A stretch of DNA of 49,450 bases from a bacterium (GTDB lineage Bacteria > Patescibacteriota > Minisyncoccia > 1-14-0-10-42-19), in contig JAUYHD010000031.1 of assembly GCA_030690215.1 (NCBI GenBank), positions 1 through 49,450 of the forward strand. The letters run 5' to 3'. A model generated the notes under the pieces. The model had not been told where the DNA came from, did not search any database, and saw only the letters and a list, made by a program, of their open reading frames with translations. The translations under genes and the position numbers were made by a program. Each line of letters begins with the position of its first letter. Within the stretch, counting starts at the first letter, position 1. This document shows positions 1 through 49,450 of the stretch, in pieces.

Positions 1-184
1 GAGCCGAGCACTGCAACGTCCCAGCCGTCTTTCTTATACAATTATCGGTGTTTGCAAAATAATGTTCTAGTCATAATACCAAGCATGTATCTAGACGTCG
101 TAAAAAGCGCAAGTGCTCCATCTGGTAACTGTGTTGTCTAAAATAATCCCACGTGTTATAAGATTTACAGGGAGGATTTGAAAA

Positions 185-862
185 ATGGCCAAAGTGCCGG
201 AGAGGTACAAAAAAGCCAGCCAGACAGCTTGCGGGATTCCCATTCAAATCGACACCGACTCCTTTAGCGGGAAGGTTTCGATAGATGTGCTTCTCGTCTA
301 CAACCTGGGCGAGCGGGACGGCAGGAAAATCAGGGGTCGCATGCCCGGAGATCTCGGAAAGGCGGAAGCATGGGGCTTTCCCGCCGGAGGCATTGAGAAG
401 GGCGAAAGTCCGTCGGTAGCCATGGAGCGCGAGTGCCGGGACGAGAGCGGCTATGACGTCCGCAGCATTATTTACGAGCAGGACGAACCCATCATCAAGG
501 CGGATGTGTGGCCAAACGGCAATATCATCCATTTCTTTCTGCTTGAGTTAGACGACCTGCAGGGCCGTATCAAGGAGACCGATGAGATCGACGCCGTGGA
601 GCGCGCGCCGCGCTGGATGAGCGTGGAGGAGTTTTTTGCTCTGCCGGTTCAGGGTGATAATCATCCGGTCGCGGGCGGCGTCTACTGCTCGCATAGGCGG
701 TTGCTAGAGAGCGTCCTCTTAACCATTGCGGAGGTTTCGATGGAGGAGGTTGCGAACTGGCCTGACCCGGAGTTCCGGGACTGGCTCCTATGGCACAAGC
801 CGGCCATTGAACAAAAGGTGGCCGAACTTGAGGGCCTCGGCCTACTCGCCGAAAGGAAATGA
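185..862 (+). CDS. NUDIX hydrolase
   Basis: Nudix-box-like GGIEKGESPSVAMERECRDESGY (Gx5Ex7REUxDExGU); continuous ORF; followed by a strong terminator hairpin. Confidence 0.85.
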   Translation: MAKVPERYKKASQTACGIPIQIDTDSFSGKVSIDVLLVYNLGERDGRKIRGRMPGDLGKAEAWGFPAGGIEKGESPSVAMERECRDESGYDVRSIIYEQDEPIIKADVWPNGNIIHFFLLELDDLQGRIKETDEIDAVERAPRWMSVEEFFALPVQGDNHPVAGGVYCSHRRLLESVLLTIAEVSMEEVANWPDPEFRDWLLWHKPAIEQKVAELEGLGLLAERK

Positions 863-895
863 CGTAAGGCGTTCGGGCTCTCCGAAGTATTTTCA

Positions 896-941
896 GCCGC
901 ATCGCGGGGGACTTCCCCCGCGATGCGGCACTTTATTTTTT
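896..941 (+). terminator. Rho-independent terminator after the NUDIX gene
   Basis: gccgcatcgcgggggacttcccccgcgatgcggc stem followed by a T-rich tract. Confidence 0.85.
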
Positions 942-951
942 GTCCAGAGTA

Positions 952-1010
952 CCCCATGGCTTGCCATGGGGAGAATGGCAACAAAAAATAAAACCCCGCC
1001 TAGGCGGGGT
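952..1010. repeat. Two further hairpins: ccccatggcTTgccatgggg (952-971) and the perfect palindrome accccgcctaggcggggt (993-1010)
   Basis: Direct self-complementarity. Confidence 0.8.
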
Positions 1011-1084
1011 CATATTGCCGCATATCGGACTGCTTGCGGTGCGGTAATTGATTTTTGGACGCTCCTTCGCCGCTACCTTGGATT

Positions 1085-1112
1085 TTGAAAAAACGCCAAA
1101 AGATTTTATAAT
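1085..1112 (+). promoter_or_regulatory. sigma70-like promoter TTGAAA-N16-TATAAT
   Basis: Consensus-like -35/-10 upstream of the hairpin leader of the GT4 gene. Confidence 0.55.
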
Positions 1113-1147
1113 TAACGCAGGTACTTTTTAAGAACACTAATTTGAAT

Positions 1148-1262
1148 CCCGTTAGAGATCGCGGACGCGCTCCACATAAATATATGACCCATAAAAGAAT
1201 TATTATTGATTATATACATAGGCGTATGATGCTGTTTGCGTCTGCGTCCTATCTCTAACGGG
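1148..1262 (+). repeat. CCCCGTT-family inverted-repeat leader; 3' arm abuts the ATG
   Basis: cccgttagagat (1148-1159) and atctctaacggg (1251-1262) are perfect 12-nt complements; ATG at 1263. Confidence 0.85.
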
Positions 1263-2378
1263 ATGAAAATATGCTTTTTGACGCATAATTTGAAACAGGA
1301 CAACGGCGCGGGCGTATTTTCGCATCGTCTTATCGTGGGGCTTAAAGATATGTTTGGTGTTGATGTTGTCGCGCTCACGACAGAAAAAAGCGGTGAATCG
1401 TATGAACTGCCGCTTTTGAATAAGAATTTTTTCCGCAATTTTTTTGCATTGCGTCGTATTATAAAAGACTGCGATGTTGTACATGCCCTCGATGCCTATC
1501 CCTACGGCGTTATGGCAACGCTTCTTTTGGTGGGGCTTCGTAAAAAATTTATTATTACCGCAATAGGAACGGGGGCATTCCTCCATTTATATAAGCCGTT
1601 GTATGCGTCTTTGCTCCGCTATGCCTACCGAAAAGCGGATAGAGTGACCGCGGTAAGCAATTTTTCTAAAGATGAAATTATTAAAAAGGTACAAGGGCTT
1701 TCTGTGCGTGTCATTACGCACGGCGTTGATTACAAAGAATGGGAGGCGGCACAGGGAAGCGCGGCTATACAGACGCGTATCCGGAGCATGAGGCCGTATA
1801 TAATAAGCGTTGGCGCCATGCGTACGCGGAAGGGCTATAATTTGAGCATTCGATCGTTTGCAAAAATAAAAAAACAATTTCCCGATCTGCAGTATGTGAT
1901 AGTGGCAAAAAAATACGGGGATTCTTTTTATTATAAAATACGCGCGCTTATTAAAAATCTTGCTCTGGAAGAGAGCGTGCATATTCTTGAGGATATAGAT
2001 ACGCGGGAGGATCTCGCGGAATTATATCGGCGTGCGGAATGTTTTTGCCTTCTTTCGCGTAGTATTGATCATGATGTTGAAGCATTCGGGCTCGTATTTT
2101 TGGAAGCGGCTGCCTGCGGCCTCCCCATTATCGGAACAACTGATGGAGGTGTGCCCGATGCGGCAAGATCGGGAGAAAATGCGATATTGATAGACATACA
2201 AGACACAGCGCCTTTTTATAGCGAAAACGAGGACCCGATGAGTAAAGCGGTAGCACATGTGCTTGGCGACCAAGCGTATGCCGAAAAAATGAAACACGCC
2301 TCGCTCACGTTCGCTCGCGCGTCGGATTGGGCGGGGAAAATGGCCGAATATGGAGCGCTATACAAAACGCTTATTTGA
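1263..2378 (+). CDS. GT4-family glycosyltransferase
   Basis: MKICFLTHNLKQDNGAGVFSHRL start and EAFGLVFLEAAACGLPIIGTTDGGVPD motif; the ORF-track start at 1236 would read through the IR arm. Confidence 0.85.
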   Translation: MKICFLTHNLKQDNGAGVFSHRLIVGLKDMFGVDVVALTTEKSGESYELPLLNKNFFRNFFALRRIIKDCDVVHALDAYPYGVMATLLLVGLRKKFIITAIGTGAFLHLYKPLYASLLRYAYRKADRVTAVSNFSKDEIIKKVQGLSVRVITHGVDYKEWEAAQGSAAIQTRIRSMRPYIISVGAMRTRKGYNLSIRSFAKIKKQFPDLQYVIVAKKYGDSFYYKIRALIKNLALEESVHILEDIDTREDLAELYRRAECFCLLSRSIDHDVEAFGLVFLEAAACGLPIIGTTDGGVPDAARSGENAILIDIQDTAPFYSENEDPMSKAVAHVLGDQAYAEKMKHASLTFARASDWAGKMAEYGALYKTLI

Positions 2379-2414
2379 TTTGCCTAAAGAAGAACCATCC
2401 TATACTATTTTTAT

Positions 2415-3431
2415 ATGAATACAGGCGCTAAAAAGGTTGCTCTCATAACAGGTATTACGGGACAGGACGGCTCATATCTTGCGGAATTACTGCTTGAAAA
2501 AGGATATGATGTCCATGGGTTAGTCCGTCGTTCAAGTATTATGAACATCGGACGCATAGAGCATGTCTACACCAACACCACCCACCCTACGGGGAGGATT
2601 TTTTTGCATTATGGCGATCTTGCGGATACCGCTTCGCTGGTACGGCTGTTGGTGAACATAAAACCTGACGAAGTGTATCATTTAGGAGCAATGAGCGATG
2701 TGCGGATCAGTTTTGATATTCCTGAATACACCGCAAATATTACGGGGCTCGGGACGCTTCGTATGCTTGAAGCAATGCGCCAAAGCGGGCTTGAGCATGT
2801 AAAATTTTATCAGGCATCCAGTTCCGAGATGTTCGGTAAAACATCGGAAGTGCCTCAAAAAGAAACATCTCCGTTTGTTCCCCAAAGTCCGTACGCGATT
2901 GCGAAAGTATTTGCCGATGCGATATGCAAAAATTACCGCAACTCATACAATATGTTTATTTGCAGCGGTATTTTGTTTAACCACGAATCTCCGAGGCGCG
3001 GAGAAAACTTTGTTACGCGTAAAATTACATTAGGGATAGCGAACATTTTGGCGGGAAAACAAAAAAAGATTTATTTAGGGAATTTGGATGCACAGCGTGA
3101 TTGGGGATATGCTCCCGAATATGCCGAGGCAATGTGGCGGATGCTCCAGCATCCCGAGCCGGATGACTATGTGGTGGCGACCGGCGAGACGCATTCGGTC
3201 CGCGAATTTATGGAAGAAGCGTTCCGCTTAGCGGGACTTAACTGGCGGGACCATGTTGAAATAAAGCCCGAACTTTATAGGCCGTCCGAAGTAGATATTC
3301 TTCAGGGTGATATTTCAAAGGTGCGCGCCAAACTTGGATGGGAGCCAAAAGTTACCTTTCAAGAGCTTGTGAGGATTTTACTTGAAGCGGATTGCAAAAC
3401 GGCAGGGGTATCGATTCTGAAGCAAGTATAA
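2415..3431 (+). CDS. gmd: GDP-mannose 4,6-dehydratase
   Basis: [61 protein letters not shown] are diagnostic. Confidence 0.95.
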
Positions 3432-3443
3432 CTGCGTATAAAA

Positions 3444-4691
3444 GTGAATAGTATATTTGGAAAATCAATTACCGCATGCCATATGTGCAGGGGTTCGCGC
3501 CTTGCGCTTGTTTTTGATTTGGGGCACCATCCGCATTCCGATGATTTTGTGGAGCCGGAACGGCTGAAAAGAGAGATGCATGTGTTTCCATTACGGCTGG
3601 TTTCTTGTAAAGATTGCGGTCTTTTGCAAATTGATTATCTGGTCAATCCCGACATTCTTTATAAAACAAATTATGTCTATGAGTCATCAGTAACGGCTAC
3701 GGGGCGCGCGCACTATGCGGATATGGCGCGCCATAGTGTGGAGCGTTTTCGTATTCAAAAAAATAATCTCGTGATTGATATCGGGAGCAATGTGGGCGTA
3801 TTGTTGCAGGGGTTTAAGGATGCAGGCATGCGAGTGCTTGGCATAGACCCTGCCGACATCCCTGCCAAAAAAGCAATCGCGGAGGGCATCCCAACTATTA
3901 TTGATTATTTTACAAAAGCTGTTGCGGAGGACATTGTCGCGAAACACGGAACCGCACGCATCATCACAGGAACAAATGTTTTTGCGCATCTTCATGACAT
4001 AGATAGCGCTGTAGAAGGAATGAAGCATATACTTGCCTCTGACGGCGTTATTGTCATTGAAGCGCCGTATGCGTTGCCACTCATAGAGCATCTTGAATAT
4101 GATACGATATACCACCAGCATGTCGGGTATCTTTCGGTAAAGCCCATGCAGGCATACTTCAAGCGTTTTGGTCTTGAGCTTTTTGATGTTATGCCCCAAG
4201 ATATTCATGGCGGGACAGTTCGCTATTATGTCGGGCATGTCGGCGCCCACCCTATTATTTCTTCTGTAGACGAGTATATAAAAAAAGAAGAAGCATTCGG
4301 ACTGTATGACACAGAGCGTCTCAAACGCTTTGCTGATGAAGTAAAAGCCCAGCGCATAGCGCTTATTGGTATGCTGCAGGATTTGAAGAGAAGCGGAAAA
4401 CGAATTGTTGCGATTTCAACGCCCGCAAAAGGGAATACTCTTCTGAATTATTGTAATATAGACGGGGCATATCTTGAGTACGCGACAGAAAAATCAGCGC
4501 TCAAGGTTGGGAAATACACCCCGGGCACCCTTCTTAAGATAGAGCCGGACGCAAAATTACTTTCCGACCAGCCGGATTACGCGTTGATTCTTGCCTGGAA
4601 CTTTGCGAAAGAAATTATGGCGAACAACGAAGAATATAAAAAGCGGGGAGGAAAATTTATTATTCCTATACCGAAGCCGCGTATCATATAA
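3444..4691 (+). CDS. SAM-dependent C-methyltransferase with N-terminal zinc-binding domain (sugar C-methyltransferase type)
   Basis: CHMCRGS...LVSCKDCGLLQ zinc motif, VIDIGSNVGVLLQGF SAM motif, C-terminal STPAKGNTLLNYC domain; GTG start. Confidence 0.85.
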   Translation: MNSIFGKSITACHMCRGSRLALVFDLGHHPHSDDFVEPERLKREMHVFPLRLVSCKDCGLLQIDYLVNPDILYKTNYVYESSVTATGRAHYADMARHSVERFRIQKNNLVIDIGSNVGVLLQGFKDAGMRVLGIDPADIPAKKAIAEGIPTIIDYFTKAVAEDIVAKHGTARIITGTNVFAHLHDIDSAVEGMKHILASDGVIVIEAPYALPLIEHLEYDTIYHQHVGYLSVKPMQAYFKRFGLELFDVMPQDIHGGTVRYYVGHVGAHPIISSVDEYIKKEEAFGLYDTERLKRFADEVKAQRIALIGMLQDLKRSGKRIVAISTPAKGNTLLNYCNIDGAYLEYATEKSALKVGKYTPGTLLKIEPDAKLLSDQPDYALILAWNFAKEIMANNEEYKKRGGKFIIPIPKPRII

Positions 4692-4778
4692 GAAATTAAA
4701 AAATCAAAAATCCCTGGCCGGGAAGGCAAAATGCAAAAATGTTTTATAATTTCAACTTTTAAATCAATTTTTTAATGA

Positions 4779-4856
4779 CCTAATTTTTAAAATTATTTAG
4801 AAATTAAAACATTGTGTCATTCACTTAAAATTAAAAATTTAAAATTTTGTGTTAGG
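4779..4856 (+). repeat. AT-rich imperfect inverted repeat leader (cctaatttttaaaatt / aaaattttgtgttagg)
   Basis: Arms complementary by eye; 3' arm ends about 4 nt before ATG 4860. Confidence 0.45.
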
Positions 4857-4859
4857 CAT

Positions 4860-5255
4860 ATGAAGAAAAAAGATAGCAAGGTTATTATTAAAAAGTTAAG
4901 GCCCGTATTCCGGGATACGCGCGGAGATATTTTTGATATTGTTGAGGATGAGATTCATCACATCGGCTTTATTACATTTCGAAAGGGAGCTGTGCGTGCC
5001 AACCATTATCACAAGCGCTCAACGCAATATACGTATGTGATCAAGGGTAAAATTGAATTGATGACGAAGGACGCGAAACATAAAAATGCGAAAGCAAAAA
5101 AAATAATTATGAGCGAGGGGGTGCTTGCGGTGATACCCCCGTTTATTATTCACGCATATCGTGCCCTTACTCCCGCAAGCATCATAGATTGCACAACCGA
5201 GTCCCGTAACGCGGATGGGTATGAAAAAGATACAATTCGGGTGGTGCCAGAATAA
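4860..5255 (+). CDS. WxcM/FdtA-like or RmlC-like cupin domain protein (sugar isomerase/epimerase-like)
   Basis: RANHYHKRSTQYTYVIKGKIEL cupin motif; DTRGDIFDI. Confidence 0.7.
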   Translation: MKKKDSKVIIKKLRPVFRDTRGDIFDIVEDEIHHIGFITFRKGAVRANHYHKRSTQYTYVIKGKIELMTKDAKHKNAKAKKIIMSEGVLAVIPPFIIHAYRALTPASIIDCTTESRNADGYEKDTIRVVPE

Positions 5256-5258
5256 GAT

Positions 5259-6095
5259 ATGATGCAGTCGCTTCTTGGTGAGCTATACTATCGTAAAGCA
5301 AAATATTATAAAGCCATTCTCAAAAAGTGGGCGCTCTATTCGCTGTTCGGACGTTCTCGTAAAAATCGCGACACATCGTTTGTGGAAAAAGAATACGGTG
5401 CAGTGTGGTCAAGAGATCGTTTTGCAATTGAGCGCGATAAGCCGCAGATACAGGAGTTGCATGGACAGGCAGTACGATGGCGCTCAATTGATAGGAAACG
5501 ATTTACGATGTCGCATATAAGCAATACCATACGGAGTTTGGACGGGGTAAAGAGTGTTTTGGAGATGGGGAGCGGTGGGGGCATTAATATACTTGCGCTT
5601 GCGGTATTGCATCCCGACATTTCAGAATGGCACGGCGTTGAGCTTACGCCCGAAGGAGTGAGCGTATCGCGAAACATACTCGTATCTCCGCCCTACGACT
5701 ATTTAGAATATGTTACGGGCTTTTCCCGGGATGAAATTTCAAAACGCCTTTCGCGTGCGCGTATCACATTTCATAAAGGAGATATGACACGGCTTCCTTT
5801 TGAGCGCGATTCCATGGATTGTGTGTTTTCATGCCAGGCAATAGAACAGCTTCCGCGCGCATACCCTGAGGCATTTTGCGAAGCAAAGCGGGTGACACGC
5901 GCGCACGCTCTTTTTTTGGAGGAGTTTCGGGAAGCGCAAGCGAACATATTTGAACGGATGCATCTTAAAAATCGCGATTATTTTCGCGCATCTTTTCACG
6001 AAGCCGAAAAAGCAGGATTTACAATAATTTCGTTTGAGCCGTTTCCATTAAAACAGCTTTATTACAGTTTAGGTTTTCTTGTCTGTAAATCGTAA
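5259..6095 (+). CDS. class I SAM-dependent methyltransferase
   Basis: VLEMGSGGGINILAL and DSMDCVFSCQAIEQLP motifs. Confidence 0.8.
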   Translation: MMQSLLGELYYRKAKYYKAILKKWALYSLFGRSRKNRDTSFVEKEYGAVWSRDRFAIERDKPQIQELHGQAVRWRSIDRKRFTMSHISNTIRSLDGVKSVLEMGSGGGINILALAVLHPDISEWHGVELTPEGVSVSRNILVSPPYDYLEYVTGFSRDEISKRLSRARITFHKGDMTRLPFERDSMDCVFSCQAIEQLPRAYPEAFCEAKRVTRAHALFLEEFREAQANIFERMHLKNRDYFRASFHEAEKAGFTIISFEPFPLKQLYYSLGFLVCKS

Positions 6096-6110
6096 CACGC
6101 GCAGGTATGC

Positions 6111-6842
6111 TCAAAGATGACGTTGGAAGGCGATAGCGCCGTCTCTGATTTCTATTTCGTCACCGTTTGAAAACGCGCGTTCTTCTACGACGCGCGCGAT
6201 AATGTGCGCGACTGCTTCGGGGGATTGCTGCCGGGAAGCATCTTTCTCTCCGAAAAGTTTTCTGCGCATAGCGGTATTGATGCCGCCCGGCGCGACAGTA
6301 ATACAGGAAACAGGGGAGTCGGAAAGCTGTTTTGCAACTGACTGCATTAATCCATGGACTGCGAATTTTGTTGCGGAGTATATGGGGACATGCGTGTTGC
6401 CGTGGATACCGGCACCCGATCCGATTGTTATAAGAATTCCTTCTTTTTGTTTTTTCATGGCGGGAATTGCGGCGCGTAAAAAATAAAAAACCGAATCAAC
6501 GTTCGTACGCATGTATGTTGTATATTCGGCATCAGTCGTCTCTTCAATCAATTTTTTTTCGCTTATCCACCCCGCGTTATTTATCAGAACATCAATTGTG
6601 GTGTGGCGTGCCAGTGTTTTTTTAATGAATTGCTCCACGTCATCTTTGTCTGTGACATCAACGCGCGCGTAGTCGCATGCCTCTCCGCTTTTTTGTATAT
6701 GCCCGCACACCTGTTTCAGTTCAGTTTCTTCAAGCGCGCAGAGTACGACACATGCATGTTTTTTCGCAAACGCATAGGCGAGGGACTCTCCAAGTCCTCG
6801 GGATCCGCCTGTTATGACTACGATTTTGTTTTTGAGATTCAT
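6111..6842 (-). CDS. SDR family oxidoreductase
   Basis: MNLKNKIVVITGGSRGLGESLAYAFA, NNAG, YSATK; start trimmed to 6842. Confidence 0.85.
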   Translation of the reverse strand: MNLKNKIVVITGGSRGLGESLAYAFAKKHACVVLCALEETELKQVCGHIQKSGEACDYARVDVTDKDDVEQFIKKTLARHTTIDVLINNAGWISEKKLIEETTDAEYTTYMRTNVDSVFYFLRAAIPAMKKQKEGILITIGSGAGIHGNTHVPIYSATKFAVHGLMQSVAKQLSDSPVSCITVAPGGINTAMRRKLFGEKDASRQQSPEAVAHIIARVVEERAFSNGDEIEIRDGAIAFQRHL

Positions 6843-6923
6843 AGAATCTTTTATTATCTGCCCGCAACTACCCATGGCGAGCTTCGCTTGCCATGGAGGT
6901 GGATGCGGTATGCAGATAATAAA

Positions 6924-7021
6924 CCCAGCACATAAGTTTAATAGCACGTCGCTGTATGAATGCAGTATCCATCGAACAAAAGCCGGTTAAAAAATGACGT
7001 TGTTTAAACTTATGTGCTGGG
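6924..7021. repeat. 18-bp perfect inverted repeat cccagcacataagtttaa / ttaaacttatgtgctggg
   Basis: Arms 6924-6941 and 7004-7021 exactly complementary; related hairpin at 13236-13261. Confidence 0.9.
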
Positions 7022-7116
7022 TGGAATAACCGCACAACCGCAATCAGCGCGGATACCGCACTGCTTGCGGTGCGGTTATTCATTTATATCATAGAATGAG
7101 CGAGAGAGAAAATGAA

Positions 7117-7140
7117 AAGCGGACATTGTGGTGTCCGCTT
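7117..7140 (-). terminator. hairpin/terminator downstream of the HD gene
   Basis: aagcggacattgtggtgtccgctt with A/T-rich flank. Confidence 0.65.
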
Positions 7141-7162
7141 GCGTGTAAGATGATGTATAGAT

Positions 7163-7876
7163 TTAGTAGGCATCTATTCGATTGTTGAGTGTATGCCGGA
7201 TACGTTCTATAAGTGTGCCCGGTTCAAGATGAAGTATCTTTTCAAATTCTTTCTGTTCCAGCGACCCGGCAATATCTTGAACCTCTAAAAGGCTTTTACC
7301 GTTGTAACGAGGCCGATATGAATCGCAAAATTCAACAACAGATTTTTTCTTTGACGCGTCACGAATGCGTTCCTTAATATCAACAAATTTCGCATTCAAG
7401 GTAATCAAGTCAATAAAGTGCATAATTTTTTCTTCGCGCGTTCTTTTTTCTAGATATTCAATGTCTGCCCTCTGAGGGATGTTTGCGTGCATCAAGTGTA
7501 TGATGTTTTCAGGAATGCCCATCTTTTGCAATACCGCTATTTCTTTTTCGGCGGCATCGCGGTGTCCTTTAGCACCACCCAGTTTTTTCATTGCTTCTAT
7601 TTCATTTCGTTTATACCAATCGTGGAGTAACGCTGCGCTCACAATGTTCTTACGATCGGCTCCCATGTACTCGGCCAGAATGTCGGCGCCCACCGCTTCA
7701 ACCAAACAATGTTCGGATATATTTCTCCAGTCACGATTTTCTTTCCCGAGTACGCCGCCCTTTTTGAGAATGCGCATTTCTGCAAGATGGGTTGTTGCGA
7801 AATGAGAAAAATACCTCGTCTTTTTTAATTCCCGCATTTCTTCTTCTGATGGTATGTTTTTTTCAAATTTTTCCAT
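7163..7876 (-). CDS. HD domain protein (predicted metal-dependent phosphohydrolase)
   Basis: NISEHCLVEAVGADILAEYMGADRKNIVSAALLHDWYKR. Confidence 0.75.
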   Translation of the reverse strand: MEKFEKNIPSEEEMRELKKTRYFSHFATTHLAEMRILKKGGVLGKENRDWRNISEHCLVEAVGADILAEYMGADRKNIVSAALLHDWYKRNEIEAMKKLGGAKGHRDAAEKEIAVLQKMGIPENIIHLMHANIPQRADIEYLEKRTREEKIMHFIDLITLNAKFVDIKERIRDASKKKSVVEFCDSYRPRYNGKSLLEVQDIAGSLEQKEFEKILHLEPGTLIERIRHTLNNRIDAY

Positions 7877-7906
7877 TTCAAAATAGTATATAGAATATTT
7901 TACAAA

Positions 7907-7935
7907 TTGTCAATTCTTTGTATTCTTGATACAGT
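7907..7935 (+). promoter_or_regulatory. promoter TTGTCA-N17-TACAGT, leaderless geometry
   Basis: -10 ends 7 nt before ATG 7943. Confidence 0.55.
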
Positions 7936-7942
7936 GAAGATT

Positions 7943-9166
7943 ATGAAAATCGCGCTTATCATACGGCGGCTGAATGTTAAAGGAGGGGCGCAACGCCAAA
8001 TTCTTGAGCTTGCGCGCGAATTAAAAAAAAGAGGGCACGATGTAACGCTCTATACGTTTCTTCTTTCAAAGGAACACTGTTATGCGGATTTGATGCAGGA
8101 TATTGATATTGCCGTACTTCCTGATTTTAATCCGCCTCCGGAAAAACGAGAAGGTGTCATGCGCCTTTTTTCGTATGTTCGTACGGTGCAGTATGAAAAT
8201 AATGCTTCAAAAAAGCTCGCGCTGATCATTGATGATGATACTGACCTTTTACATCCGCATGACCATGTGAGTTATCGCGTTGCCGCGTTTTTTAAAAAAT
8301 ACAAAAAAAATATTTCGTCTGTATGGATGATGAATGACATGCCTACGCGCGCCTGGTCTTTTTGGAGAGAAAGCCAGTTTCGTCCGGAATTACGGCTTTC
8401 ACTCGCAAAAAAAATATTTTATTGGCTCGTGGACACATACGACGCGCTTCGCTTTATTGCGTTACAGGATGCGATTGTGGTAGTAGACGATCGAGATCGA
8501 GTGTGGGTAAAAGAATCTTTTCACAAAGATGCCTCTATTGTGCGATGCGGTCTCCATATTGAGCATTTTCGTTACAGAGAGCGGTCAATTACAAAAGGAC
8601 AGCCGCTTCGGATTCTTGGCATAGGGATTTTGCTTGTGCATCGGCGTTTTGAAGACAGCATTGAGGCCGTGCGCATACTTCGTAAAGAGGGGTATGATGG
8701 CATGCTTTCTATTATAGGAAGCCGGGAGAGTGATAGGAAATACGCCGCATCATTGGCAGAGCAAGTAGAAAAGTCGGGCATGAATAGATATGTGGCGTTT
8801 CAGGGGGATGTAACCGAAGACGAGTTAATGGATTCGTATAATAGGCACGATGTGTTTGTGTTCCCGAATCATTTACAAAGTTGGGGGCTTGCGGTATTTG
8901 AAGCAATGGCGTCGGGTCTTCCTGTTATTGTTTCAAAAAGCGCTGGCGCTTCCGAAGTTTTGACGGATAAAAAAAACGCATTATTGGTCAATCCGAAAAG
9001 CCCGCGCGAGATTGCAAAAGCAGTCCAATCCCTTGTTGACAATCCTGATTTATATCGTACTCTAAGTAAGAATGGCCGTGATTTTGTAGAACAAAATATA
9101 TCATGGGGGAAATATACCGATCAGATGGAGGAGATATTTAAGAAAACAATGAACAAGGAGCGATAG
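7943..9166 (+). CDS. GT4-family glycosyltransferase
   Basis: MKIALIIRRLNVKGGAQRQILELARELKKRGHDVTLYT; SWGLAVFEAMASGLPVIVS. Confidence 0.9.
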   Translation: MKIALIIRRLNVKGGAQRQILELARELKKRGHDVTLYTFLLSKEHCYADLMQDIDIAVLPDFNPPPEKREGVMRLFSYVRTVQYENNASKKLALIIDDDTDLLHPHDHVSYRVAAFFKKYKKNISSVWMMNDMPTRAWSFWRESQFRPELRLSLAKKIFYWLVDTYDALRFIALQDAIVVVDDRDRVWVKESFHKDASIVRCGLHIEHFRYRERSITKGQPLRILGIGILLVHRRFEDSIEAVRILRKEGYDGMLSIIGSRESDRKYAASLAEQVEKSGMNRYVAFQGDVTEDELMDSYNRHDVFVFPNHLQSWGLAVFEAMASGLPVIVSKSAGASEVLTDKKNALLVNPKSPREIAKAVQSLVDNPDLYRTLSKNGRDFVEQNISWGKYTDQMEEIFKKTMNKER

Positions 9167-9170
9167 CTCA

Positions 9171-9310
9171 ATTTTTAATTTTTTAATTCTTAATTTTTGA
9201 TGAATTTTTAATTTCTTAATGTTTAAAAATTTTTTCATTTAGATATTGAATTAAAATTTAAAATTAGAAATTAATAATTTTATATTTAGCGCATTCATTC
9301 CAAATTTTTA
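9171..9310. repeat. AT-rich intergenic inverted-repeat-like element (aatttttaattttttaattcttaattttt ... aaaatttaaaattagaaattaataatt)
   Basis: Low-complexity complementary blocks; related sequence flanks the S23-like ORF at 46010-46490. Confidence 0.55.
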
Positions 9311-9322
9311 AGGTAAGTGTAT

Positions 9323-10714
9323 ATGAGCAATAGATCAAAAACCATCCTTTTTACATTGTATGCTCAAAATGTGTACCAGCATCTTTTCATGCCCTCGGGC
9401 GGAGTTGCCGACCAATTAACCGCGAATACCGATTATCGGGTGGTATTTTTGGTCCCCCCCGGCGTTATTGAGGATCTTGTAAAAAAATCAGAAATCGCGC
9501 AAAGAAAGAACGTGCGTATTGAGGTTATCCAAAAAATGCCGAAGCGCACGCTTCTGCAAAATGCATTCTATTTTTTCTATTCGTATCTTGTTTTTACGAG
9601 CACCACCAAATTATTGGCAACATTCGGTGCGCGGGCAGACGCTCCTCCTGCAGGAAGCAATAGGCACTTATTTTTTATAAAAACCGCGATTGCGCACACG
9701 TTCGGTAAGGTTCCTTTTATAAAAAAGCGTGTTGTTCCCTGGCTCTATCAAAGAATTTTTCGTGGGCGGCAATACCGCGCCCTTTTTGAAAGCTACAGAC
9801 CCGACCTTGTTTTTATCTCCAATATCGCGCATTTTCCCGATCCCGAAATTGCGACAGAAGCGCGCCGAAGAAGGATACGAACGCTTGGCATGGCGTCAAA
9901 TTGGGACCATCTCAATAAATATTTTATTCCGGTATATGCGGACATATTATTAACGCAAAATGCTCCCATGAAAGAAGAAGCTGTCTTATATCATAATTAT
10001 GACGAGAATAAGGTGGTGGTTGTTGGCTTTCCCGAGCATGATGCTATTCTTAAAAAAAAGAAGAACGCATTAACGCGTGAAGAATTTTTCAAAAAAATAG
10101 GAATTCCCGCGAAAAGCAAACTTATTCTTTTTATTTCGGGGAGCGTGTATTGTCTTGATGAGCCCGTCATACTAAAAGAAATCTCAGATTGGATACGGGA
10201 TGGCGTGTTCGGCCCTGACGTATGCCTTATGGTGCGTCCGTACCCCCAGCGAACAGAGAAAGAAAAATATAAGGAGCTAGAACATGACCCGCGCATTATT
10301 TTTAACTGGCTGAGCAATTGGGAAAACCCGGAGGGGGATTTGTATTACCAGAATTCCATGGATTATGCCGATATAGCAATTTCTGTTTTTTCAACAACCG
10401 CAATTGAGGCGGCGTTGCGGGACAAGCCCGTCTTAACTATCGGTTTTGATGGCAACAGCGCGCGTCCGTATCACCAGTCGGTAAAACGGTTTGAGCACTT
10501 GTCGCATTTCCGCCACGTTCTTGATACGGGAAGCGTTCCTGTTATGCGTTCTTTTGCGGAGCTCCAGAAAGGCATTCAAAGATATCTTGAGGACCCATCA
10601 CTCCATCGTGAAGAACGGAAAAAACTTATAGACAGGATGTGTTATAGGGTAGACGGCAAGTCGTCCTCACGAGTGGTTGATGGTATGATACAAATGCTTA
10701 ATGGAACAACCTAA
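9323..10714 (+). CDS. putative GT-B-fold / CDP-glycerol glycerophosphotransferase-like surface polysaccharide protein
   Basis: DIAISVFSTTAIEAALRDKPVLTIGFDG motif shared with three other ORFs in the window; SD-like aaggtaag upstream of ATG. Confidence 0.6.
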   Translation: MSNRSKTILFTLYAQNVYQHLFMPSGGVADQLTANTDYRVVFLVPPGVIEDLVKKSEIAQRKNVRIEVIQKMPKRTLLQNAFYFFYSYLVFTSTTKLLATFGARADAPPAGSNRHLFFIKTAIAHTFGKVPFIKKRVVPWLYQRIFRGRQYRALFESYRPDLVFISNIAHFPDPEIATEARRRRIRTLGMASNWDHLNKYFIPVYADILLTQNAPMKEEAVLYHNYDENKVVVVGFPEHDAILKKKKNALTREEFFKKIGIPAKSKLILFISGSVYCLDEPVILKEISDWIRDGVFGPDVCLMVRPYPQRTEKEKYKELEHDPRIIFNWLSNWENPEGDLYYQNSMDYADIAISVFSTTAIEAALRDKPVLTIGFDGNSARPYHQSVKRFEHLSHFRHVLDTGSVPVMRSFAELQKGIQRYLEDPSLHREERKKLIDRMCYRVDGKSSSRVVDGMIQMLNGTT

Positions 10715-12101
10715 AAAAAATTTTTCTTTTTTTGAGCGATATGTAAGCGGAGAAACAAATTCCGCGACGTGGGGAGTTGTGTCGCGCGGTATCGCGCTTG
10801 CGAACACATTTCTTATACTGTCCGCGCTTTCTCTGTATCAATACGGCGTCTACCAATTACTTCTTCAGTCATACTCGTTTCTTATCGTATTTATCGGCGT
10901 TGGCGCGAATGTAGTAAAAAATGATATTTTCCGGTACGCGGGGGAGGGGAATGATTCGTTTGCGAAAAAATTATATATTGAGCTGACTGCGGCGCGTACA
11001 GTCGTGGGGGTGCTTTTGTGGGCAGTAACGTTTTTCGGCGCGTCGTTGTTTTCGTTTCGATTTGGCGCTGATGCCATAGCGCTGATTCGGATACTTTCTT
11101 TTTTGTTTCTCTATGAAATTCTTCTGCGTTTAATGCAGCCGATCCTTTTGCTCCGCATGAAATTCTTTGTGCTTGGGACTCGAGGCGTATTAAATAAAAG
11201 TTTCCAGTTTTTGCTCCTTTTATTTTTTTTCTTTTTTATGCATCTTGGGGTGCGCGAGGTTATTTTGTCCCAGGTTGTGGCGGCATTTCTTTCGCTTATC
11301 TTTTTTGTCCCTGCTTTTATTGGTTCATATAAGCCATGGATGCGCGTGGTACCCGCCCAACAGGGCATTATGCTTCGCATCCTTATGTCATACGGGAAAT
11401 GGGCGTTTTTCAGACCAATGCTCAATAAGGCAACAACATTTGTTTCAACGTGGCTTATCAAATTGCTCATCAGTACCGAGGCAGTCGCTATCTTCAGTGT
11501 TGCCCAATCAATGGTAGGGCTTGTGAAAGGATTTACGCCCACGGGGTCTTTATCAATCCTTATTCCTATTTCTTTGCAGGATAAGGAACGCGCGCAGCGC
11601 ATTCTATCATATGGCACAAAATATCTCGTATTGCTTTCTATCGTGCTTGCGCTTGGAGGTTTGGCCGTAGCCCCTCCCCTAATATATCTTTTTTTCCCGC
11701 AATATGTTCCTGCGTTGCCGTTATTCTATCTTATGTTGCCGCATATGGTTATCAACGCGGCAGGTGCCGTTGCGACTATTTTCTTTTTTGCGTTGCGCAA
11801 ACAAAAGTTCCTTTTTTTACAGAGCGTGCTATCCAGCGTATCAACAATCGGATTGTATCTTATTTTGATTCCGCTTTTTGGGATATGGGGGCTTGCGCTG
11901 GAATACATTATCACGCCGCTTTTCCTGCTCGGAGTGCTGTATTGGTACATTAAAACGATAAAACCGGGCGTTTGGATCCAATGGAGCGCTATTCTATCGT
12001 TTGGGAAAGAAGACAAAATTTTTCTTTCAAATATTTTCGCGCAGGGAAAGGTTATTCTGCAGGGACGGCTTTTGCGGAGGAAAAAACCCGCGTTGGAATA
12101 A
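10701..12101 (+). CDS. polysaccharide flippase (Wzx/MATE-like), multi-TM
   Basis: Multiple hydrophobic segments, oligosaccharide-flippase-like N-terminus; overlaps upstream gene. Confidence 0.75.
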   Translation: MEQPKKNFSFFERYVSGETNSATWGVVSRGIALANTFLILSALSLYQYGVYQLLLQSYSFLIVFIGVGANVVKNDIFRYAGEGNDSFAKKLYIELTAARTVVGVLLWAVTFFGASLFSFRFGADAIALIRILSFLFLYEILLRLMQPILLLRMKFFVLGTRGVLNKSFQFLLLLFFFFFMHLGVREVILSQVVAAFLSLIFFVPAFIGSYKPWMRVVPAQQGIMLRILMSYGKWAFFRPMLNKATTFVSTWLIKLLISTEAVAIFSVAQSMVGLVKGFTPTGSLSILIPISLQDKERAQRILSYGTKYLVLLSIVLALGGLAVAPPLIYLFFPQYVPALPLFYLMLPHMVINAAGAVATIFFFALRKQKFLFLQSVLSSVSTIGLYLILIPLFGIWGLALEYIITPLFLLGVLYWYIKTIKPGVWIQWSAILSFGKEDKIFLSNIFAQGKVILQGRLLRRKKPALE

Positions 12102-12128
12102 AACTGATATTTTGCGCATACGTCAATA

Positions 12129-12157
12129 TTGTCGGGCATTCGGATGTAGCGTATCAT
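12129..12157 (+). promoter_or_regulatory. promoter TTGTCG-N17-TATCAT
   Basis: Spacing 17; upstream of the TTATGGG-family repeat and the NeuB-like gene. Confidence 0.45.
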
Positions 12158-12173
12158 ATCTGTATCAGGAAAA

Positions 12174-12210
12174 AATTACCCATTACCCATAACTTATAAC
12201 TAATTACTTG
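12174..12210. repeat. TTATGGGTTAT-family repeat, inverted relative to 15906-15952
   Basis: aattacccattacccataacttataactaattacttg; reverse complement resembles 15906-15952. Confidence 0.65.
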
Positions 12211-12213
12211 TTC

Positions 12214-13167
12214 ATGGCTTTTGTTCAGATTGGAAATAAAAAAATAGGAGATGGAGAGCCGTGTTTTATGGTCGCAGAAATCGGCATCAATCACAACGGC
12301 TCAATGGAGCTGACCAAAAAGCTGATTGATGCGGCGATAGAAGCAGGATGTGATGCGGTTAAGTTCCAAAAGCGCACAGTCTCTATCGTGTATAGTGAAG
12401 AAGAGCTCATGCGTCCGCGTGAGGTGCCCGCGCATGTTATTTCGGCCGCTATTAATCGCGGCGTACTTTCGTCAGACCGCGTTGCTTCTCTTGTAAAATC
12501 AAATTTGCTTGAGACGACGAACGGAGATTTAAAATTGGCGTTAGAGCTTACCGAAAAAGAATACAAAGAGATTGACGCGTATTGCAAGGAGAAAGGAATT
12601 ATGTGGTTTGCGTCTCCTTGGGACGAGAAAAGCGTTGATTTTTTGGAGCAATTTAACCCCCCTGCCTACAAGGTGGCGTCAGCGTCTCTTACCGATAGCA
12701 GTCTGTTGCGCTATATTCGCTCTAAAGGCAGGCCGGTTATTCTTTCAACCGGTATGAGCACAATGGAGCAAATACAAAAAGCAGTGGAGTTGTTGGGGAA
12801 AGAGAATCTTATATTGTTGCATTGTGTCTCCACGTATCCGTCAGACGAAAAGGATATTAACTTGTCGGCTATTACGACGTTTGCAAAGGCGTTCCCGGGA
12901 GTGCCGATCGGATACAGCGGGCATGAACGAGGTATTTCTTCTTCAGTGAATGCGGTAGTGCTTGGCGCGTGCATGGTTGAGCGCCATATCACCCTTGATA
13001 GGACTATGTGGGGGTCTGACCAGGCGGCAAGCGTGGAGCCGAAGGGAATGGAACTTTTGGTGCGGGATATCCGCAAGTTTGAAGAGGCGCGAGGCAACGG
13101 CACGAAGGTCGTGCTTGCAAGTGAAGAATCAATTATCAAAAAACTGCGGCGGAAAATTGATTTTTAG
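12214..13167 (+). CDS. NeuB-family synthase (nonulosonate-type), no C-terminal SAF domain
   Basis: VAEIGINHNGSMELTKKLIDAAIEAGCDAVKFQKR; ILSTGMSTMEQI; HCVSTYP; GYSGHE; ERHITLDRTMWGSDQAAS. Confidence 0.85.
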   Translation: MAFVQIGNKKIGDGEPCFMVAEIGINHNGSMELTKKLIDAAIEAGCDAVKFQKRTVSIVYSEEELMRPREVPAHVISAAINRGVLSSDRVASLVKSNLLETTNGDLKLALELTEKEYKEIDAYCKEKGIMWFASPWDEKSVDFLEQFNPPAYKVASASLTDSSLLRYIRSKGRPVILSTGMSTMEQIQKAVELLGKENLILLHCVSTYPSDEKDINLSAITTFAKAFPGVPIGYSGHERGISSSVNAVVLGACMVERHITLDRTMWGSDQAASVEPKGMELLVRDIRKFEEARGNGTKVVLASEESIIKKLRRKIDF

Positions 13168-13189
13168 CATTACTCTTACTACGAGAAAG

Positions 13190-13222
13190 AAAAATGCCCC
13201 GAAAATATTTCGGGCATTTTTT
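13190..13222 (+). terminator. Rho-independent terminator
   Basis: aaaaatgccccgaaaatatttcgggcatttttt. Confidence 0.8.
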
Positions 13223-13235
13223 GTACGGGGGTTGT

Positions 13236-13261
13236 CCAGCACATAAGACCCTATGTGCTGG
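13236..13261. repeat. CCAGCACATAAG-family hairpin
   Basis: ccagcacataagaccctatgtgctgg. Confidence 0.8.
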
Positions 13262-13299
13262 GTTGAAAAAAACAATAATACCGAGTACCATATACCGTA

Positions 13300-14148
13300 A
13301 TGCCGCACAATACTCGCATAGGGATTATGCATGGACGGCTTTCACCCTCTCGTGACGGGCGTTTTCAGTATTTCCCAAAAGATGATTGGAGAGAAGAATT
13401 TCCACAAGCGCGCAATCTCGGGTTTTCTTCTATTGAATGGATTGTGGAGGTTGAAAACTTTGAAGCAAATCCGCTTTTTAATCCCGAGGGAAGAAAAGAA
13501 ATACAAACACAAAGCAAGCAACACGGGGTGGGGGTGTATTCTTTGTGCGCTGATTACTTTATGAAAAAGTTTTTAATAGGAGAATCGGGAGACGAGGCGG
13601 CAGGCGTTCTTCGTACAATGGTTTCGTGTGCTTCTGAGGCTGGCGTGTCTCTCATTGGTATTCCGTTACTTGAAGGAGCGGCGCCCAAAACAGAGGATGA
13701 AAAAAATGAATGTGTGGTACGGCTTTCCCCGATTGTAAAAGAGGCACAGCATAAAGGCATTTCTTTTGTATTTGAAACAGAGATGACAGCGGAAGAATCA
13801 ATTGATTTTCTTGAGAGATTTTCAGAAGAAGCAAAAGAAGACGTGAGCAATGCCGTGGGTATTTGCTATGATATTGGCAATGCGACTTCCTATGGGTTTG
13901 ATAGTGCAGGAGATATTAAAAAACTTGGAAAACGTATACACGAAGTTCATCTGAAAGACCGCAAAAAGGGAACAACACAGACCGTAGTATTGGGGACGGG
14001 AGATGCGGATTTTCAGGGGAGTTTTCGCGCGCTTGCAGACATAGGATTTGGCGGTGTTATTATCATGCAGGCATGGCGCGGTGAAGATTATATAGAAGAC
14101 GCGGCAGTACAGCTTGCGTATATTAAAAAAATAGCGGATACTGTATAG
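13300..14148 (+). CDS. TIM-barrel sugar phosphate isomerase/epimerase family protein
   Basis: GIMHGRLSPS, FETE, CYDIGNATSYGFD, IHEVHLKDR motifs. Confidence 0.75.
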   Translation: MPHNTRIGIMHGRLSPSRDGRFQYFPKDDWREEFPQARNLGFSSIEWIVEVENFEANPLFNPEGRKEIQTQSKQHGVGVYSLCADYFMKKFLIGESGDEAAGVLRTMVSCASEAGVSLIGIPLLEGAAPKTEDEKNECVVRLSPIVKEAQHKGISFVFETEMTAEESIDFLERFSEEAKEDVSNAVGICYDIGNATSYGFDSAGDIKKLGKRIHEVHLKDRKKGTTQTVVLGTGDADFQGSFRALADIGFGGVIIMQAWRGEDYIEDAAVQLAYIKKIADTV

Positions 14149-14152
14149 CGTT

Positions 14153-14980
14153 ATGCATTCAGATATTAAAAAACTATTTTCATTAGAAAATCGCGTCGCA
14201 ATCATTACGGGCGGCGCCGGATTTTTGGGCATGCAATATGCCGACACGTTGAGCAAGGCAGGAGCGCATGTGGTTCTTTTTGATATAAAAGATGAGCACA
14301 CAATACAAGGCTTAGCGAAAAAAATAACAGACGCGCATGGCGTTGAAGCGCTTGGCATACGCGTTGATATTACCGACGCTGATGCGGTAGAAAAAGCAGT
14401 GACGGAGGTGAAAGATAAATTCGGTACGGTTGATATACTCATTAATAACGCGGCAATGAATCCGGCGGTTGGCGATAAACACGCGGACAAGCTTTTCGCG
14501 CCGTACGAACAATACCCGATAGAGCTTTGGCGCAAGGAAGTAGAAGTGAATCTTACGGGAGCTCAAATCTGTACGCAGGCAGCAGCACCAATTATGATGA
14601 AGCAGAGGAACGGAGTAATAATAAACAAGGGATCCGAAATCGCCGTTGCGACATATGACCACCGCGCATATGGCGAAGGTTCAGGGAAATTTAAATCAGC
14701 GGCATATATCACAACGAAAACGTCTCTTTTGGGACTGACCCGTTCATGGGCGAGCTATCTTGCTCCGTACGGTGTTCGTGTCAATATGTTTTGTCCGGTC
14801 GGGATGCAGACGCCCGCGCACGATAAAGAATTCGTGAAGCGCTACGCGTCGTTGAATATGTTCGGACGCATGGCACAGCCCGGGGAATATAACGGCACAA
14901 TGCTTTTTTTGTGTTCTGACGCGTCTTCGTTTATGACGGGGGCAAATCTTATCGTTGATGGTGGGAAGACAGCGTGGTAA
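14153..14980 (+). CDS. SDR family oxidoreductase
   Basis: VAIITGGAGFLGMQYADTLSKAGAHVV; DILINNAAMNP; FMTGANLIVDGGKTAW. Confidence 0.88.
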   Translation: MHSDIKKLFSLENRVAIITGGAGFLGMQYADTLSKAGAHVVLFDIKDEHTIQGLAKKITDAHGVEALGIRVDITDADAVEKAVTEVKDKFGTVDILINNAAMNPAVGDKHADKLFAPYEQYPIELWRKEVEVNLTGAQICTQAAAPIMMKQRNGVIINKGSEIAVATYDHRAYGEGSGKFKSAAYITTKTSLLGLTRSWASYLAPYGVRVNMFCPVGMQTPAHDKEFVKRYASLNMFGRMAQPGEYNGTMLFLCSDASSFMTGANLIVDGGKTAW

Positions 14981-14988
14981 TATACATT

Positions 14989-15076
14989 CCTACGAATATA
15001 CGAACATGCGCGAAAGTACGAAAGGGTTAATTTTTATTTCGTATTTTCGTAGGAGTTCGTAATTTCGTAGGAAATA
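14989..15076 (+). repeat. CCTACGAA/TTCGTAGG-family imperfect palindrome ('empty' copy), 3' arm ending at start codon
   Basis: cctacgaatatacgaacatgcgcgaaagtacgaaa ... tttcgtattttcgtaggagttcgtaatttcgtaggaaatat. Confidence 0.85.
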
Positions 15077-15077
15077 T

Positions 15078-15902
15078 ATGAATATGTTTTCACTCAAAAA
15101 TAAGACAGTTATATTAACTGGCTCCACGGGCTATCTCGGCAAATATTTTGCGCGTGCGCTCGCTGATTTTGGAGCGCGTGTGTTATTGCTCGGACGCAAT
15201 CAGGAAAAATTAGATTCGTTGTTAGGCGAATTACAAAAGGAATATCCCGAAAGCCAGTGCGCGGTGTATTGTTTTGACCAATATGATCATGAAGAGGCGC
15301 GCAGACAATATGAGCGTATGATTGCGGAGGAAAAAAAGATAGACATTCTTATTAATAACGCATTTGATTTTAGTAAGAATACCGGATTTAACGATCCATC
15401 AGGACGATGGGAAAATGTTACATACGAAAAAGCGGTTACTATGTTTGATTCGGCTTTTTACTGGGCATTTCAGGCGATTCAAATAATTGGGCCGGTAATG
15501 AAACAACAAGGAAGCGGTTCCATTATTAATATAGGAACATTTCATGCCGATCATCCGCCAATGAAAGGGATCTATGAAGGAACGACAATTTTTAATCCGA
15601 TTATATATGGTCCGCAAAAAGCCGCGCTCAAACTGTTAACAAAGCGGATGGCGGTTGAATTGGCTCCGGAGGTTCGCGTAAATATGATTTCTCCCGGGCC
15701 GGTTCCTAATACGGCAGGCAAAAGCGCAAACGCGATTACAAAAGATGATCCGGTTCTTTCGCGCCTTTCAAAGCGAATTCTTTTTGATCGTATGGGGCAT
15801 CCGACCGATCTTACGGGTGCTGTGATTTATTTCGCGTCAGACGCGTCAAGTTGGACTACCGGTGTTAACTTTGTCATTGATGGGGGATACGATGTTGCGT
15901 AG
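15078..15902 (+). CDS. SDR family oxidoreductase
   Basis: KTVILTGSTGYLGKYFARALADFGARVLLLGR; SSWTTGVNFVIDGGYDV. Confidence 0.88.
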   Translation: MNMFSLKNKTVILTGSTGYLGKYFARALADFGARVLLLGRNQEKLDSLLGELQKEYPESQCAVYCFDQYDHEEARRQYERMIAEEKKIDILINNAFDFSKNTGFNDPSGRWENVTYEKAVTMFDSAFYWAFQAIQIIGPVMKQQGSGSIINIGTFHADHPPMKGIYEGTTIFNPIIYGPQKAALKLLTKRMAVELAPEVRVNMISPGPVPNTAGKSANAITKDDPVLSRLSKRILFDRMGHPTDLTGAVIYFASDASSWTTGVNFVIDGGYDVA

Positions 15903-15905
15903 AAG

Positions 15906-15952
15906 AAGTTAAAAGTTATGGGTTATGAGTTATAGGTTATGGGTTATTGTGA
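15906..15952. repeat. TTATGGGTTAT-family repeat
   Basis: agttaaaagttatgggttatgagttataggttatgggttattgtg. Confidence 0.65.
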
Positions 15953-15978
15953 TGTTAAAATTTGAATTGCAAATGAAA

Positions 15979-16005
15979 ATACTCCGAGAAGTTCTCGGAG
16001 TATTT
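15979..16005. terminator. bidirectional terminator between convergent genes
   Basis: aatactccgagaagttctcggagtatt. Confidence 0.85.
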
Positions 16006-16029
16006 ATTATAAATTTGAATATTCTAAAT

Positions 16030-16614
16030 TTATTGTGGGGGGAGTGTTAATGGGTCAATTCCACGAGCTTCCAGGATAAAATTCGCAAAATCGCGGAACG
16101 CACCTTTACCGCCTTCACGTTCAGATATAAAATGAGCAATTTTTTTAATGTGCGGGTCGGCGTTTATCGGTGCTGCGCGCAGGGCAACTTTTTGCATGAG
16201 AGGAACGTCAACAAGGTCATCTCCGATATAGGCGCATTCGTCAAAAGAAATATTTTTTTCTTTTAAAAAATCCATAGCCGCTTCTAATTTTCGGGATCCG
16301 CCCATGCCTGTGTATATTTTTACGTGCTTCCATCCGCCGTCACCTTCTATTTTTGATGAAGAGGGAAGTGTATTCCATTTTTCTACCACATCAAGAATGT
16401 GCTTTGCGGAGTCACCTTTTTCATTTGTAATAAGAGCAACATCAAGACCGATTGCGCGCAAGAGGGAAACACCTTGTCCGTCATAGTAACTTCTGTATTT
16501 TGATTTGTACGGCGCTCCTTCAAGTACTTGGTTATTAGTAAAAACCCCGTCTACATCGGAGAAAACCACTTTTATTTTTTTGGCGATTTCTTGAATGTTT
16601 TGATTACTATTCAT
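16030..16614 (-). CDS. KdsC-like HAD phosphatase (3-deoxy-ulosonate/nonulosonate phosphate phosphatase type)
   Basis: VVFSDVDGVFTNNQ ... YYDGQGVSLLRAIGLDVALITNEKG ... YIGDDLVDVPLMQKVALRAAP. Confidence 0.88.
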   Translation of the reverse strand: MNSNQNIQEIAKKIKVVFSDVDGVFTNNQVLEGAPYKSKYRSYYDGQGVSLLRAIGLDVALITNEKGDSAKHILDVVEKWNTLPSSSKIEGDGGWKHVKIYTGMGGSRKLEAAMDFLKEKNISFDECAYIGDDLVDVPLMQKVALRAAPINADPHIKKIAHFISEREGGKGAFRDFANFILEARGIDPLTLPPQ

Positions 16615-16680
16615 ATGTTCTCTCAAAATTGTATGCGTGAGATTATGTGTAAGTATTTTACACCGAAACTCGTCTATATA

Positions 16681-16777
16681 TCAACCCCGTTAGATGAGTA
16701 AGCCTTGCGACACTCTATCTAACGGGGTCAACCCCGTTATGAGCAAGCTTTGCGAAGCTCTGTCTAATGGGGTCAAT
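16681..16777. repeat. Two tandem compact CCCCGTT-family palindromes
   Basis: accccgttagat(16684-16695)/atctaacggggt(16717-16728) and accccgttat(16731)/gtctaatggggt(16762-16773). Confidence 0.85.
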
Positions 16778-16786
16778 CCCGATGAC

Positions 16787-16832
16787 CTAATTTCATTTCT
16801 CTAATTCGCGCGAATTAGAGAAATGAAATTAG
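16787..16832. repeat. Perfect loopless 46-bp palindrome
   Basis: ctaatttcatttctctaattcgc|gcgaattagagaaatgaaattag, each half exactly the reverse complement of the other. Confidence 0.97.
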
Positions 16833-16881
16833 AAAATAGAGTGAACAAAGAAACAAAAGAGATAATGATTTTTTAGTATAT

Positions 16882-16919
16882 AAAAATCCCATTCCGCTGA
16901 AAGCGAAATGAGATTTTTG
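16882..16919 (-). terminator. terminator of the minus-strand EamA-like gene
   Basis: aaaaatcccattccgctgaaagcgaaatgagattttt stem-loop. Confidence 0.75.
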
Positions 16920-17957
16920 TTAGAAGCCCCACGTTTGTATTTCTGTACTTACACGACCCGGAAGATCGTCCATTGAGATTAAAATCGCTCCCGCAACAAT
17001 TAATAATGCCGCAAAGATGCGTTTTTTAAAATCTTTTTCTTTGAAGAATAAAAAGCCGAGAGTTACAGAAATAAGAATTTGCAGCCGTTTTAATGTCCCT
17101 ACATACGCGACAAGGGTATTGTTGTATGTCGGGTTGACAAAGAAAATGTGCGCTACCCAGAATATGCCGATAAGAACCAAAAGACCCAATGTGGTGTAGG
17201 CAAGGAGCGGATAGATTGTTTTCTTTTCGGGATTTTTTATCTCTTTTGAATCCGGTTTGTATGCGTACCAAATCATATAGGCGAGTGCGAGCAGTCCTAC
17301 TTCTACCATTGCTCCCAATGCAAGGCCCTGCATGTTTATTCCGCGTCGTGTAAATAGCCCGTCAAATATTAATCCTATTGTTCCCATGCAGGCGGATGCA
17401 AGCGCAAGCGAGACTACTATTGTAGCGCCGCGTTCTTCCGGTGAAAGTTGCCGTAGTTTGAATAAAAGAGTCAGTCTTCGGAGCGGATTTAAATAGTGGT
17501 ACCATTTTTCGGGAGTTTTCTTGAAAAGCAAAACGTACGATCCCAGCGCCATAAGCGTTATTCCTATGATGCCGATGCGGCCCGGATATTCTCCTAAAAG
17601 AATTGCAAGTACGGTAATAAGGCCGGGTGTCATTGCCTGCAACGGAGCGGTAAGCGATACTTCCCCCGCGTCAATAGATGCCGCTTTTGCGTTAAAAAAC
17701 TGTATAAACACATTTGCTATAGTTGTGCCAAAAACAGCCACCCAGAACCCCGGGAGTAAAGCAGGCATAGTTACCCCCCAGAGGGTGTAGTAGCACATCG
17801 CAAATACAATTGCCGTAACAAGAAAGGACAACGTCAGAAATTGCAGCGGTGTTACCGTTGTCCGCTGCATAATATAGCGTTTTATGATGTTAAAGAACCC
17901 AATCACAAGGGCCCCACCCAAGATGGGCAGTAATACGGTCAGCCAGAATGTAGCCAT
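16920..17957 (-). CDS. EamA/DMT-superfamily transporter
   Basis: About 10 hydrophobic segments; duplicated EamA-like architecture; SD aaggaga before ATG. Confidence 0.75.
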   Translation of the reverse strand: MATFWLTVLLPILGGALVIGFFNIIKRYIMQRTTVTPLQFLTLSFLVTAIVFAMCYYTLWGVTMPALLPGFWVAVFGTTIANVFIQFFNAKAASIDAGEVSLTAPLQAMTPGLITVLAILLGEYPGRIGIIGITLMALGSYVLLFKKTPEKWYHYLNPLRRLTLLFKLRQLSPEERGATIVVSLALASACMGTIGLIFDGLFTRRGINMQGLALGAMVEVGLLALAYMIWYAYKPDSKEIKNPEKKTIYPLLAYTTLGLLVLIGIFWVAHIFFVNPTYNNTLVAYVGTLKRLQILISVTLGFLFFKEKDFKKRIFAALLIVAGAILISMDDLPGRVSTEIQTWGF

Positions 17958-18019
17958 CCCCGTCTCCTTTTTATGCTTTGAATTTACAAAAAGACTACAT
18001 TATTTTTTTGCGTATGTCA

Positions 18020-18063
18020 ACCCCGTTAGATGAGCAATCCTTGTGACACTCTATCTAATGGGG
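18020..18063. repeat. Compact CCCCGTT-family palindrome
   Basis: accccgttagatgagcaatccttgtgacactctatctaatgggg; near-identical to 16684-16728. Confidence 0.85.
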
Positions 18064-18091
18064 CCAACTATAGTCCAATGAAGCGCATGAT

Positions 18092-18138
18092 AAAAAAAAG
18101 AGGCAAGAAAAATGCTTTCTTGCCCTTGCTTTTTTTTG
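18092..18138 (-). terminator. terminator downstream of P-loop kinase gene
   Basis: ggcaagaaaaatgctttcttgcc stem flanked by A/T runs. Confidence 0.75.
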
Positions 18139-18161
18139 AAATGCAAAGTTAAATCAAAATT

Positions 18162-18887
18162 CTATTGGAGCGCTTTAATTTCTGGTAAAAGTATAGCGTG
18201 TGATCGTATCGCCGCCATGCGTCTCATTTTATTTAGTATTGGATCAAGCGCGTTATCAATAATAAAAGTAAGAATTTCAATCATTCTCACGTTTTCCGCC
18301 TCATCTGATTCATCCGATGTATCAATGTACAACGGCATATACGTTGTTTTATCTGGGAATTCAAATTGTCGGTATGCATTCCATGTTCCTTTGAGGGTAT
18401 TCACTGGAGCCAAATCTTTTTTGCGCGCTTCGCTACGATTACTTGCGCGCTGTTCAATCGTTTTTGCATTAGCAAAGCACAAAATTACTTTAAGGTTTAC
18501 TGAAGAAGGAATTTCTGGAATAGAAAACCCATCCCGTTGGGCGTATTCTGCTTCAATCGCTTTTATATATTCCGAAGCTTTCTTCGTCAGTTCTACAAAT
18601 GCACCTTGGTGGACTTCCCGAGTGAGCATGACTGCTTCAGTGACGATAGACGCTTTTCCAAGAATTAAAAGACGTAAAATATCATTGCGTAATTCCTCAT
18701 TTTTATATACATGTTCGCTTTTGGTAACGTGGTTATCAGCTCTCCCTGGATATAAACGATGAAACACCTCATCCAATCTAACCACATCAGCATCTTTAAA
18801 TTCCTCTTGTTGAAGTATTTTTTTCAACAGCCAAGATTTTCCTGAAAACGGTAACCCCGAAAATACAACAATATTACGATCCGGCAC
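18162..18887 (-). CDS. P-loop NTPase / kinase-like protein (zeta-toxin/AAA_33-like)
   Basis: VVFSGLPFSGKSWLLKKIL Walker A. Confidence 0.65.
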   Translation of the reverse strand: MPDRNIVVFSGLPFSGKSWLLKKILQQEEFKDADVVRLDEVFHRLYPGRADNHVTKSEHVYKNEELRNDILRLLILGKASIVTEAVMLTREVHQGAFVELTKKASEYIKAIEAEYAQRDGFSIPEIPSSVNLKVILCFANAKTIEQRASNRSEARKKDLAPVNTLKGTWNAYRQFEFPDKTTYMPLYIDTSDESDEAENVRMIEILTFIIDNALDPILNKMRRMAAIRSHAILLPEIKALQ

Positions 18888-18961
18888 TTTTTGCCCTCCT
18901 TTTGGTAAAAAACTATTTTTTAGAGACTAACATATTTTGTCTTAACATGCAATAGATTTTA

Positions 18962-18990
18962 TTGACAAACAAGTTTTTTTTGCGCAGGAT
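18962..18990 (+). promoter_or_regulatory. promoter TTGACA-N17-CAGGAT
   Basis: Exact -35; weak -10; would give a leaderless start at the second Met (18997). Confidence 0.4.
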
Positions 18991-19719
18991 ATGGACATGG
19001 AAAAGGATGTAAAAATTATAGGTATTATTCCCGCCCGTGGGGGGTCAAAAAGCATACCGCATAAAAACATTGTGGATCTCGGCGGTAAGCCACTTATTGC
19101 GCATACGATTGAAATGGCAAAAAAATCAAAATTGCTTGATGCGTTTATTGTGTCTACTGATGATGAAAAAATTGCGGAAGTAGCCCGTAAGTACGGCGCG
19201 GATGTTCCTTTTTTACGTCCAAAAGAATTAGCAGAGGACAAAACACCCGATTTGCCTGTCTTTCAGCATGCGATGACGTGGTTAAAAGAAAACCGCGGAT
19301 GGAATCCGGAGATTCTTGTCCATCTTCGCCCTACCACGCCATTTAAAACAGCGGAGGATATAGATGGCTTGCTTTCGCATATGATCCAAGGGAAATATGA
19401 TTCCGCGCGGAGCACGCATCTTTGGACGGGTAAATCGCCCTACAAATCAATGCTTAAAGGAGAAGATGGGGTCACGCTTAAACCGCTTCTTGTGACTGAA
19501 CATTATGACCGGCTCGGTATAGATGTGCCCCGCCAGTTGTTACCCGATGTATTCGTGATAAACGGAGTTGTGGATGCAACACGGACGCATTTTATTGTTT
19601 CAGAAAACAAAATGTGGGGACCGCATATGTGCGGGTATGATATTCCCGAGGAACGCGCAATTGATATTGACGGGTATGATGATCTTGAGAAAGCGAAAGA
19701 GTATTTGAAAAAATTCTAA
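18991..19719 (+). CDS. NeuA-like CMP-nonulosonate cytidylyltransferase
   Basis: IIGIIPARGGSKSIPHKNIVDLGGKPLIAHTIEMA; LRPTTPFKTAEDID. Confidence 0.88.
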   Translation: MDMEKDVKIIGIIPARGGSKSIPHKNIVDLGGKPLIAHTIEMAKKSKLLDAFIVSTDDEKIAEVARKYGADVPFLRPKELAEDKTPDLPVFQHAMTWLKENRGWNPEILVHLRPTTPFKTAEDIDGLLSHMIQGKYDSARSTHLWTGKSPYKSMLKGEDGVTLKPLLVTEHYDRLGIDVPRQLLPDVFVINGVVDATRTHFIVSENKMWGPHMCGYDIPEERAIDIDGYDDLEKAKEYLKKF

Positions 19720-19819
19720 ATTCCAAATAATATTCAATAACCAAAATCTCAAACGTTTTGAATTTATGTCATTGGAATTTAGGTATTGTTTGTGATTTGG
19801 TGCTTGTGATTTGAAATTT

Positions 19820-21250
19820 TTATTTTGAGTGCTTATTTACGATTTCATCAATTGCATCCGCGGTGCGTTTCCATGAGAGGCCATCGGTGAATTGGACAAA
19901 TTTCTCTGCGATTTTTTTCCTTCCCTCGCGGTCGTATTCAGGGTGTTGTAAATATGCATTGATATGCACCCCCAGTTCTTCGGGAGAAAATGCAACACGG
20001 ATGCCCCCAGTCTCCATGTATGCTTTTGGTATTTCGTATTCAAGCGATCCTTCGCCGATACCTTTCGGGAAGCCGATGCAAACGATGGGTGTATCAAAAA
20101 TGCATGCTTCCATTACGGTTGTTGAAAATATATTGATTACAACATCGCTATACATCAGGGTTTCAGTTAGGTTTGCCGTATCTTTTTCGTTCATTTCTAC
20201 TTTGAGATGTTTGCCCGGCGCCTTGTGATCTTCTAAATGCTGGATGGAACCCCCACGTTCTACATGTACGCCCGGAGTGTGTCCATATGGTGTGTAGCGT
20301 TTAAGAATTTCTACCGGATGAATGCGGATAATGATGTTCGGGTTGCCCTCAAGCCCTCCTCTTTTTTTAAGATCCATGATCGCATTCATGACAGGCTCCC
20401 ACCAGGGGAATCCTACGGGAGTAGAGGTAAAATATGTGACTGTTTTTTTATCGGGGTCAAGATTTTTTGAGAGTAAAAAATCTTTGCGGCTGCGTATTTT
20501 GTTTTCTTTTGTATCATTAAAATAATGGTCAAAACGAAGACAGCCGGTTTCAAACACATGGTTAGGTTTATAATGGAAAAAATCTATAACTTCTTTTTTC
20601 ATTTGTGTATTCCAAGTAAAAAAGTAATCGGTTTTACGAAGGAACTTCCCTTTGTTATAGGTATTATCTACATTGATGTAGGTAGCAAGTGTCGGGATGC
20701 CGAATGTCTTTGCGTTAATGACAAGCTCCGCATCAAACGGCATAAAGCCGGGGGTCATAGTTATCATGAGTTTTGGGCTGTATGTTCGCAGAAGATCTTT
20801 GAATGTTGGCGATGGCTGGATGTAGAAACGTTCAAGCAATGTGAATAATGATACGTACGGCAGCTGTTTTGGGAGTATCCGCCCTGCTTGTATAAGCGCT
20901 CGTATGGGCAGAGGGCGAAGAGGTCGCGCTTTTGCGATTTCAGGATTTTTATATTGGCGATAAATGAAGCGCCTGGTTGCGGTAAAATGGTCGAATTCCC
21001 GCGCAAAAGGAAGGCGGAGATAATTATCAAAAAAGGCAAGTTCTTTTTTGTTGTACAGTGGTAGAACAATATACTCAAGATTTTTATGTAGGAGATACCC
21101 GAATTTTTTGGCCATTGCCGTGTCAACTTTTTGTGTGAGCGCAACAACGTGGTATTTTTCTACAAGATGTTCAACGCATTTCCCTCTAAGCATTTCAGAG
21201 TAATCCCTTGGAGTTGAAAGACCGAGAAAGATGGTATCTAACTTTTCCAT
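19820..21250 (-). CDS. GT-B-like surface polysaccharide protein (paralogue A)
   Basis: MEKLDTIFLGLSTPRDYSEMLRGK; VVINIFSTTVMEACIFDTPIVCIGFPKG; close paralogue of 35156-36550. Confidence 0.6.
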   Translation of the reverse strand: MEKLDTIFLGLSTPRDYSEMLRGKCVEHLVEKYHVVALTQKVDTAMAKKFGYLLHKNLEYIVLPLYNKKELAFFDNYLRLPFAREFDHFTATRRFIYRQYKNPEIAKARPLRPLPIRALIQAGRILPKQLPYVSLFTLLERFYIQPSPTFKDLLRTYSPKLMITMTPGFMPFDAELVINAKTFGIPTLATYINVDNTYNKGKFLRKTDYFFTWNTQMKKEVIDFFHYKPNHVFETGCLRFDHYFNDTKENKIRSRKDFLLSKNLDPDKKTVTYFTSTPVGFPWWEPVMNAIMDLKKRGGLEGNPNIIIRIHPVEILKRYTPYGHTPGVHVERGGSIQHLEDHKAPGKHLKVEMNEKDTANLTETLMYSDVVINIFSTTVMEACIFDTPIVCIGFPKGIGEGSLEYEIPKAYMETGGIRVAFSPEELGVHINAYLQHPEYDREGRKKIAEKFVQFTDGLSWKRTADAIDEIVNKHSK

Positions 21251-21288
21251 ACACAATATATTCCCTTATTTTAAGCGATTTGTCAATT

Positions 21289-21317
21289 TTGACGAAGGAA
21301 AAGATATGTTTTAATGT
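21289..21317 (+). promoter_or_regulatory. promoter TTGACG-N17-TAATGT, leaderless geometry
   Basis: -10 ends 6 nt before ATG 21324; same promoter layout in the duplicated copy at 36588-36616. Confidence 0.65.
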
Positions 21318-21323
21318 ATAGCC

Positions 21324-22304
21324 ATGTCTGAGTTTTTAGCAAATAAGACCATCCTTGTCACAGGGGGTACGGGCACCTTTGGGCGTGCTTTTATTTCGCG
21401 CCTCCTTTCTTCCTCGGGTGCGAAAAAAATAATCGTTTTTAGCCGCGACGAATTTAAACAGCACCACATGCAACGGGAACTTAATGATGCCCGTCTCCGC
21501 TTTTTTTTGGGGGATGTTCGGGACCTTCCGCGTCTTCAGCGTGCATTCCATGAGGTTGATATTGTCGTCCATGCAGCCGCTCTCAAGCAGGTGCCTGCTG
21601 TTGAATACAATCCGTTAGAGGCCATAAAAACAAATATTATGGGGACTCAAAATGTGGTTGATGCCGCATTGGATAATAGTGTAGAGAGAGTGCTTTTTAT
21701 TTCTTCCGATAAAGCGGTTCAGCCGGTAAATCTCTATGGCGCGACAAAGTTGTGCGCTGAAAAAATTATTGTGGGCGCCAATGTATATCGGGGAGAAAGA
21801 GGCCCGCGTTTTAGCGTAATGCGATACGGCAATGTATGGGGTTCGCGGGGGAGCTTGATTGAGTTAATTGAGCGTCAGCGTCAAACGGGCGTGGTGACGC
21901 TTACTGATGAGCGTATGACTCGTTTTTGGATAAAGATTGAAACGGTAATGAAAAATATTGAAGAATCTCTTGAGACAATGCACGGAGGAGAAATTTTTAT
22001 ACCAAAAATGTTCAGTTCTTATATCGCGGATGTCATTGCAATGCTTGCGCCCGATTGCAGAGTGCAAAAGATAGGCATCCGTCCGGGTGAAAAATTGCAC
22101 GAAGTTTTGATCACAGAGCATGAGGCCTTGCGCACCCATGATATCGGCAACCTTTTTGTTATAAGCCCGGAGTTTGTAAGCTGGGGTGGAGCAGACCGGC
22201 TTTCTCACATGAAAAAAATACCGAATGATTTTTATTACGTAAGCAACAGTTCTGATTTTTTGAAATCGGCAGAGGACATGCATCATTTTTTTAAAACAAT
22301 ATGA
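21324..22304 (+). CDS. pseB: UDP-N-acetylglucosamine 4,6-dehydratase (inverting), PseB
   Basis: KTILVTGGTGTFGRAFISRLL, VFSRDEFKQHHMQREL, HAAALKQVPAVEYNPLEAIKTNIMGTQNV, SSDKAVQPVNLYGATKL, GIRPGEKLHEVLI. Confidence 0.94.
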   Translation: MSEFLANKTILVTGGTGTFGRAFISRLLSSSGAKKIIVFSRDEFKQHHMQRELNDARLRFFLGDVRDLPRLQRAFHEVDIVVHAAALKQVPAVEYNPLEAIKTNIMGTQNVVDAALDNSVERVLFISSDKAVQPVNLYGATKLCAEKIIVGANVYRGERGPRFSVMRYGNVWGSRGSLIELIERQRQTGVVTLTDERMTRFWIKIETVMKNIEESLETMHGGEIFIPKMFSSYIADVIAMLAPDCRVQKIGIRPGEKLHEVLITEHEALRTHDIGNLFVISPEFVSWGGADRLSHMKKIPNDFYYVSNSSDFLKSAEDMHHFFKTI

Positions 22305-23449
22305 TCCCGTATTCGCATCAGGTTATTGGGGAGGATGATCTGCGGGCGGTAGCAAAAGCGCTTCGCTCGGATTGGCTGACGCAAGGGCCCGAAGTGCTTC
22401 GTTTTGAAAAAGCGCTCGCAAAATATTCCGGGGCGCGTTACGCCGTAGCGTTCTCCCATGGTACTGCCGCGTTGCATGCGGCATTTTTTGCGGCAGGATT
22501 AAAGAGGGGTGATGAATTTATTACTACCCCGCTTACATTTGCTGCAACCGCGAATGCGGGTGTGTGGCAAGGCGCTAAACCGATATTTGCGGATGTGGAG
22601 TGGGACACAGGAAATATTAATCCCCATGAGGTTGAGAAAAAAATAAGCAATCTACCTCGCAGTAGGCGGGGGAAATTAAAAGCAATCGTTGCGGTAGATT
22701 ATTCCGGCGTGCCTGTGCGCTTGGATGAGTTTAAAAAAATGGCGCATAAACATAATCTTATTTTTATTGAAGACGCTGCGCATGCTCTTGGAGCAACATA
22801 TAAAGGTAAAAAAATAGGAGCTCTTGCTGATATGACGATGTTTAGTTTTCATCCCGTAAAGTCCATAACTACGGGAGAAGGAGGAGCGATTCTTACCAAT
22901 AATAAAGAGTGGTATGAAAAAATGCTTTTGTTCCGAAACCACGGCATTACAAAAAATCCTAAATTACTTAAAAAGAAAAACCAAGGAAAATGGTATTACG
23001 AAATGCAGGCATTGGGGTTGAATTATCGCATGACCGATATGCAGGCATCTCTTGGTTTTTCGCAGCTAAAAAAACTCACAAAGTTTATCTCGGCCCGGCG
23101 AGTGGTAGCAAAACGGTATATGCAGGCGTTTCGGAATGAAAAAAATATTATTTTGCCCTATGAGGCATCATACGGCCGTTCGGCATGGCATTTATTTCCG
23201 ATTCGTCTTGTGAACCCAAAAAAACGTCCATTTGTATTTAAAAAATTACAGGAAGCGGGGATTGGCGCGCAGGTGCATTATATCCCCGTATACCTTCATC
23301 CGTATTATAAAAAATTGGGGTATAAAAAAGGACTGTGCCCAAATGCTGAGCGATTTTATGCATCAGAGATTTCCATCCCTATTTTCCCAAGCTTATCTAT
23401 AAAAGAACAAAATTATATTATTAAGAAAATAAAAGAGTTATTTGAGTGA
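22301..23449 (+). CDS. pseC: UDP-4-amino-4,6-dideoxy-N-acetyl-beta-L-altrosamine transaminase, PseC
   Basis: IPYSHQVIGEDDLRAVAKALRSDWLTQGPEV; EDAAHALGATYKGKKIG; FSFHPVKSITTGEGGAI; ATGA overlap with pseB. Confidence 0.93.
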   Translation: MIPYSHQVIGEDDLRAVAKALRSDWLTQGPEVLRFEKALAKYSGARYAVAFSHGTAALHAAFFAAGLKRGDEFITTPLTFAATANAGVWQGAKPIFADVEWDTGNINPHEVEKKISNLPRSRRGKLKAIVAVDYSGVPVRLDEFKKMAHKHNLIFIEDAAHALGATYKGKKIGALADMTMFSFHPVKSITTGEGGAILTNNKEWYEKMLLFRNHGITKNPKLLKKKNQGKWYYEMQALGLNYRMTDMQASLGFSQLKKLTKFISARRVVAKRYMQAFRNEKNIILPYEASYGRSAWHLFPIRLVNPKKRPFVFKKLQEAGIGAQVHYIPVYLHPYYKKLGYKKGLCPNAERFYASEISIPIFPSLSIKEQNYIIKKIKELFE

Positions 23450-23474
23450 AAAAATAGATAAAATGAAGGAGGAA

Positions 23475-23502
23475 TTGACCTAATTTTTTTCTTTGATATA
23501 AT
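23475..23502 (+). promoter_or_regulatory. promoter TTGACC-N16-TATAAT
   Basis: Near-consensus; predicted start about 23509, 3-4 nt before the 5' arm of the hairpin leader. Confidence 0.7.
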
Positions 23503-23512
23503 AAAACATATG

Positions 23513-23655
23513 CCCCGTATGGCAAAATCGAATGTTTTATCTATTCATCGTACGGGGTAAAACAAAGAATAATTATAAAAGCATATTTGAAGATAATAAT
23601 CGAAGCATCGTTTGTGATAAAACGAGTACGATGGTTCGATTTTTCCTAACGGGGT
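23513..23655 (+). repeat. CCCCGT-family inverted-repeat leader of the TA operon
   Basis: ccccgtatggcaaaatcgaatgttttatc (23513-23541) vs gataaaacgagtacgatggttcgatttttcctaacgggg (23616-23654); ATG at 23656. Confidence 0.8.
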
Positions 23656-23841
23656 ATGGCTACACTATTAGAAGAAAAGAAAATAAATAGATTGGTAAAA
23701 AAAGCCGTTTTAGAGACATTGCAGGATCTTTTTGGTGATCCTGATTTCGGTTTAGAACTTCATTATTGGGCGAAAAAACGTTTATCTAAAAGATATAAGA
23801 AAGGGATTTCTTTAGATACGCTTCGGAAAAAATATTTATAA
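23656..23841 (+). CDS. small putative antitoxin
   Basis: 61-aa ORF directly upstream of a RelE/ParE-like toxin. Confidence 0.6.
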   Translation: MATLLEEKKINRLVKKAVLETLQDLFGDPDFGLELHYWAKKRLSKRYKKGISLDTLRKKYL

Positions 23842-23856
23842 TGACCTCTTTACAGT

Positions 23857-24129
23857 ATGTCGGATTATTCTTTATTATTTACGCCGGATGCGGAGAATGA
23901 TTTCAGAAAACTTAACCTTGTTGTACGGAAACGAATATATAAGAAGTTGAAATGGTTATTGGAGCATCTCGATCCTTTAAGAGCATTACCCTTAACCGGC
24001 CCCTGGCGGGGATTTTTTAAATTGAGAATCGGGGAGTGGAGAATTATTTATAACATGGATTATAGAAATTCTCTTATTGTTGTATATGTTATAGGAAAAC
24101 GAGATAAGATATATAAATATAAAAAATAA
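23857..24129 (+). CDS. RelE/ParE-family toxin
   Basis: YSLLFTPDAENDFRKLNLVVRKRIYKKLKWL...GFFKLRIGEWRIIYNMD...VYVIGKRDKIYK. Confidence 0.85.
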   Translation: MSDYSLLFTPDAENDFRKLNLVVRKRIYKKLKWLLEHLDPLRALPLTGPWRGFFKLRIGEWRIIYNMDYRNSLIVVYVIGKRDKIYKYKK

Positions 24130-24130
24130 A

Positions 24131-24158
24131 AAAAGAGGCTTGCGCGCAAGCCTCTTTT
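24131..24158. terminator. bidirectional terminator between convergent genes
   Basis: aaaagaggcttgcgcgcaagcctctttt. Confidence 0.9.
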
Positions 24159-24170
24159 GTTTTTTTGTAT

Positions 24171-25121
24171 TTATGAGTGGAAGCTTAAGGCAATAAGTAC
24201 CCCACCCGCCACTGCCTGGAGAAAAAACATTTTTTGGAATCCCTTGAATCGGTCGTACTCTTTAAAGTATATTAATCCGACAAGGGCAGGCATGACCATA
24301 AGTGACACGAAGAAAAGCGGTTTTATAACGGTAAGCGGAGCTAGTGAAAATGCCCAATAGGTGCATACAATATTTAGGAAAATGAGAGCTCCCGCAAGAA
24401 ATGTCATGCCAATGGTTTTTTTGCGTGAAAGAACTGGATGTTCATTGGCGTTTCTTTTTTGGCCCTCTTCTTTGTCTCGTATAATCCCAAAAGCGTACAG
24501 TGAGAAGATTACTATCGCAGTAAAAAAAGCGCCCCCGTACCACCCAAAAACAAATGTACCGATTGATATTTTTTCAAGAGCGAAGTAGCGCATTAAAAAT
24601 GTCGCAAAGCCCCAGATGATGGTGTAACTCAAGACGTTCCGGAAAAATGCAAAAGGCAGGTGTTCCTTTTTGTTTTTCTTTTGGTAATAATTATACACTG
24701 CAAAAAGGATTGCGGCGCTTATACATAATGCAAGACCCGCACCAAGCCCCGGATTTAAGAATTTTGCTTCATGCAAAATCATATATCCAAGAGTCATTGC
24801 AATAAAATCATCCGTAAAAGCGAAGAGCGCGCCGGTACTTAATGCGAATTGATCCGCCCGCCATTGGCAGAAAGCCCCATATCCGTTAAAAATTCCAACC
24901 AAGAAAATAATCATTGTTGTCAGAGAAACGATACTGCTTTGTGTTATGGTGGCGGCACCGAGCGCGAGCATAAAGGCAAAAAAATAATGTAAGGCAAATC
25001 TTTTTCTGAACGAGACATTGTTGGTATTAATGATCTTTGCTTTTCGTAGCCACGGGCCAAATGTGTCAATAATGACGACCCGAATAATCACAGGTATAAA
25101 CCAGAGACTTAGAATATCCAT
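24171..25121 (-). CDS. EamA/DMT-like multi-TM transporter
   Basis: Repeated hydrophobic helices; C-terminal LAPLTVIKPLFFVSLMVMPALVGLIYFKE. Confidence 0.65.
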   Translation of the reverse strand: MDILSLWFIPVIIRVVIIDTFGPWLRKAKIINTNNVSFRKRFALHYFFAFMLALGAATITQSSIVSLTTMIIFLVGIFNGYGAFCQWRADQFALSTGALFAFTDDFIAMTLGYMILHEAKFLNPGLGAGLALCISAAILFAVYNYYQKKNKKEHLPFAFFRNVLSYTIIWGFATFLMRYFALEKISIGTFVFGWYGGAFFTAIVIFSLYAFGIIRDKEEGQKRNANEHPVLSRKKTIGMTFLAGALIFLNIVCTYWAFSLAPLTVIKPLFFVSLMVMPALVGLIYFKEYDRFKGFQKMFFLQAVAGGVLIALSFHS

Positions 25122-25200
25122 TATGCCGTATTCCTCCTAAAAACATTTTTATTGTAAAAGAATAGTATTCCCGCAATGATTATATGACAAAATAAAATCG

Positions 25201-25229
25201 TTGTCAAATAAAGGACTTTTTGTTATAGT
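25201..25229 (+). promoter_or_regulatory. promoter TTGTCA-N17-TATAGT
   Basis: Predicted start about 25236, immediately before the IR 5' arm at 25239. Confidence 0.65.
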
Positions 25230-25238
25230 GGCGCTATG

Positions 25239-25369
25239 CTCCGTAGTGAAAATTCGAATATTCCGCTAAAAGCGGAATAAAATGAATAGCGGGGATGAAT
25301 AATAGGATGTTATTATTGTGTGATTTCTATGGTTAAACATTATTACAATTCGAATTTCTACTACGGGGT
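25239..25369 (+). repeat. CCCCGT-family inverted-repeat leader
   Basis: ctccgtagtgaaaattcgaat (25239-25259) vs attcgaatttctactacgggg (25348-25368), 3 mismatches in 21; ATG at 25370. Confidence 0.88.
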
Positions 25370-26116
25370 ATGATAGCGGTTATTATCCAGGCGCGAATGG
25401 GATCCACCCGGCTCCCGGGGAAGATTTTAAAAGAGCTTGCGGGCAAGCCGATGCTTTGGCATGTAGTAAATCGCGCGAAGCACGCAAAAAAAGTTGATAA
25501 AGTTATTGTCGCCACCACCATAGAAAAAGAAGACGACATTGTAGAAGAATTGGCAAAAAAAGAAGGATGGGATTATTTTCGGGGTTCTGCCGATAATGTA
25601 CTTGAACGATATTATAAAGCTGCTAAACAAGCGGGCGCAGATGTTATTGTTCGCATCACAAGCGATTGCCCTTTAATTGATCCGGAAATAATAGACGGGT
25701 GCGTAGAGGCATTTCGGAATCAAAAATGCGATTATATCAGCAACACATCGCTTGGAGATGTGCGGGGCTTGCCGCGCGGAATAGATGATATAGAAATTTT
25801 TTCTATTCACGCGTTAGAGAAAGCGCGCAATGAAGCAAAAGAAATGTACGGAAAAGAACATGTTACGCCATATATATGGGAAAATAAGAGAAATATTTTC
25901 ACAATTGGAAAGGGCCCCCGCCTAAAAGATATATACGCCAGAAATTACCGATTGACAGTGGATTATCCCGAAGATTTTGAAGTGATTAAGGCGGTTTATA
26001 ATAGTTTTTCGTCTCATTCGCAAATATTTTTAACGGAGCACATTATATCCTTTTTGGATTCTCGCCCAGATATTGTCGTTATGAACGCGCATTGCGTCCA
26101 AAAACCCGTTACATAA
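25370..26116 (+). CDS. SpsF/PseF-like cytidylyltransferase
   Basis: AVIIQARMGSTRLPGKILKELAGKPMLWHVVNRA; RITSDCPLIDPEIID. Confidence 0.85.
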   Translation: MIAVIIQARMGSTRLPGKILKELAGKPMLWHVVNRAKHAKKVDKVIVATTIEKEDDIVEELAKKEGWDYFRGSADNVLERYYKAAKQAGADVIVRITSDCPLIDPEIIDGCVEAFRNQKCDYISNTSLGDVRGLPRGIDDIEIFSIHALEKARNEAKEMYGKEHVTPYIWENKRNIFTIGKGPRLKDIYARNYRLTVDYPEDFEVIKAVYNSFSSHSQIFLTEHIISFLDSRPDIVVMNAHCVQKPVT

Positions 26117-26125
26117 AATTATTAT

Positions 26126-26803
26126 ATGAAAGCTTCAATTATTATTCGGGTATACAACGCAGAAAAAACAATTGAACGCGCAATACAAAGTGCCCTTCAT
26201 CAAAATTTTCCAGAAAAGGATTTTGAAATAATTATTGTAAATGACGGTTCTACTGATGGAACGCGCAGACTTTTAGAACAATACGTTTCTTTGCCGAATG
26301 TAAAGATTTTTGACCAAGAAAATAAAGGGGGGACGGCAACCGCGAATAAAGGATTAGAGGAGAGCAGGGGTGAATATGTTACGATTTTAGATAGCGATGA
26401 TGCGTTTGAGTCCGACTTGCTGAAAGAACTTTCATCGGCGCTTGATGCGCATCCGGAAACAATTTTTGCATACCCTGATTATTATGAGAAAAAAAATGGC
26501 AGTAAAATTTATGTTTCACCCAAGAATATATTTGAAACAACTGCAGTTGGGATTTTATTCCGAAGGGAAAGATTGAAAGAAGCAGGATGGTATCGTGATA
26601 ATATTTTTTTTGCGGAATATGATTTGATGCTGCGTACTATGGATGATTGGAAGGGGATACATATTTCAAAACCGCTTTTTATATATTACCGAAGCCGCAT
26701 AGGAAATACATCGGACGCAGATCGGGTCGCAAAAGGCATTGATGAGTTACTAGCCCTTCATTCGGACAAGTCTGTTTTTATCAAAAAGATACGTGGTTAT
26801 TAG
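26126..26803 (+). CDS. GT2-family glycosyltransferase
   Basis: ASIIIRVYNAEKTIERAIQSALHQNFPEKDFEIIIVNDGSTDGT; LDSDDAF. Confidence 0.9.
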   Translation: MKASIIIRVYNAEKTIERAIQSALHQNFPEKDFEIIIVNDGSTDGTRRLLEQYVSLPNVKIFDQENKGGTATANKGLEESRGEYVTILDSDDAFESDLLKELSSALDAHPETIFAYPDYYEKKNGSKIYVSPKNIFETTAVGILFRRERLKEAGWYRDNIFFAEYDLMLRTMDDWKGIHISKPLFIYYRSRIGNTSDADRVAKGIDELLALHSDKSVFIKKIRGY

Positions 26804-26815
26804 AAGAATTTATAT

Positions 26816-27496
26816 ATGAAGACTATTGTTATTGTCACAATCCGTCCATGGAACATAAAGCGATATAAAGAATGGAAACCGCCAAGGGGGTTTAAAAAGT
26901 ATTTGATCGATTCAAGGGAAAAGCTGACATATGCGCGTTTGAAAAAGATAAACCCACGATATGTATTTTTCCCCCATTGGTCGTGGCGTATTCCGCCCGA
27001 AATACACGAACATTTTGAATGTGTGGGTTTTCATGAGACAGATGTCCCGTTTGGCCGTGGTGGTAGCCCGCTCCAAAATTTAATAGTGCGCGGGATATAT
27101 AAGACAAAGATTTCGGCAATACGCGTAGTGCACAGTATGGATGCGGGAGCTGTTTATTTAAAATATCCGATCAACTTGAAGGATGGGTCCGCCCAAGAGT
27201 TATTTGAACGCATCTCTACAATTGTATTTGGCATGATAACACGAATCATTAAGGATCATCCCCAGTCGAAAGCACAAAAAGGAGAAGTTATGATTTTAAA
27301 AAGGAGAAAACCCGAAGAAAGCAGAATCCCCGCAGGGTTACGGGGGAGGAAGTTGTATGATTTTATACGCATGCTTGACGCGGATGAATATCCGCGCGCG
27401 TTTATTTTATATGGTGATTATATTCTTGAGTTTTTTAATGCAGAGGTTCATAATGGCACGGTACGAACATCTGTACGTATTAGAAAGCAAATATAA
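26816..27496 (+). CDS. formyltransferase-family protein (amino-sugar N-formyltransferase candidate)
   Basis: CVGFHETDVPFGRGGSPLQNLIVRG; SMDAGAVYLKYPI; C-terminal LYDFIRMLDADEYPRAF; paralogous to 40042-40749. Confidence 0.72.
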   Translation: MKTIVIVTIRPWNIKRYKEWKPPRGFKKYLIDSREKLTYARLKKINPRYVFFPHWSWRIPPEIHEHFECVGFHETDVPFGRGGSPLQNLIVRGIYKTKISAIRVVHSMDAGAVYLKYPINLKDGSAQELFERISTIVFGMITRIIKDHPQSKAQKGEVMILKRRKPEESRIPAGLRGRKLYDFIRMLDADEYPRAFILYGDYILEFFNAEVHNGTVRTSVRIRKQI

Positions 27497-27501
27497 TATT
27501 T

Positions 27502-28203
27502 ATGAAAACATTAGAGCAATTTAAGACGGCACTTTCGTTTTTTGCCCATCCCGATGATGAGACATTAGGGGCAGGGGCAACCATAAAAAAATTACGGAGA
27601 ATGGGAGTTGATGTCCATGTGGCAATCCCGGGCACCGGGATTTATGCCCGCCGTAATGAGCATGAAAAACAAAAAATGGATGATGATCTTTTTTTGCTTC
27701 GAAAAGATTGCGCTTATGCGTTGAGTCATCTTGATATTGAACGAGATAAAATTTATCTTGGCCATTTTTCAGATAATGAGATGGATAAGCATACCCGTCT
27801 TGAACTTATTCATTGGCTTGAAGGTATCATTGAAAAAGTGAAGCCGGATGTTATTTTCACGCACCATCGGTATTGCACAAACATTGACCATCAATATTGT
27901 CATGAGGCGGCGGTTGTTGCCACAAGACCTGATATTTCGCGCCACATTACTGTTTTGGCAGGCGAGGTGCCAAGTAGTACGGGTTACCTTAAACCTACAG
28001 GGTGGGATCCGGACTTATTTATTGATGTTACGAAAGACGATATAGAGGCAAAGATCCGCTCCATGGAAGCGTATAAAGGGGAAGCGCGGCCGGATCCGCA
28101 TCCTCGCTCACCCGAAGTGTTGCGGGCTCTTGCAAAGGTCCGCGGGTCAGAGGCGGGGTTTATGTTCGCTGAGGCATTTAAGATACAGAAGTTATTCGGG
28201 TAA
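27502..28203 (+). CDS. PIG-L/LmbE-family N-deacetylase
   Basis: FFAHPDDETLGAGATIKKL; FTHHRYCTNIDHQYCHEAAVVATRP. Confidence 0.9.
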   Translation: MKTLEQFKTALSFFAHPDDETLGAGATIKKLRRMGVDVHVAIPGTGIYARRNEHEKQKMDDDLFLLRKDCAYALSHLDIERDKIYLGHFSDNEMDKHTRLELIHWLEGIIEKVKPDVIFTHHRYCTNIDHQYCHEAAVVATRPDISRHITVLAGEVPSSTGYLKPTGWDPDLFIDVTKDDIEAKIRSMEAYKGEARPDPHPRSPEVLRALAKVRGSEAGFMFAEAFKIQKLFG

Positions 28204-28214
28204 AAGCGCAGGCA

Positions 28215-29144
28215 ATGAACAAAGTGGGAATAAAAACATGGGAGGGTGATACAAAGAAGCATCGCGGCATTGTGCTCGATTCGGTGAACGGACATGATGT
28301 GATTGAGTGCGAAGCATGCGGGTTCAAACATATCATACCTATTCCTTCCGATAAGGTATTACACGATCTATACCGGGAAGAGTATTATACTGCCGAAAAG
28401 CCGCTTTATTTTAAGCGGATGGAAGAAGACTTGGATTGGTGGAATATAACATACACTATGCGCCTGGCGATATTTGAAAAATATCTGTCAAAAGATAGGC
28501 GCCAGTTGCTTGATATCGGTTCGGGCCCGGGCTACTTTTTACTTCAGGCTAAAAAAAGAGGGTGGGATGGAACAGGAATTGAGCCTTCGCGTCAGGCTTC
28601 GGCGTACAGTAAAAAGCGTGGCCTTACGATTATAGAATCATTTTTAAATAAAAATACGGCAAAAGAGCTGGGGGGGTTTGATGTTATTCATATGAGCGAG
28701 GTAATGGAACACTTGCCCGACCCGTTTTTGATGATACAGCTTTCCTATGACCTGTTGCGCCCCGGGGGGCTTGTATGCGTTGTATCGCCGAATGATTATA
28801 GCCCGCTTCAGAAATTATTGCGCAAAGACCACGCGTATAAGCCGTGGTGGGTTGTTCCTCCGCATCATATAAACTATTTTGATTTTGGGTCAATCGCGCG
28901 TTTACTGCAAAAGAACAGCTTTGATGTAATTGAAAAAATAGGCACTTTCCCCATGGAATTTTTTTTATTGGCGGGAGAAAATTATGTAGGCAATGATGTA
29001 TTGGGGCGCGCAGTACACGAAAAACGGAAAAATTTTGAAACAAATTTATATAAAAGTGACCAAAAATATTTGGAAGAATTGTACCGTTCGTTTGCTCAAA
29101 AAGGCATTGGGCGCGAGTTTATTGTTATTGGGAAGAAGAAATAA
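28215..29144 (+). CDS. class I SAM-dependent methyltransferase
   Basis: LLDIGSGPGYFLLQAKKRGWDGTGIEPS; MSEVMEHLPDPFLMI; CEACGF zinc-like N-terminus. Confidence 0.85.
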   Translation: MNKVGIKTWEGDTKKHRGIVLDSVNGHDVIECEACGFKHIIPIPSDKVLHDLYREEYYTAEKPLYFKRMEEDLDWWNITYTMRLAIFEKYLSKDRRQLLDIGSGPGYFLLQAKKRGWDGTGIEPSRQASAYSKKRGLTIIESFLNKNTAKELGGFDVIHMSEVMEHLPDPFLMIQLSYDLLRPGGLVCVVSPNDYSPLQKLLRKDHAYKPWWVVPPHHINYFDFGSIARLLQKNSFDVIEKIGTFPMEFFLLAGENYVGNDVLGRAVHEKRKNFETNLYKSDQKYLEELYRSFAQKGIGREFIVIGKKK

Positions 29145-29149
29145 TTTTT

Positions 29150-30250
29150 ATGGCTCAAGATGCGGTTATATCAATAGGTGCCGGCGCTTCCCAGCTTCCT
29201 TTGATAAAAACGGCTAAACAAATGGGCTATCGGGTTGTCGCGGTTGACAGGAATGCATCTGCCCCGGGGTTTGAATGGAGCGATGAAAAATGCATTATGA
29301 GCACCCACGACACGGTCAACGTTGTTGCCGAGTTGGGATTATTACAGGAACGGTATCGGTATAAAGGGGTGGTTGCAAGAACGGTAGGCAAGGCGCTTTT
29401 TACCGCATCAGCAGTAGCGGAGAAGTTCCGATTGCCCGGGATAGAGAAAAATGTATTGCCTTTGGTGACGGAAAAATCCGCATTACGTGAATTCTGTCAC
29501 AAGAATAATATTGTAGCGCCCCAAGGGGTAAGAATAAAAAAAGACGGGCATACCCCCGTCTTATTGCGTTTTCCCCTTGTGGTAAAGCCGGATTTTACTG
29601 TTATAGGGAAAAAGAATATTTCTATAGTGCGTGATAAGGCGTATCTTTTATCTGCGATTACTGCCGCATGTGCCGTTTCCGGGAATCAATATGCGGAAGT
29701 CGAGACGTATGTAGACGGTGCTGACGTGTCCTCTCTTTTTTTTGTTGAAGAGGGCAAAGCAACATTTCTTTATTCGTGGGATGAATTAATAGGTATAGAT
29801 GAAAAGGGGGGGATAGAAGGGTTGGGGATCAGCGTGCCTTCCATGACCGCACAAAGCGGAGTTGAAGAGAAAATAAAAAACATAATGGGAAATATTGTTT
29901 CACATTTTCCAAAGATGACGGCATTCCTTATTCTTTCCTGCAGAGTTGGCAAAAAAGGAGAATCTTATGTTATTGAACTGCATGCTGATCTTGGAGGCGA
30001 GCAGGTTATGGACCGGTTGATTCCGAAGGCGACTCGTGGTATAAATTATTTTGCAGAAATAATACGCGCGCTTACGCGTTCTGGGCATCCGGTTAAAAAT
30101 CTTGTGTGCGCGCCATCTCTTTTATTTCTTCCTTCAGGAGAGATAATCCAGCAGGAAAGCGTTGAAAAAAACTTTGACCGTTTTGCCGCGCTTATTCGGG
30201 CTCGTGGGGGAAAAATACGTCAAATTCCTCATTACATGTTGTTTTCATGA
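29150..30250 (+). CDS. ATP-grasp domain protein
   Basis: AVISIGAGASQLPLIKTAKQMGYRVVAVDRN; FPLVVKPDFTVIGKKNIS; VIELHADLGGEQVMDRLIP. Confidence 0.78.
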   Translation: MAQDAVISIGAGASQLPLIKTAKQMGYRVVAVDRNASAPGFEWSDEKCIMSTHDTVNVVAELGLLQERYRYKGVVARTVGKALFTASAVAEKFRLPGIEKNVLPLVTEKSALREFCHKNNIVAPQGVRIKKDGHTPVLLRFPLVVKPDFTVIGKKNISIVRDKAYLLSAITAACAVSGNQYAEVETYVDGADVSSLFFVEEGKATFLYSWDELIGIDEKGGIEGLGISVPSMTAQSGVEEKIKNIMGNIVSHFPKMTAFLILSCRVGKKGESYVIELHADLGGEQVMDRLIPKATRGINYFAEIIRALTRSGHPVKNLVCAPSLLFLPSGEIIQQESVEKNFDRFAALIRARGGKIRQIPHYMLFS

Positions 30251-30277
30251 CTCAAACGCTTTTATTTGTTGAATAAT

Positions 30278-31555
30278 ATGCAAAAAGCAATTTATATAAT
30301 TGGCGCGGGGCTGCTTGGTAAGCGCATGATAGATTGGGCGCGCGAAGCGGGCGCTGCAGTAATCGTTACGGATAAAAATGAATGTGCGCCGGGATTTTCG
30401 CGGGCAGACGCTCATGCGGTGATAGATGGAACTGATAAGAAGGGGCATCTCGCGTTTGTAAAAAAATTAGAAAAGATATATCAGATCGCAGGTGTGTATT
30501 GTGGGAATGAATTTGGCGCATGGACTGTGTATGAGCTTTCGCGTGCGTTGGGGTTGGAGATGAATACAAAAGATGCGATTCATGCAACGCTTGATAAAAC
30601 TGTAATGAAGAAGATGTGGGAAGAGGCACATATTTTTACGCCAATGCTTTTGGATGCAAAGAGCGCCTCGCAGCATGAGATGATTATCGTAAAGCCCGCG
30701 GTCGGTTCGGGAAGCAGGGGGGTGAGCGTTGTGAGTGGCAATGAGGTAGAGAGTGCGGTAGTATACGCACGAAACGCGGTGCCAGAAAACAGTGAAGTTG
30801 TCATTGAGGAATATGTGGAGGGGCGGCATATTGATGCAAACGGCGTATGGCTTGGCGGTACGTTTTATCCGTGCGGAGTCCTTGAGCGTTTTTTTACACC
30901 TCTACCCGACCGTTTGCCGATGGGAGGGTATGACCCCGCGAACATTCCGGAAGAAGAGAAGAATATCGTCTATGAGTTACTAAAAAAATCTTCCCGCGCG
31001 CTCGGCATTACATTCGGTCCGGTAAAAGGGGATTTTATACGAAAACCGAATGGAGAGTATGTGGTACTTGAAGTGGCGTTCCGTTTTCATGGGGATGTAA
31101 GTTCGGTAAATAATTTACCGTTCGGTTCAAATATAAATCCTCTGAAATTTTATTTTCATTATATAATGACGGGAGATATTCATCTGTCATATATAAAGCC
31201 GGAAAAATCGCGGTACGCAATGTGGCGGGTGATATGCGCACCGCCAGGAATAGTAAAAGAAATCCCTGACACCAAGCGCGGCGCAGATGAATATATTATC
31301 AGCGTATGGCTCAATGAGAGATGTGCGCGTGAAATTCCGCGATATAGGAATAACGCCTATATTCCGGGACTTATATGCGCGTATGGAGATACAAAACAAG
31401 GAGCGGAAAATGCTTTAAAGCGATATTTTGAAGGCAATGCGTATTCGGTTATTTTCAACGAGAAAGAAAAAGAATGGTATCGTAACCTTGGGGGCGCTCT
31501 TCGCGCGCATAATTTTTCTTTACAAGCCTGCGGGTATGATGAGAGTGTACTATAG
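30278..31555 (+). CDS. ATP-grasp domain protein
   Basis: IVKPAVGSGSRGVSVVSG; VVIEEYVEGRHIDANGVW; VVLEVAFRFHGDVSS. Confidence 0.85.
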   Translation: MQKAIYIIGAGLLGKRMIDWAREAGAAVIVTDKNECAPGFSRADAHAVIDGTDKKGHLAFVKKLEKIYQIAGVYCGNEFGAWTVYELSRALGLEMNTKDAIHATLDKTVMKKMWEEAHIFTPMLLDAKSASQHEMIIVKPAVGSGSRGVSVVSGNEVESAVVYARNAVPENSEVVIEEYVEGRHIDANGVWLGGTFYPCGVLERFFTPLPDRLPMGGYDPANIPEEEKNIVYELLKKSSRALGITFGPVKGDFIRKPNGEYVVLEVAFRFHGDVSSVNNLPFGSNINPLKFYFHYIMTGDIHLSYIKPEKSRYAMWRVICAPPGIVKEIPDTKRGADEYIISVWLNERCAREIPRYRNNAYIPGLICAYGDTKQGAENALKRYFEGNAYSVIFNEKEKEWYRNLGGALRAHNFSLQACGYDESVL

Positions 31556-31599
31556 TTCAGAGTATCATTGATGATTACAGAAATCACAGTGCATTGTAT

Positions 31600-32826
31600 A
31601 TGAAAAAAAATATACGTCCCAAAAAAATTTTAATATTAGGCGCAGGGATCGAGCAGTCTATTGTTATTAGGCTTGCAAAGAAGCTGGGTTATTTTGTTAT
31701 AGCCGCTGATGCAAATCCTCACGCGATTGGATTGAAATATGCCGATAAGAAGGTAGTTGTCGATATTAAAGACGCCAAAAAACTTATTTCTATAGGTAAA
31801 AAATATAATATTGATGGGGTAATGACGCATGGAGTAGAAGTTCCGGTTGCTGTTGCTCGCGTTGCTCAAGCGCTTGGTCTCCCAGGACTCAATCCTATAG
31901 TTGCAGATAGAGCTACTGACAAATTTAAAAGGATATCTTGTTTCCAAAAAAAGGGCATAGTATGTCCTCGATTTGAAATTGCGCGTACTCGTAAAGAGGC
32001 TTTATCAAAGAGCGGGCAGATAGGGTTTCCCCTTGTTATAAAGCCCGTAGATAATTCTGGTGCGAGAGGAGTTAAAAAAATTAATTCTTTTGAAGAGCTT
32101 GAAAATGGTTTTGCTGAGGCGCGGCTTTATTCAAGCGGGCCTGTGTTATTGGAAGAATTTCTTGAGGGAGATGAAATAAGCACAGAATCGATTATTGTTC
32201 ATAATAAGATTTTTACTACAGGGTTTGGTGATCGTAATTATTCGCGCCAATCAGAATTTCAACCATATTTTGTGGAAGACGGGCATCACGTTCCATCGTT
32301 GCTAGACGAAAATAAAAAAAAGGAAGCAATTACTATTGTCGAAAAAGCAATAAAGGCGTTAGGAATTAATTGGGGCGTTGCGAAAGGAGATGTGTTGGTG
32401 AATAAAAATGGGGTGTATGTGCTGGAAATGGCTGCCCGGACAAGCGGCGGGTGGTTTGCCGCTGGGACTGTTCCTTTCGCTACGGGGGTAAATATTTTAA
32501 AGCCGCTTTTACAGATGAGCGTAGGAGATGCGGTAGATGAGAATGAACTTTCCCCTACATTTCAAAAAGCTGCCTGTCAAAGATATATTATACCTACCAA
32601 GGATGGAGAATTTGTAAAATTGCACGGCATAGAGAGAGCAAAGAAAATGCCGGGGATAAAAATGTTTGATGTGTTTAACATCCCTCCGAGGGGCGCGGCT
32701 ATGAGGAGAGCGACTCATAATGGAGAACGATTTGCGCATTGTATTGCTGAAGGAAAGAATATAAGAGAAGCTACAATGAGATGCGAAAAAGCGATATCTA
32801 AAATTAGTATTATTTTAAAAAAATAA
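31600..32826 (+). CDS. ATP-grasp domain protein (PurK/carbamoyl-phosphate-synthase-like fold)
   Basis: FPLVIKPVDNSGARGVKKI; LLEEFLEGDEISTESII; YVLEMAARTSGGW. Confidence 0.88.
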   Translation: MKKNIRPKKILILGAGIEQSIVIRLAKKLGYFVIAADANPHAIGLKYADKKVVVDIKDAKKLISIGKKYNIDGVMTHGVEVPVAVARVAQALGLPGLNPIVADRATDKFKRISCFQKKGIVCPRFEIARTRKEALSKSGQIGFPLVIKPVDNSGARGVKKINSFEELENGFAEARLYSSGPVLLEEFLEGDEISTESIIVHNKIFTTGFGDRNYSRQSEFQPYFVEDGHHVPSLLDENKKKEAITIVEKAIKALGINWGVAKGDVLVNKNGVYVLEMAARTSGGWFAAGTVPFATGVNILKPLLQMSVGDAVDENELSPTFQKAACQRYIIPTKDGEFVKLHGIERAKKMPGIKMFDVFNIPPRGAAMRRATHNGERFAHCIAEGKNIREATMRCEKAISKISIILKK

Positions 32827-34020
32827 ATGAGCGCGAAAATTAACGTATTAATTATTGGCGCCGGTCATTATGCTGCCGGAACTACCGGAAGGAAGCGCGC
32901 CACAGATAAAGATTTCGGAGTGTTACTGCCGGCAGTATTTGAATTACGGAGACAGGGGATGGTTGATAAAATATTTTTAGCTGCCAGAGATGGTGATAAG
33001 ATTTCTCATTTACAATCGAAGTTAACAGTACTTGCCCAAGAGTATGGCTGGGATATTCATGCGCAATTTTTTCCCGGTAAGGGTCAGGTTGATGAAAAGG
33101 CGTATAGAAAAGCTTTAGCAGTTTTACCAAAACCCGGAGCGGTGTTAATCGCGACACCTGATGTTTTGCATAAAGAAATGATGCTTGCTGCTATTGAGTA
33201 TGGCCATCATTTTATGGTAGTAAAGCCGGCGGTAACAAAGGTTAAAGATGTAAAAGAAATAATAATAAAATTAAAAAAGAAGAAACTTGTAGGAATGGTG
33301 GATTATCATAAAGTATATGATGATGCCAATTTAATAATTAAGGATCAATATCAAAAGGGAGTATACGGTGATATCCAGCATGTCTATACTCAAATTACGC
33401 AACGAAGAGACATGCTTGAGATATTTAAATGGCTGAGTAAAGAGAATAACGTTAATCACTATCTTAATAGCCATTATATACATTTGGTTCATTTTATAAC
33501 GAAAGCTAAGCCCGTACGAGTGAGGGCGATGGCTCAATTTGGCGTGGCTCGCGATCAATACCGCGTTCATACCGCTGATCTTATCCAAACGCAGGTCGAA
33601 TGGAAGTCGAGCGGGGGGAAGAGTTTTGTTTCTTATCATCTTGCGGGTTGGTCTGACCCAAGTGAAACTCCAGCAATGACGTATCAAGAGATTCATATCA
33701 TTGGGACAAAGGGGAGGACAGATTCTGATCAACGGAATCGTGGTTTTGAAAATATTTTTGTTGATACCGGCAACGCTATTGTGAATCCATATTTTTTTTA
33801 TTTACATAAGGGTGTAGATGGAAAAATTGATTTAGCGGGTAAATACGGTTTCAAATCAATTAAAACTTTTTTTGAAACTGTACAGAAAGTAATTGATGGG
33901 CAGAATCCTTCTGAGTTTGATACAATGATGCCAACCGTGCGGGGATCTCTTATTGTGACAAAAATATTGGAGGCAGCAGATAAAAGTTTGAAAAATGATT
34001 CAAAAATAATACGAATGTAG
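32827..34020 (+). CDS. Gfo/Idh/MocA-family oxidoreductase
   Basis: INVLIIGAGHYAAGTTG, AVLIATPDVLHKEMMLAAIEYGHHFMVVKPAVTKV. Confidence 0.8.
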   Translation: MSAKINVLIIGAGHYAAGTTGRKRATDKDFGVLLPAVFELRRQGMVDKIFLAARDGDKISHLQSKLTVLAQEYGWDIHAQFFPGKGQVDEKAYRKALAVLPKPGAVLIATPDVLHKEMMLAAIEYGHHFMVVKPAVTKVKDVKEIIIKLKKKKLVGMVDYHKVYDDANLIIKDQYQKGVYGDIQHVYTQITQRRDMLEIFKWLSKENNVNHYLNSHYIHLVHFITKAKPVRVRAMAQFGVARDQYRVHTADLIQTQVEWKSSGGKSFVSYHLAGWSDPSETPAMTYQEIHIIGTKGRTDSDQRNRGFENIFVDTGNAIVNPYFFYLHKGVDGKIDLAGKYGFKSIKTFFETVQKVIDGQNPSEFDTMMPTVRGSLIVTKILEAADKSLKNDSKIIRM

Positions 34021-34159
34021 TGTTATGCCAAAATCATATTTTTATACGATTCTTCATTTACACAGTGCGCACCCTTCTGTCTCAAGAAGCGAGCGGATGA
34101 AAATTATTATGGGGTTGTTATTGCGTGAGAGCGTATTTTAATCTATTCATGTCGCTATA

Positions 34160-34930
34160 ATGTCCAATAAACATCAAAAATTTGGGGTAGCAACTCGTTT
34201 TTACGGACTTACGAAGGGTGACGTAAAACGTCTTTCTATGTGGGTAGATGCAGCACTCGAGATTGCCTCCTCAGAGAATGTGTATGTGGCTTTGCACACA
34301 GAGGAAGATCGCGCGGGAAGCAATGATTTTATGCGTAAGCATTATCCACAGGTTACTGCGTTCCCCGTAACTCCATGGGGTAGGGTGGTCCAGGCGCCCA
34401 ATGCGCTTCTTCTTAAGAGCGCTGAACAGGGAGTTAGCCGACTTTTGTTTGTGAGTACCGAGTATCTGGTGAATCGATCTCTCATGGCACTGCTTCAGTC
34501 CTATTGTGATGCGGATACGCTTGTTGTTGGGGCACGCTTGCCTAGTCATGATTTTAAGGCATCGGAGGGGGGCAGCGTTTTAGTTGAAAAAGCAAACGGA
34601 CTTCAAATTCCCTGGAATACTTTTGCTTTATGGTCAATAGAACATCTTATACACACGGGATTTGTGCTTACGGCTGATTCGTCCAGTAATTCCGATAACG
34701 CGGGGATGGAAGAGATGGGAACTATTGCAGCACAACAAATATTGTGGCCCAAAAACGCGCTTGCAAAATTAGTTAATCCGGCCGAGGGAGATCTGGTTCG
34801 TAATATTTATGGTTGGAATGTTAAGCGCCACGAGCGATATATGAATAACTTGGTATCGAAAAATACCCGCGCCTCCTCCCAGCTTGAACGCCTTTTACTT
34901 CCTAGCCCGAGCGTATATCATGTTGGTTGA
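34160..34930 (+). CDS. conserved-looking hypothetical protein
   Basis: 256-aa uninterrupted ORF in gene order; no family recognised. Confidence 0.6.
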   Translation: MSNKHQKFGVATRFYGLTKGDVKRLSMWVDAALEIASSENVYVALHTEEDRAGSNDFMRKHYPQVTAFPVTPWGRVVQAPNALLLKSAEQGVSRLLFVSTEYLVNRSLMALLQSYCDADTLVVGARLPSHDFKASEGGSVLVEKANGLQIPWNTFALWSIEHLIHTGFVLTADSSSNSDNAGMEEMGTIAAQQILWPKNALAKLVNPAEGDLVRNIYGWNVKRHERYMNNLVSKNTRASSQLERLLLPSPSVYHVG

Positions 34931-34972
34931 AAAAGTAATCAGTAATTAGAAATTAGTAATGAGGAATTCAGA

Positions 34973-35142
34973 ATGAAGCATAAGACAATAAGAATTGGCA
35001 ATCGAATAGTTGGTATGGGCATGCCCACATACATTATTTTTAGGTTGCAAGTACGCATGCGAATGATTGGAATCTTGCCAGAGAATATATAGATCGGGCG
35101 GTTGATGCGGGGGCAGATGCGGTTAAATTTATTTTGAAATAG
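34973..35142 (+). pseudogene. decayed NeuB-like N-acylneuraminate synthase fragment
   Basis: MKHKTIRIGNRIVGMGMPTYIIF then, in a shifted frame, STHANDWNLAREYIDRAVDAGADAVKFILK*, matching the NeuB N-terminus. Confidence 0.85.
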
Positions 35143-35155
35143 TGGTTGATTTTTG

Positions 35156-36550
35156 TTAGTTTCCCGACGGCTTCTCCACAATCTTTTTAATCGCATCCGC
35201 TGTTCGCCTCCAGCTCATGCCGTCGGTGAATTGTAAAAATCTGTCCACCAATATTTCCCTTCCTTTCTGATGCAGAGAAGGATTTTTAATATACGCGTTA
35301 ATTGCGTGTTTTAATTCTTCCGCATTTGACGCAACCGTAATACCCCCCGATTTAATGAATTCTTTCGGAGTTTCATACTCAAGAGCAACCTCCGCGCCTT
35401 TCGGGAACACGATGCTTACTATGGGAGTATTAAAAATGGATGCCTCAAGCGTTGTGGTTGAAAAACAATTTACTACAACGTCGCTGTATTTCATTGTTTC
35501 GGTAAGGTTTTTTCGGTCCTCGCCATCCATCTCGGTTTTTATTTTTTTTGTTGGCGCTTTTGAATCAGAGATGATTTCTTTTCCTGCTTTCTCAATGCAT
35601 ACGCCAGGCATACCAAGATACTCTTTATAGGGTTCTAGAATGTCTACGGGGTGGATCCGTATAAGAATGTTCGGGTCTCCTATGAGTTCTCCATTTTTCT
35701 TCAGCCGCATAAATTCATCGATAAATTCTTTACGCCATGGGAATGCGCGCGGAGTAGAGGTCGCGTGCATGATTGTTTTTTTATTTGGATCAAGATTTTT
35801 TGAAAGCAGAAAATCATTGCGGCTTCGCAGCGCATTTTCTCTTTCATTTTGAATGTAGTGGTCAAAACGCACACATCCGGTGACAAAAATAGCATGGTCG
35901 GGATACCCTAGAAATTTCTCGGTATCTTGTTTCATATCAGCGCTCCACGCTGTTATATAGTTTGTTTTTCTGAGGAACTTCCCTTGGTTAAAGGGATTAT
36001 CAAAGCTCATATAAATAGCGGCAGTCGGCAGGCTCATTTTTTTTGCGCTTAACACTAGTTCTGCTTCAAATGGCACAAACCCCGGCGTCATGGTAACCAT
36101 AAGTGACGGAGAATATTTTTTTACGAGACTTTGGAACTGTTCTGTCGGGGTAATAAAAAATATTTCTAATGCGGTAAAAAATCCCGGAGTAGGGAACCAT
36201 GAGGGGAATATAGTTCCTATGCGTGTGAGTGTTCGTTTAACAAAAGGAAGCGTTTGCCTGTTGTAATACCAGTCTTTTGTTGCGGCAAAAGAGTCGTATG
36301 TCCGTATAAGCGCATATCGGAGAGTGTTAAAGAGATCTATCGTATTTTTGTTTTTTGCAATATACGGAGCGTATATTACATTTGGATGGATAAAATAATT
36401 TCTTTTTTTTGCGGTGGCCTCATCTACGTCGGGAGAAAGCACTACTACGCTATAGAGTTTTGCAAGCTCTTGAATTGTTTCTCCGCGCAAAATATCTGAA
36501 TAATATCTTAAATTATCCATTGTGAGAAAGATTGATTTTGTTTTTTTCAT
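35156..36550 (-). CDS. GT-B-like surface polysaccharide protein (paralogue B)
   Basis: MKKTKSIFLTMDNLRYYSDILRGETIQELAKLYSVVVL; DVVVNCFSTTTLEASIFNTPIVSIVFPKG; close paralogue of 19820-21250. Confidence 0.6.
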   Translation of the reverse strand: MKKTKSIFLTMDNLRYYSDILRGETIQELAKLYSVVVLSPDVDEATAKKRNYFIHPNVIYAPYIAKNKNTIDLFNTLRYALIRTYDSFAATKDWYYNRQTLPFVKRTLTRIGTIFPSWFPTPGFFTALEIFFITPTEQFQSLVKKYSPSLMVTMTPGFVPFEAELVLSAKKMSLPTAAIYMSFDNPFNQGKFLRKTNYITAWSADMKQDTEKFLGYPDHAIFVTGCVRFDHYIQNERENALRSRNDFLLSKNLDPNKKTIMHATSTPRAFPWRKEFIDEFMRLKKNGELIGDPNILIRIHPVDILEPYKEYLGMPGVCIEKAGKEIISDSKAPTKKIKTEMDGEDRKNLTETMKYSDVVVNCFSTTTLEASIFNTPIVSIVFPKGAEVALEYETPKEFIKSGGITVASNAEELKHAINAYIKNPSLHQKGREILVDRFLQFTDGMSWRRTADAIKKIVEKPSGN

Positions 36551-36587
36551 ACAATTATTTTTCTATAAATCGGGCATTTTGTCAATT

Positions 36588-36616
36588 TTGACTAATTAGC
36601 GCATATGTTTTAATGT
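36588..36616 (+). promoter_or_regulatory. duplicated promoter TTGACT-N17-TAATGT
   Basis: Same layout as 21289-21317. Confidence 0.55.
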
Positions 36617-36624
36617 AAGTTATT

Positions 36625-36732
36625 ATGTCTTTATTTTTAGCCGACAAAACGGTGCTAGTGACCGGTAGCGCGGATGCTTTTGGGTGTGCTTTTATTTTGC
36701 GTCTTCTTTCTTCCTCGGGTGCAAAAAAATAA
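36625..36732 (+). pseudogene. truncated pseB copy
   Basis: MSLFLADKTVLVTGSADAFGCAFILRLLSSSGAKK* parallels MSEFLANKTILVTGGTGTFGRAFISRLLSSSGAKKII at 21324; stop created by a shortened A-run. Confidence 0.9.
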
Positions 36733-36799
36733 TTTTGTTTCGGAGCCGCATCGCTCTTATAAATGTGGCTCAAGTCCAAAAAACCTTTAAAAATACCAT

Positions 36800-37378
36800 A
36801 TGAAAAAAAATAATATATTTGAGCATAATAGTAGGTTTTTGGAGTCTTTCGAGAGAGAGCATGTAGGCAAGCTCAAGGCATGGAGGAACGATCAAATGGC
36901 AGTTTTGCGCCAGTATGCGCCGCTTACCGACGAAGATCAAAAACGCTGGTTTCGTTTTATGAAAGGAGATAAAAACCAAATTTTATTTTCCTTGCATGCG
37001 CGTGAGGGGAAAAAGCAAAAATATATTGGTTATTGCGGTATTACGAATGTTGATTATAAAAATAAACGAGGGGAGATTTCTTTTATTGTAGACTCGCGGC
37101 GCGTAGCAAATCGCACGGTCTATCGGGATGATTTTATAGCCGTTCTCACCATGCTTACGAGGTACGCTTTCCAAGAATTAAATTTGCATAAGCTGTTTAC
37201 TGATACGTTTGAATTCCGTAAAGATCATATAAAAATTCTGGAGATTTTTGGCCTGCGTAAAGAAGGAACTCTCCGTCAGCACTATTTCGGCAAGGGAAAA
37301 TATTTTAATTCCTTTATCCATTCCATTCTCAAGGACGAATGGGTGCGTATTCAAAAAAAATATGAATCTAAAAAATAA
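36800..37378 (+). CDS. GNAT acetyltransferase (PseH-like candidate)
   Basis: YIGYCGITNVDYKNKRGEISFIVD; HKLFTDTFEFRKDHIKILEIFGLRKEGTLRQHYFGKGKY. Confidence 0.75.
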   Translation: MKKNNIFEHNSRFLESFEREHVGKLKAWRNDQMAVLRQYAPLTDEDQKRWFRFMKGDKNQILFSLHAREGKKQKYIGYCGITNVDYKNKRGEISFIVDSRRVANRTVYRDDFIAVLTMLTRYAFQELNLHKLFTDTFEFRKDHIKILEIFGLRKEGTLRQHYFGKGKYFNSFIHSILKDEWVRIQKKYESKK

Positions 37379-38315
37379 AAAAATTATTGTAACCGGCGGA
37401 GCGGGGGTGATTGGGAGAGAATTGGTTCCCCGTCTTGTAGGCGCAGGAGCGGTTGTGCGCTGTATTGATATTGCGCCAAAGCCAAAAGAATTTGAGGGTT
37501 TGGATATTGAATATAGCCAGAGGGATTTGTCGTATGCAAATACCATAGATTTTCTTAAATTTGATCCGGAAATCATTTTTCATCTCGCGGCAGTATTTGA
37601 ACGAACCAAAGAAGAGATTGGTTTTTGGGATTTGAATTTTCAAAATGAGGTGATGCTCAACCACAATGTATTTACAGCCGCCAGAGAATGCAAGAATCTT
37701 AAAAAATTTGTATTTGCATCCAGCTATCTTATTTATGACTTTTCCCAATATCTTTTTCCAAGGGCGCAGAAAAATGCTTTTCCGCTTCGTGAAGACATCG
37801 GGATGAATCCCCGAAATTTATGCGGCGCGACAAAATTATATGCGGAAAAAGAATTAGAATATCTTTCGCGTTTTGAGGAGCTGTATAAGTTCAAGGTAGT
37901 ATCGGCCCGCATTTTTAGAGTATACGGAAGGGGGTCGGGGGATGTTATTTCGCGATGGGTACGCGCAGGCCTTGGAGGAGAAAAATCTATTGAGGTTTTT
38001 ATGGAAGAGAATAGATTTGATTATATTTACGCAGGAGATGTTGCCGACGCATTATTGGGTCTTTCTAAAAAAGATAATGCGAAAGGTATTGTTAATATTG
38101 GCACGGGGAAGCCAGCTTCCATAAAAGACGTGGTGAATACGTTGAAAGGATTTATCCCGTCTTTGGCGGTAAAGAAATCTTCAGAAAAAGGATTATTTGA
38201 AGCAAGCGTTGCGGATACTAAAAAATTGCGTTCGTATGTTTCTTGGAAGCCATTAGATATAAAAAAGGGGGTTAAGCTCGTTATTGCATATGAAAAAGAG
38301 CAAGAACGCCGTTAG
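37362..38315 (+). CDS. NAD-dependent epimerase/dehydratase (extended SDR)
   Basis: KKIIVTGGAGVIGRELVPRLVGAGAVVRCID; LCGATKLYAEKELEYLSRFE; start trimmed to 37362. Confidence 0.87.
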   Translation: MNLKNKKIIVTGGAGVIGRELVPRLVGAGAVVRCIDIAPKPKEFEGLDIEYSQRDLSYANTIDFLKFDPEIIFHLAAVFERTKEEIGFWDLNFQNEVMLNHNVFTAARECKNLKKFVFASSYLIYDFSQYLFPRAQKNAFPLREDIGMNPRNLCGATKLYAEKELEYLSRFEELYKFKVVSARIFRVYGRGSGDVISRWVRAGLGGEKSIEVFMEENRFDYIYAGDVADALLGLSKKDNAKGIVNIGTGKPASIKDVVNTLKGFIPSLAVKKSSEKGLFEASVADTKKLRSYVSWKPLDIKKGVKLVIAYEKEQERR

Positions 38316-38333
38316 GTATATATCCAATATGAG

Positions 38334-38411
38334 CCCCGCTAGAAATTGTTATTTTGTTTTAAGTGCCACAACCAATCATTATCTTATATGAATGCGCAAA
38401 CTTCTAACGGG
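38334..38411 (+). repeat. CCCCGTT-family inverted-repeat leader; 3' arm abuts a GTG
   Basis: ccccgctagaaa / ttctaacgggg then GTG at 38412. Confidence 0.75.
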
Positions 38412-39383
38412 GTGAACATACTTATTGCAAGCGCGGGAAGGGAGGTTCCGTTAATAAAAGAATTTAAAAAAGCCCTCAAGTCTTCTGGGGGGAAGATTAT
38501 TGCGTTTGATATTAATCCGTTATCGGCGGGATTTCAGTTTAGTGATATTTCATACATTGTGCCTCGTTATAAAGAAGCATCGTTTATTCCTTCGGTGCTG
38601 GCAATTTGTAAAAAGCATCGAATTTCGCTTCTTATACCAACGAAAGATGCCGAGTTGCCTATTTTTGCGAAAGCGAGAAAACGTTTTGAAAAAATCGGCG
38701 TCCGGATTATGGTCGCAAGCCTAAAAACAATAAATATATGCTGGGATAAATCAAAATTTATTGATTTTTGCATATCGCATGGGTTCTCTGCCCCAAAGAC
38801 ATATGATAGAAGAAATAAAAAAACGAATTACCGATTCCCACTTTTTATAAATAACCGTTTCGGTTTAGGGAGTAGGCATGCATACAAAATACATAATCGC
38901 AATGAGCTTAATTTCTTTTTGAAATATGTTCCTACTCCTCTAGTGCAGGAATATGTTGATTGGAAGGAATATACAATTGATCTTTTCGCGGATTTTAATG
39001 GCCGTATTATTTCAGTTGTTCCGAGGGAGCGTATATCGATATTTGGGGGGGAGTCTTTTGTTGGCAAGACATATAAAAATACAACATTAATACGCGGGGT
39101 TATAAAGCTTGCGGAGGCTCTTCATCTTATCGGCCACAACACGATACAGTGTTTTTTTGATGGTAAAAATATAAAATTTATAGAAGTAAATCCCCGTTAT
39201 GGTGGCGGTTCACCCTTAAGTTTTGCTTCAGGCGTTTCTACCCCTGCGTATCTTGTAAGATTAGTCCGAGGACAAAAAGTTCCCAGTAGAATCGGTGCAT
39301 TTAAAGATAATCTAGTTATGCTTCGCTATACGCAAGACATATACAAGGATGCGAAATCCATTACATGGAAAAAAATAAAATAA
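38412..39383 (+). CDS. ATP-grasp domain protein (CarB-like)
   Basis: (V)NILIASAGREVPLIKEFKKAL, FIEVNPRYGGGSPLSFASG; preferred GTG start gives a canonical N-terminus; upstream ATG 38388 is the alternative. Confidence 0.8.
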   Translation: MNILIASAGREVPLIKEFKKALKSSGGKIIAFDINPLSAGFQFSDISYIVPRYKEASFIPSVLAICKKHRISLLIPTKDAELPIFAKARKRFEKIGVRIMVASLKTINICWDKSKFIDFCISHGFSAPKTYDRRNKKTNYRFPLFINNRFGLGSRHAYKIHNRNELNFFLKYVPTPLVQEYVDWKEYTIDLFADFNGRIISVVPRERISIFGGESFVGKTYKNTTLIRGVIKLAEALHLIGHNTIQCFFDGKNIKFIEVNPRYGGGSPLSFASGVSTPAYLVRLVRGQKVPSRIGAFKDNLVMLRYTQDIYKDAKSITWKKIK

Positions 39384-40045
39384 AAATATTGTCATTTGAT
39401 CTCGACGATACGCTTTATGATGAGCGTGATTTTATAAAAAGCGGGTTTTCGACCGTTGCCGCGCACATGCAGAAGTCGCATGGGGCAGACGCAGAGCGTT
39501 TTTGCCAAGGGTTGCAGGATATTCTTATAAAATATGGGCGAGGAAAAATTTTTGATCGGATATTGCAAGAATATAATATGTATTCTCCTGAGTTGGTAAA
39601 AGAATTGGTTGACGTATACCGAAGCCACGCGCCTACGCTTTCTTTGCGGGAAGGGGCGGGTTCATTTTTGGAATATATAAAAAAAAATTATAAATTGGCT
39701 TTGATTACTGACGGGATTGCGTCTGTCCAAAAAAATAAAGTGAGAGCGCTGGGGATTGGAAAGTTTTTTGATTTGTTGGTGTATACCGATGAATTAGGAG
39801 TGTCTAAGCCGGACGTAAAGGTGTTTGAAAGGGTAATGTCATTTTTTTCTGCCCCTCCCGATCAAGCGCTCTATGTAGGCGATAATCCGCATAAAGATTT
39901 TATTGGCGCAAAGAAGATAGGAATGTCCACCGCGCGTATTATGCGGGGGGTGTATAAAGATGTTGTGCTTGGGGAAGAATACGAAGCCGACTTCCGAGTT
40001 CGCAATCTCGTAGAATTACAGGATATGTTAGAAGAAAAAACATGA
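39365..40045 (+). CDS. HAD-family hydrolase
   Basis: ILSFDLDDTLYDERDF; LITDG; GVSKPDVKVFERVM; LYVGDNPHKDFIGAKKIGM. Confidence 0.9.
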   Translation: MEKNKIKILSFDLDDTLYDERDFIKSGFSTVAAHMQKSHGADAERFCQGLQDILIKYGRGKIFDRILQEYNMYSPELVKELVDVYRSHAPTLSLREGAGSFLEYIKKNYKLALITDGIASVQKNKVRALGIGKFFDLLVYTDELGVSKPDVKVFERVMSFFSAPPDQALYVGDNPHKDFIGAKKIGMSTARIMRGVYKDVVLGEEYEADFRVRNLVELQDMLEEKT

Positions 40046-40749
40046 GGCGAAATATAAAAAGCAAACGAGAAAGAGGGGTATATATCATCGCAGGGTCACG
40101 GCCATGGAATGAGGCGGTATTTAAAGAAAAAATATCAAAATACCCCGGGAGATGGCATTTTATTTCTCGCAAAGAGGATCTAACGCTCAAATATGTTCAG
40201 CGTATTCGTCCCCGATATATTTTTTTCTTGCATTGGTCGTGGTTCATTCCGCCCGAAATATATGAATCGCATGAATGTATTGTTTTTCATATGACTGACC
40301 TGCCGTTTGGGCGGGGCGGTAGTCCTTTGCAGAATCTTCTTGTGCGTGGAGTTTATAAGACAAAAATATCCGCTGTCCGTGTGGTAGAAAAGCTTGATAC
40401 GGGTCCGGTGTATTCAAAAAAGCCATTAGATTTAAAAGAGGGTCGCGCAGAAGATTTATATAAAAAAGCAAGCGCAATGGCATCTGGCATGATCAAAGAA
40501 GTTATTACCCGCCATCCAAAACCGTATTCGCAAAAAGGGAAAATCGTTGTATTTAAAAGACGAAAGCCGGAAGAAAGTAAAATCCCGTCTGGTTTGACGG
40601 ACCGCGGGTTATATGATTTTATAAGAATGCTTGATGCGGACGGATATCCGCGCGCATTTGTAGAATCAGATGATTATACGATTGAATTTTCCAGGGCCAT
40701 CCTTACCGAAAATGGCGTAAGCGCGGAAGCGGTTTTTATAAAAAAATAG
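40042..40749 (+). CDS. formyltransferase-family protein
   Basis: CIVFHMTDLPFGRGGSPLQNLLVRG; KLDTGPVYSKKPLDL; LYDFIRMLDADGYPRAFVE. Confidence 0.75.
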   Translation: MRRNIKSKRERGVYIIAGSRPWNEAVFKEKISKYPGRWHFISRKEDLTLKYVQRIRPRYIFFLHWSWFIPPEIYESHECIVFHMTDLPFGRGGSPLQNLLVRGVYKTKISAVRVVEKLDTGPVYSKKPLDLKEGRAEDLYKKASAMASGMIKEVITRHPKPYSQKGKIVVFKRRKPEESKIPSGLTDRGLYDFIRMLDADGYPRAFVESDDYTIEFSRAILTENGVSAEAVFIKK

Positions 40750-40882
40750 ACCAAAATAAAAAAATAAAGAATTGCCGCGTTCCTAAAATACGTTCGTGCG
40801 CTCGCATGCGTTCGAGGGGGTAGGCGGGCTTTGAGCGCGCTGAAAGCGTTTGAATTAAATTATTCTCGATTCTAATAATTCT

Positions 40883-41935
40883 ATGAATATTGGGGGAAGA
40901 AAAATTAGCTCCGGCGAACCGTGTTTTGTTATTGCGGAGATGTCCGGTAACCACAACCAGAGCTTTGATCGGGCGGTTGAAATCATAAAAGCTGTTGCTG
41001 ATGCAGGCGCAGATGCTGTTAAGTTGCAGACATATACCGCAGATACAATGACTATTGATTCTGATAAACCCTGGTTTCGTGTAGGAGAAGGAGATAAGCC
41101 GGATTCTTGGAAAGGAAAAACACTTTATGAGTTGTATAAGATTGCTTATACTCCATGGGATTGGCAGCCGAAATTAAAGAAAATTGCAGAAGAATTGGGG
41201 CTGATATTTTTTTCTACGCCATTTGATGCAAGTGCTGTTGATTTTTTGGAAGGGATGGACGTGCCCTGTTATAAGGTTGCCTCTTTTGAAGTTGTTGATA
41301 TCCCGCTTCTTAAAAAAATAGCGCGTACGGGCAAGCCGGTCATTCTATCAAGCGGACCGTCATCTTTGGAAGATATTGAGCTTGCGTTGACTACGCTTCG
41401 AGAAAATGGAGCGCGTGATATTGTGCTTTTGCATTGCATAAGCGCATATCCTGCAAAGCCCGAAAATATGCGTCTGCAAACGATTGAGGATTTGCGGAAG
41501 CGTTTCAATGTTGAGGTTGGTCTTTCTGATCATTCAATGGGAATTGAAATCCCGATTGCCGCGCGTGTGCTGGGTGCGTGTGCCATTGAGAAGCATGTAA
41601 CGCTTAAGCGCGCAGAAGGAGGCGTTGACTCCGATTTTTCTTTAGAACCGCAGGAATTAAAAGAGCTTGTGCGCACAATCCGCAATGTTGAGAAAGCAAT
41701 GGGAGAGCCGAGTTATGATTCGTGGAGCCCCCAGGAATTAGAAGAAAAAAAATCTCGCCGTTCGCTTTTTGCGGTTGAGAATATAAAAAAAGGAGAAATA
41801 TTTACTGAACGAAATATCCGTTCGATTCGCCCGGGAGCAGGCATTCATCCAAAATTTTATGAAGAGGTTCTTGGCAAAAAAGCAAAACAAAACATTGAAA
41901 GGGGGACACCGCTTTCGCGGGATTTAGTTGAGTGA
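40883..41935 (+). CDS. pseI: pseudaminic acid synthase (NeuB family with SAF domain)
   Basis: CFVIAEMSGNHNQSFDRAVEIIKAVADAGADAVKLQTYTADTMTID; ILSSGPSSLEDI; GLSDHSMGIEIPIAARVLGACAIEKHVTL; C-terminal SAF domain. Confidence 0.93.
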   Translation: MNIGGRKISSGEPCFVIAEMSGNHNQSFDRAVEIIKAVADAGADAVKLQTYTADTMTIDSDKPWFRVGEGDKPDSWKGKTLYELYKIAYTPWDWQPKLKKIAEELGLIFFSTPFDASAVDFLEGMDVPCYKVASFEVVDIPLLKKIARTGKPVILSSGPSSLEDIELALTTLRENGARDIVLLHCISAYPAKPENMRLQTIEDLRKRFNVEVGLSDHSMGIEIPIAARVLGACAIEKHVTLKRAEGGVDSDFSLEPQELKELVRTIRNVEKAMGEPSYDSWSPQELEEKKSRRSLFAVENIKKGEIFTERNIRSIRPGAGIHPKFYEEVLGKKAKQNIERGTPLSRDLVE

Positions 41936-41944
41936 GAAAAAATT

Positions 41945-41972
41945 AAAACCGTTCTTTATAAGAGCGGTTTTT
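41945..41972 (+). terminator. terminator after pseI
   Basis: aaaaccgttctttataagagcggttttt. Confidence 0.85.
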
Positions 41973-41973
41973 A

Positions 41974-42180
41974 TTACGCAAATTTTTCGAAATGGATGCA
42001 TTCTGCGTCCACGCTTTTTTTTGCGAGATATGAATTGATATCTTGCACAAAGTGCTGGCCTCCGCAAAGATAAAAATCCTCCTTTTTTTCATAAACTGCG
42101 GAGTGCAAGGTGTAGTATCTCTGGCGATATGGTAGGGAAAATTGGTATGCTCTGCGTGAAGCGTTTCCGGTTCTTTTTTT
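41974..42180 (-). pseudogene. duplicated, decayed 3' end of the FNR-like oxidoreductase gene
   Basis: 41974-42080 nearly identical to 42919-43026 including the stop codon; similarity fades beyond about 42085. Confidence 0.85.
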
Positions 42181-42200
42181 GGAAAGTTGAAAGTTCGATG

Positions 42201-42228
42201 TTGTAAATTTTAATGAACTTGTTATAAT
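42201..42228 (+). promoter_or_regulatory. promoter TTGTAA-N16-TATAAT
   Basis: -10 ends 11 nt before ATG 42240. Confidence 0.6.
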
Positions 42229-42239
42229 AATAATAATAT

Positions 42240-42461
42240 ATGGCTATTTCAACAAAAACGAAGATGGTAGAAAAGCTTAAGAGGGAAGTAGAGCTTCTCC
42301 GTTCTTTTGTTATTGGTAAAGCAGGGGAAGATTCTGAAGGAGAATATAATCCAGATTTCATAAAGAGCATACTCAAGGCGTCAGAAGAAGATCCGAAATA
42401 TGAGTTTAATGATGCCGAGTCTTTCTTAAAACACATACGCGGTAAAGAGCGGCATGATTAA
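42240..42461 (+). CDS. putative RelB-type antitoxin
   Basis: 73-aa ORF overlapping the RelE-like toxin start. Confidence 0.6.
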   Translation: MAISTKTKMVEKLKREVELLRSFVIGKAGEDSEGEYNPDFIKSILKASEEDPKYEFNDAESFLKHIRGKERHD

Positions 42462-42717
42462 GATTTATTACAGCAATCACTTTAGGAAGCGCGCCAAACG
42501 ACTTAACGAAAAACAACAAGCTAAACTTGCGCAGTTTGTTGTTTTGTTAAAAGGAAATCCGTTCAATCTCCAGCTCCACACGAAAGCCCTATCTGGAAAG
42601 CTTGCTGGTATTTATTCAGTTCGTATTACGAGAGAGTTTCGGTTGCTTTTTAAATTTTTTTCTCCCGACGAGGTTGTTCTTATTGATATCGGCAATCGAA
42701 AGGATATTTATCGATAG
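42454..42717 (+). CDS. RelE/YafQ-type toxin
   Basis: IKIYYSNHFRKRAKRLNEKQQAKLAQFVVLLKGNPFNLQLHTKALSGKLAGIYSVRITREFRLLFKF...VLIDIGNRKDIYR. Confidence 0.88.
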   Translation: MIKIYYSNHFRKRAKRLNEKQQAKLAQFVVLLKGNPFNLQLHTKALSGKLAGIYSVRITREFRLLFKFFSPDEVVLIDIGNRKDIYR

Positions 42718-42722
42718 CGCTG

Positions 42723-42876
42723 TCAACCCCGTTAGAAATCTTGCAGTTGTGTTTAAGGGTGCCTCAAAAAATAGAAAGTAGACATTTTTTACCAAATTGT
42801 TCTAAAAAATATTAAACACTCGGTGTTTAATAAAACCTGTAATCAAATTTTTCCGTCCGGGCTCTCTAACGGGGTC
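42723..42876. repeat. CCCCGTT-family long inverted repeat in a convergent intergenic region
   Basis: tcaaccccgttaga ... tctaacggggtca; inner hairpin attaaacactcggtgtttaat. Confidence 0.8.
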
Positions 42877-42918
42877 AATAAGACGTCATTACATGTCTCA
42901 AAAATATTCTGCTTTTAA

Positions 42919-43587
42919 TTACGCAAACTTTTCGAAATGGATGCGCTCTGCATCCACGCTTTTTTTTGCGAGATATGAATTGATATCTTGCACAAAGTGC
43001 TGGCCCCCGCAAAGATAAAAGTCCTTATCTTTATATTCATTCAATAGTGAGAAGAAAGATGCCGTATCTTCAATAACAGTGAATGAGAAATTGGCGTGTT
43101 CTTTTTTAAGCATATCAAGCTCTTCTTTTAAAATCATTCCTTCTTGAGGCGGGACGATAAAGGTAAGTTCTAGGGGGAGCAAAAAATTTTTTGTTTTAAG
43201 CAGGTCGTATATTATGGAACGGAAAGGGGCAATGCCGGTGCTTGAAGCGACAAGATGGATGGATCGGTCAGTGTGTTTAATATGAAATGCTCCGTCCGGT
43301 CCGGATACTTCTATTGAGGTTCCGATAGTGGCATTCTCAAAGAATGTAGAAGCAAGTCCTCCGGGGATTAGTTTTACCAATAATTGAAATGAGTTATTTT
43401 CTGACGGCGGAGAGGCGATAGAAAAAGGCCTGTCGAATATTTCGTTACCCGAAGGAATCTTGAGAGTAATATATTGCCCCGCTTCAAATTGAATGGGTGA
43501 ATTAAGCATGAATGTGATGAGATGTATGAGAGGCGCGAGCTCTTTTTTTTCTGTGAGCGTTGCGGTTATGCGGTTAAAATTTGCCAT
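42919..43587 (-). CDS. ferredoxin-NADP-reductase-like FAD/NAD-binding oxidoreductase
   Basis: FEAGQYITLKIPSG, RPFSIASPPSE, ASSTGIAPFRSIIYDLL, DFYLCGGQHFVQDINSYL. Confidence 0.88.
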   Translation of the reverse strand: MANFNRITATLTEKKELAPLIHLITFMLNSPIQFEAGQYITLKIPSGNEIFDRPFSIASPPSENNSFQLLVKLIPGGLASTFFENATIGTSIEVSGPDGAFHIKHTDRSIHLVASSTGIAPFRSIIYDLLKTKNFLLPLELTFIVPPQEGMILKEELDMLKKEHANFSFTVIEDTASFFSLLNEYKDKDFYLCGGQHFVQDINSYLAKKSVDAERIHFEKFA

Positions 43588-43630
43588 ATTATAGTATTGT
43601 AAACAATAAAAAGAATATTTCAATTCTCTA

Positions 43631-43659
43631 TTGAAATTTAAGGGATTCCTGTTTAAATA
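43631..43659 (+). promoter_or_regulatory. promoter TTGAAA-N17-TAAATA, leaderless geometry
   Basis: -10 ends 5 nt before ATG 43665. Confidence 0.5.
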
Positions 43660-43664
43660 GGAAT

Positions 43665-44420
43665 ATGAAAACTTTTATTGTGCCAAAAGGTTTTATACAG
43701 GGAAGGTTTTTGCCTACGGTTGTGTATGTGCGGGAAACTGTTGATTTTCATACGCGTCTTTGTTTATTTAATTATTTTTCAGAGCTTTTTCCTGACATAA
43801 AGACCGGGGCAAAAGCCTACCTTTGGTTTTTTAATTCAAAGGGCGCGCTTGTTGCAAGCCGGGAGATTCCGCTTGCGTATCAAGGGCAATTGCAGTTTGA
43901 TCTTTCTCTATTGGGCGTGCAATTTGAGGGTACTGCAGGCGTGAGCATTGTTCCTGACACCGAACCGTCCGCGGCACATAATCGTTTGGTCGGCACCGGA
44001 TATTATGTATATTACTATGACGATGAGCATCATAGTGATGCATCTCATGAATGGGAGCCGATGCAATTTTTAAAAAGCACGAGCATTCCTTGGCTTTGCG
44101 TGGTGCGTCCGCTTTTGTTTCCCCAGACCGAAATAATTGTGATGAATGCATATTACGGCGAAGATGCAGGCGAGGGTAGCGCGCATTGGCACATTGCTCT
44201 GCGGAATGAGCAAGGATCAATTCTTGCAGAAAAAGAAATGCCGTCACTTTTGCCGAAAGCGTCCACGCGTTTTTTGCTAAAAGACGCATTCCCGGATATA
44301 GAAAAAATTGCGCAACACGAAAAACATATCGGCGTTGAAGTAAAAGGGACGAATATCCAGGGTCCGTTTACATTTGTGCGCGCCGAGAACGGCGATTTTA
44401 ATATTCACCATTTCTGTTAG
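43665..44420 (+). CDS. hypothetical protein, beta-rich appearance
   Basis: 251-aa uninterrupted ORF; no family recognised. Confidence 0.65.
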   Translation: MKTFIVPKGFIQGRFLPTVVYVRETVDFHTRLCLFNYFSELFPDIKTGAKAYLWFFNSKGALVASREIPLAYQGQLQFDLSLLGVQFEGTAGVSIVPDTEPSAAHNRLVGTGYYVYYYDDEHHSDASHEWEPMQFLKSTSIPWLCVVRPLLFPQTEIIVMNAYYGEDAGEGSAHWHIALRNEQGSILAEKEMPSLLPKASTRFLLKDAFPDIEKIAQHEKHIGVEVKGTNIQGPFTFVRAENGDFNIHHFC

Positions 44421-44422
44421 GA

Positions 44423-44577
44423 CCTACGAAAGTACGAAAAGTTTACGAAAATACGAAAAACATTATGTTCTACGAATATACGAATAGGCCCGAAAATACG
44501 AAAAACATAAAGCCTACGAACGTACGAAATAACGCGAAAGTACGAAAAAACTTAATTTCTATTTCGTAGGAAATATT
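44423..44577 (+). repeat. CCTACGAA/TTCGTAGG-family block with about three tandem 5'-arm units of about 43 nt
   Basis: cctacgaaagtacgaaaag..., ctacgaatatacgaataggcccgaaaatacgaaaaacat, cctacgaacgtacgaaataacgcgaaagtacgaaaa ... tttcgtagg. Confidence 0.88.
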
Positions 44578-44590
44578 TATAGTAAATAGC

Positions 44591-44986
44591 ATGAAACCGA
44601 AATTACAGCGTAATGATATAGTTTATCCGGAATTATCTTACAAGATAAATGGTATTTTATTTGATGTATTTAAGGAGATGGGCTTTGGGTATCAAGAAAA
44701 ATATTATGGGAAAGCTTTAGCGGTTAGATTGACGGAAGAGGGATTAAAATTTAAAGAGCAAGTGTCAATGCCAATACAGTATCATGCGGAGGATATTGGA
44801 AGATATATTTTTGATTTTCTTATAGAGGATCGTATTATTTTGGAGTTAAAGAAGGGGGATTATTTTAGGAAGGAGAATATGGAACAAGTTATCGGATATT
44901 TAAAGGCTTCAGGATTGCGGCTAGGTCTTCTTGCGAATTTTACCCGAAATGGGGTAAGGATAAGAAGAATTCTAAATATTAATTAA
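44591..44986 (+). CDS. GxxExxY-family protein
   Basis: PELSYKINGILFDVFKEMGFGYQEKYYGKALAVRLTEEGLKFKEQ; FDFLIEDRIILELKKG; motif GYQEKYY. Confidence 0.88.
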   Translation: MKPKLQRNDIVYPELSYKINGILFDVFKEMGFGYQEKYYGKALAVRLTEEGLKFKEQVSMPIQYHAEDIGRYIFDFLIEDRIILELKKGDYFRKENMEQVIGYLKASGLRLGLLANFTRNGVRIRRILNIN

Positions 44987-44988
44987 AG

Positions 44989-45085
44989 CCTACGAACATA
45001 CGAACAGGCACGAAAATACGAAAGAAAAATTGTAGTTTTCGTAATTTCGTACTTTCGTAGGTGTTCGTAATTTCGTAGAAATATT
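44989..45085 (+). repeat. CCTACGAA/TTCGTAGG-family imperfect palindrome directly upstream of the next ATG
   Basis: cctacgaacatacgaacaggcacgaaaatacgaaa ... ttttcgtaatttcgtactttcgtaggtgttcgtaatttcgtag. Confidence 0.88.
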
Positions 45086-46009
45086 ATGTTGCCAAGCAAT
45101 GCATGGAAAAATAGAGAGCCCCGATTCGGGTTTCCGACATTTAAGGGAATAGATAATCTTGTTTCTTTTTCGGTGCGTCCGGATTTTGTGCCGGTAGATT
45201 TTGTAAAGATGAAGCGTGAGGGGTTTGGCGCGCTTATGCATGGACCGCGCGCGCTTGGGGGATTTTTGAAGGTGAATGTTCCGCTTTTGCTCTTTTCGCG
45301 CGATCAAAATCTTCGTTTTAAGCTTATTGTTACGTCTCGTAACGGCGAGTATTGCGGAACAAAAAAAATTGCAGGCGTCTATCCCCCGGGCGGTTCCATT
45401 GATGTGAATGTAACAGAGGTCATTAAAGACATGGGTTTGCCGGACGACGACTATATGGCAATTTTGGTGATGTCGAATGGCAGACATGACGGTGTGCGTT
45501 CTTCTCCCGGGAGTTATTCTATGACATACTCGGGAAAGAATTTTTACAGCACGTATCGGACCGGAGGGTTTATACGGACATTGAATGATCCGCGCAAAAA
45601 GAGTCATTTTGGGTTTCGGGGTATTAACCCAACCGTGATTGCAAACAAAGATACGTTGAGCAGTCTTTTTTTGATAAACCATTCTTCATGGCCGGGGTAT
45701 AACGATGTTGCAAACCCGCGTACCGTATTGTTGCGGGCGGACGGCAAAACGCGTGAAGCGCGGTTTGGAGAAATACATCCATTTGGAGGAGTTGAAAAAA
45801 GTATGGAGGAGTTGTTCGGAAAAGACGTCCATGAGTTTTTAGCGCCATTCGGCGGGAAGGGGACCACAATAACAACATGCCCGGGAGTAACGCTTGCGAG
45901 CATCCATATTACACGGGCCCGTGACGGTTCTTCATTTTCCATTGAGCATTCGCGTCCAACCCACACATATTTACTGGCAGGAGTAGCAGGAACAATATAT
46001 AAAAAATAA
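45086..46009 (+). CDS. hypothetical protein, beta-rich appearance
   Basis: 307-aa uninterrupted ORF; no family recognised. Confidence 0.65.
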   Translation: MLPSNAWKNREPRFGFPTFKGIDNLVSFSVRPDFVPVDFVKMKREGFGALMHGPRALGGFLKVNVPLLLFSRDQNLRFKLIVTSRNGEYCGTKKIAGVYPPGGSIDVNVTEVIKDMGLPDDDYMAILVMSNGRHDGVRSSPGSYSMTYSGKNFYSTYRTGGFIRTLNDPRKKSHFGFRGINPTVIANKDTLSSLFLINHSSWPGYNDVANPRTVLLRADGKTREARFGEIHPFGGVEKSMEELFGKDVHEFLAPFGGKGTTITTCPGVTLASIHITRARDGSSFSIEHSRPTHTYLLAGVAGTIYKK

Positions 46010-46054
46010 TTTTTAATTTTTAATTCTTAATTTTTATTGAATTCCCAATTTTTA
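46010..46054. repeat. AT-rich flank of the S23-like ORF (left)
   Basis: aatttttaatttttaattcttaatttttattgaattcccaattttta. Confidence 0.5.
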
Positions 46055-46426
46055 ATGACTAAAACCGATAAAAAATATGATTTGGAAGAAAGAACAGCTC
46101 TTTTCGGAGAGAATGTCATTGAATTTGCAAAAATATTAAAGAAAGATATGATACACAGCCCGTTGATGAACCAGATTATAAGATCGTCAACAAGCATAGG
46201 GGCTAATTATATGGAAGCTAACCAGGCAAGTTCAAAAAAAGATTTTAGAAATAAAATTTATATTTGCAAAAAGGAAAGCAACGAGACGAAGCATTGGTTG
46301 CGCATGATCTCAAAAGCAAGCCCCGATATGGCAAATGAGTGTCGAAAATTATGGCAGGAGGCCCAAGAGTTAATGTTGATTTTTTCAAAAATCACCATTT
46401 CTTTAAATAATAAAAAAGAAGTTTAG
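46055..46426 (+). CDS. four-helix bundle / S23-like (23S rRNA intervening-sequence protein family)
   Basis: YDLEERTALFGENVIEFAKILKKD...LMNQIIRSSTSIGANYMEANQASSKKDFRNKIYICKKESNETKHWLRMI. Confidence 0.92.
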   Translation: MTKTDKKYDLEERTALFGENVIEFAKILKKDMIHSPLMNQIIRSSTSIGANYMEANQASSKKDFRNKIYICKKESNETKHWLRMISKASPDMANECRKLWQEAQELMLIFSKITISLNNKKEV

Positions 46427-46439
46427 TTTTTAGAAATTA

Positions 46440-46490
46440 TATCATTATATCATTGATTAAAAATTAGAAATTAAAAATTTGAAATTTTAG
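46440..46490. repeat. AT-rich flank of the S23-like ORF (right), inverted relative to the left flank
   Basis: gattaaaaattagaaattaaaaatttgaaatttt. Confidence 0.5.
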
Positions 46491-46494
46491 TTGT

Positions 46495-47859
46495 ATGAAG
46501 ACTATTGTTATAACAAGCTTCCATCCCGTTATTTCGCGCAGCATTCTATCAACGGATATTATTCCTTTTCTTACTGAGGGAAAGGATGTGCGCGTGGTGG
46601 TGTGCATGCCCGAATATAAAAGAAGATTTTTTGAAAAATACTACACGCGTCCGCACGTCATATTTGAAGGAATGCAAACGGGTTTTTCGCAGCGTTCGCG
46701 CCGTCTTCTTTTTTTTAAGCGGTTTGGCGAAGGGCTTCTTGGGACAAAAAAAGTTTCGCTGCAGCGGCGGCGTACATTTTCAGGAGGACGGCGCTCTTTT
46801 TTGTCGTATATATTATTTGCGGTACCCGGCGCTTTTTTCGGAAAATGGCACGTTTCGCATCGCATATTCCGATTTTTTGATAATCTTATTTCGCCGAAAG
46901 GGAGCTTTGACGCGCTTTTTGAAACATATAAGCCCGATCTTGTATTTGCGACAGACATTCAAAACGAGCATGATGTTGCAGCCCTGAGAGACGCAGAACG
47001 CAAGGGCATTCGCGTGGTAGGCATGGTGCGGTCATGGGATAATTTAACATCTCGCGCGCTTCGTGTTATCCCAAAAACGATTCTTGTTCATAACAATATT
47101 ATGAAACAGGAGGCGGTAGTGATTCACGCTATTGACCCGTCGTGCGTCCATGTTGTTGGCATCCCGCATTACGATCGGTATAAGAAGGGGCCGACAATGT
47201 CCCGCAAAGATTTTTTGCGTTCGCTTGGCGCAGATCCCGCAAAAAAACTTATTGTGTACGCGCCGATATGCGATTTTCGGATTTCTGAAAGTAGCGGGAA
47301 CGATGTAGACAGACATGCGCTTTCGCTTCTTTCAACGCTTAACGCAACGATTGTTGTCCGATTCGCGCCGACTACTCCTACAAATCTTGAGGGGTTTGCA
47401 AAGCCGAATCATATGATATTTGATTTTTCGGGGCACATCTTCAAGGAATCGGTTACCGGTGACAGGGAGATTTCTCCTCATGATGATGAGCGCCTTGTGC
47501 ATCTATTTTCGTATGCCGATTGTACTGTCATAAGCCCGTCAAGCATGCTTATTGATGCCGCGTTTTTTGATAAGCCCATTGTTATGGTTAATTTCTTTCC
47601 GCGGACGCCCGCAAAGGATGAAAAAATATTTGAATATGAGGTAGAGCATATTCAACCGATTCTTGCCTCCGGCGGAGTCCGGATCGCAACAAATAAAGAA
47701 GATTTTCTTTCATATGTGCAAGGATATCTTGATGATCCATCAAAAGACGCCGATGGAAGAGCGCGTATTGTGCAAGAACAATGTGCATACACGGACGGGG
47801 GAGCAAGCAGGCGTATTGCCGACATTCTCTTGCGCTCTTTTTCCGGTTCTGCTGATTAG
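46495..47859 (+). CDS. GT-B-like surface polysaccharide protein (paralogue D)
   Basis: MVRSWDNLTSRALRVIPKTILVHNNIMKQEAV; DCTVISPSSMLIDAAFFDKPIVMVNF; same layout as 9323-10714. Confidence 0.6.
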   Translation: MKTIVITSFHPVISRSILSTDIIPFLTEGKDVRVVVCMPEYKRRFFEKYYTRPHVIFEGMQTGFSQRSRRLLFFKRFGEGLLGTKKVSLQRRRTFSGGRRSFLSYILFAVPGAFFGKWHVSHRIFRFFDNLISPKGSFDALFETYKPDLVFATDIQNEHDVAALRDAERKGIRVVGMVRSWDNLTSRALRVIPKTILVHNNIMKQEAVVIHAIDPSCVHVVGIPHYDRYKKGPTMSRKDFLRSLGADPAKKLIVYAPICDFRISESSGNDVDRHALSLLSTLNATIVVRFAPTTPTNLEGFAKPNHMIFDFSGHIFKESVTGDREISPHDDERLVHLFSYADCTVISPSSMLIDAAFFDKPIVMVNFFPRTPAKDEKIFEYEVEHIQPILASGGVRIATNKEDFLSYVQGYLDDPSKDADGRARIVQEQCAYTDGGASRRIADILLRSFSGSAD

Positions 47860-47989
47860 TTATCCACAGGTCTTTCTCTGTCTACCCTGTCTAAATAGCA
47901 TGGGGGGGGGTATACTTAACGTAAGGCGTCAATTCGATGATGTCGCTATTTTTTTAAATAATTATTAATTAGGCAGATATCTTTTTGAT

Positions 47990-48664
47990 ATGATGATGTT
48001 AATCAAAAAAATGCGGAAAGATGAGCTTTCCATGATTGTTGTTACCAGTATCGTGGTTTTTCTTGCGGTGGCGTTAGTAACGTACGCGACAAGCGTGGGG
48101 ACGAATGTTTCGGTTTCAGGGACACTTTCAAGCACGGGGCTTTCAACGCTTACCGGATTTATTTCAACTGCGTCCTCAACCGTAGATAGTACTCTTACTG
48201 TTTCAGGTGCTCTCTACGCATCTTCCACTCTTGCGGTCACTGGTTTATCTACGCTTGTGGGAGGGTCTCTTTCTCAGGCATCAAGTACTGTTGATGGGGC
48301 ATTCACTGTTTCCGGTCCGATTTCGGCCTCAAGCAGTCTTGCGGTTGCAAATCTTGCCCAGCTTGATGGCGGTTTTGAAGTAGCGGCCTCATCATCAATT
48401 GCCTCAACATTGACGGTAGAAACTTCAATTAACGTGGCGACATCAAGTGACGAGGCATTAGGCGTTACGGGCAATATTGCCGCAGATTCTTCTGCTACAA
48501 CCACGCTCATGCTTTCTTCTTCAGGTAGTTTAGTTGGCAGTTGTCTCCAACTGCAGGGGGCTTCTTCATCGGTAACGTACCGAATATATATTGGTGATCG
48601 AGGAGACGGCACTACGCTTCAAGCGGAGTTGGGGAGCTGTCAATCAAGCGGGGAAGCAAATTAA
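47990..48664 (+). CDS. Ser/Thr/Ala-rich surface protein with N-terminal TM and about 35-aa repeats
   Basis: SMIVVTSIVVFLAVALVTYA signal/anchor; repeated GLSTL..ASSTVD..TVSG..ASS.LAV. Confidence 0.75.
   Translation: MMMLIKKMRKDELSMIVVTSIVVFLAVALVTYATSVGTNVSVSGTLSSTGLSTLTGFISTASSTVDSTLTVSGALYASSTLAVTGLSTLVGGSLSQASSTVDGAFTVSGPISASSSLAVANLAQLDGGFEVAASSSIASTLTVETSINVATSSDEALGVTGNIAADSSATTTLMLSSSGSLVGSCLQLQGASSSVTYRIYIGDRGDGTTLQAELGSCQSSGEAN
48137..48448 (+). repeat. Three degenerate tandem coding repeats of about 35 aa
   Basis: GLSTLTGFISTASSTVDSTLTVSGALYASSTLAVT / GLSTLVGGSLSQASSTVDGAFTVSGPISASSSLAVA / NLAQLDGGFEVAASSSIASTLTVETSINVATSS. Confidence 0.8.
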
Positions 48665-48676
48665 TTTAACTTAATT

Positions 48677-49450
48677 ATGTTAACAAACTCTATGGCGCAT
48701 TACTTTGAGTGGCGTTATGCATTCATTTCATTATTTTTTGGCGGGCTATTCGTTGCATATCTTTTTTTCTTCCCACAAAGCATATTTGCGGCAAACGAAG
48801 TTTCAATTACCGAAGATACTACGCTCGTTCTTCCTTCCGACGGTTCTGAATATACGCTTGCATCAGGCGCTCAATTTGATTCGTTGACTATCAATGATGA
48901 CAATTTTGAGTTTGTTATGTCCTCGGGCGGGACTGCGACGCTTTCGTCTTCGGCGCGAAGAGTTTTTGTTACGGGAGATATTGATAAATCAACGACGTGC
49001 TCTACGGATACGTCTTCCATTGTAGTTGAGCTTGATTCAGGAGATTCTAATGGAAAGAAAATTTTTATACGGCCTTCTTCCGAAACGTGCCCCGGGAGCG
49101 GGGGTTCTGTGCCTACGAACTCGGGAGGCAGTAGTAGCGGCGGCGGTACCGGCACAACAGGAAGTTCTCCTGCAGCGCCATCTGCTCCTTCTCAAGTAGA
49201 ACAGCAGGTGACAGAAACGCCATCATTGCCGATATTGCCGGTATTGCCGTCGGGTCAAACTATTTCTGCTCTTTTTTCTGTAGGTGTTGGGCTTGGTATG
49301 ACGCATAGCGACATACAGCGTCTCCAGCAATTATTGAATACCGACCCCGATACCCGCATTGCCGATTCTGGGGTAGGTTCGCCCGGCAACGAAACGAACT
49401 TCTTCGGTTCTCTTACGGAAAAAGCAGTGCAGAAATTCCAGAAAAAATAC
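48677..49450 (+). CDS. secreted protein with C-terminal peptidoglycan-binding-like domain, truncated by window end
   Basis: Translated by hand: N-terminal hydrophobic signal FISLFFGGLFVAYLFFFPQSIFAA, Gly/Ser linker, then HSDIQRLQQLLNTDPDTRIADSGVGSPGNETNFFGSLTEKAVQKFQKKY; open to the edge, so absent from the ORF track. Confidence 0.85.
   Translation, partial: MLTNSMAHYFEWRYAFISLFFGGLFVAYLFFFPQSIFAANEVSITEDTTLVLPSDGSEYTLASGAQFDSLTINDDNFEFVMSSGGTATLSSSARRVFVTGDIDKSTTCSTDTSSIVVELDSGDSNGKKIFIRPSSETCPGSGGSVPTNSGGSSSGGGTGTTGSSPAAPSAPSQVEQQVTETPSLPILPVLPSGQTISALFSVGVGLGMTHSDIQRLQQLLNTDPDTRIADSGVGSPGNETNFFGSLTEKAVQKFQKKY

Follow-up and report, generated by a model that had tools for sequence, protein, structure and literature searches.

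The window, that is, the whole 49,450-nt stretch of DNA analysed, was reported in the initial annotation to carry six inverted repeats abutting start codons, and all six are present there or a few bases away. The 3' end of the four CTAACGGG-type repeats lies 0-1 nt 5' of ATG, ATG, ATG and GTG, and that of the two TTCGTA-type repeats lies about 4-5 nt 5' of ATG. The repeats, adjoining genes and related elements, with their terminal inverted repeats (TIRs) and target-site duplications (TSDs), are as follows:

1147..1263, plus strand: short type-2 start-codon element encoding no protein; TIR TCCCGTTAGAGAT...ATCTCTAACGGGA; TSD TGAA at 1143-1146 and 1264-1267 (4/4 match)
1263..2378, plus strand: glycosyltransferase gene (GT4/GT1), ATG rebuilt by the element (Pfam Glycos_transf_1, 1e-30)
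14987..15073, plus strand: TACGAA/TTCGTA palindromic array 5' of ATG 15078, no TIR or TSD
16685..16727, minus strand: 43-nt element of the same TIR class as the start-codon elements; TSD TCAA/TCAA
18021..18063, minus strand: 43-nt element of that TIR class; flanks TCAA/CCAA
23475..23512, plus strand: promoter at the left end of the 23513 element, assigned from sequence
23513..23654, plus strand: type-1 start-codon element, 142 nt, short form; CCCCGTATGGC...TTCCTAACGGGG; TSD TATG at 23509-23512 and 23655-23658
23656..23841, plus strand: 61-aa ORF in probable antitoxin position, directly 5' of the ParE-like toxin gene
23857-24129: ParE-like toxin gene (Pfam ParE_toxin, 3e-9)
25201..25238, plus strand: promoter at the left end of the 25239 element, assigned from sequence
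25239..25368, plus strand: start-codon element of another TIR type, 130 nt; CTCCGTAGTGAAAATTCGAAT...ATTCGAATTTCTACTACGGGG; TSD TATG at 25235-25238 and 25369-25372
25370..26116, plus strand: cytidylyltransferase gene, ATG within the right TSD (Pfam CTP_transf_3, 5e-38)
38334..38412, plus strand: start-codon element, 79 nt; CCCCGCTAGAAAT...ACTTCTAACGGGG
38412..39383, plus strand: PylC-like ATP-grasp gene
42727..42874, minus strand: 148-nt element of the same TIR class as the start-codon elements; TSD TCAA/TCAA (TTGACA on the minus strand)
44989..45080, plus strand: TACGAA/TTCGTA array 5' of ATG 45086, directly after a PD-(D/E)XK (PDDEXK_3) gene

In the 1147..1263 element, whose family is present in 38-63 of 384 class genomes, the terminal A and the TG of the TSD rebuild the ATG at 1263; this start was confirmed by an element-free orthologue that begins MKICFLAHNLK. 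Likewise, the terminal G of the 38334..38412 element, which is flanked by TGAG and TGAA (3/4 match), forms with TG the GTG start at 38412. The promoter left of the 23513 element consists of TTGACC (23475-23480), 16 nt, TATAAT (23497-23502), 7 nt and ATG (23510-23512), the last being a retained copy of the start codon. That of the 25239 element reads TTGTCA (25201-25206), 17 nt, TATAGT (25224-25229), 6 nt and ATG (25236-25238), and TIRs resembling this type, GTAGTGAAA.TTCGA, flank a GIY-YIG gene in genome G009. At 16685..16727, the outer TTGA forms the -35 (TTGATA) of a minus-strand promoter, and at 18021..18063 the outer TTGACA is a -35-like hexamer. A Pfam search with the 61-aa ORF gave no match. 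No sequence of the window matched Rfam at gathering score, so a riboswitch or other known leader RNA was rejected.

Both sequence families had been proposed to do the same thing, which the results contradict. The four CTAACGGG-type repeats are TIR/TSD elements, whereas the other two are TACGAA arrays without a TSD; such arrays lie near starts only at some places and were rejected as the same phenomenon. The AGGA of the 14987..15073 array may act as the SD for ATG 15078.

Judged by their sequence, the four repeats at 1147-1263, 23513-23654, 25239-25368 and 38334-38412 are insertions of TIR-bounded mobile elements. Their ends are CCCCGTTAG...CTAACGGGG and variants. Part of the start codon falls within the 4-bp TSD, TATG or TGAA; as the target that was duplicated, the codon comes to lie right next to the 3' arm. 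We read about 679 kb of the 1.02-Mb source genome (G000) as stretches, with gene starts taken from ORFs rather than transcripts, and found about 30-57 dispersed copies. BLAST with the 23513 element gave 32 matches, and 57 candidate TIR pairs were detected in 439 kb, 29 of them with a perfect 4-bp TSD against a chance level of 5% obtained from mismatched flanks. Nested insertions with empty siblings (TSDs CAAG and TACG) and tandem copies were also observed. The congener G002 has empty sites at rpsA (ATTTTTC^ATGCAATC), ftsA, ndh, cdaA and rpsE; at some of the starts that lack an element, it may have been lost rather than never present. In 3 of about 12 copies of family A, CATG takes the place of TATG as the left flank, reflecting either a 3-bp TSD or drift. 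In G000, TATG insertions lay on starts in 14/18 cases, compared with 25% of noncoding TATG (p=4e-6), and the left end was located 4-8 nt after a -10 box in 10/15 cases; the genome has a leaderless signature.

As had been anticipated, inverted repeats occur at starts above chance. A near-perfect 14-nt arm ending 0-10 nt 5' of the predicted start was found for 2.2% of 592 genes of the source genome, an undercount because the commonest family has conserved arm mismatches, compared with 0.17% when upstream sequence was resampled and 0.24% at ATGs within genes. Palindromes were also frequent 3' of stop codons (5%), where they are presumably terminators; inverted repeats as such are therefore not start-specific, whereas these element families are.

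The scan of related genomes revealed a strong excess at start codons throughout this large class of ultra-small bacteria. The pattern TCTAACGGGGTATG was found in 12/384 class genomes and its reversed control in 0, with 23/24 elements at starts and 17 perfect TSDs. Since the first two class-wide patterns contained ATG and so overstated the start-codon fraction, we ran an ATG-free TIR-pair search, which detected elements in 38/384 genomes (control 0). With one element per genome (n=30), 24/30 lay exactly on a gene start, against a random rate of 2%, and 22/30 had perfect TSDs. The targets are often conserved or essential genes, among them those for ribosomal proteins, FtsA, DnaX, MurA and CTP synthase. 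Leaderless genes as the sole target were rejected, because in the class-wide set the rpsP and rplO elements follow an upstream ORF by 4-6 nt; the target is thus the start codon in general. Viral contigs gave 3 chance matches, none with an element.

Full-length copies measure 276-299 nt, and their sole ORF encodes a GIY-YIG nuclease of about 90-98 aa (UPF0213-like). Such ORFs fill the copies in G000, G209, G328 and further genomes, and full-length copies from several families, representing at least three TIR types, contain no ORF other than GIY-YIG; among the full-length copies seen, none carried any other gene, including a DDE gene. The protein belongs to the GIY-YIG family (PF01541/UPF0213; Pfam 1.5e-16), with the PDB relative 1zg2, and the conserved Y, Y-x-G, R, H, E and N positions of the family are all present, the invariant residues in the alignment being Y14, Y25, G27, R35, H39, E71 and N85. 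Its stop codon is located within the right arm (TAACGGGGTATG) or shares bases with the rebuilt start codon (ATGA), and in some full-length copies the ORF starts at the host gene's original ATG at the left end. For many GIY-YIG genes of the class no TIR could be detected, so TIRs and TSDs around GIY-YIG genes in general were rejected. The short copies, of 50-150 nt, appear to derive from longer ones by deletion: 142-nt non-coding copies accompany 299-nt GIY-YIG copies in the source genome, and in G209 copies of 204 nt have the same ends as a 285-nt GIY-YIG copy. For some short families of the source genome no GIY-YIG partner was detected. Coupling to an upstream ORF was rejected as a conserved feature of short copies, since most short upstream ORFs stop far upstream.

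The hairpins had been interpreted as a shared translational gate. That they evolved as leaders masking the initiation region, and were kept by regulatory selection, is very unlikely, even though recurrence, start excess, covariation and folding all stand. The arms covary between copies, every TIR-type leader is predicted to be folded with the 3' arm paired, usually with part of the start codon, and conserved or essential genes are involved; however, TIRs recognised as hairpins would be expected to show arm pairing just as much. Against the gate as the cause of their presence, the repeats are the TIRs of mobile elements, with TSDs, empty orthologous sites, nested and tandem copies, and orthologues that have no element. 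The genes share no function, the elements vary from 50 to 285 nt, and closely related TIR elements also lie upstream of -35 boxes, a position at which they form no leader. The only SD-like element was said to be hidden in the 3' arm, and GGGG does formally lie there, but it sits 1-5 nt from the start codon, whereas SD-like motifs of this genome peak at a spacing of 5-9, making a normal SD role unlikely. Given the covarying arms and a predicted fold that closes at the start codon, an effect of the elements on translation of the downstream gene is possible.

A different mobiliser was also considered. Were the elements ordinary MITEs that depend on an unlinked DDE transposase acting in trans, with GIY-YIG as a passenger or homing gene that had jumped in, the many short copies without a gene would be explained, and TIRs with a 4-bp TSD are typical of DDE elements; to our knowledge, GIY-YIG enzymes are not known to produce 4-bp TSDs. 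We nevertheless judged this unlikely, since GIY-YIG is what fills the full-length copies to their ends, across TIR types, and no full-length copy carrying a different gene was encountered. Within each subfamily, moreover, the orientation relative to the target is constant, which is unusual for DDE elements at a 4-bp site and was counted against our preferred explanation too. A REP/RAYT system with an IS200/IS605-type Y1 transposase is scarcely credible: the source genome has two Y1 transposase genes with adjoining REP-like palindromes, but these are their own, different palindromes (TGCAAGACCCGGTCTTGCA; AAACACCGAGTGTTT), and the elements have TSDs, which Y1 chemistry does not produce. Finally, the start-codon excess could reflect survivorship only, with insertion at any TATG or TGAA and tolerance of start copies alone, which is compatible with GIY-YIG mobilisation. 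The short intergenic space of compact genomes fits this, as does the finding of no target motif beyond 4-5 bp and AT-rich flanks. It remains doubtful, since starts make up 25% of noncoding TATG against 78-96% of insertions, and insertion elsewhere in noncoding DNA should be tolerated no less well.

Taken together, the leaders with CTAACGGG(G/A) arms are probably very small mobile elements with TIRs and a 4-bp TSD that insert at start codons and are mobilised by GIY-YIG. In type 1, the target TATG would become TATG|CCCCG...CGGGG|TATG; in type 2, TGAA (TGRN) within ATGAA would become A-TGAA|TCCCG...CGGGA|TGAA, the element's last base A rebuilding the ATG. The gene would thereby keep a start codon, the original promoter and start region would remain at the left end, and the element would become a folded leader of 50-150 nt or an upstream gene of about 280 nt. 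We infer that both full-length copies and those with internal deletions are moved by the GIY-YIG nuclease, which would recognise their folded or TIR ends and cut at start-codon sites; the nuclease could also be a passenger. Ribosomes would then initiate at the rebuilt AUG to translate the downstream gene, in full-length copies through coupling to the upstream ORF. With moderate confidence, we propose a new superfamily of minimal DNA transposons of about 280 bp, each with TIRs, a 4-bp TSD and one GIY-YIG gene. Such elements would target start codons, use the promoter and ATG of the host gene for expression of the nuclease, return translation to that gene via a stop codon in or overlapping the right end, and leave numerous deletion derivatives as folded leaders on essential genes class-wide.

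Mobile elements normally damage the genes they enter; these hit the most sensitive triplet and the gene stays usable. If GIY-YIG is the mobiliser, an enzyme class is added to DNA transposition, the element is the smallest self-contained DNA transposon known to us, and many small GIY-YIG genes and short repeats of Patescibacteria are explained. Natural pairs with and without an element offer a means to study translation of leaderless versus leadered mRNA in Patescibacteria. Hairpin leaders should be checked for target-site duplications before being read as riboregulators.

Like bacterial MITEs (Correia/NEMIS, RUP, BOX, ERIC/RU, MITEAba12; review PMC10969869, pneumococcal repeats PMC3049150, enterobacterial RU elements PMC2759123), which can alter expression, the short copies are non-coding, have TIRs and a target duplication, lie intergenically near gene 5' ends, may influence expression, and are related to a longer copy with the same ends. 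Here, however, the target is the start codon itself, which insertion rebuilds, and the full-length relatives carry GIY-YIG and no known transposase; the terms 'GIY-YIG' and 'start codon' are both absent from the MITE review (PMC10969869). The GIY-YIG insertions described from rRNA genes of CPR bacteria are noted to be unlike either type of intron and to fall, it seems, outside homing (PMC11270868), and the elements may account for such unclassified insertions in Patescibacteria. As with these and with homing genes, a small GIY-YIG ORF is inserted at a conserved site in conserved CPR genes; in place of one cognate allele without terminal repeats or TSD, we found many dispersed, unrelated targets, TIRs, 4-bp TSDs and deletion derivatives. 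A further difference is that the mobile DNA of a homing enzyme is not itself recognised by that enzyme (PMC1564403). REP/RAYT (IS200/IS605 family) palindromes are likewise dispersed, multi-copy and served by a single small enzyme, but those that flank and match the Y1 genes here are not these elements. IS1380-like and other DDE insertion sequences with a 4-5 bp TSD have in common with the elements a TIR starting CC and a TSD of 4 bp; the full-length copies seen contain no DDE ORF and, at about 280 nt, are far under IS size. The byp translational-bypass hairpins and Rickettsia palindromic elements are also mobile hairpins that enter genes yet leave them usable; they lie inside coding frames, whereas the present elements sit at the start codon with a TSD. 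A search of the open-access literature yielded no account of elements that target start codons or of GIY-YIG elements bounded by TIRs, and the full-length copies with a GIY-YIG gene alone suggest a kind of transposon not described before.

The TIR-type repeats of the window are mobile elements bounded by terminal inverted repeats (TIRs) and target-site duplications (TSDs) and located at start codons, with a GIY-YIG gene in their full-length copies. The six inverted repeats described in the initial annotation were all present in the window, and they did form two families; these were of different kinds, four being TIR-type and two being TACGAA/TTCGTA module arrays. The four had CTAACGGG(G/A)-type or CTACGGGG ends in contact with the start codon.

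Features in the window (the entire contig C37 of genome G000; 1.02 Mb, 38 contigs)
1143-1146 / 1264-1267: TSD, TGAA
23509-23512 / 23655-23658: TSD, TATG
25235-25238 / 25369-25372: TSD, TATG
38330-38333 / 38413-38416: TSD, TGAG/TGAA, one mismatch
14987-15073: TACGAA/TTCGTA module array
44989-45080: TACGAA/TTCGTA module array

A PD-(D/E)XK (PDDEXK_3) gene (44591-44986) lay between TACGAA/TTCGTA arrays (44446-45084); gene and arrays may make up a further repeat system linked to a nuclease. Arrays of this kind were also found 5' of doxX-like (C30) and atpF-like (C8) starts. The window also held two 120-nt direct repeats (41968-42087 and 42913-43032; 92% identical, 945 nt apart), one of them within an FAD/NAD oxidoreductase ORF.

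Among 592 G000 genes, near-perfect 14-nt arms ended 0-10 nt 5' of the start in 2.2%, compared with 0.17% in resampled sequence and 0.24% at internal ATGs, a count that the commonest element family escapes because of conserved mismatches in its arms. Such arms followed 5% of stop codons, where the palindromes are presumably terminators. G000 contained about 30 occurrences of the 23513-23654 sequence, among them tandem copies, nested copies and copies at the ends of contigs. When left ends were matched with right ends across 439 kb of G000, 57 candidate elements resulted, mainly of 137-150 or 39-48 nt, and 29 had a perfect 4-bp flanking duplication (5% expected from flanks compared between different elements), a count somewhat inflated by flanks common to tandem copies. 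One clean nested insertion had an uninterrupted sibling (GATACAG-CAAG-GAAGACG; filled, CAAG|CCCCGTTTG...TTACGGGG|CAAG), and a second duplicated TACG.

The start codon adjoins the 3' arm because it is the duplicated target. With a TATG target, the second TSD copy contains the ATG; with TGAA, the ATG is remade from the element's final A plus TG, and at 38412, where the final base is G, the gene starts with GTG. The congener G002 (~80% nucleotide identity to G000) had an empty rpsA site, TACAATATTTTTC^ATGCAATCAAAT, where G000 has TACAATATTTTTC-ATG-[144 nt plus T]-ATGCAATCAAAT; its ftsA, ndh, cdaA and rpsE likewise lacked the element. An orthologue of the 1263 gene without the element began at the same residue (MKICF). 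At a virB4-like gene (C5:67459, L118), G002 carried a distinct member of this element class, TCCCGCTAGAAAT...TTTCTAACGGGATATG, at the start codon occupied by a GIY-YIG copy in G000. In another congener, G001, a gene start at C9:1433 (L084) retained only a right element end (TATAAT-AGAGGC-ATG-CCTAACGGGGT-ATG), possibly a deletion scar.

Element-bearing genes in G000 were rpsE, rpsA, rpsF, ftsA-like, cdaA, tsaE, ndh-like, virB4-like, DsbD/CcdA-type, RNaseH-like (PF04308), DUF4446 and MFS genes and, in the window, a cytidylyltransferase (25370) plus the small ORF that precedes a ParE-like toxin; we take the rpsA, ndh, virB4 and MFS names from sequence recognition. Starts accounted for 14 of 18 independent TATG insertions but for 25% of noncoding TATGs generally (p=4e-6). 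Left ends followed a -10-like hexamer by 4-8 nt in 10 of 15 cases (7% for noncoding TATGs, gaps 5-8), and the genome had a -10 box peak exactly 6 nt 5' of ATG (5.7% versus roughly 1.5%); many targets therefore look, by sequence, like leaderless genes. Closely related elements with TTGA duplications were placed at -35 boxes rather than starts (exactly at the hexamer at C6:54242, C18:40999, C15:81146, C30:1540, C27:10493, C9:11956 and others), with a -10 at 15-18 nt from 13 of 18 outward TTGA junctions versus 14% of noncoding TTGA (p=3e-8). TTGA-type subfamilies each had one fixed orientation, and rpsE bore one element at its promoter -35 and another at its start codon.

Across 384 genomes of the class, the pattern TCTAACGGGGTATG occurred at 24 places in 12 genomes (reversed control, 0), 23 at gene starts and 17 with a perfect TSD; the genes, named by sequence recognition, included rplP, rplO, rpsP, rpsH, secF, murA, dnaX, gatC and rpmE. 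The pattern TCTCTAACGGGATG was found in 63 genomes (reversed, 2 matches), and the base 5' of the left TSD was A in 21 of 26 loci (one per genome), so the old ATGAA persists upstream of the element. Because both patterns contain ATG, we also searched for CCCGTTAGAGA-N80-110-TCTCTAACGGG, which occurred in 38 of the 384 genomes (control, none). Taking one element per genome, 22 of 30 had perfect TSDs and 24 of 30 coincided exactly with the beginning of a ≥60-aa ORF, versus 2% of random positions, indicating that start-codon insertion is a property of the element family and not of the patterns. This bias could reflect targeting or survivorship: no target motif was found beyond 4-5 bp and AT-rich flanks. 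Orientation relative to the target was constant within each subfamily.

Full-length G000 copies (C8, C18, C5) were ~299 nt with common ends and a single ORF, MPRMA(K/T)SN-GIY-YIG, which began at the ATG of the left TSD and stopped at a TAA within the right arm (CC TAA CGGGG TATG). Genomes G209 and G328 had 285-nt elements with another GIY-YIG ORF stopping at the same TAA, and 204-nt G209 elements had the ends of these longer copies and appear to be deletion derivatives. Type-2 (TGAA-target) copies with GIY-YIG occurred in at least nine genomes; at locus L219 the 95-codon ORF began at the original ATG of the host gene and ended in a TGA that overlaps the rebuilt start. Element-encoded proteins matched Pfam GIY-YIG (1.5e-16) and UPF0213 structures. 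G000 had 17 GIY-YIG genes, one of UvrC-expected length; several others were also flanked by inverted repeats, and many in the class had no detectable TIR. Three GIY-YIG genes of G000 (C17:7864-8073, C27:13681-13896, C30:35968-36168) were inserted beside or within duplicated tRNA-like sequences, an example of such a neighbour being tRNA-Tyr at L073:8219-8304. Separately, two RAYT-like Y1 transposase genes of G000 (C15:74967-75215, C11:6475-6759) each adjoined copies of their own palindrome (TGCAAGACCCGGTCTTGCA; AAACACCGAGTGTTT).

The initial annotation suggested that the hairpins form a shared translational gate or couple folding to initiation. Arms of 18 copies paired well and covaried (position 14, A-T or C-G; 18, G-C or A-T; 1 and 2, C-G or T-A), with conserved mismatches at positions 7, 8 and 12, and all TIR-type leaders were predicted to fold with the stem base at the start codon. 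These features suit hairpin recognition by the mobiliser no less well than they suit an RNA gate. We infer that the GIY-YIG nuclease cleaves both start-codon sites and the ends of the elements, mobilising full-length and short forms. Full-length copies would be expressed from the promoter and ATG of the host gene and hand translation back via the stop codon adjoining or overlapping the rebuilt start. Upstream ORFs of short copies mostly end early; where such copies lie on essential genes, candidate routes to translation are initiation at the AUG that follows the stem, reinitiation, and use of an internal promoter.

Short copies have the TIRs, TSDs and longer relatives with the same ends that characterise MITEs. 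Full-length copies fit no DDE, Y1 or homing-endonuclease definition. The closest published observation is of GIY-YIG insertions in CPR rRNA genes, which are like neither intron type and seemingly outside homing (PMC11270868). G000 has such an ORF (about C6:52437-52646) in the variable V3 region of its ~2.24 kb 16S rRNA gene (C6:51641-53876; L044:11841-14076), an insertion for which no intron family match was reported. The elements belong among the known kinds of mobile DNA with TIRs and TSDs; the likelihood that they represent a new superfamily is substantial.
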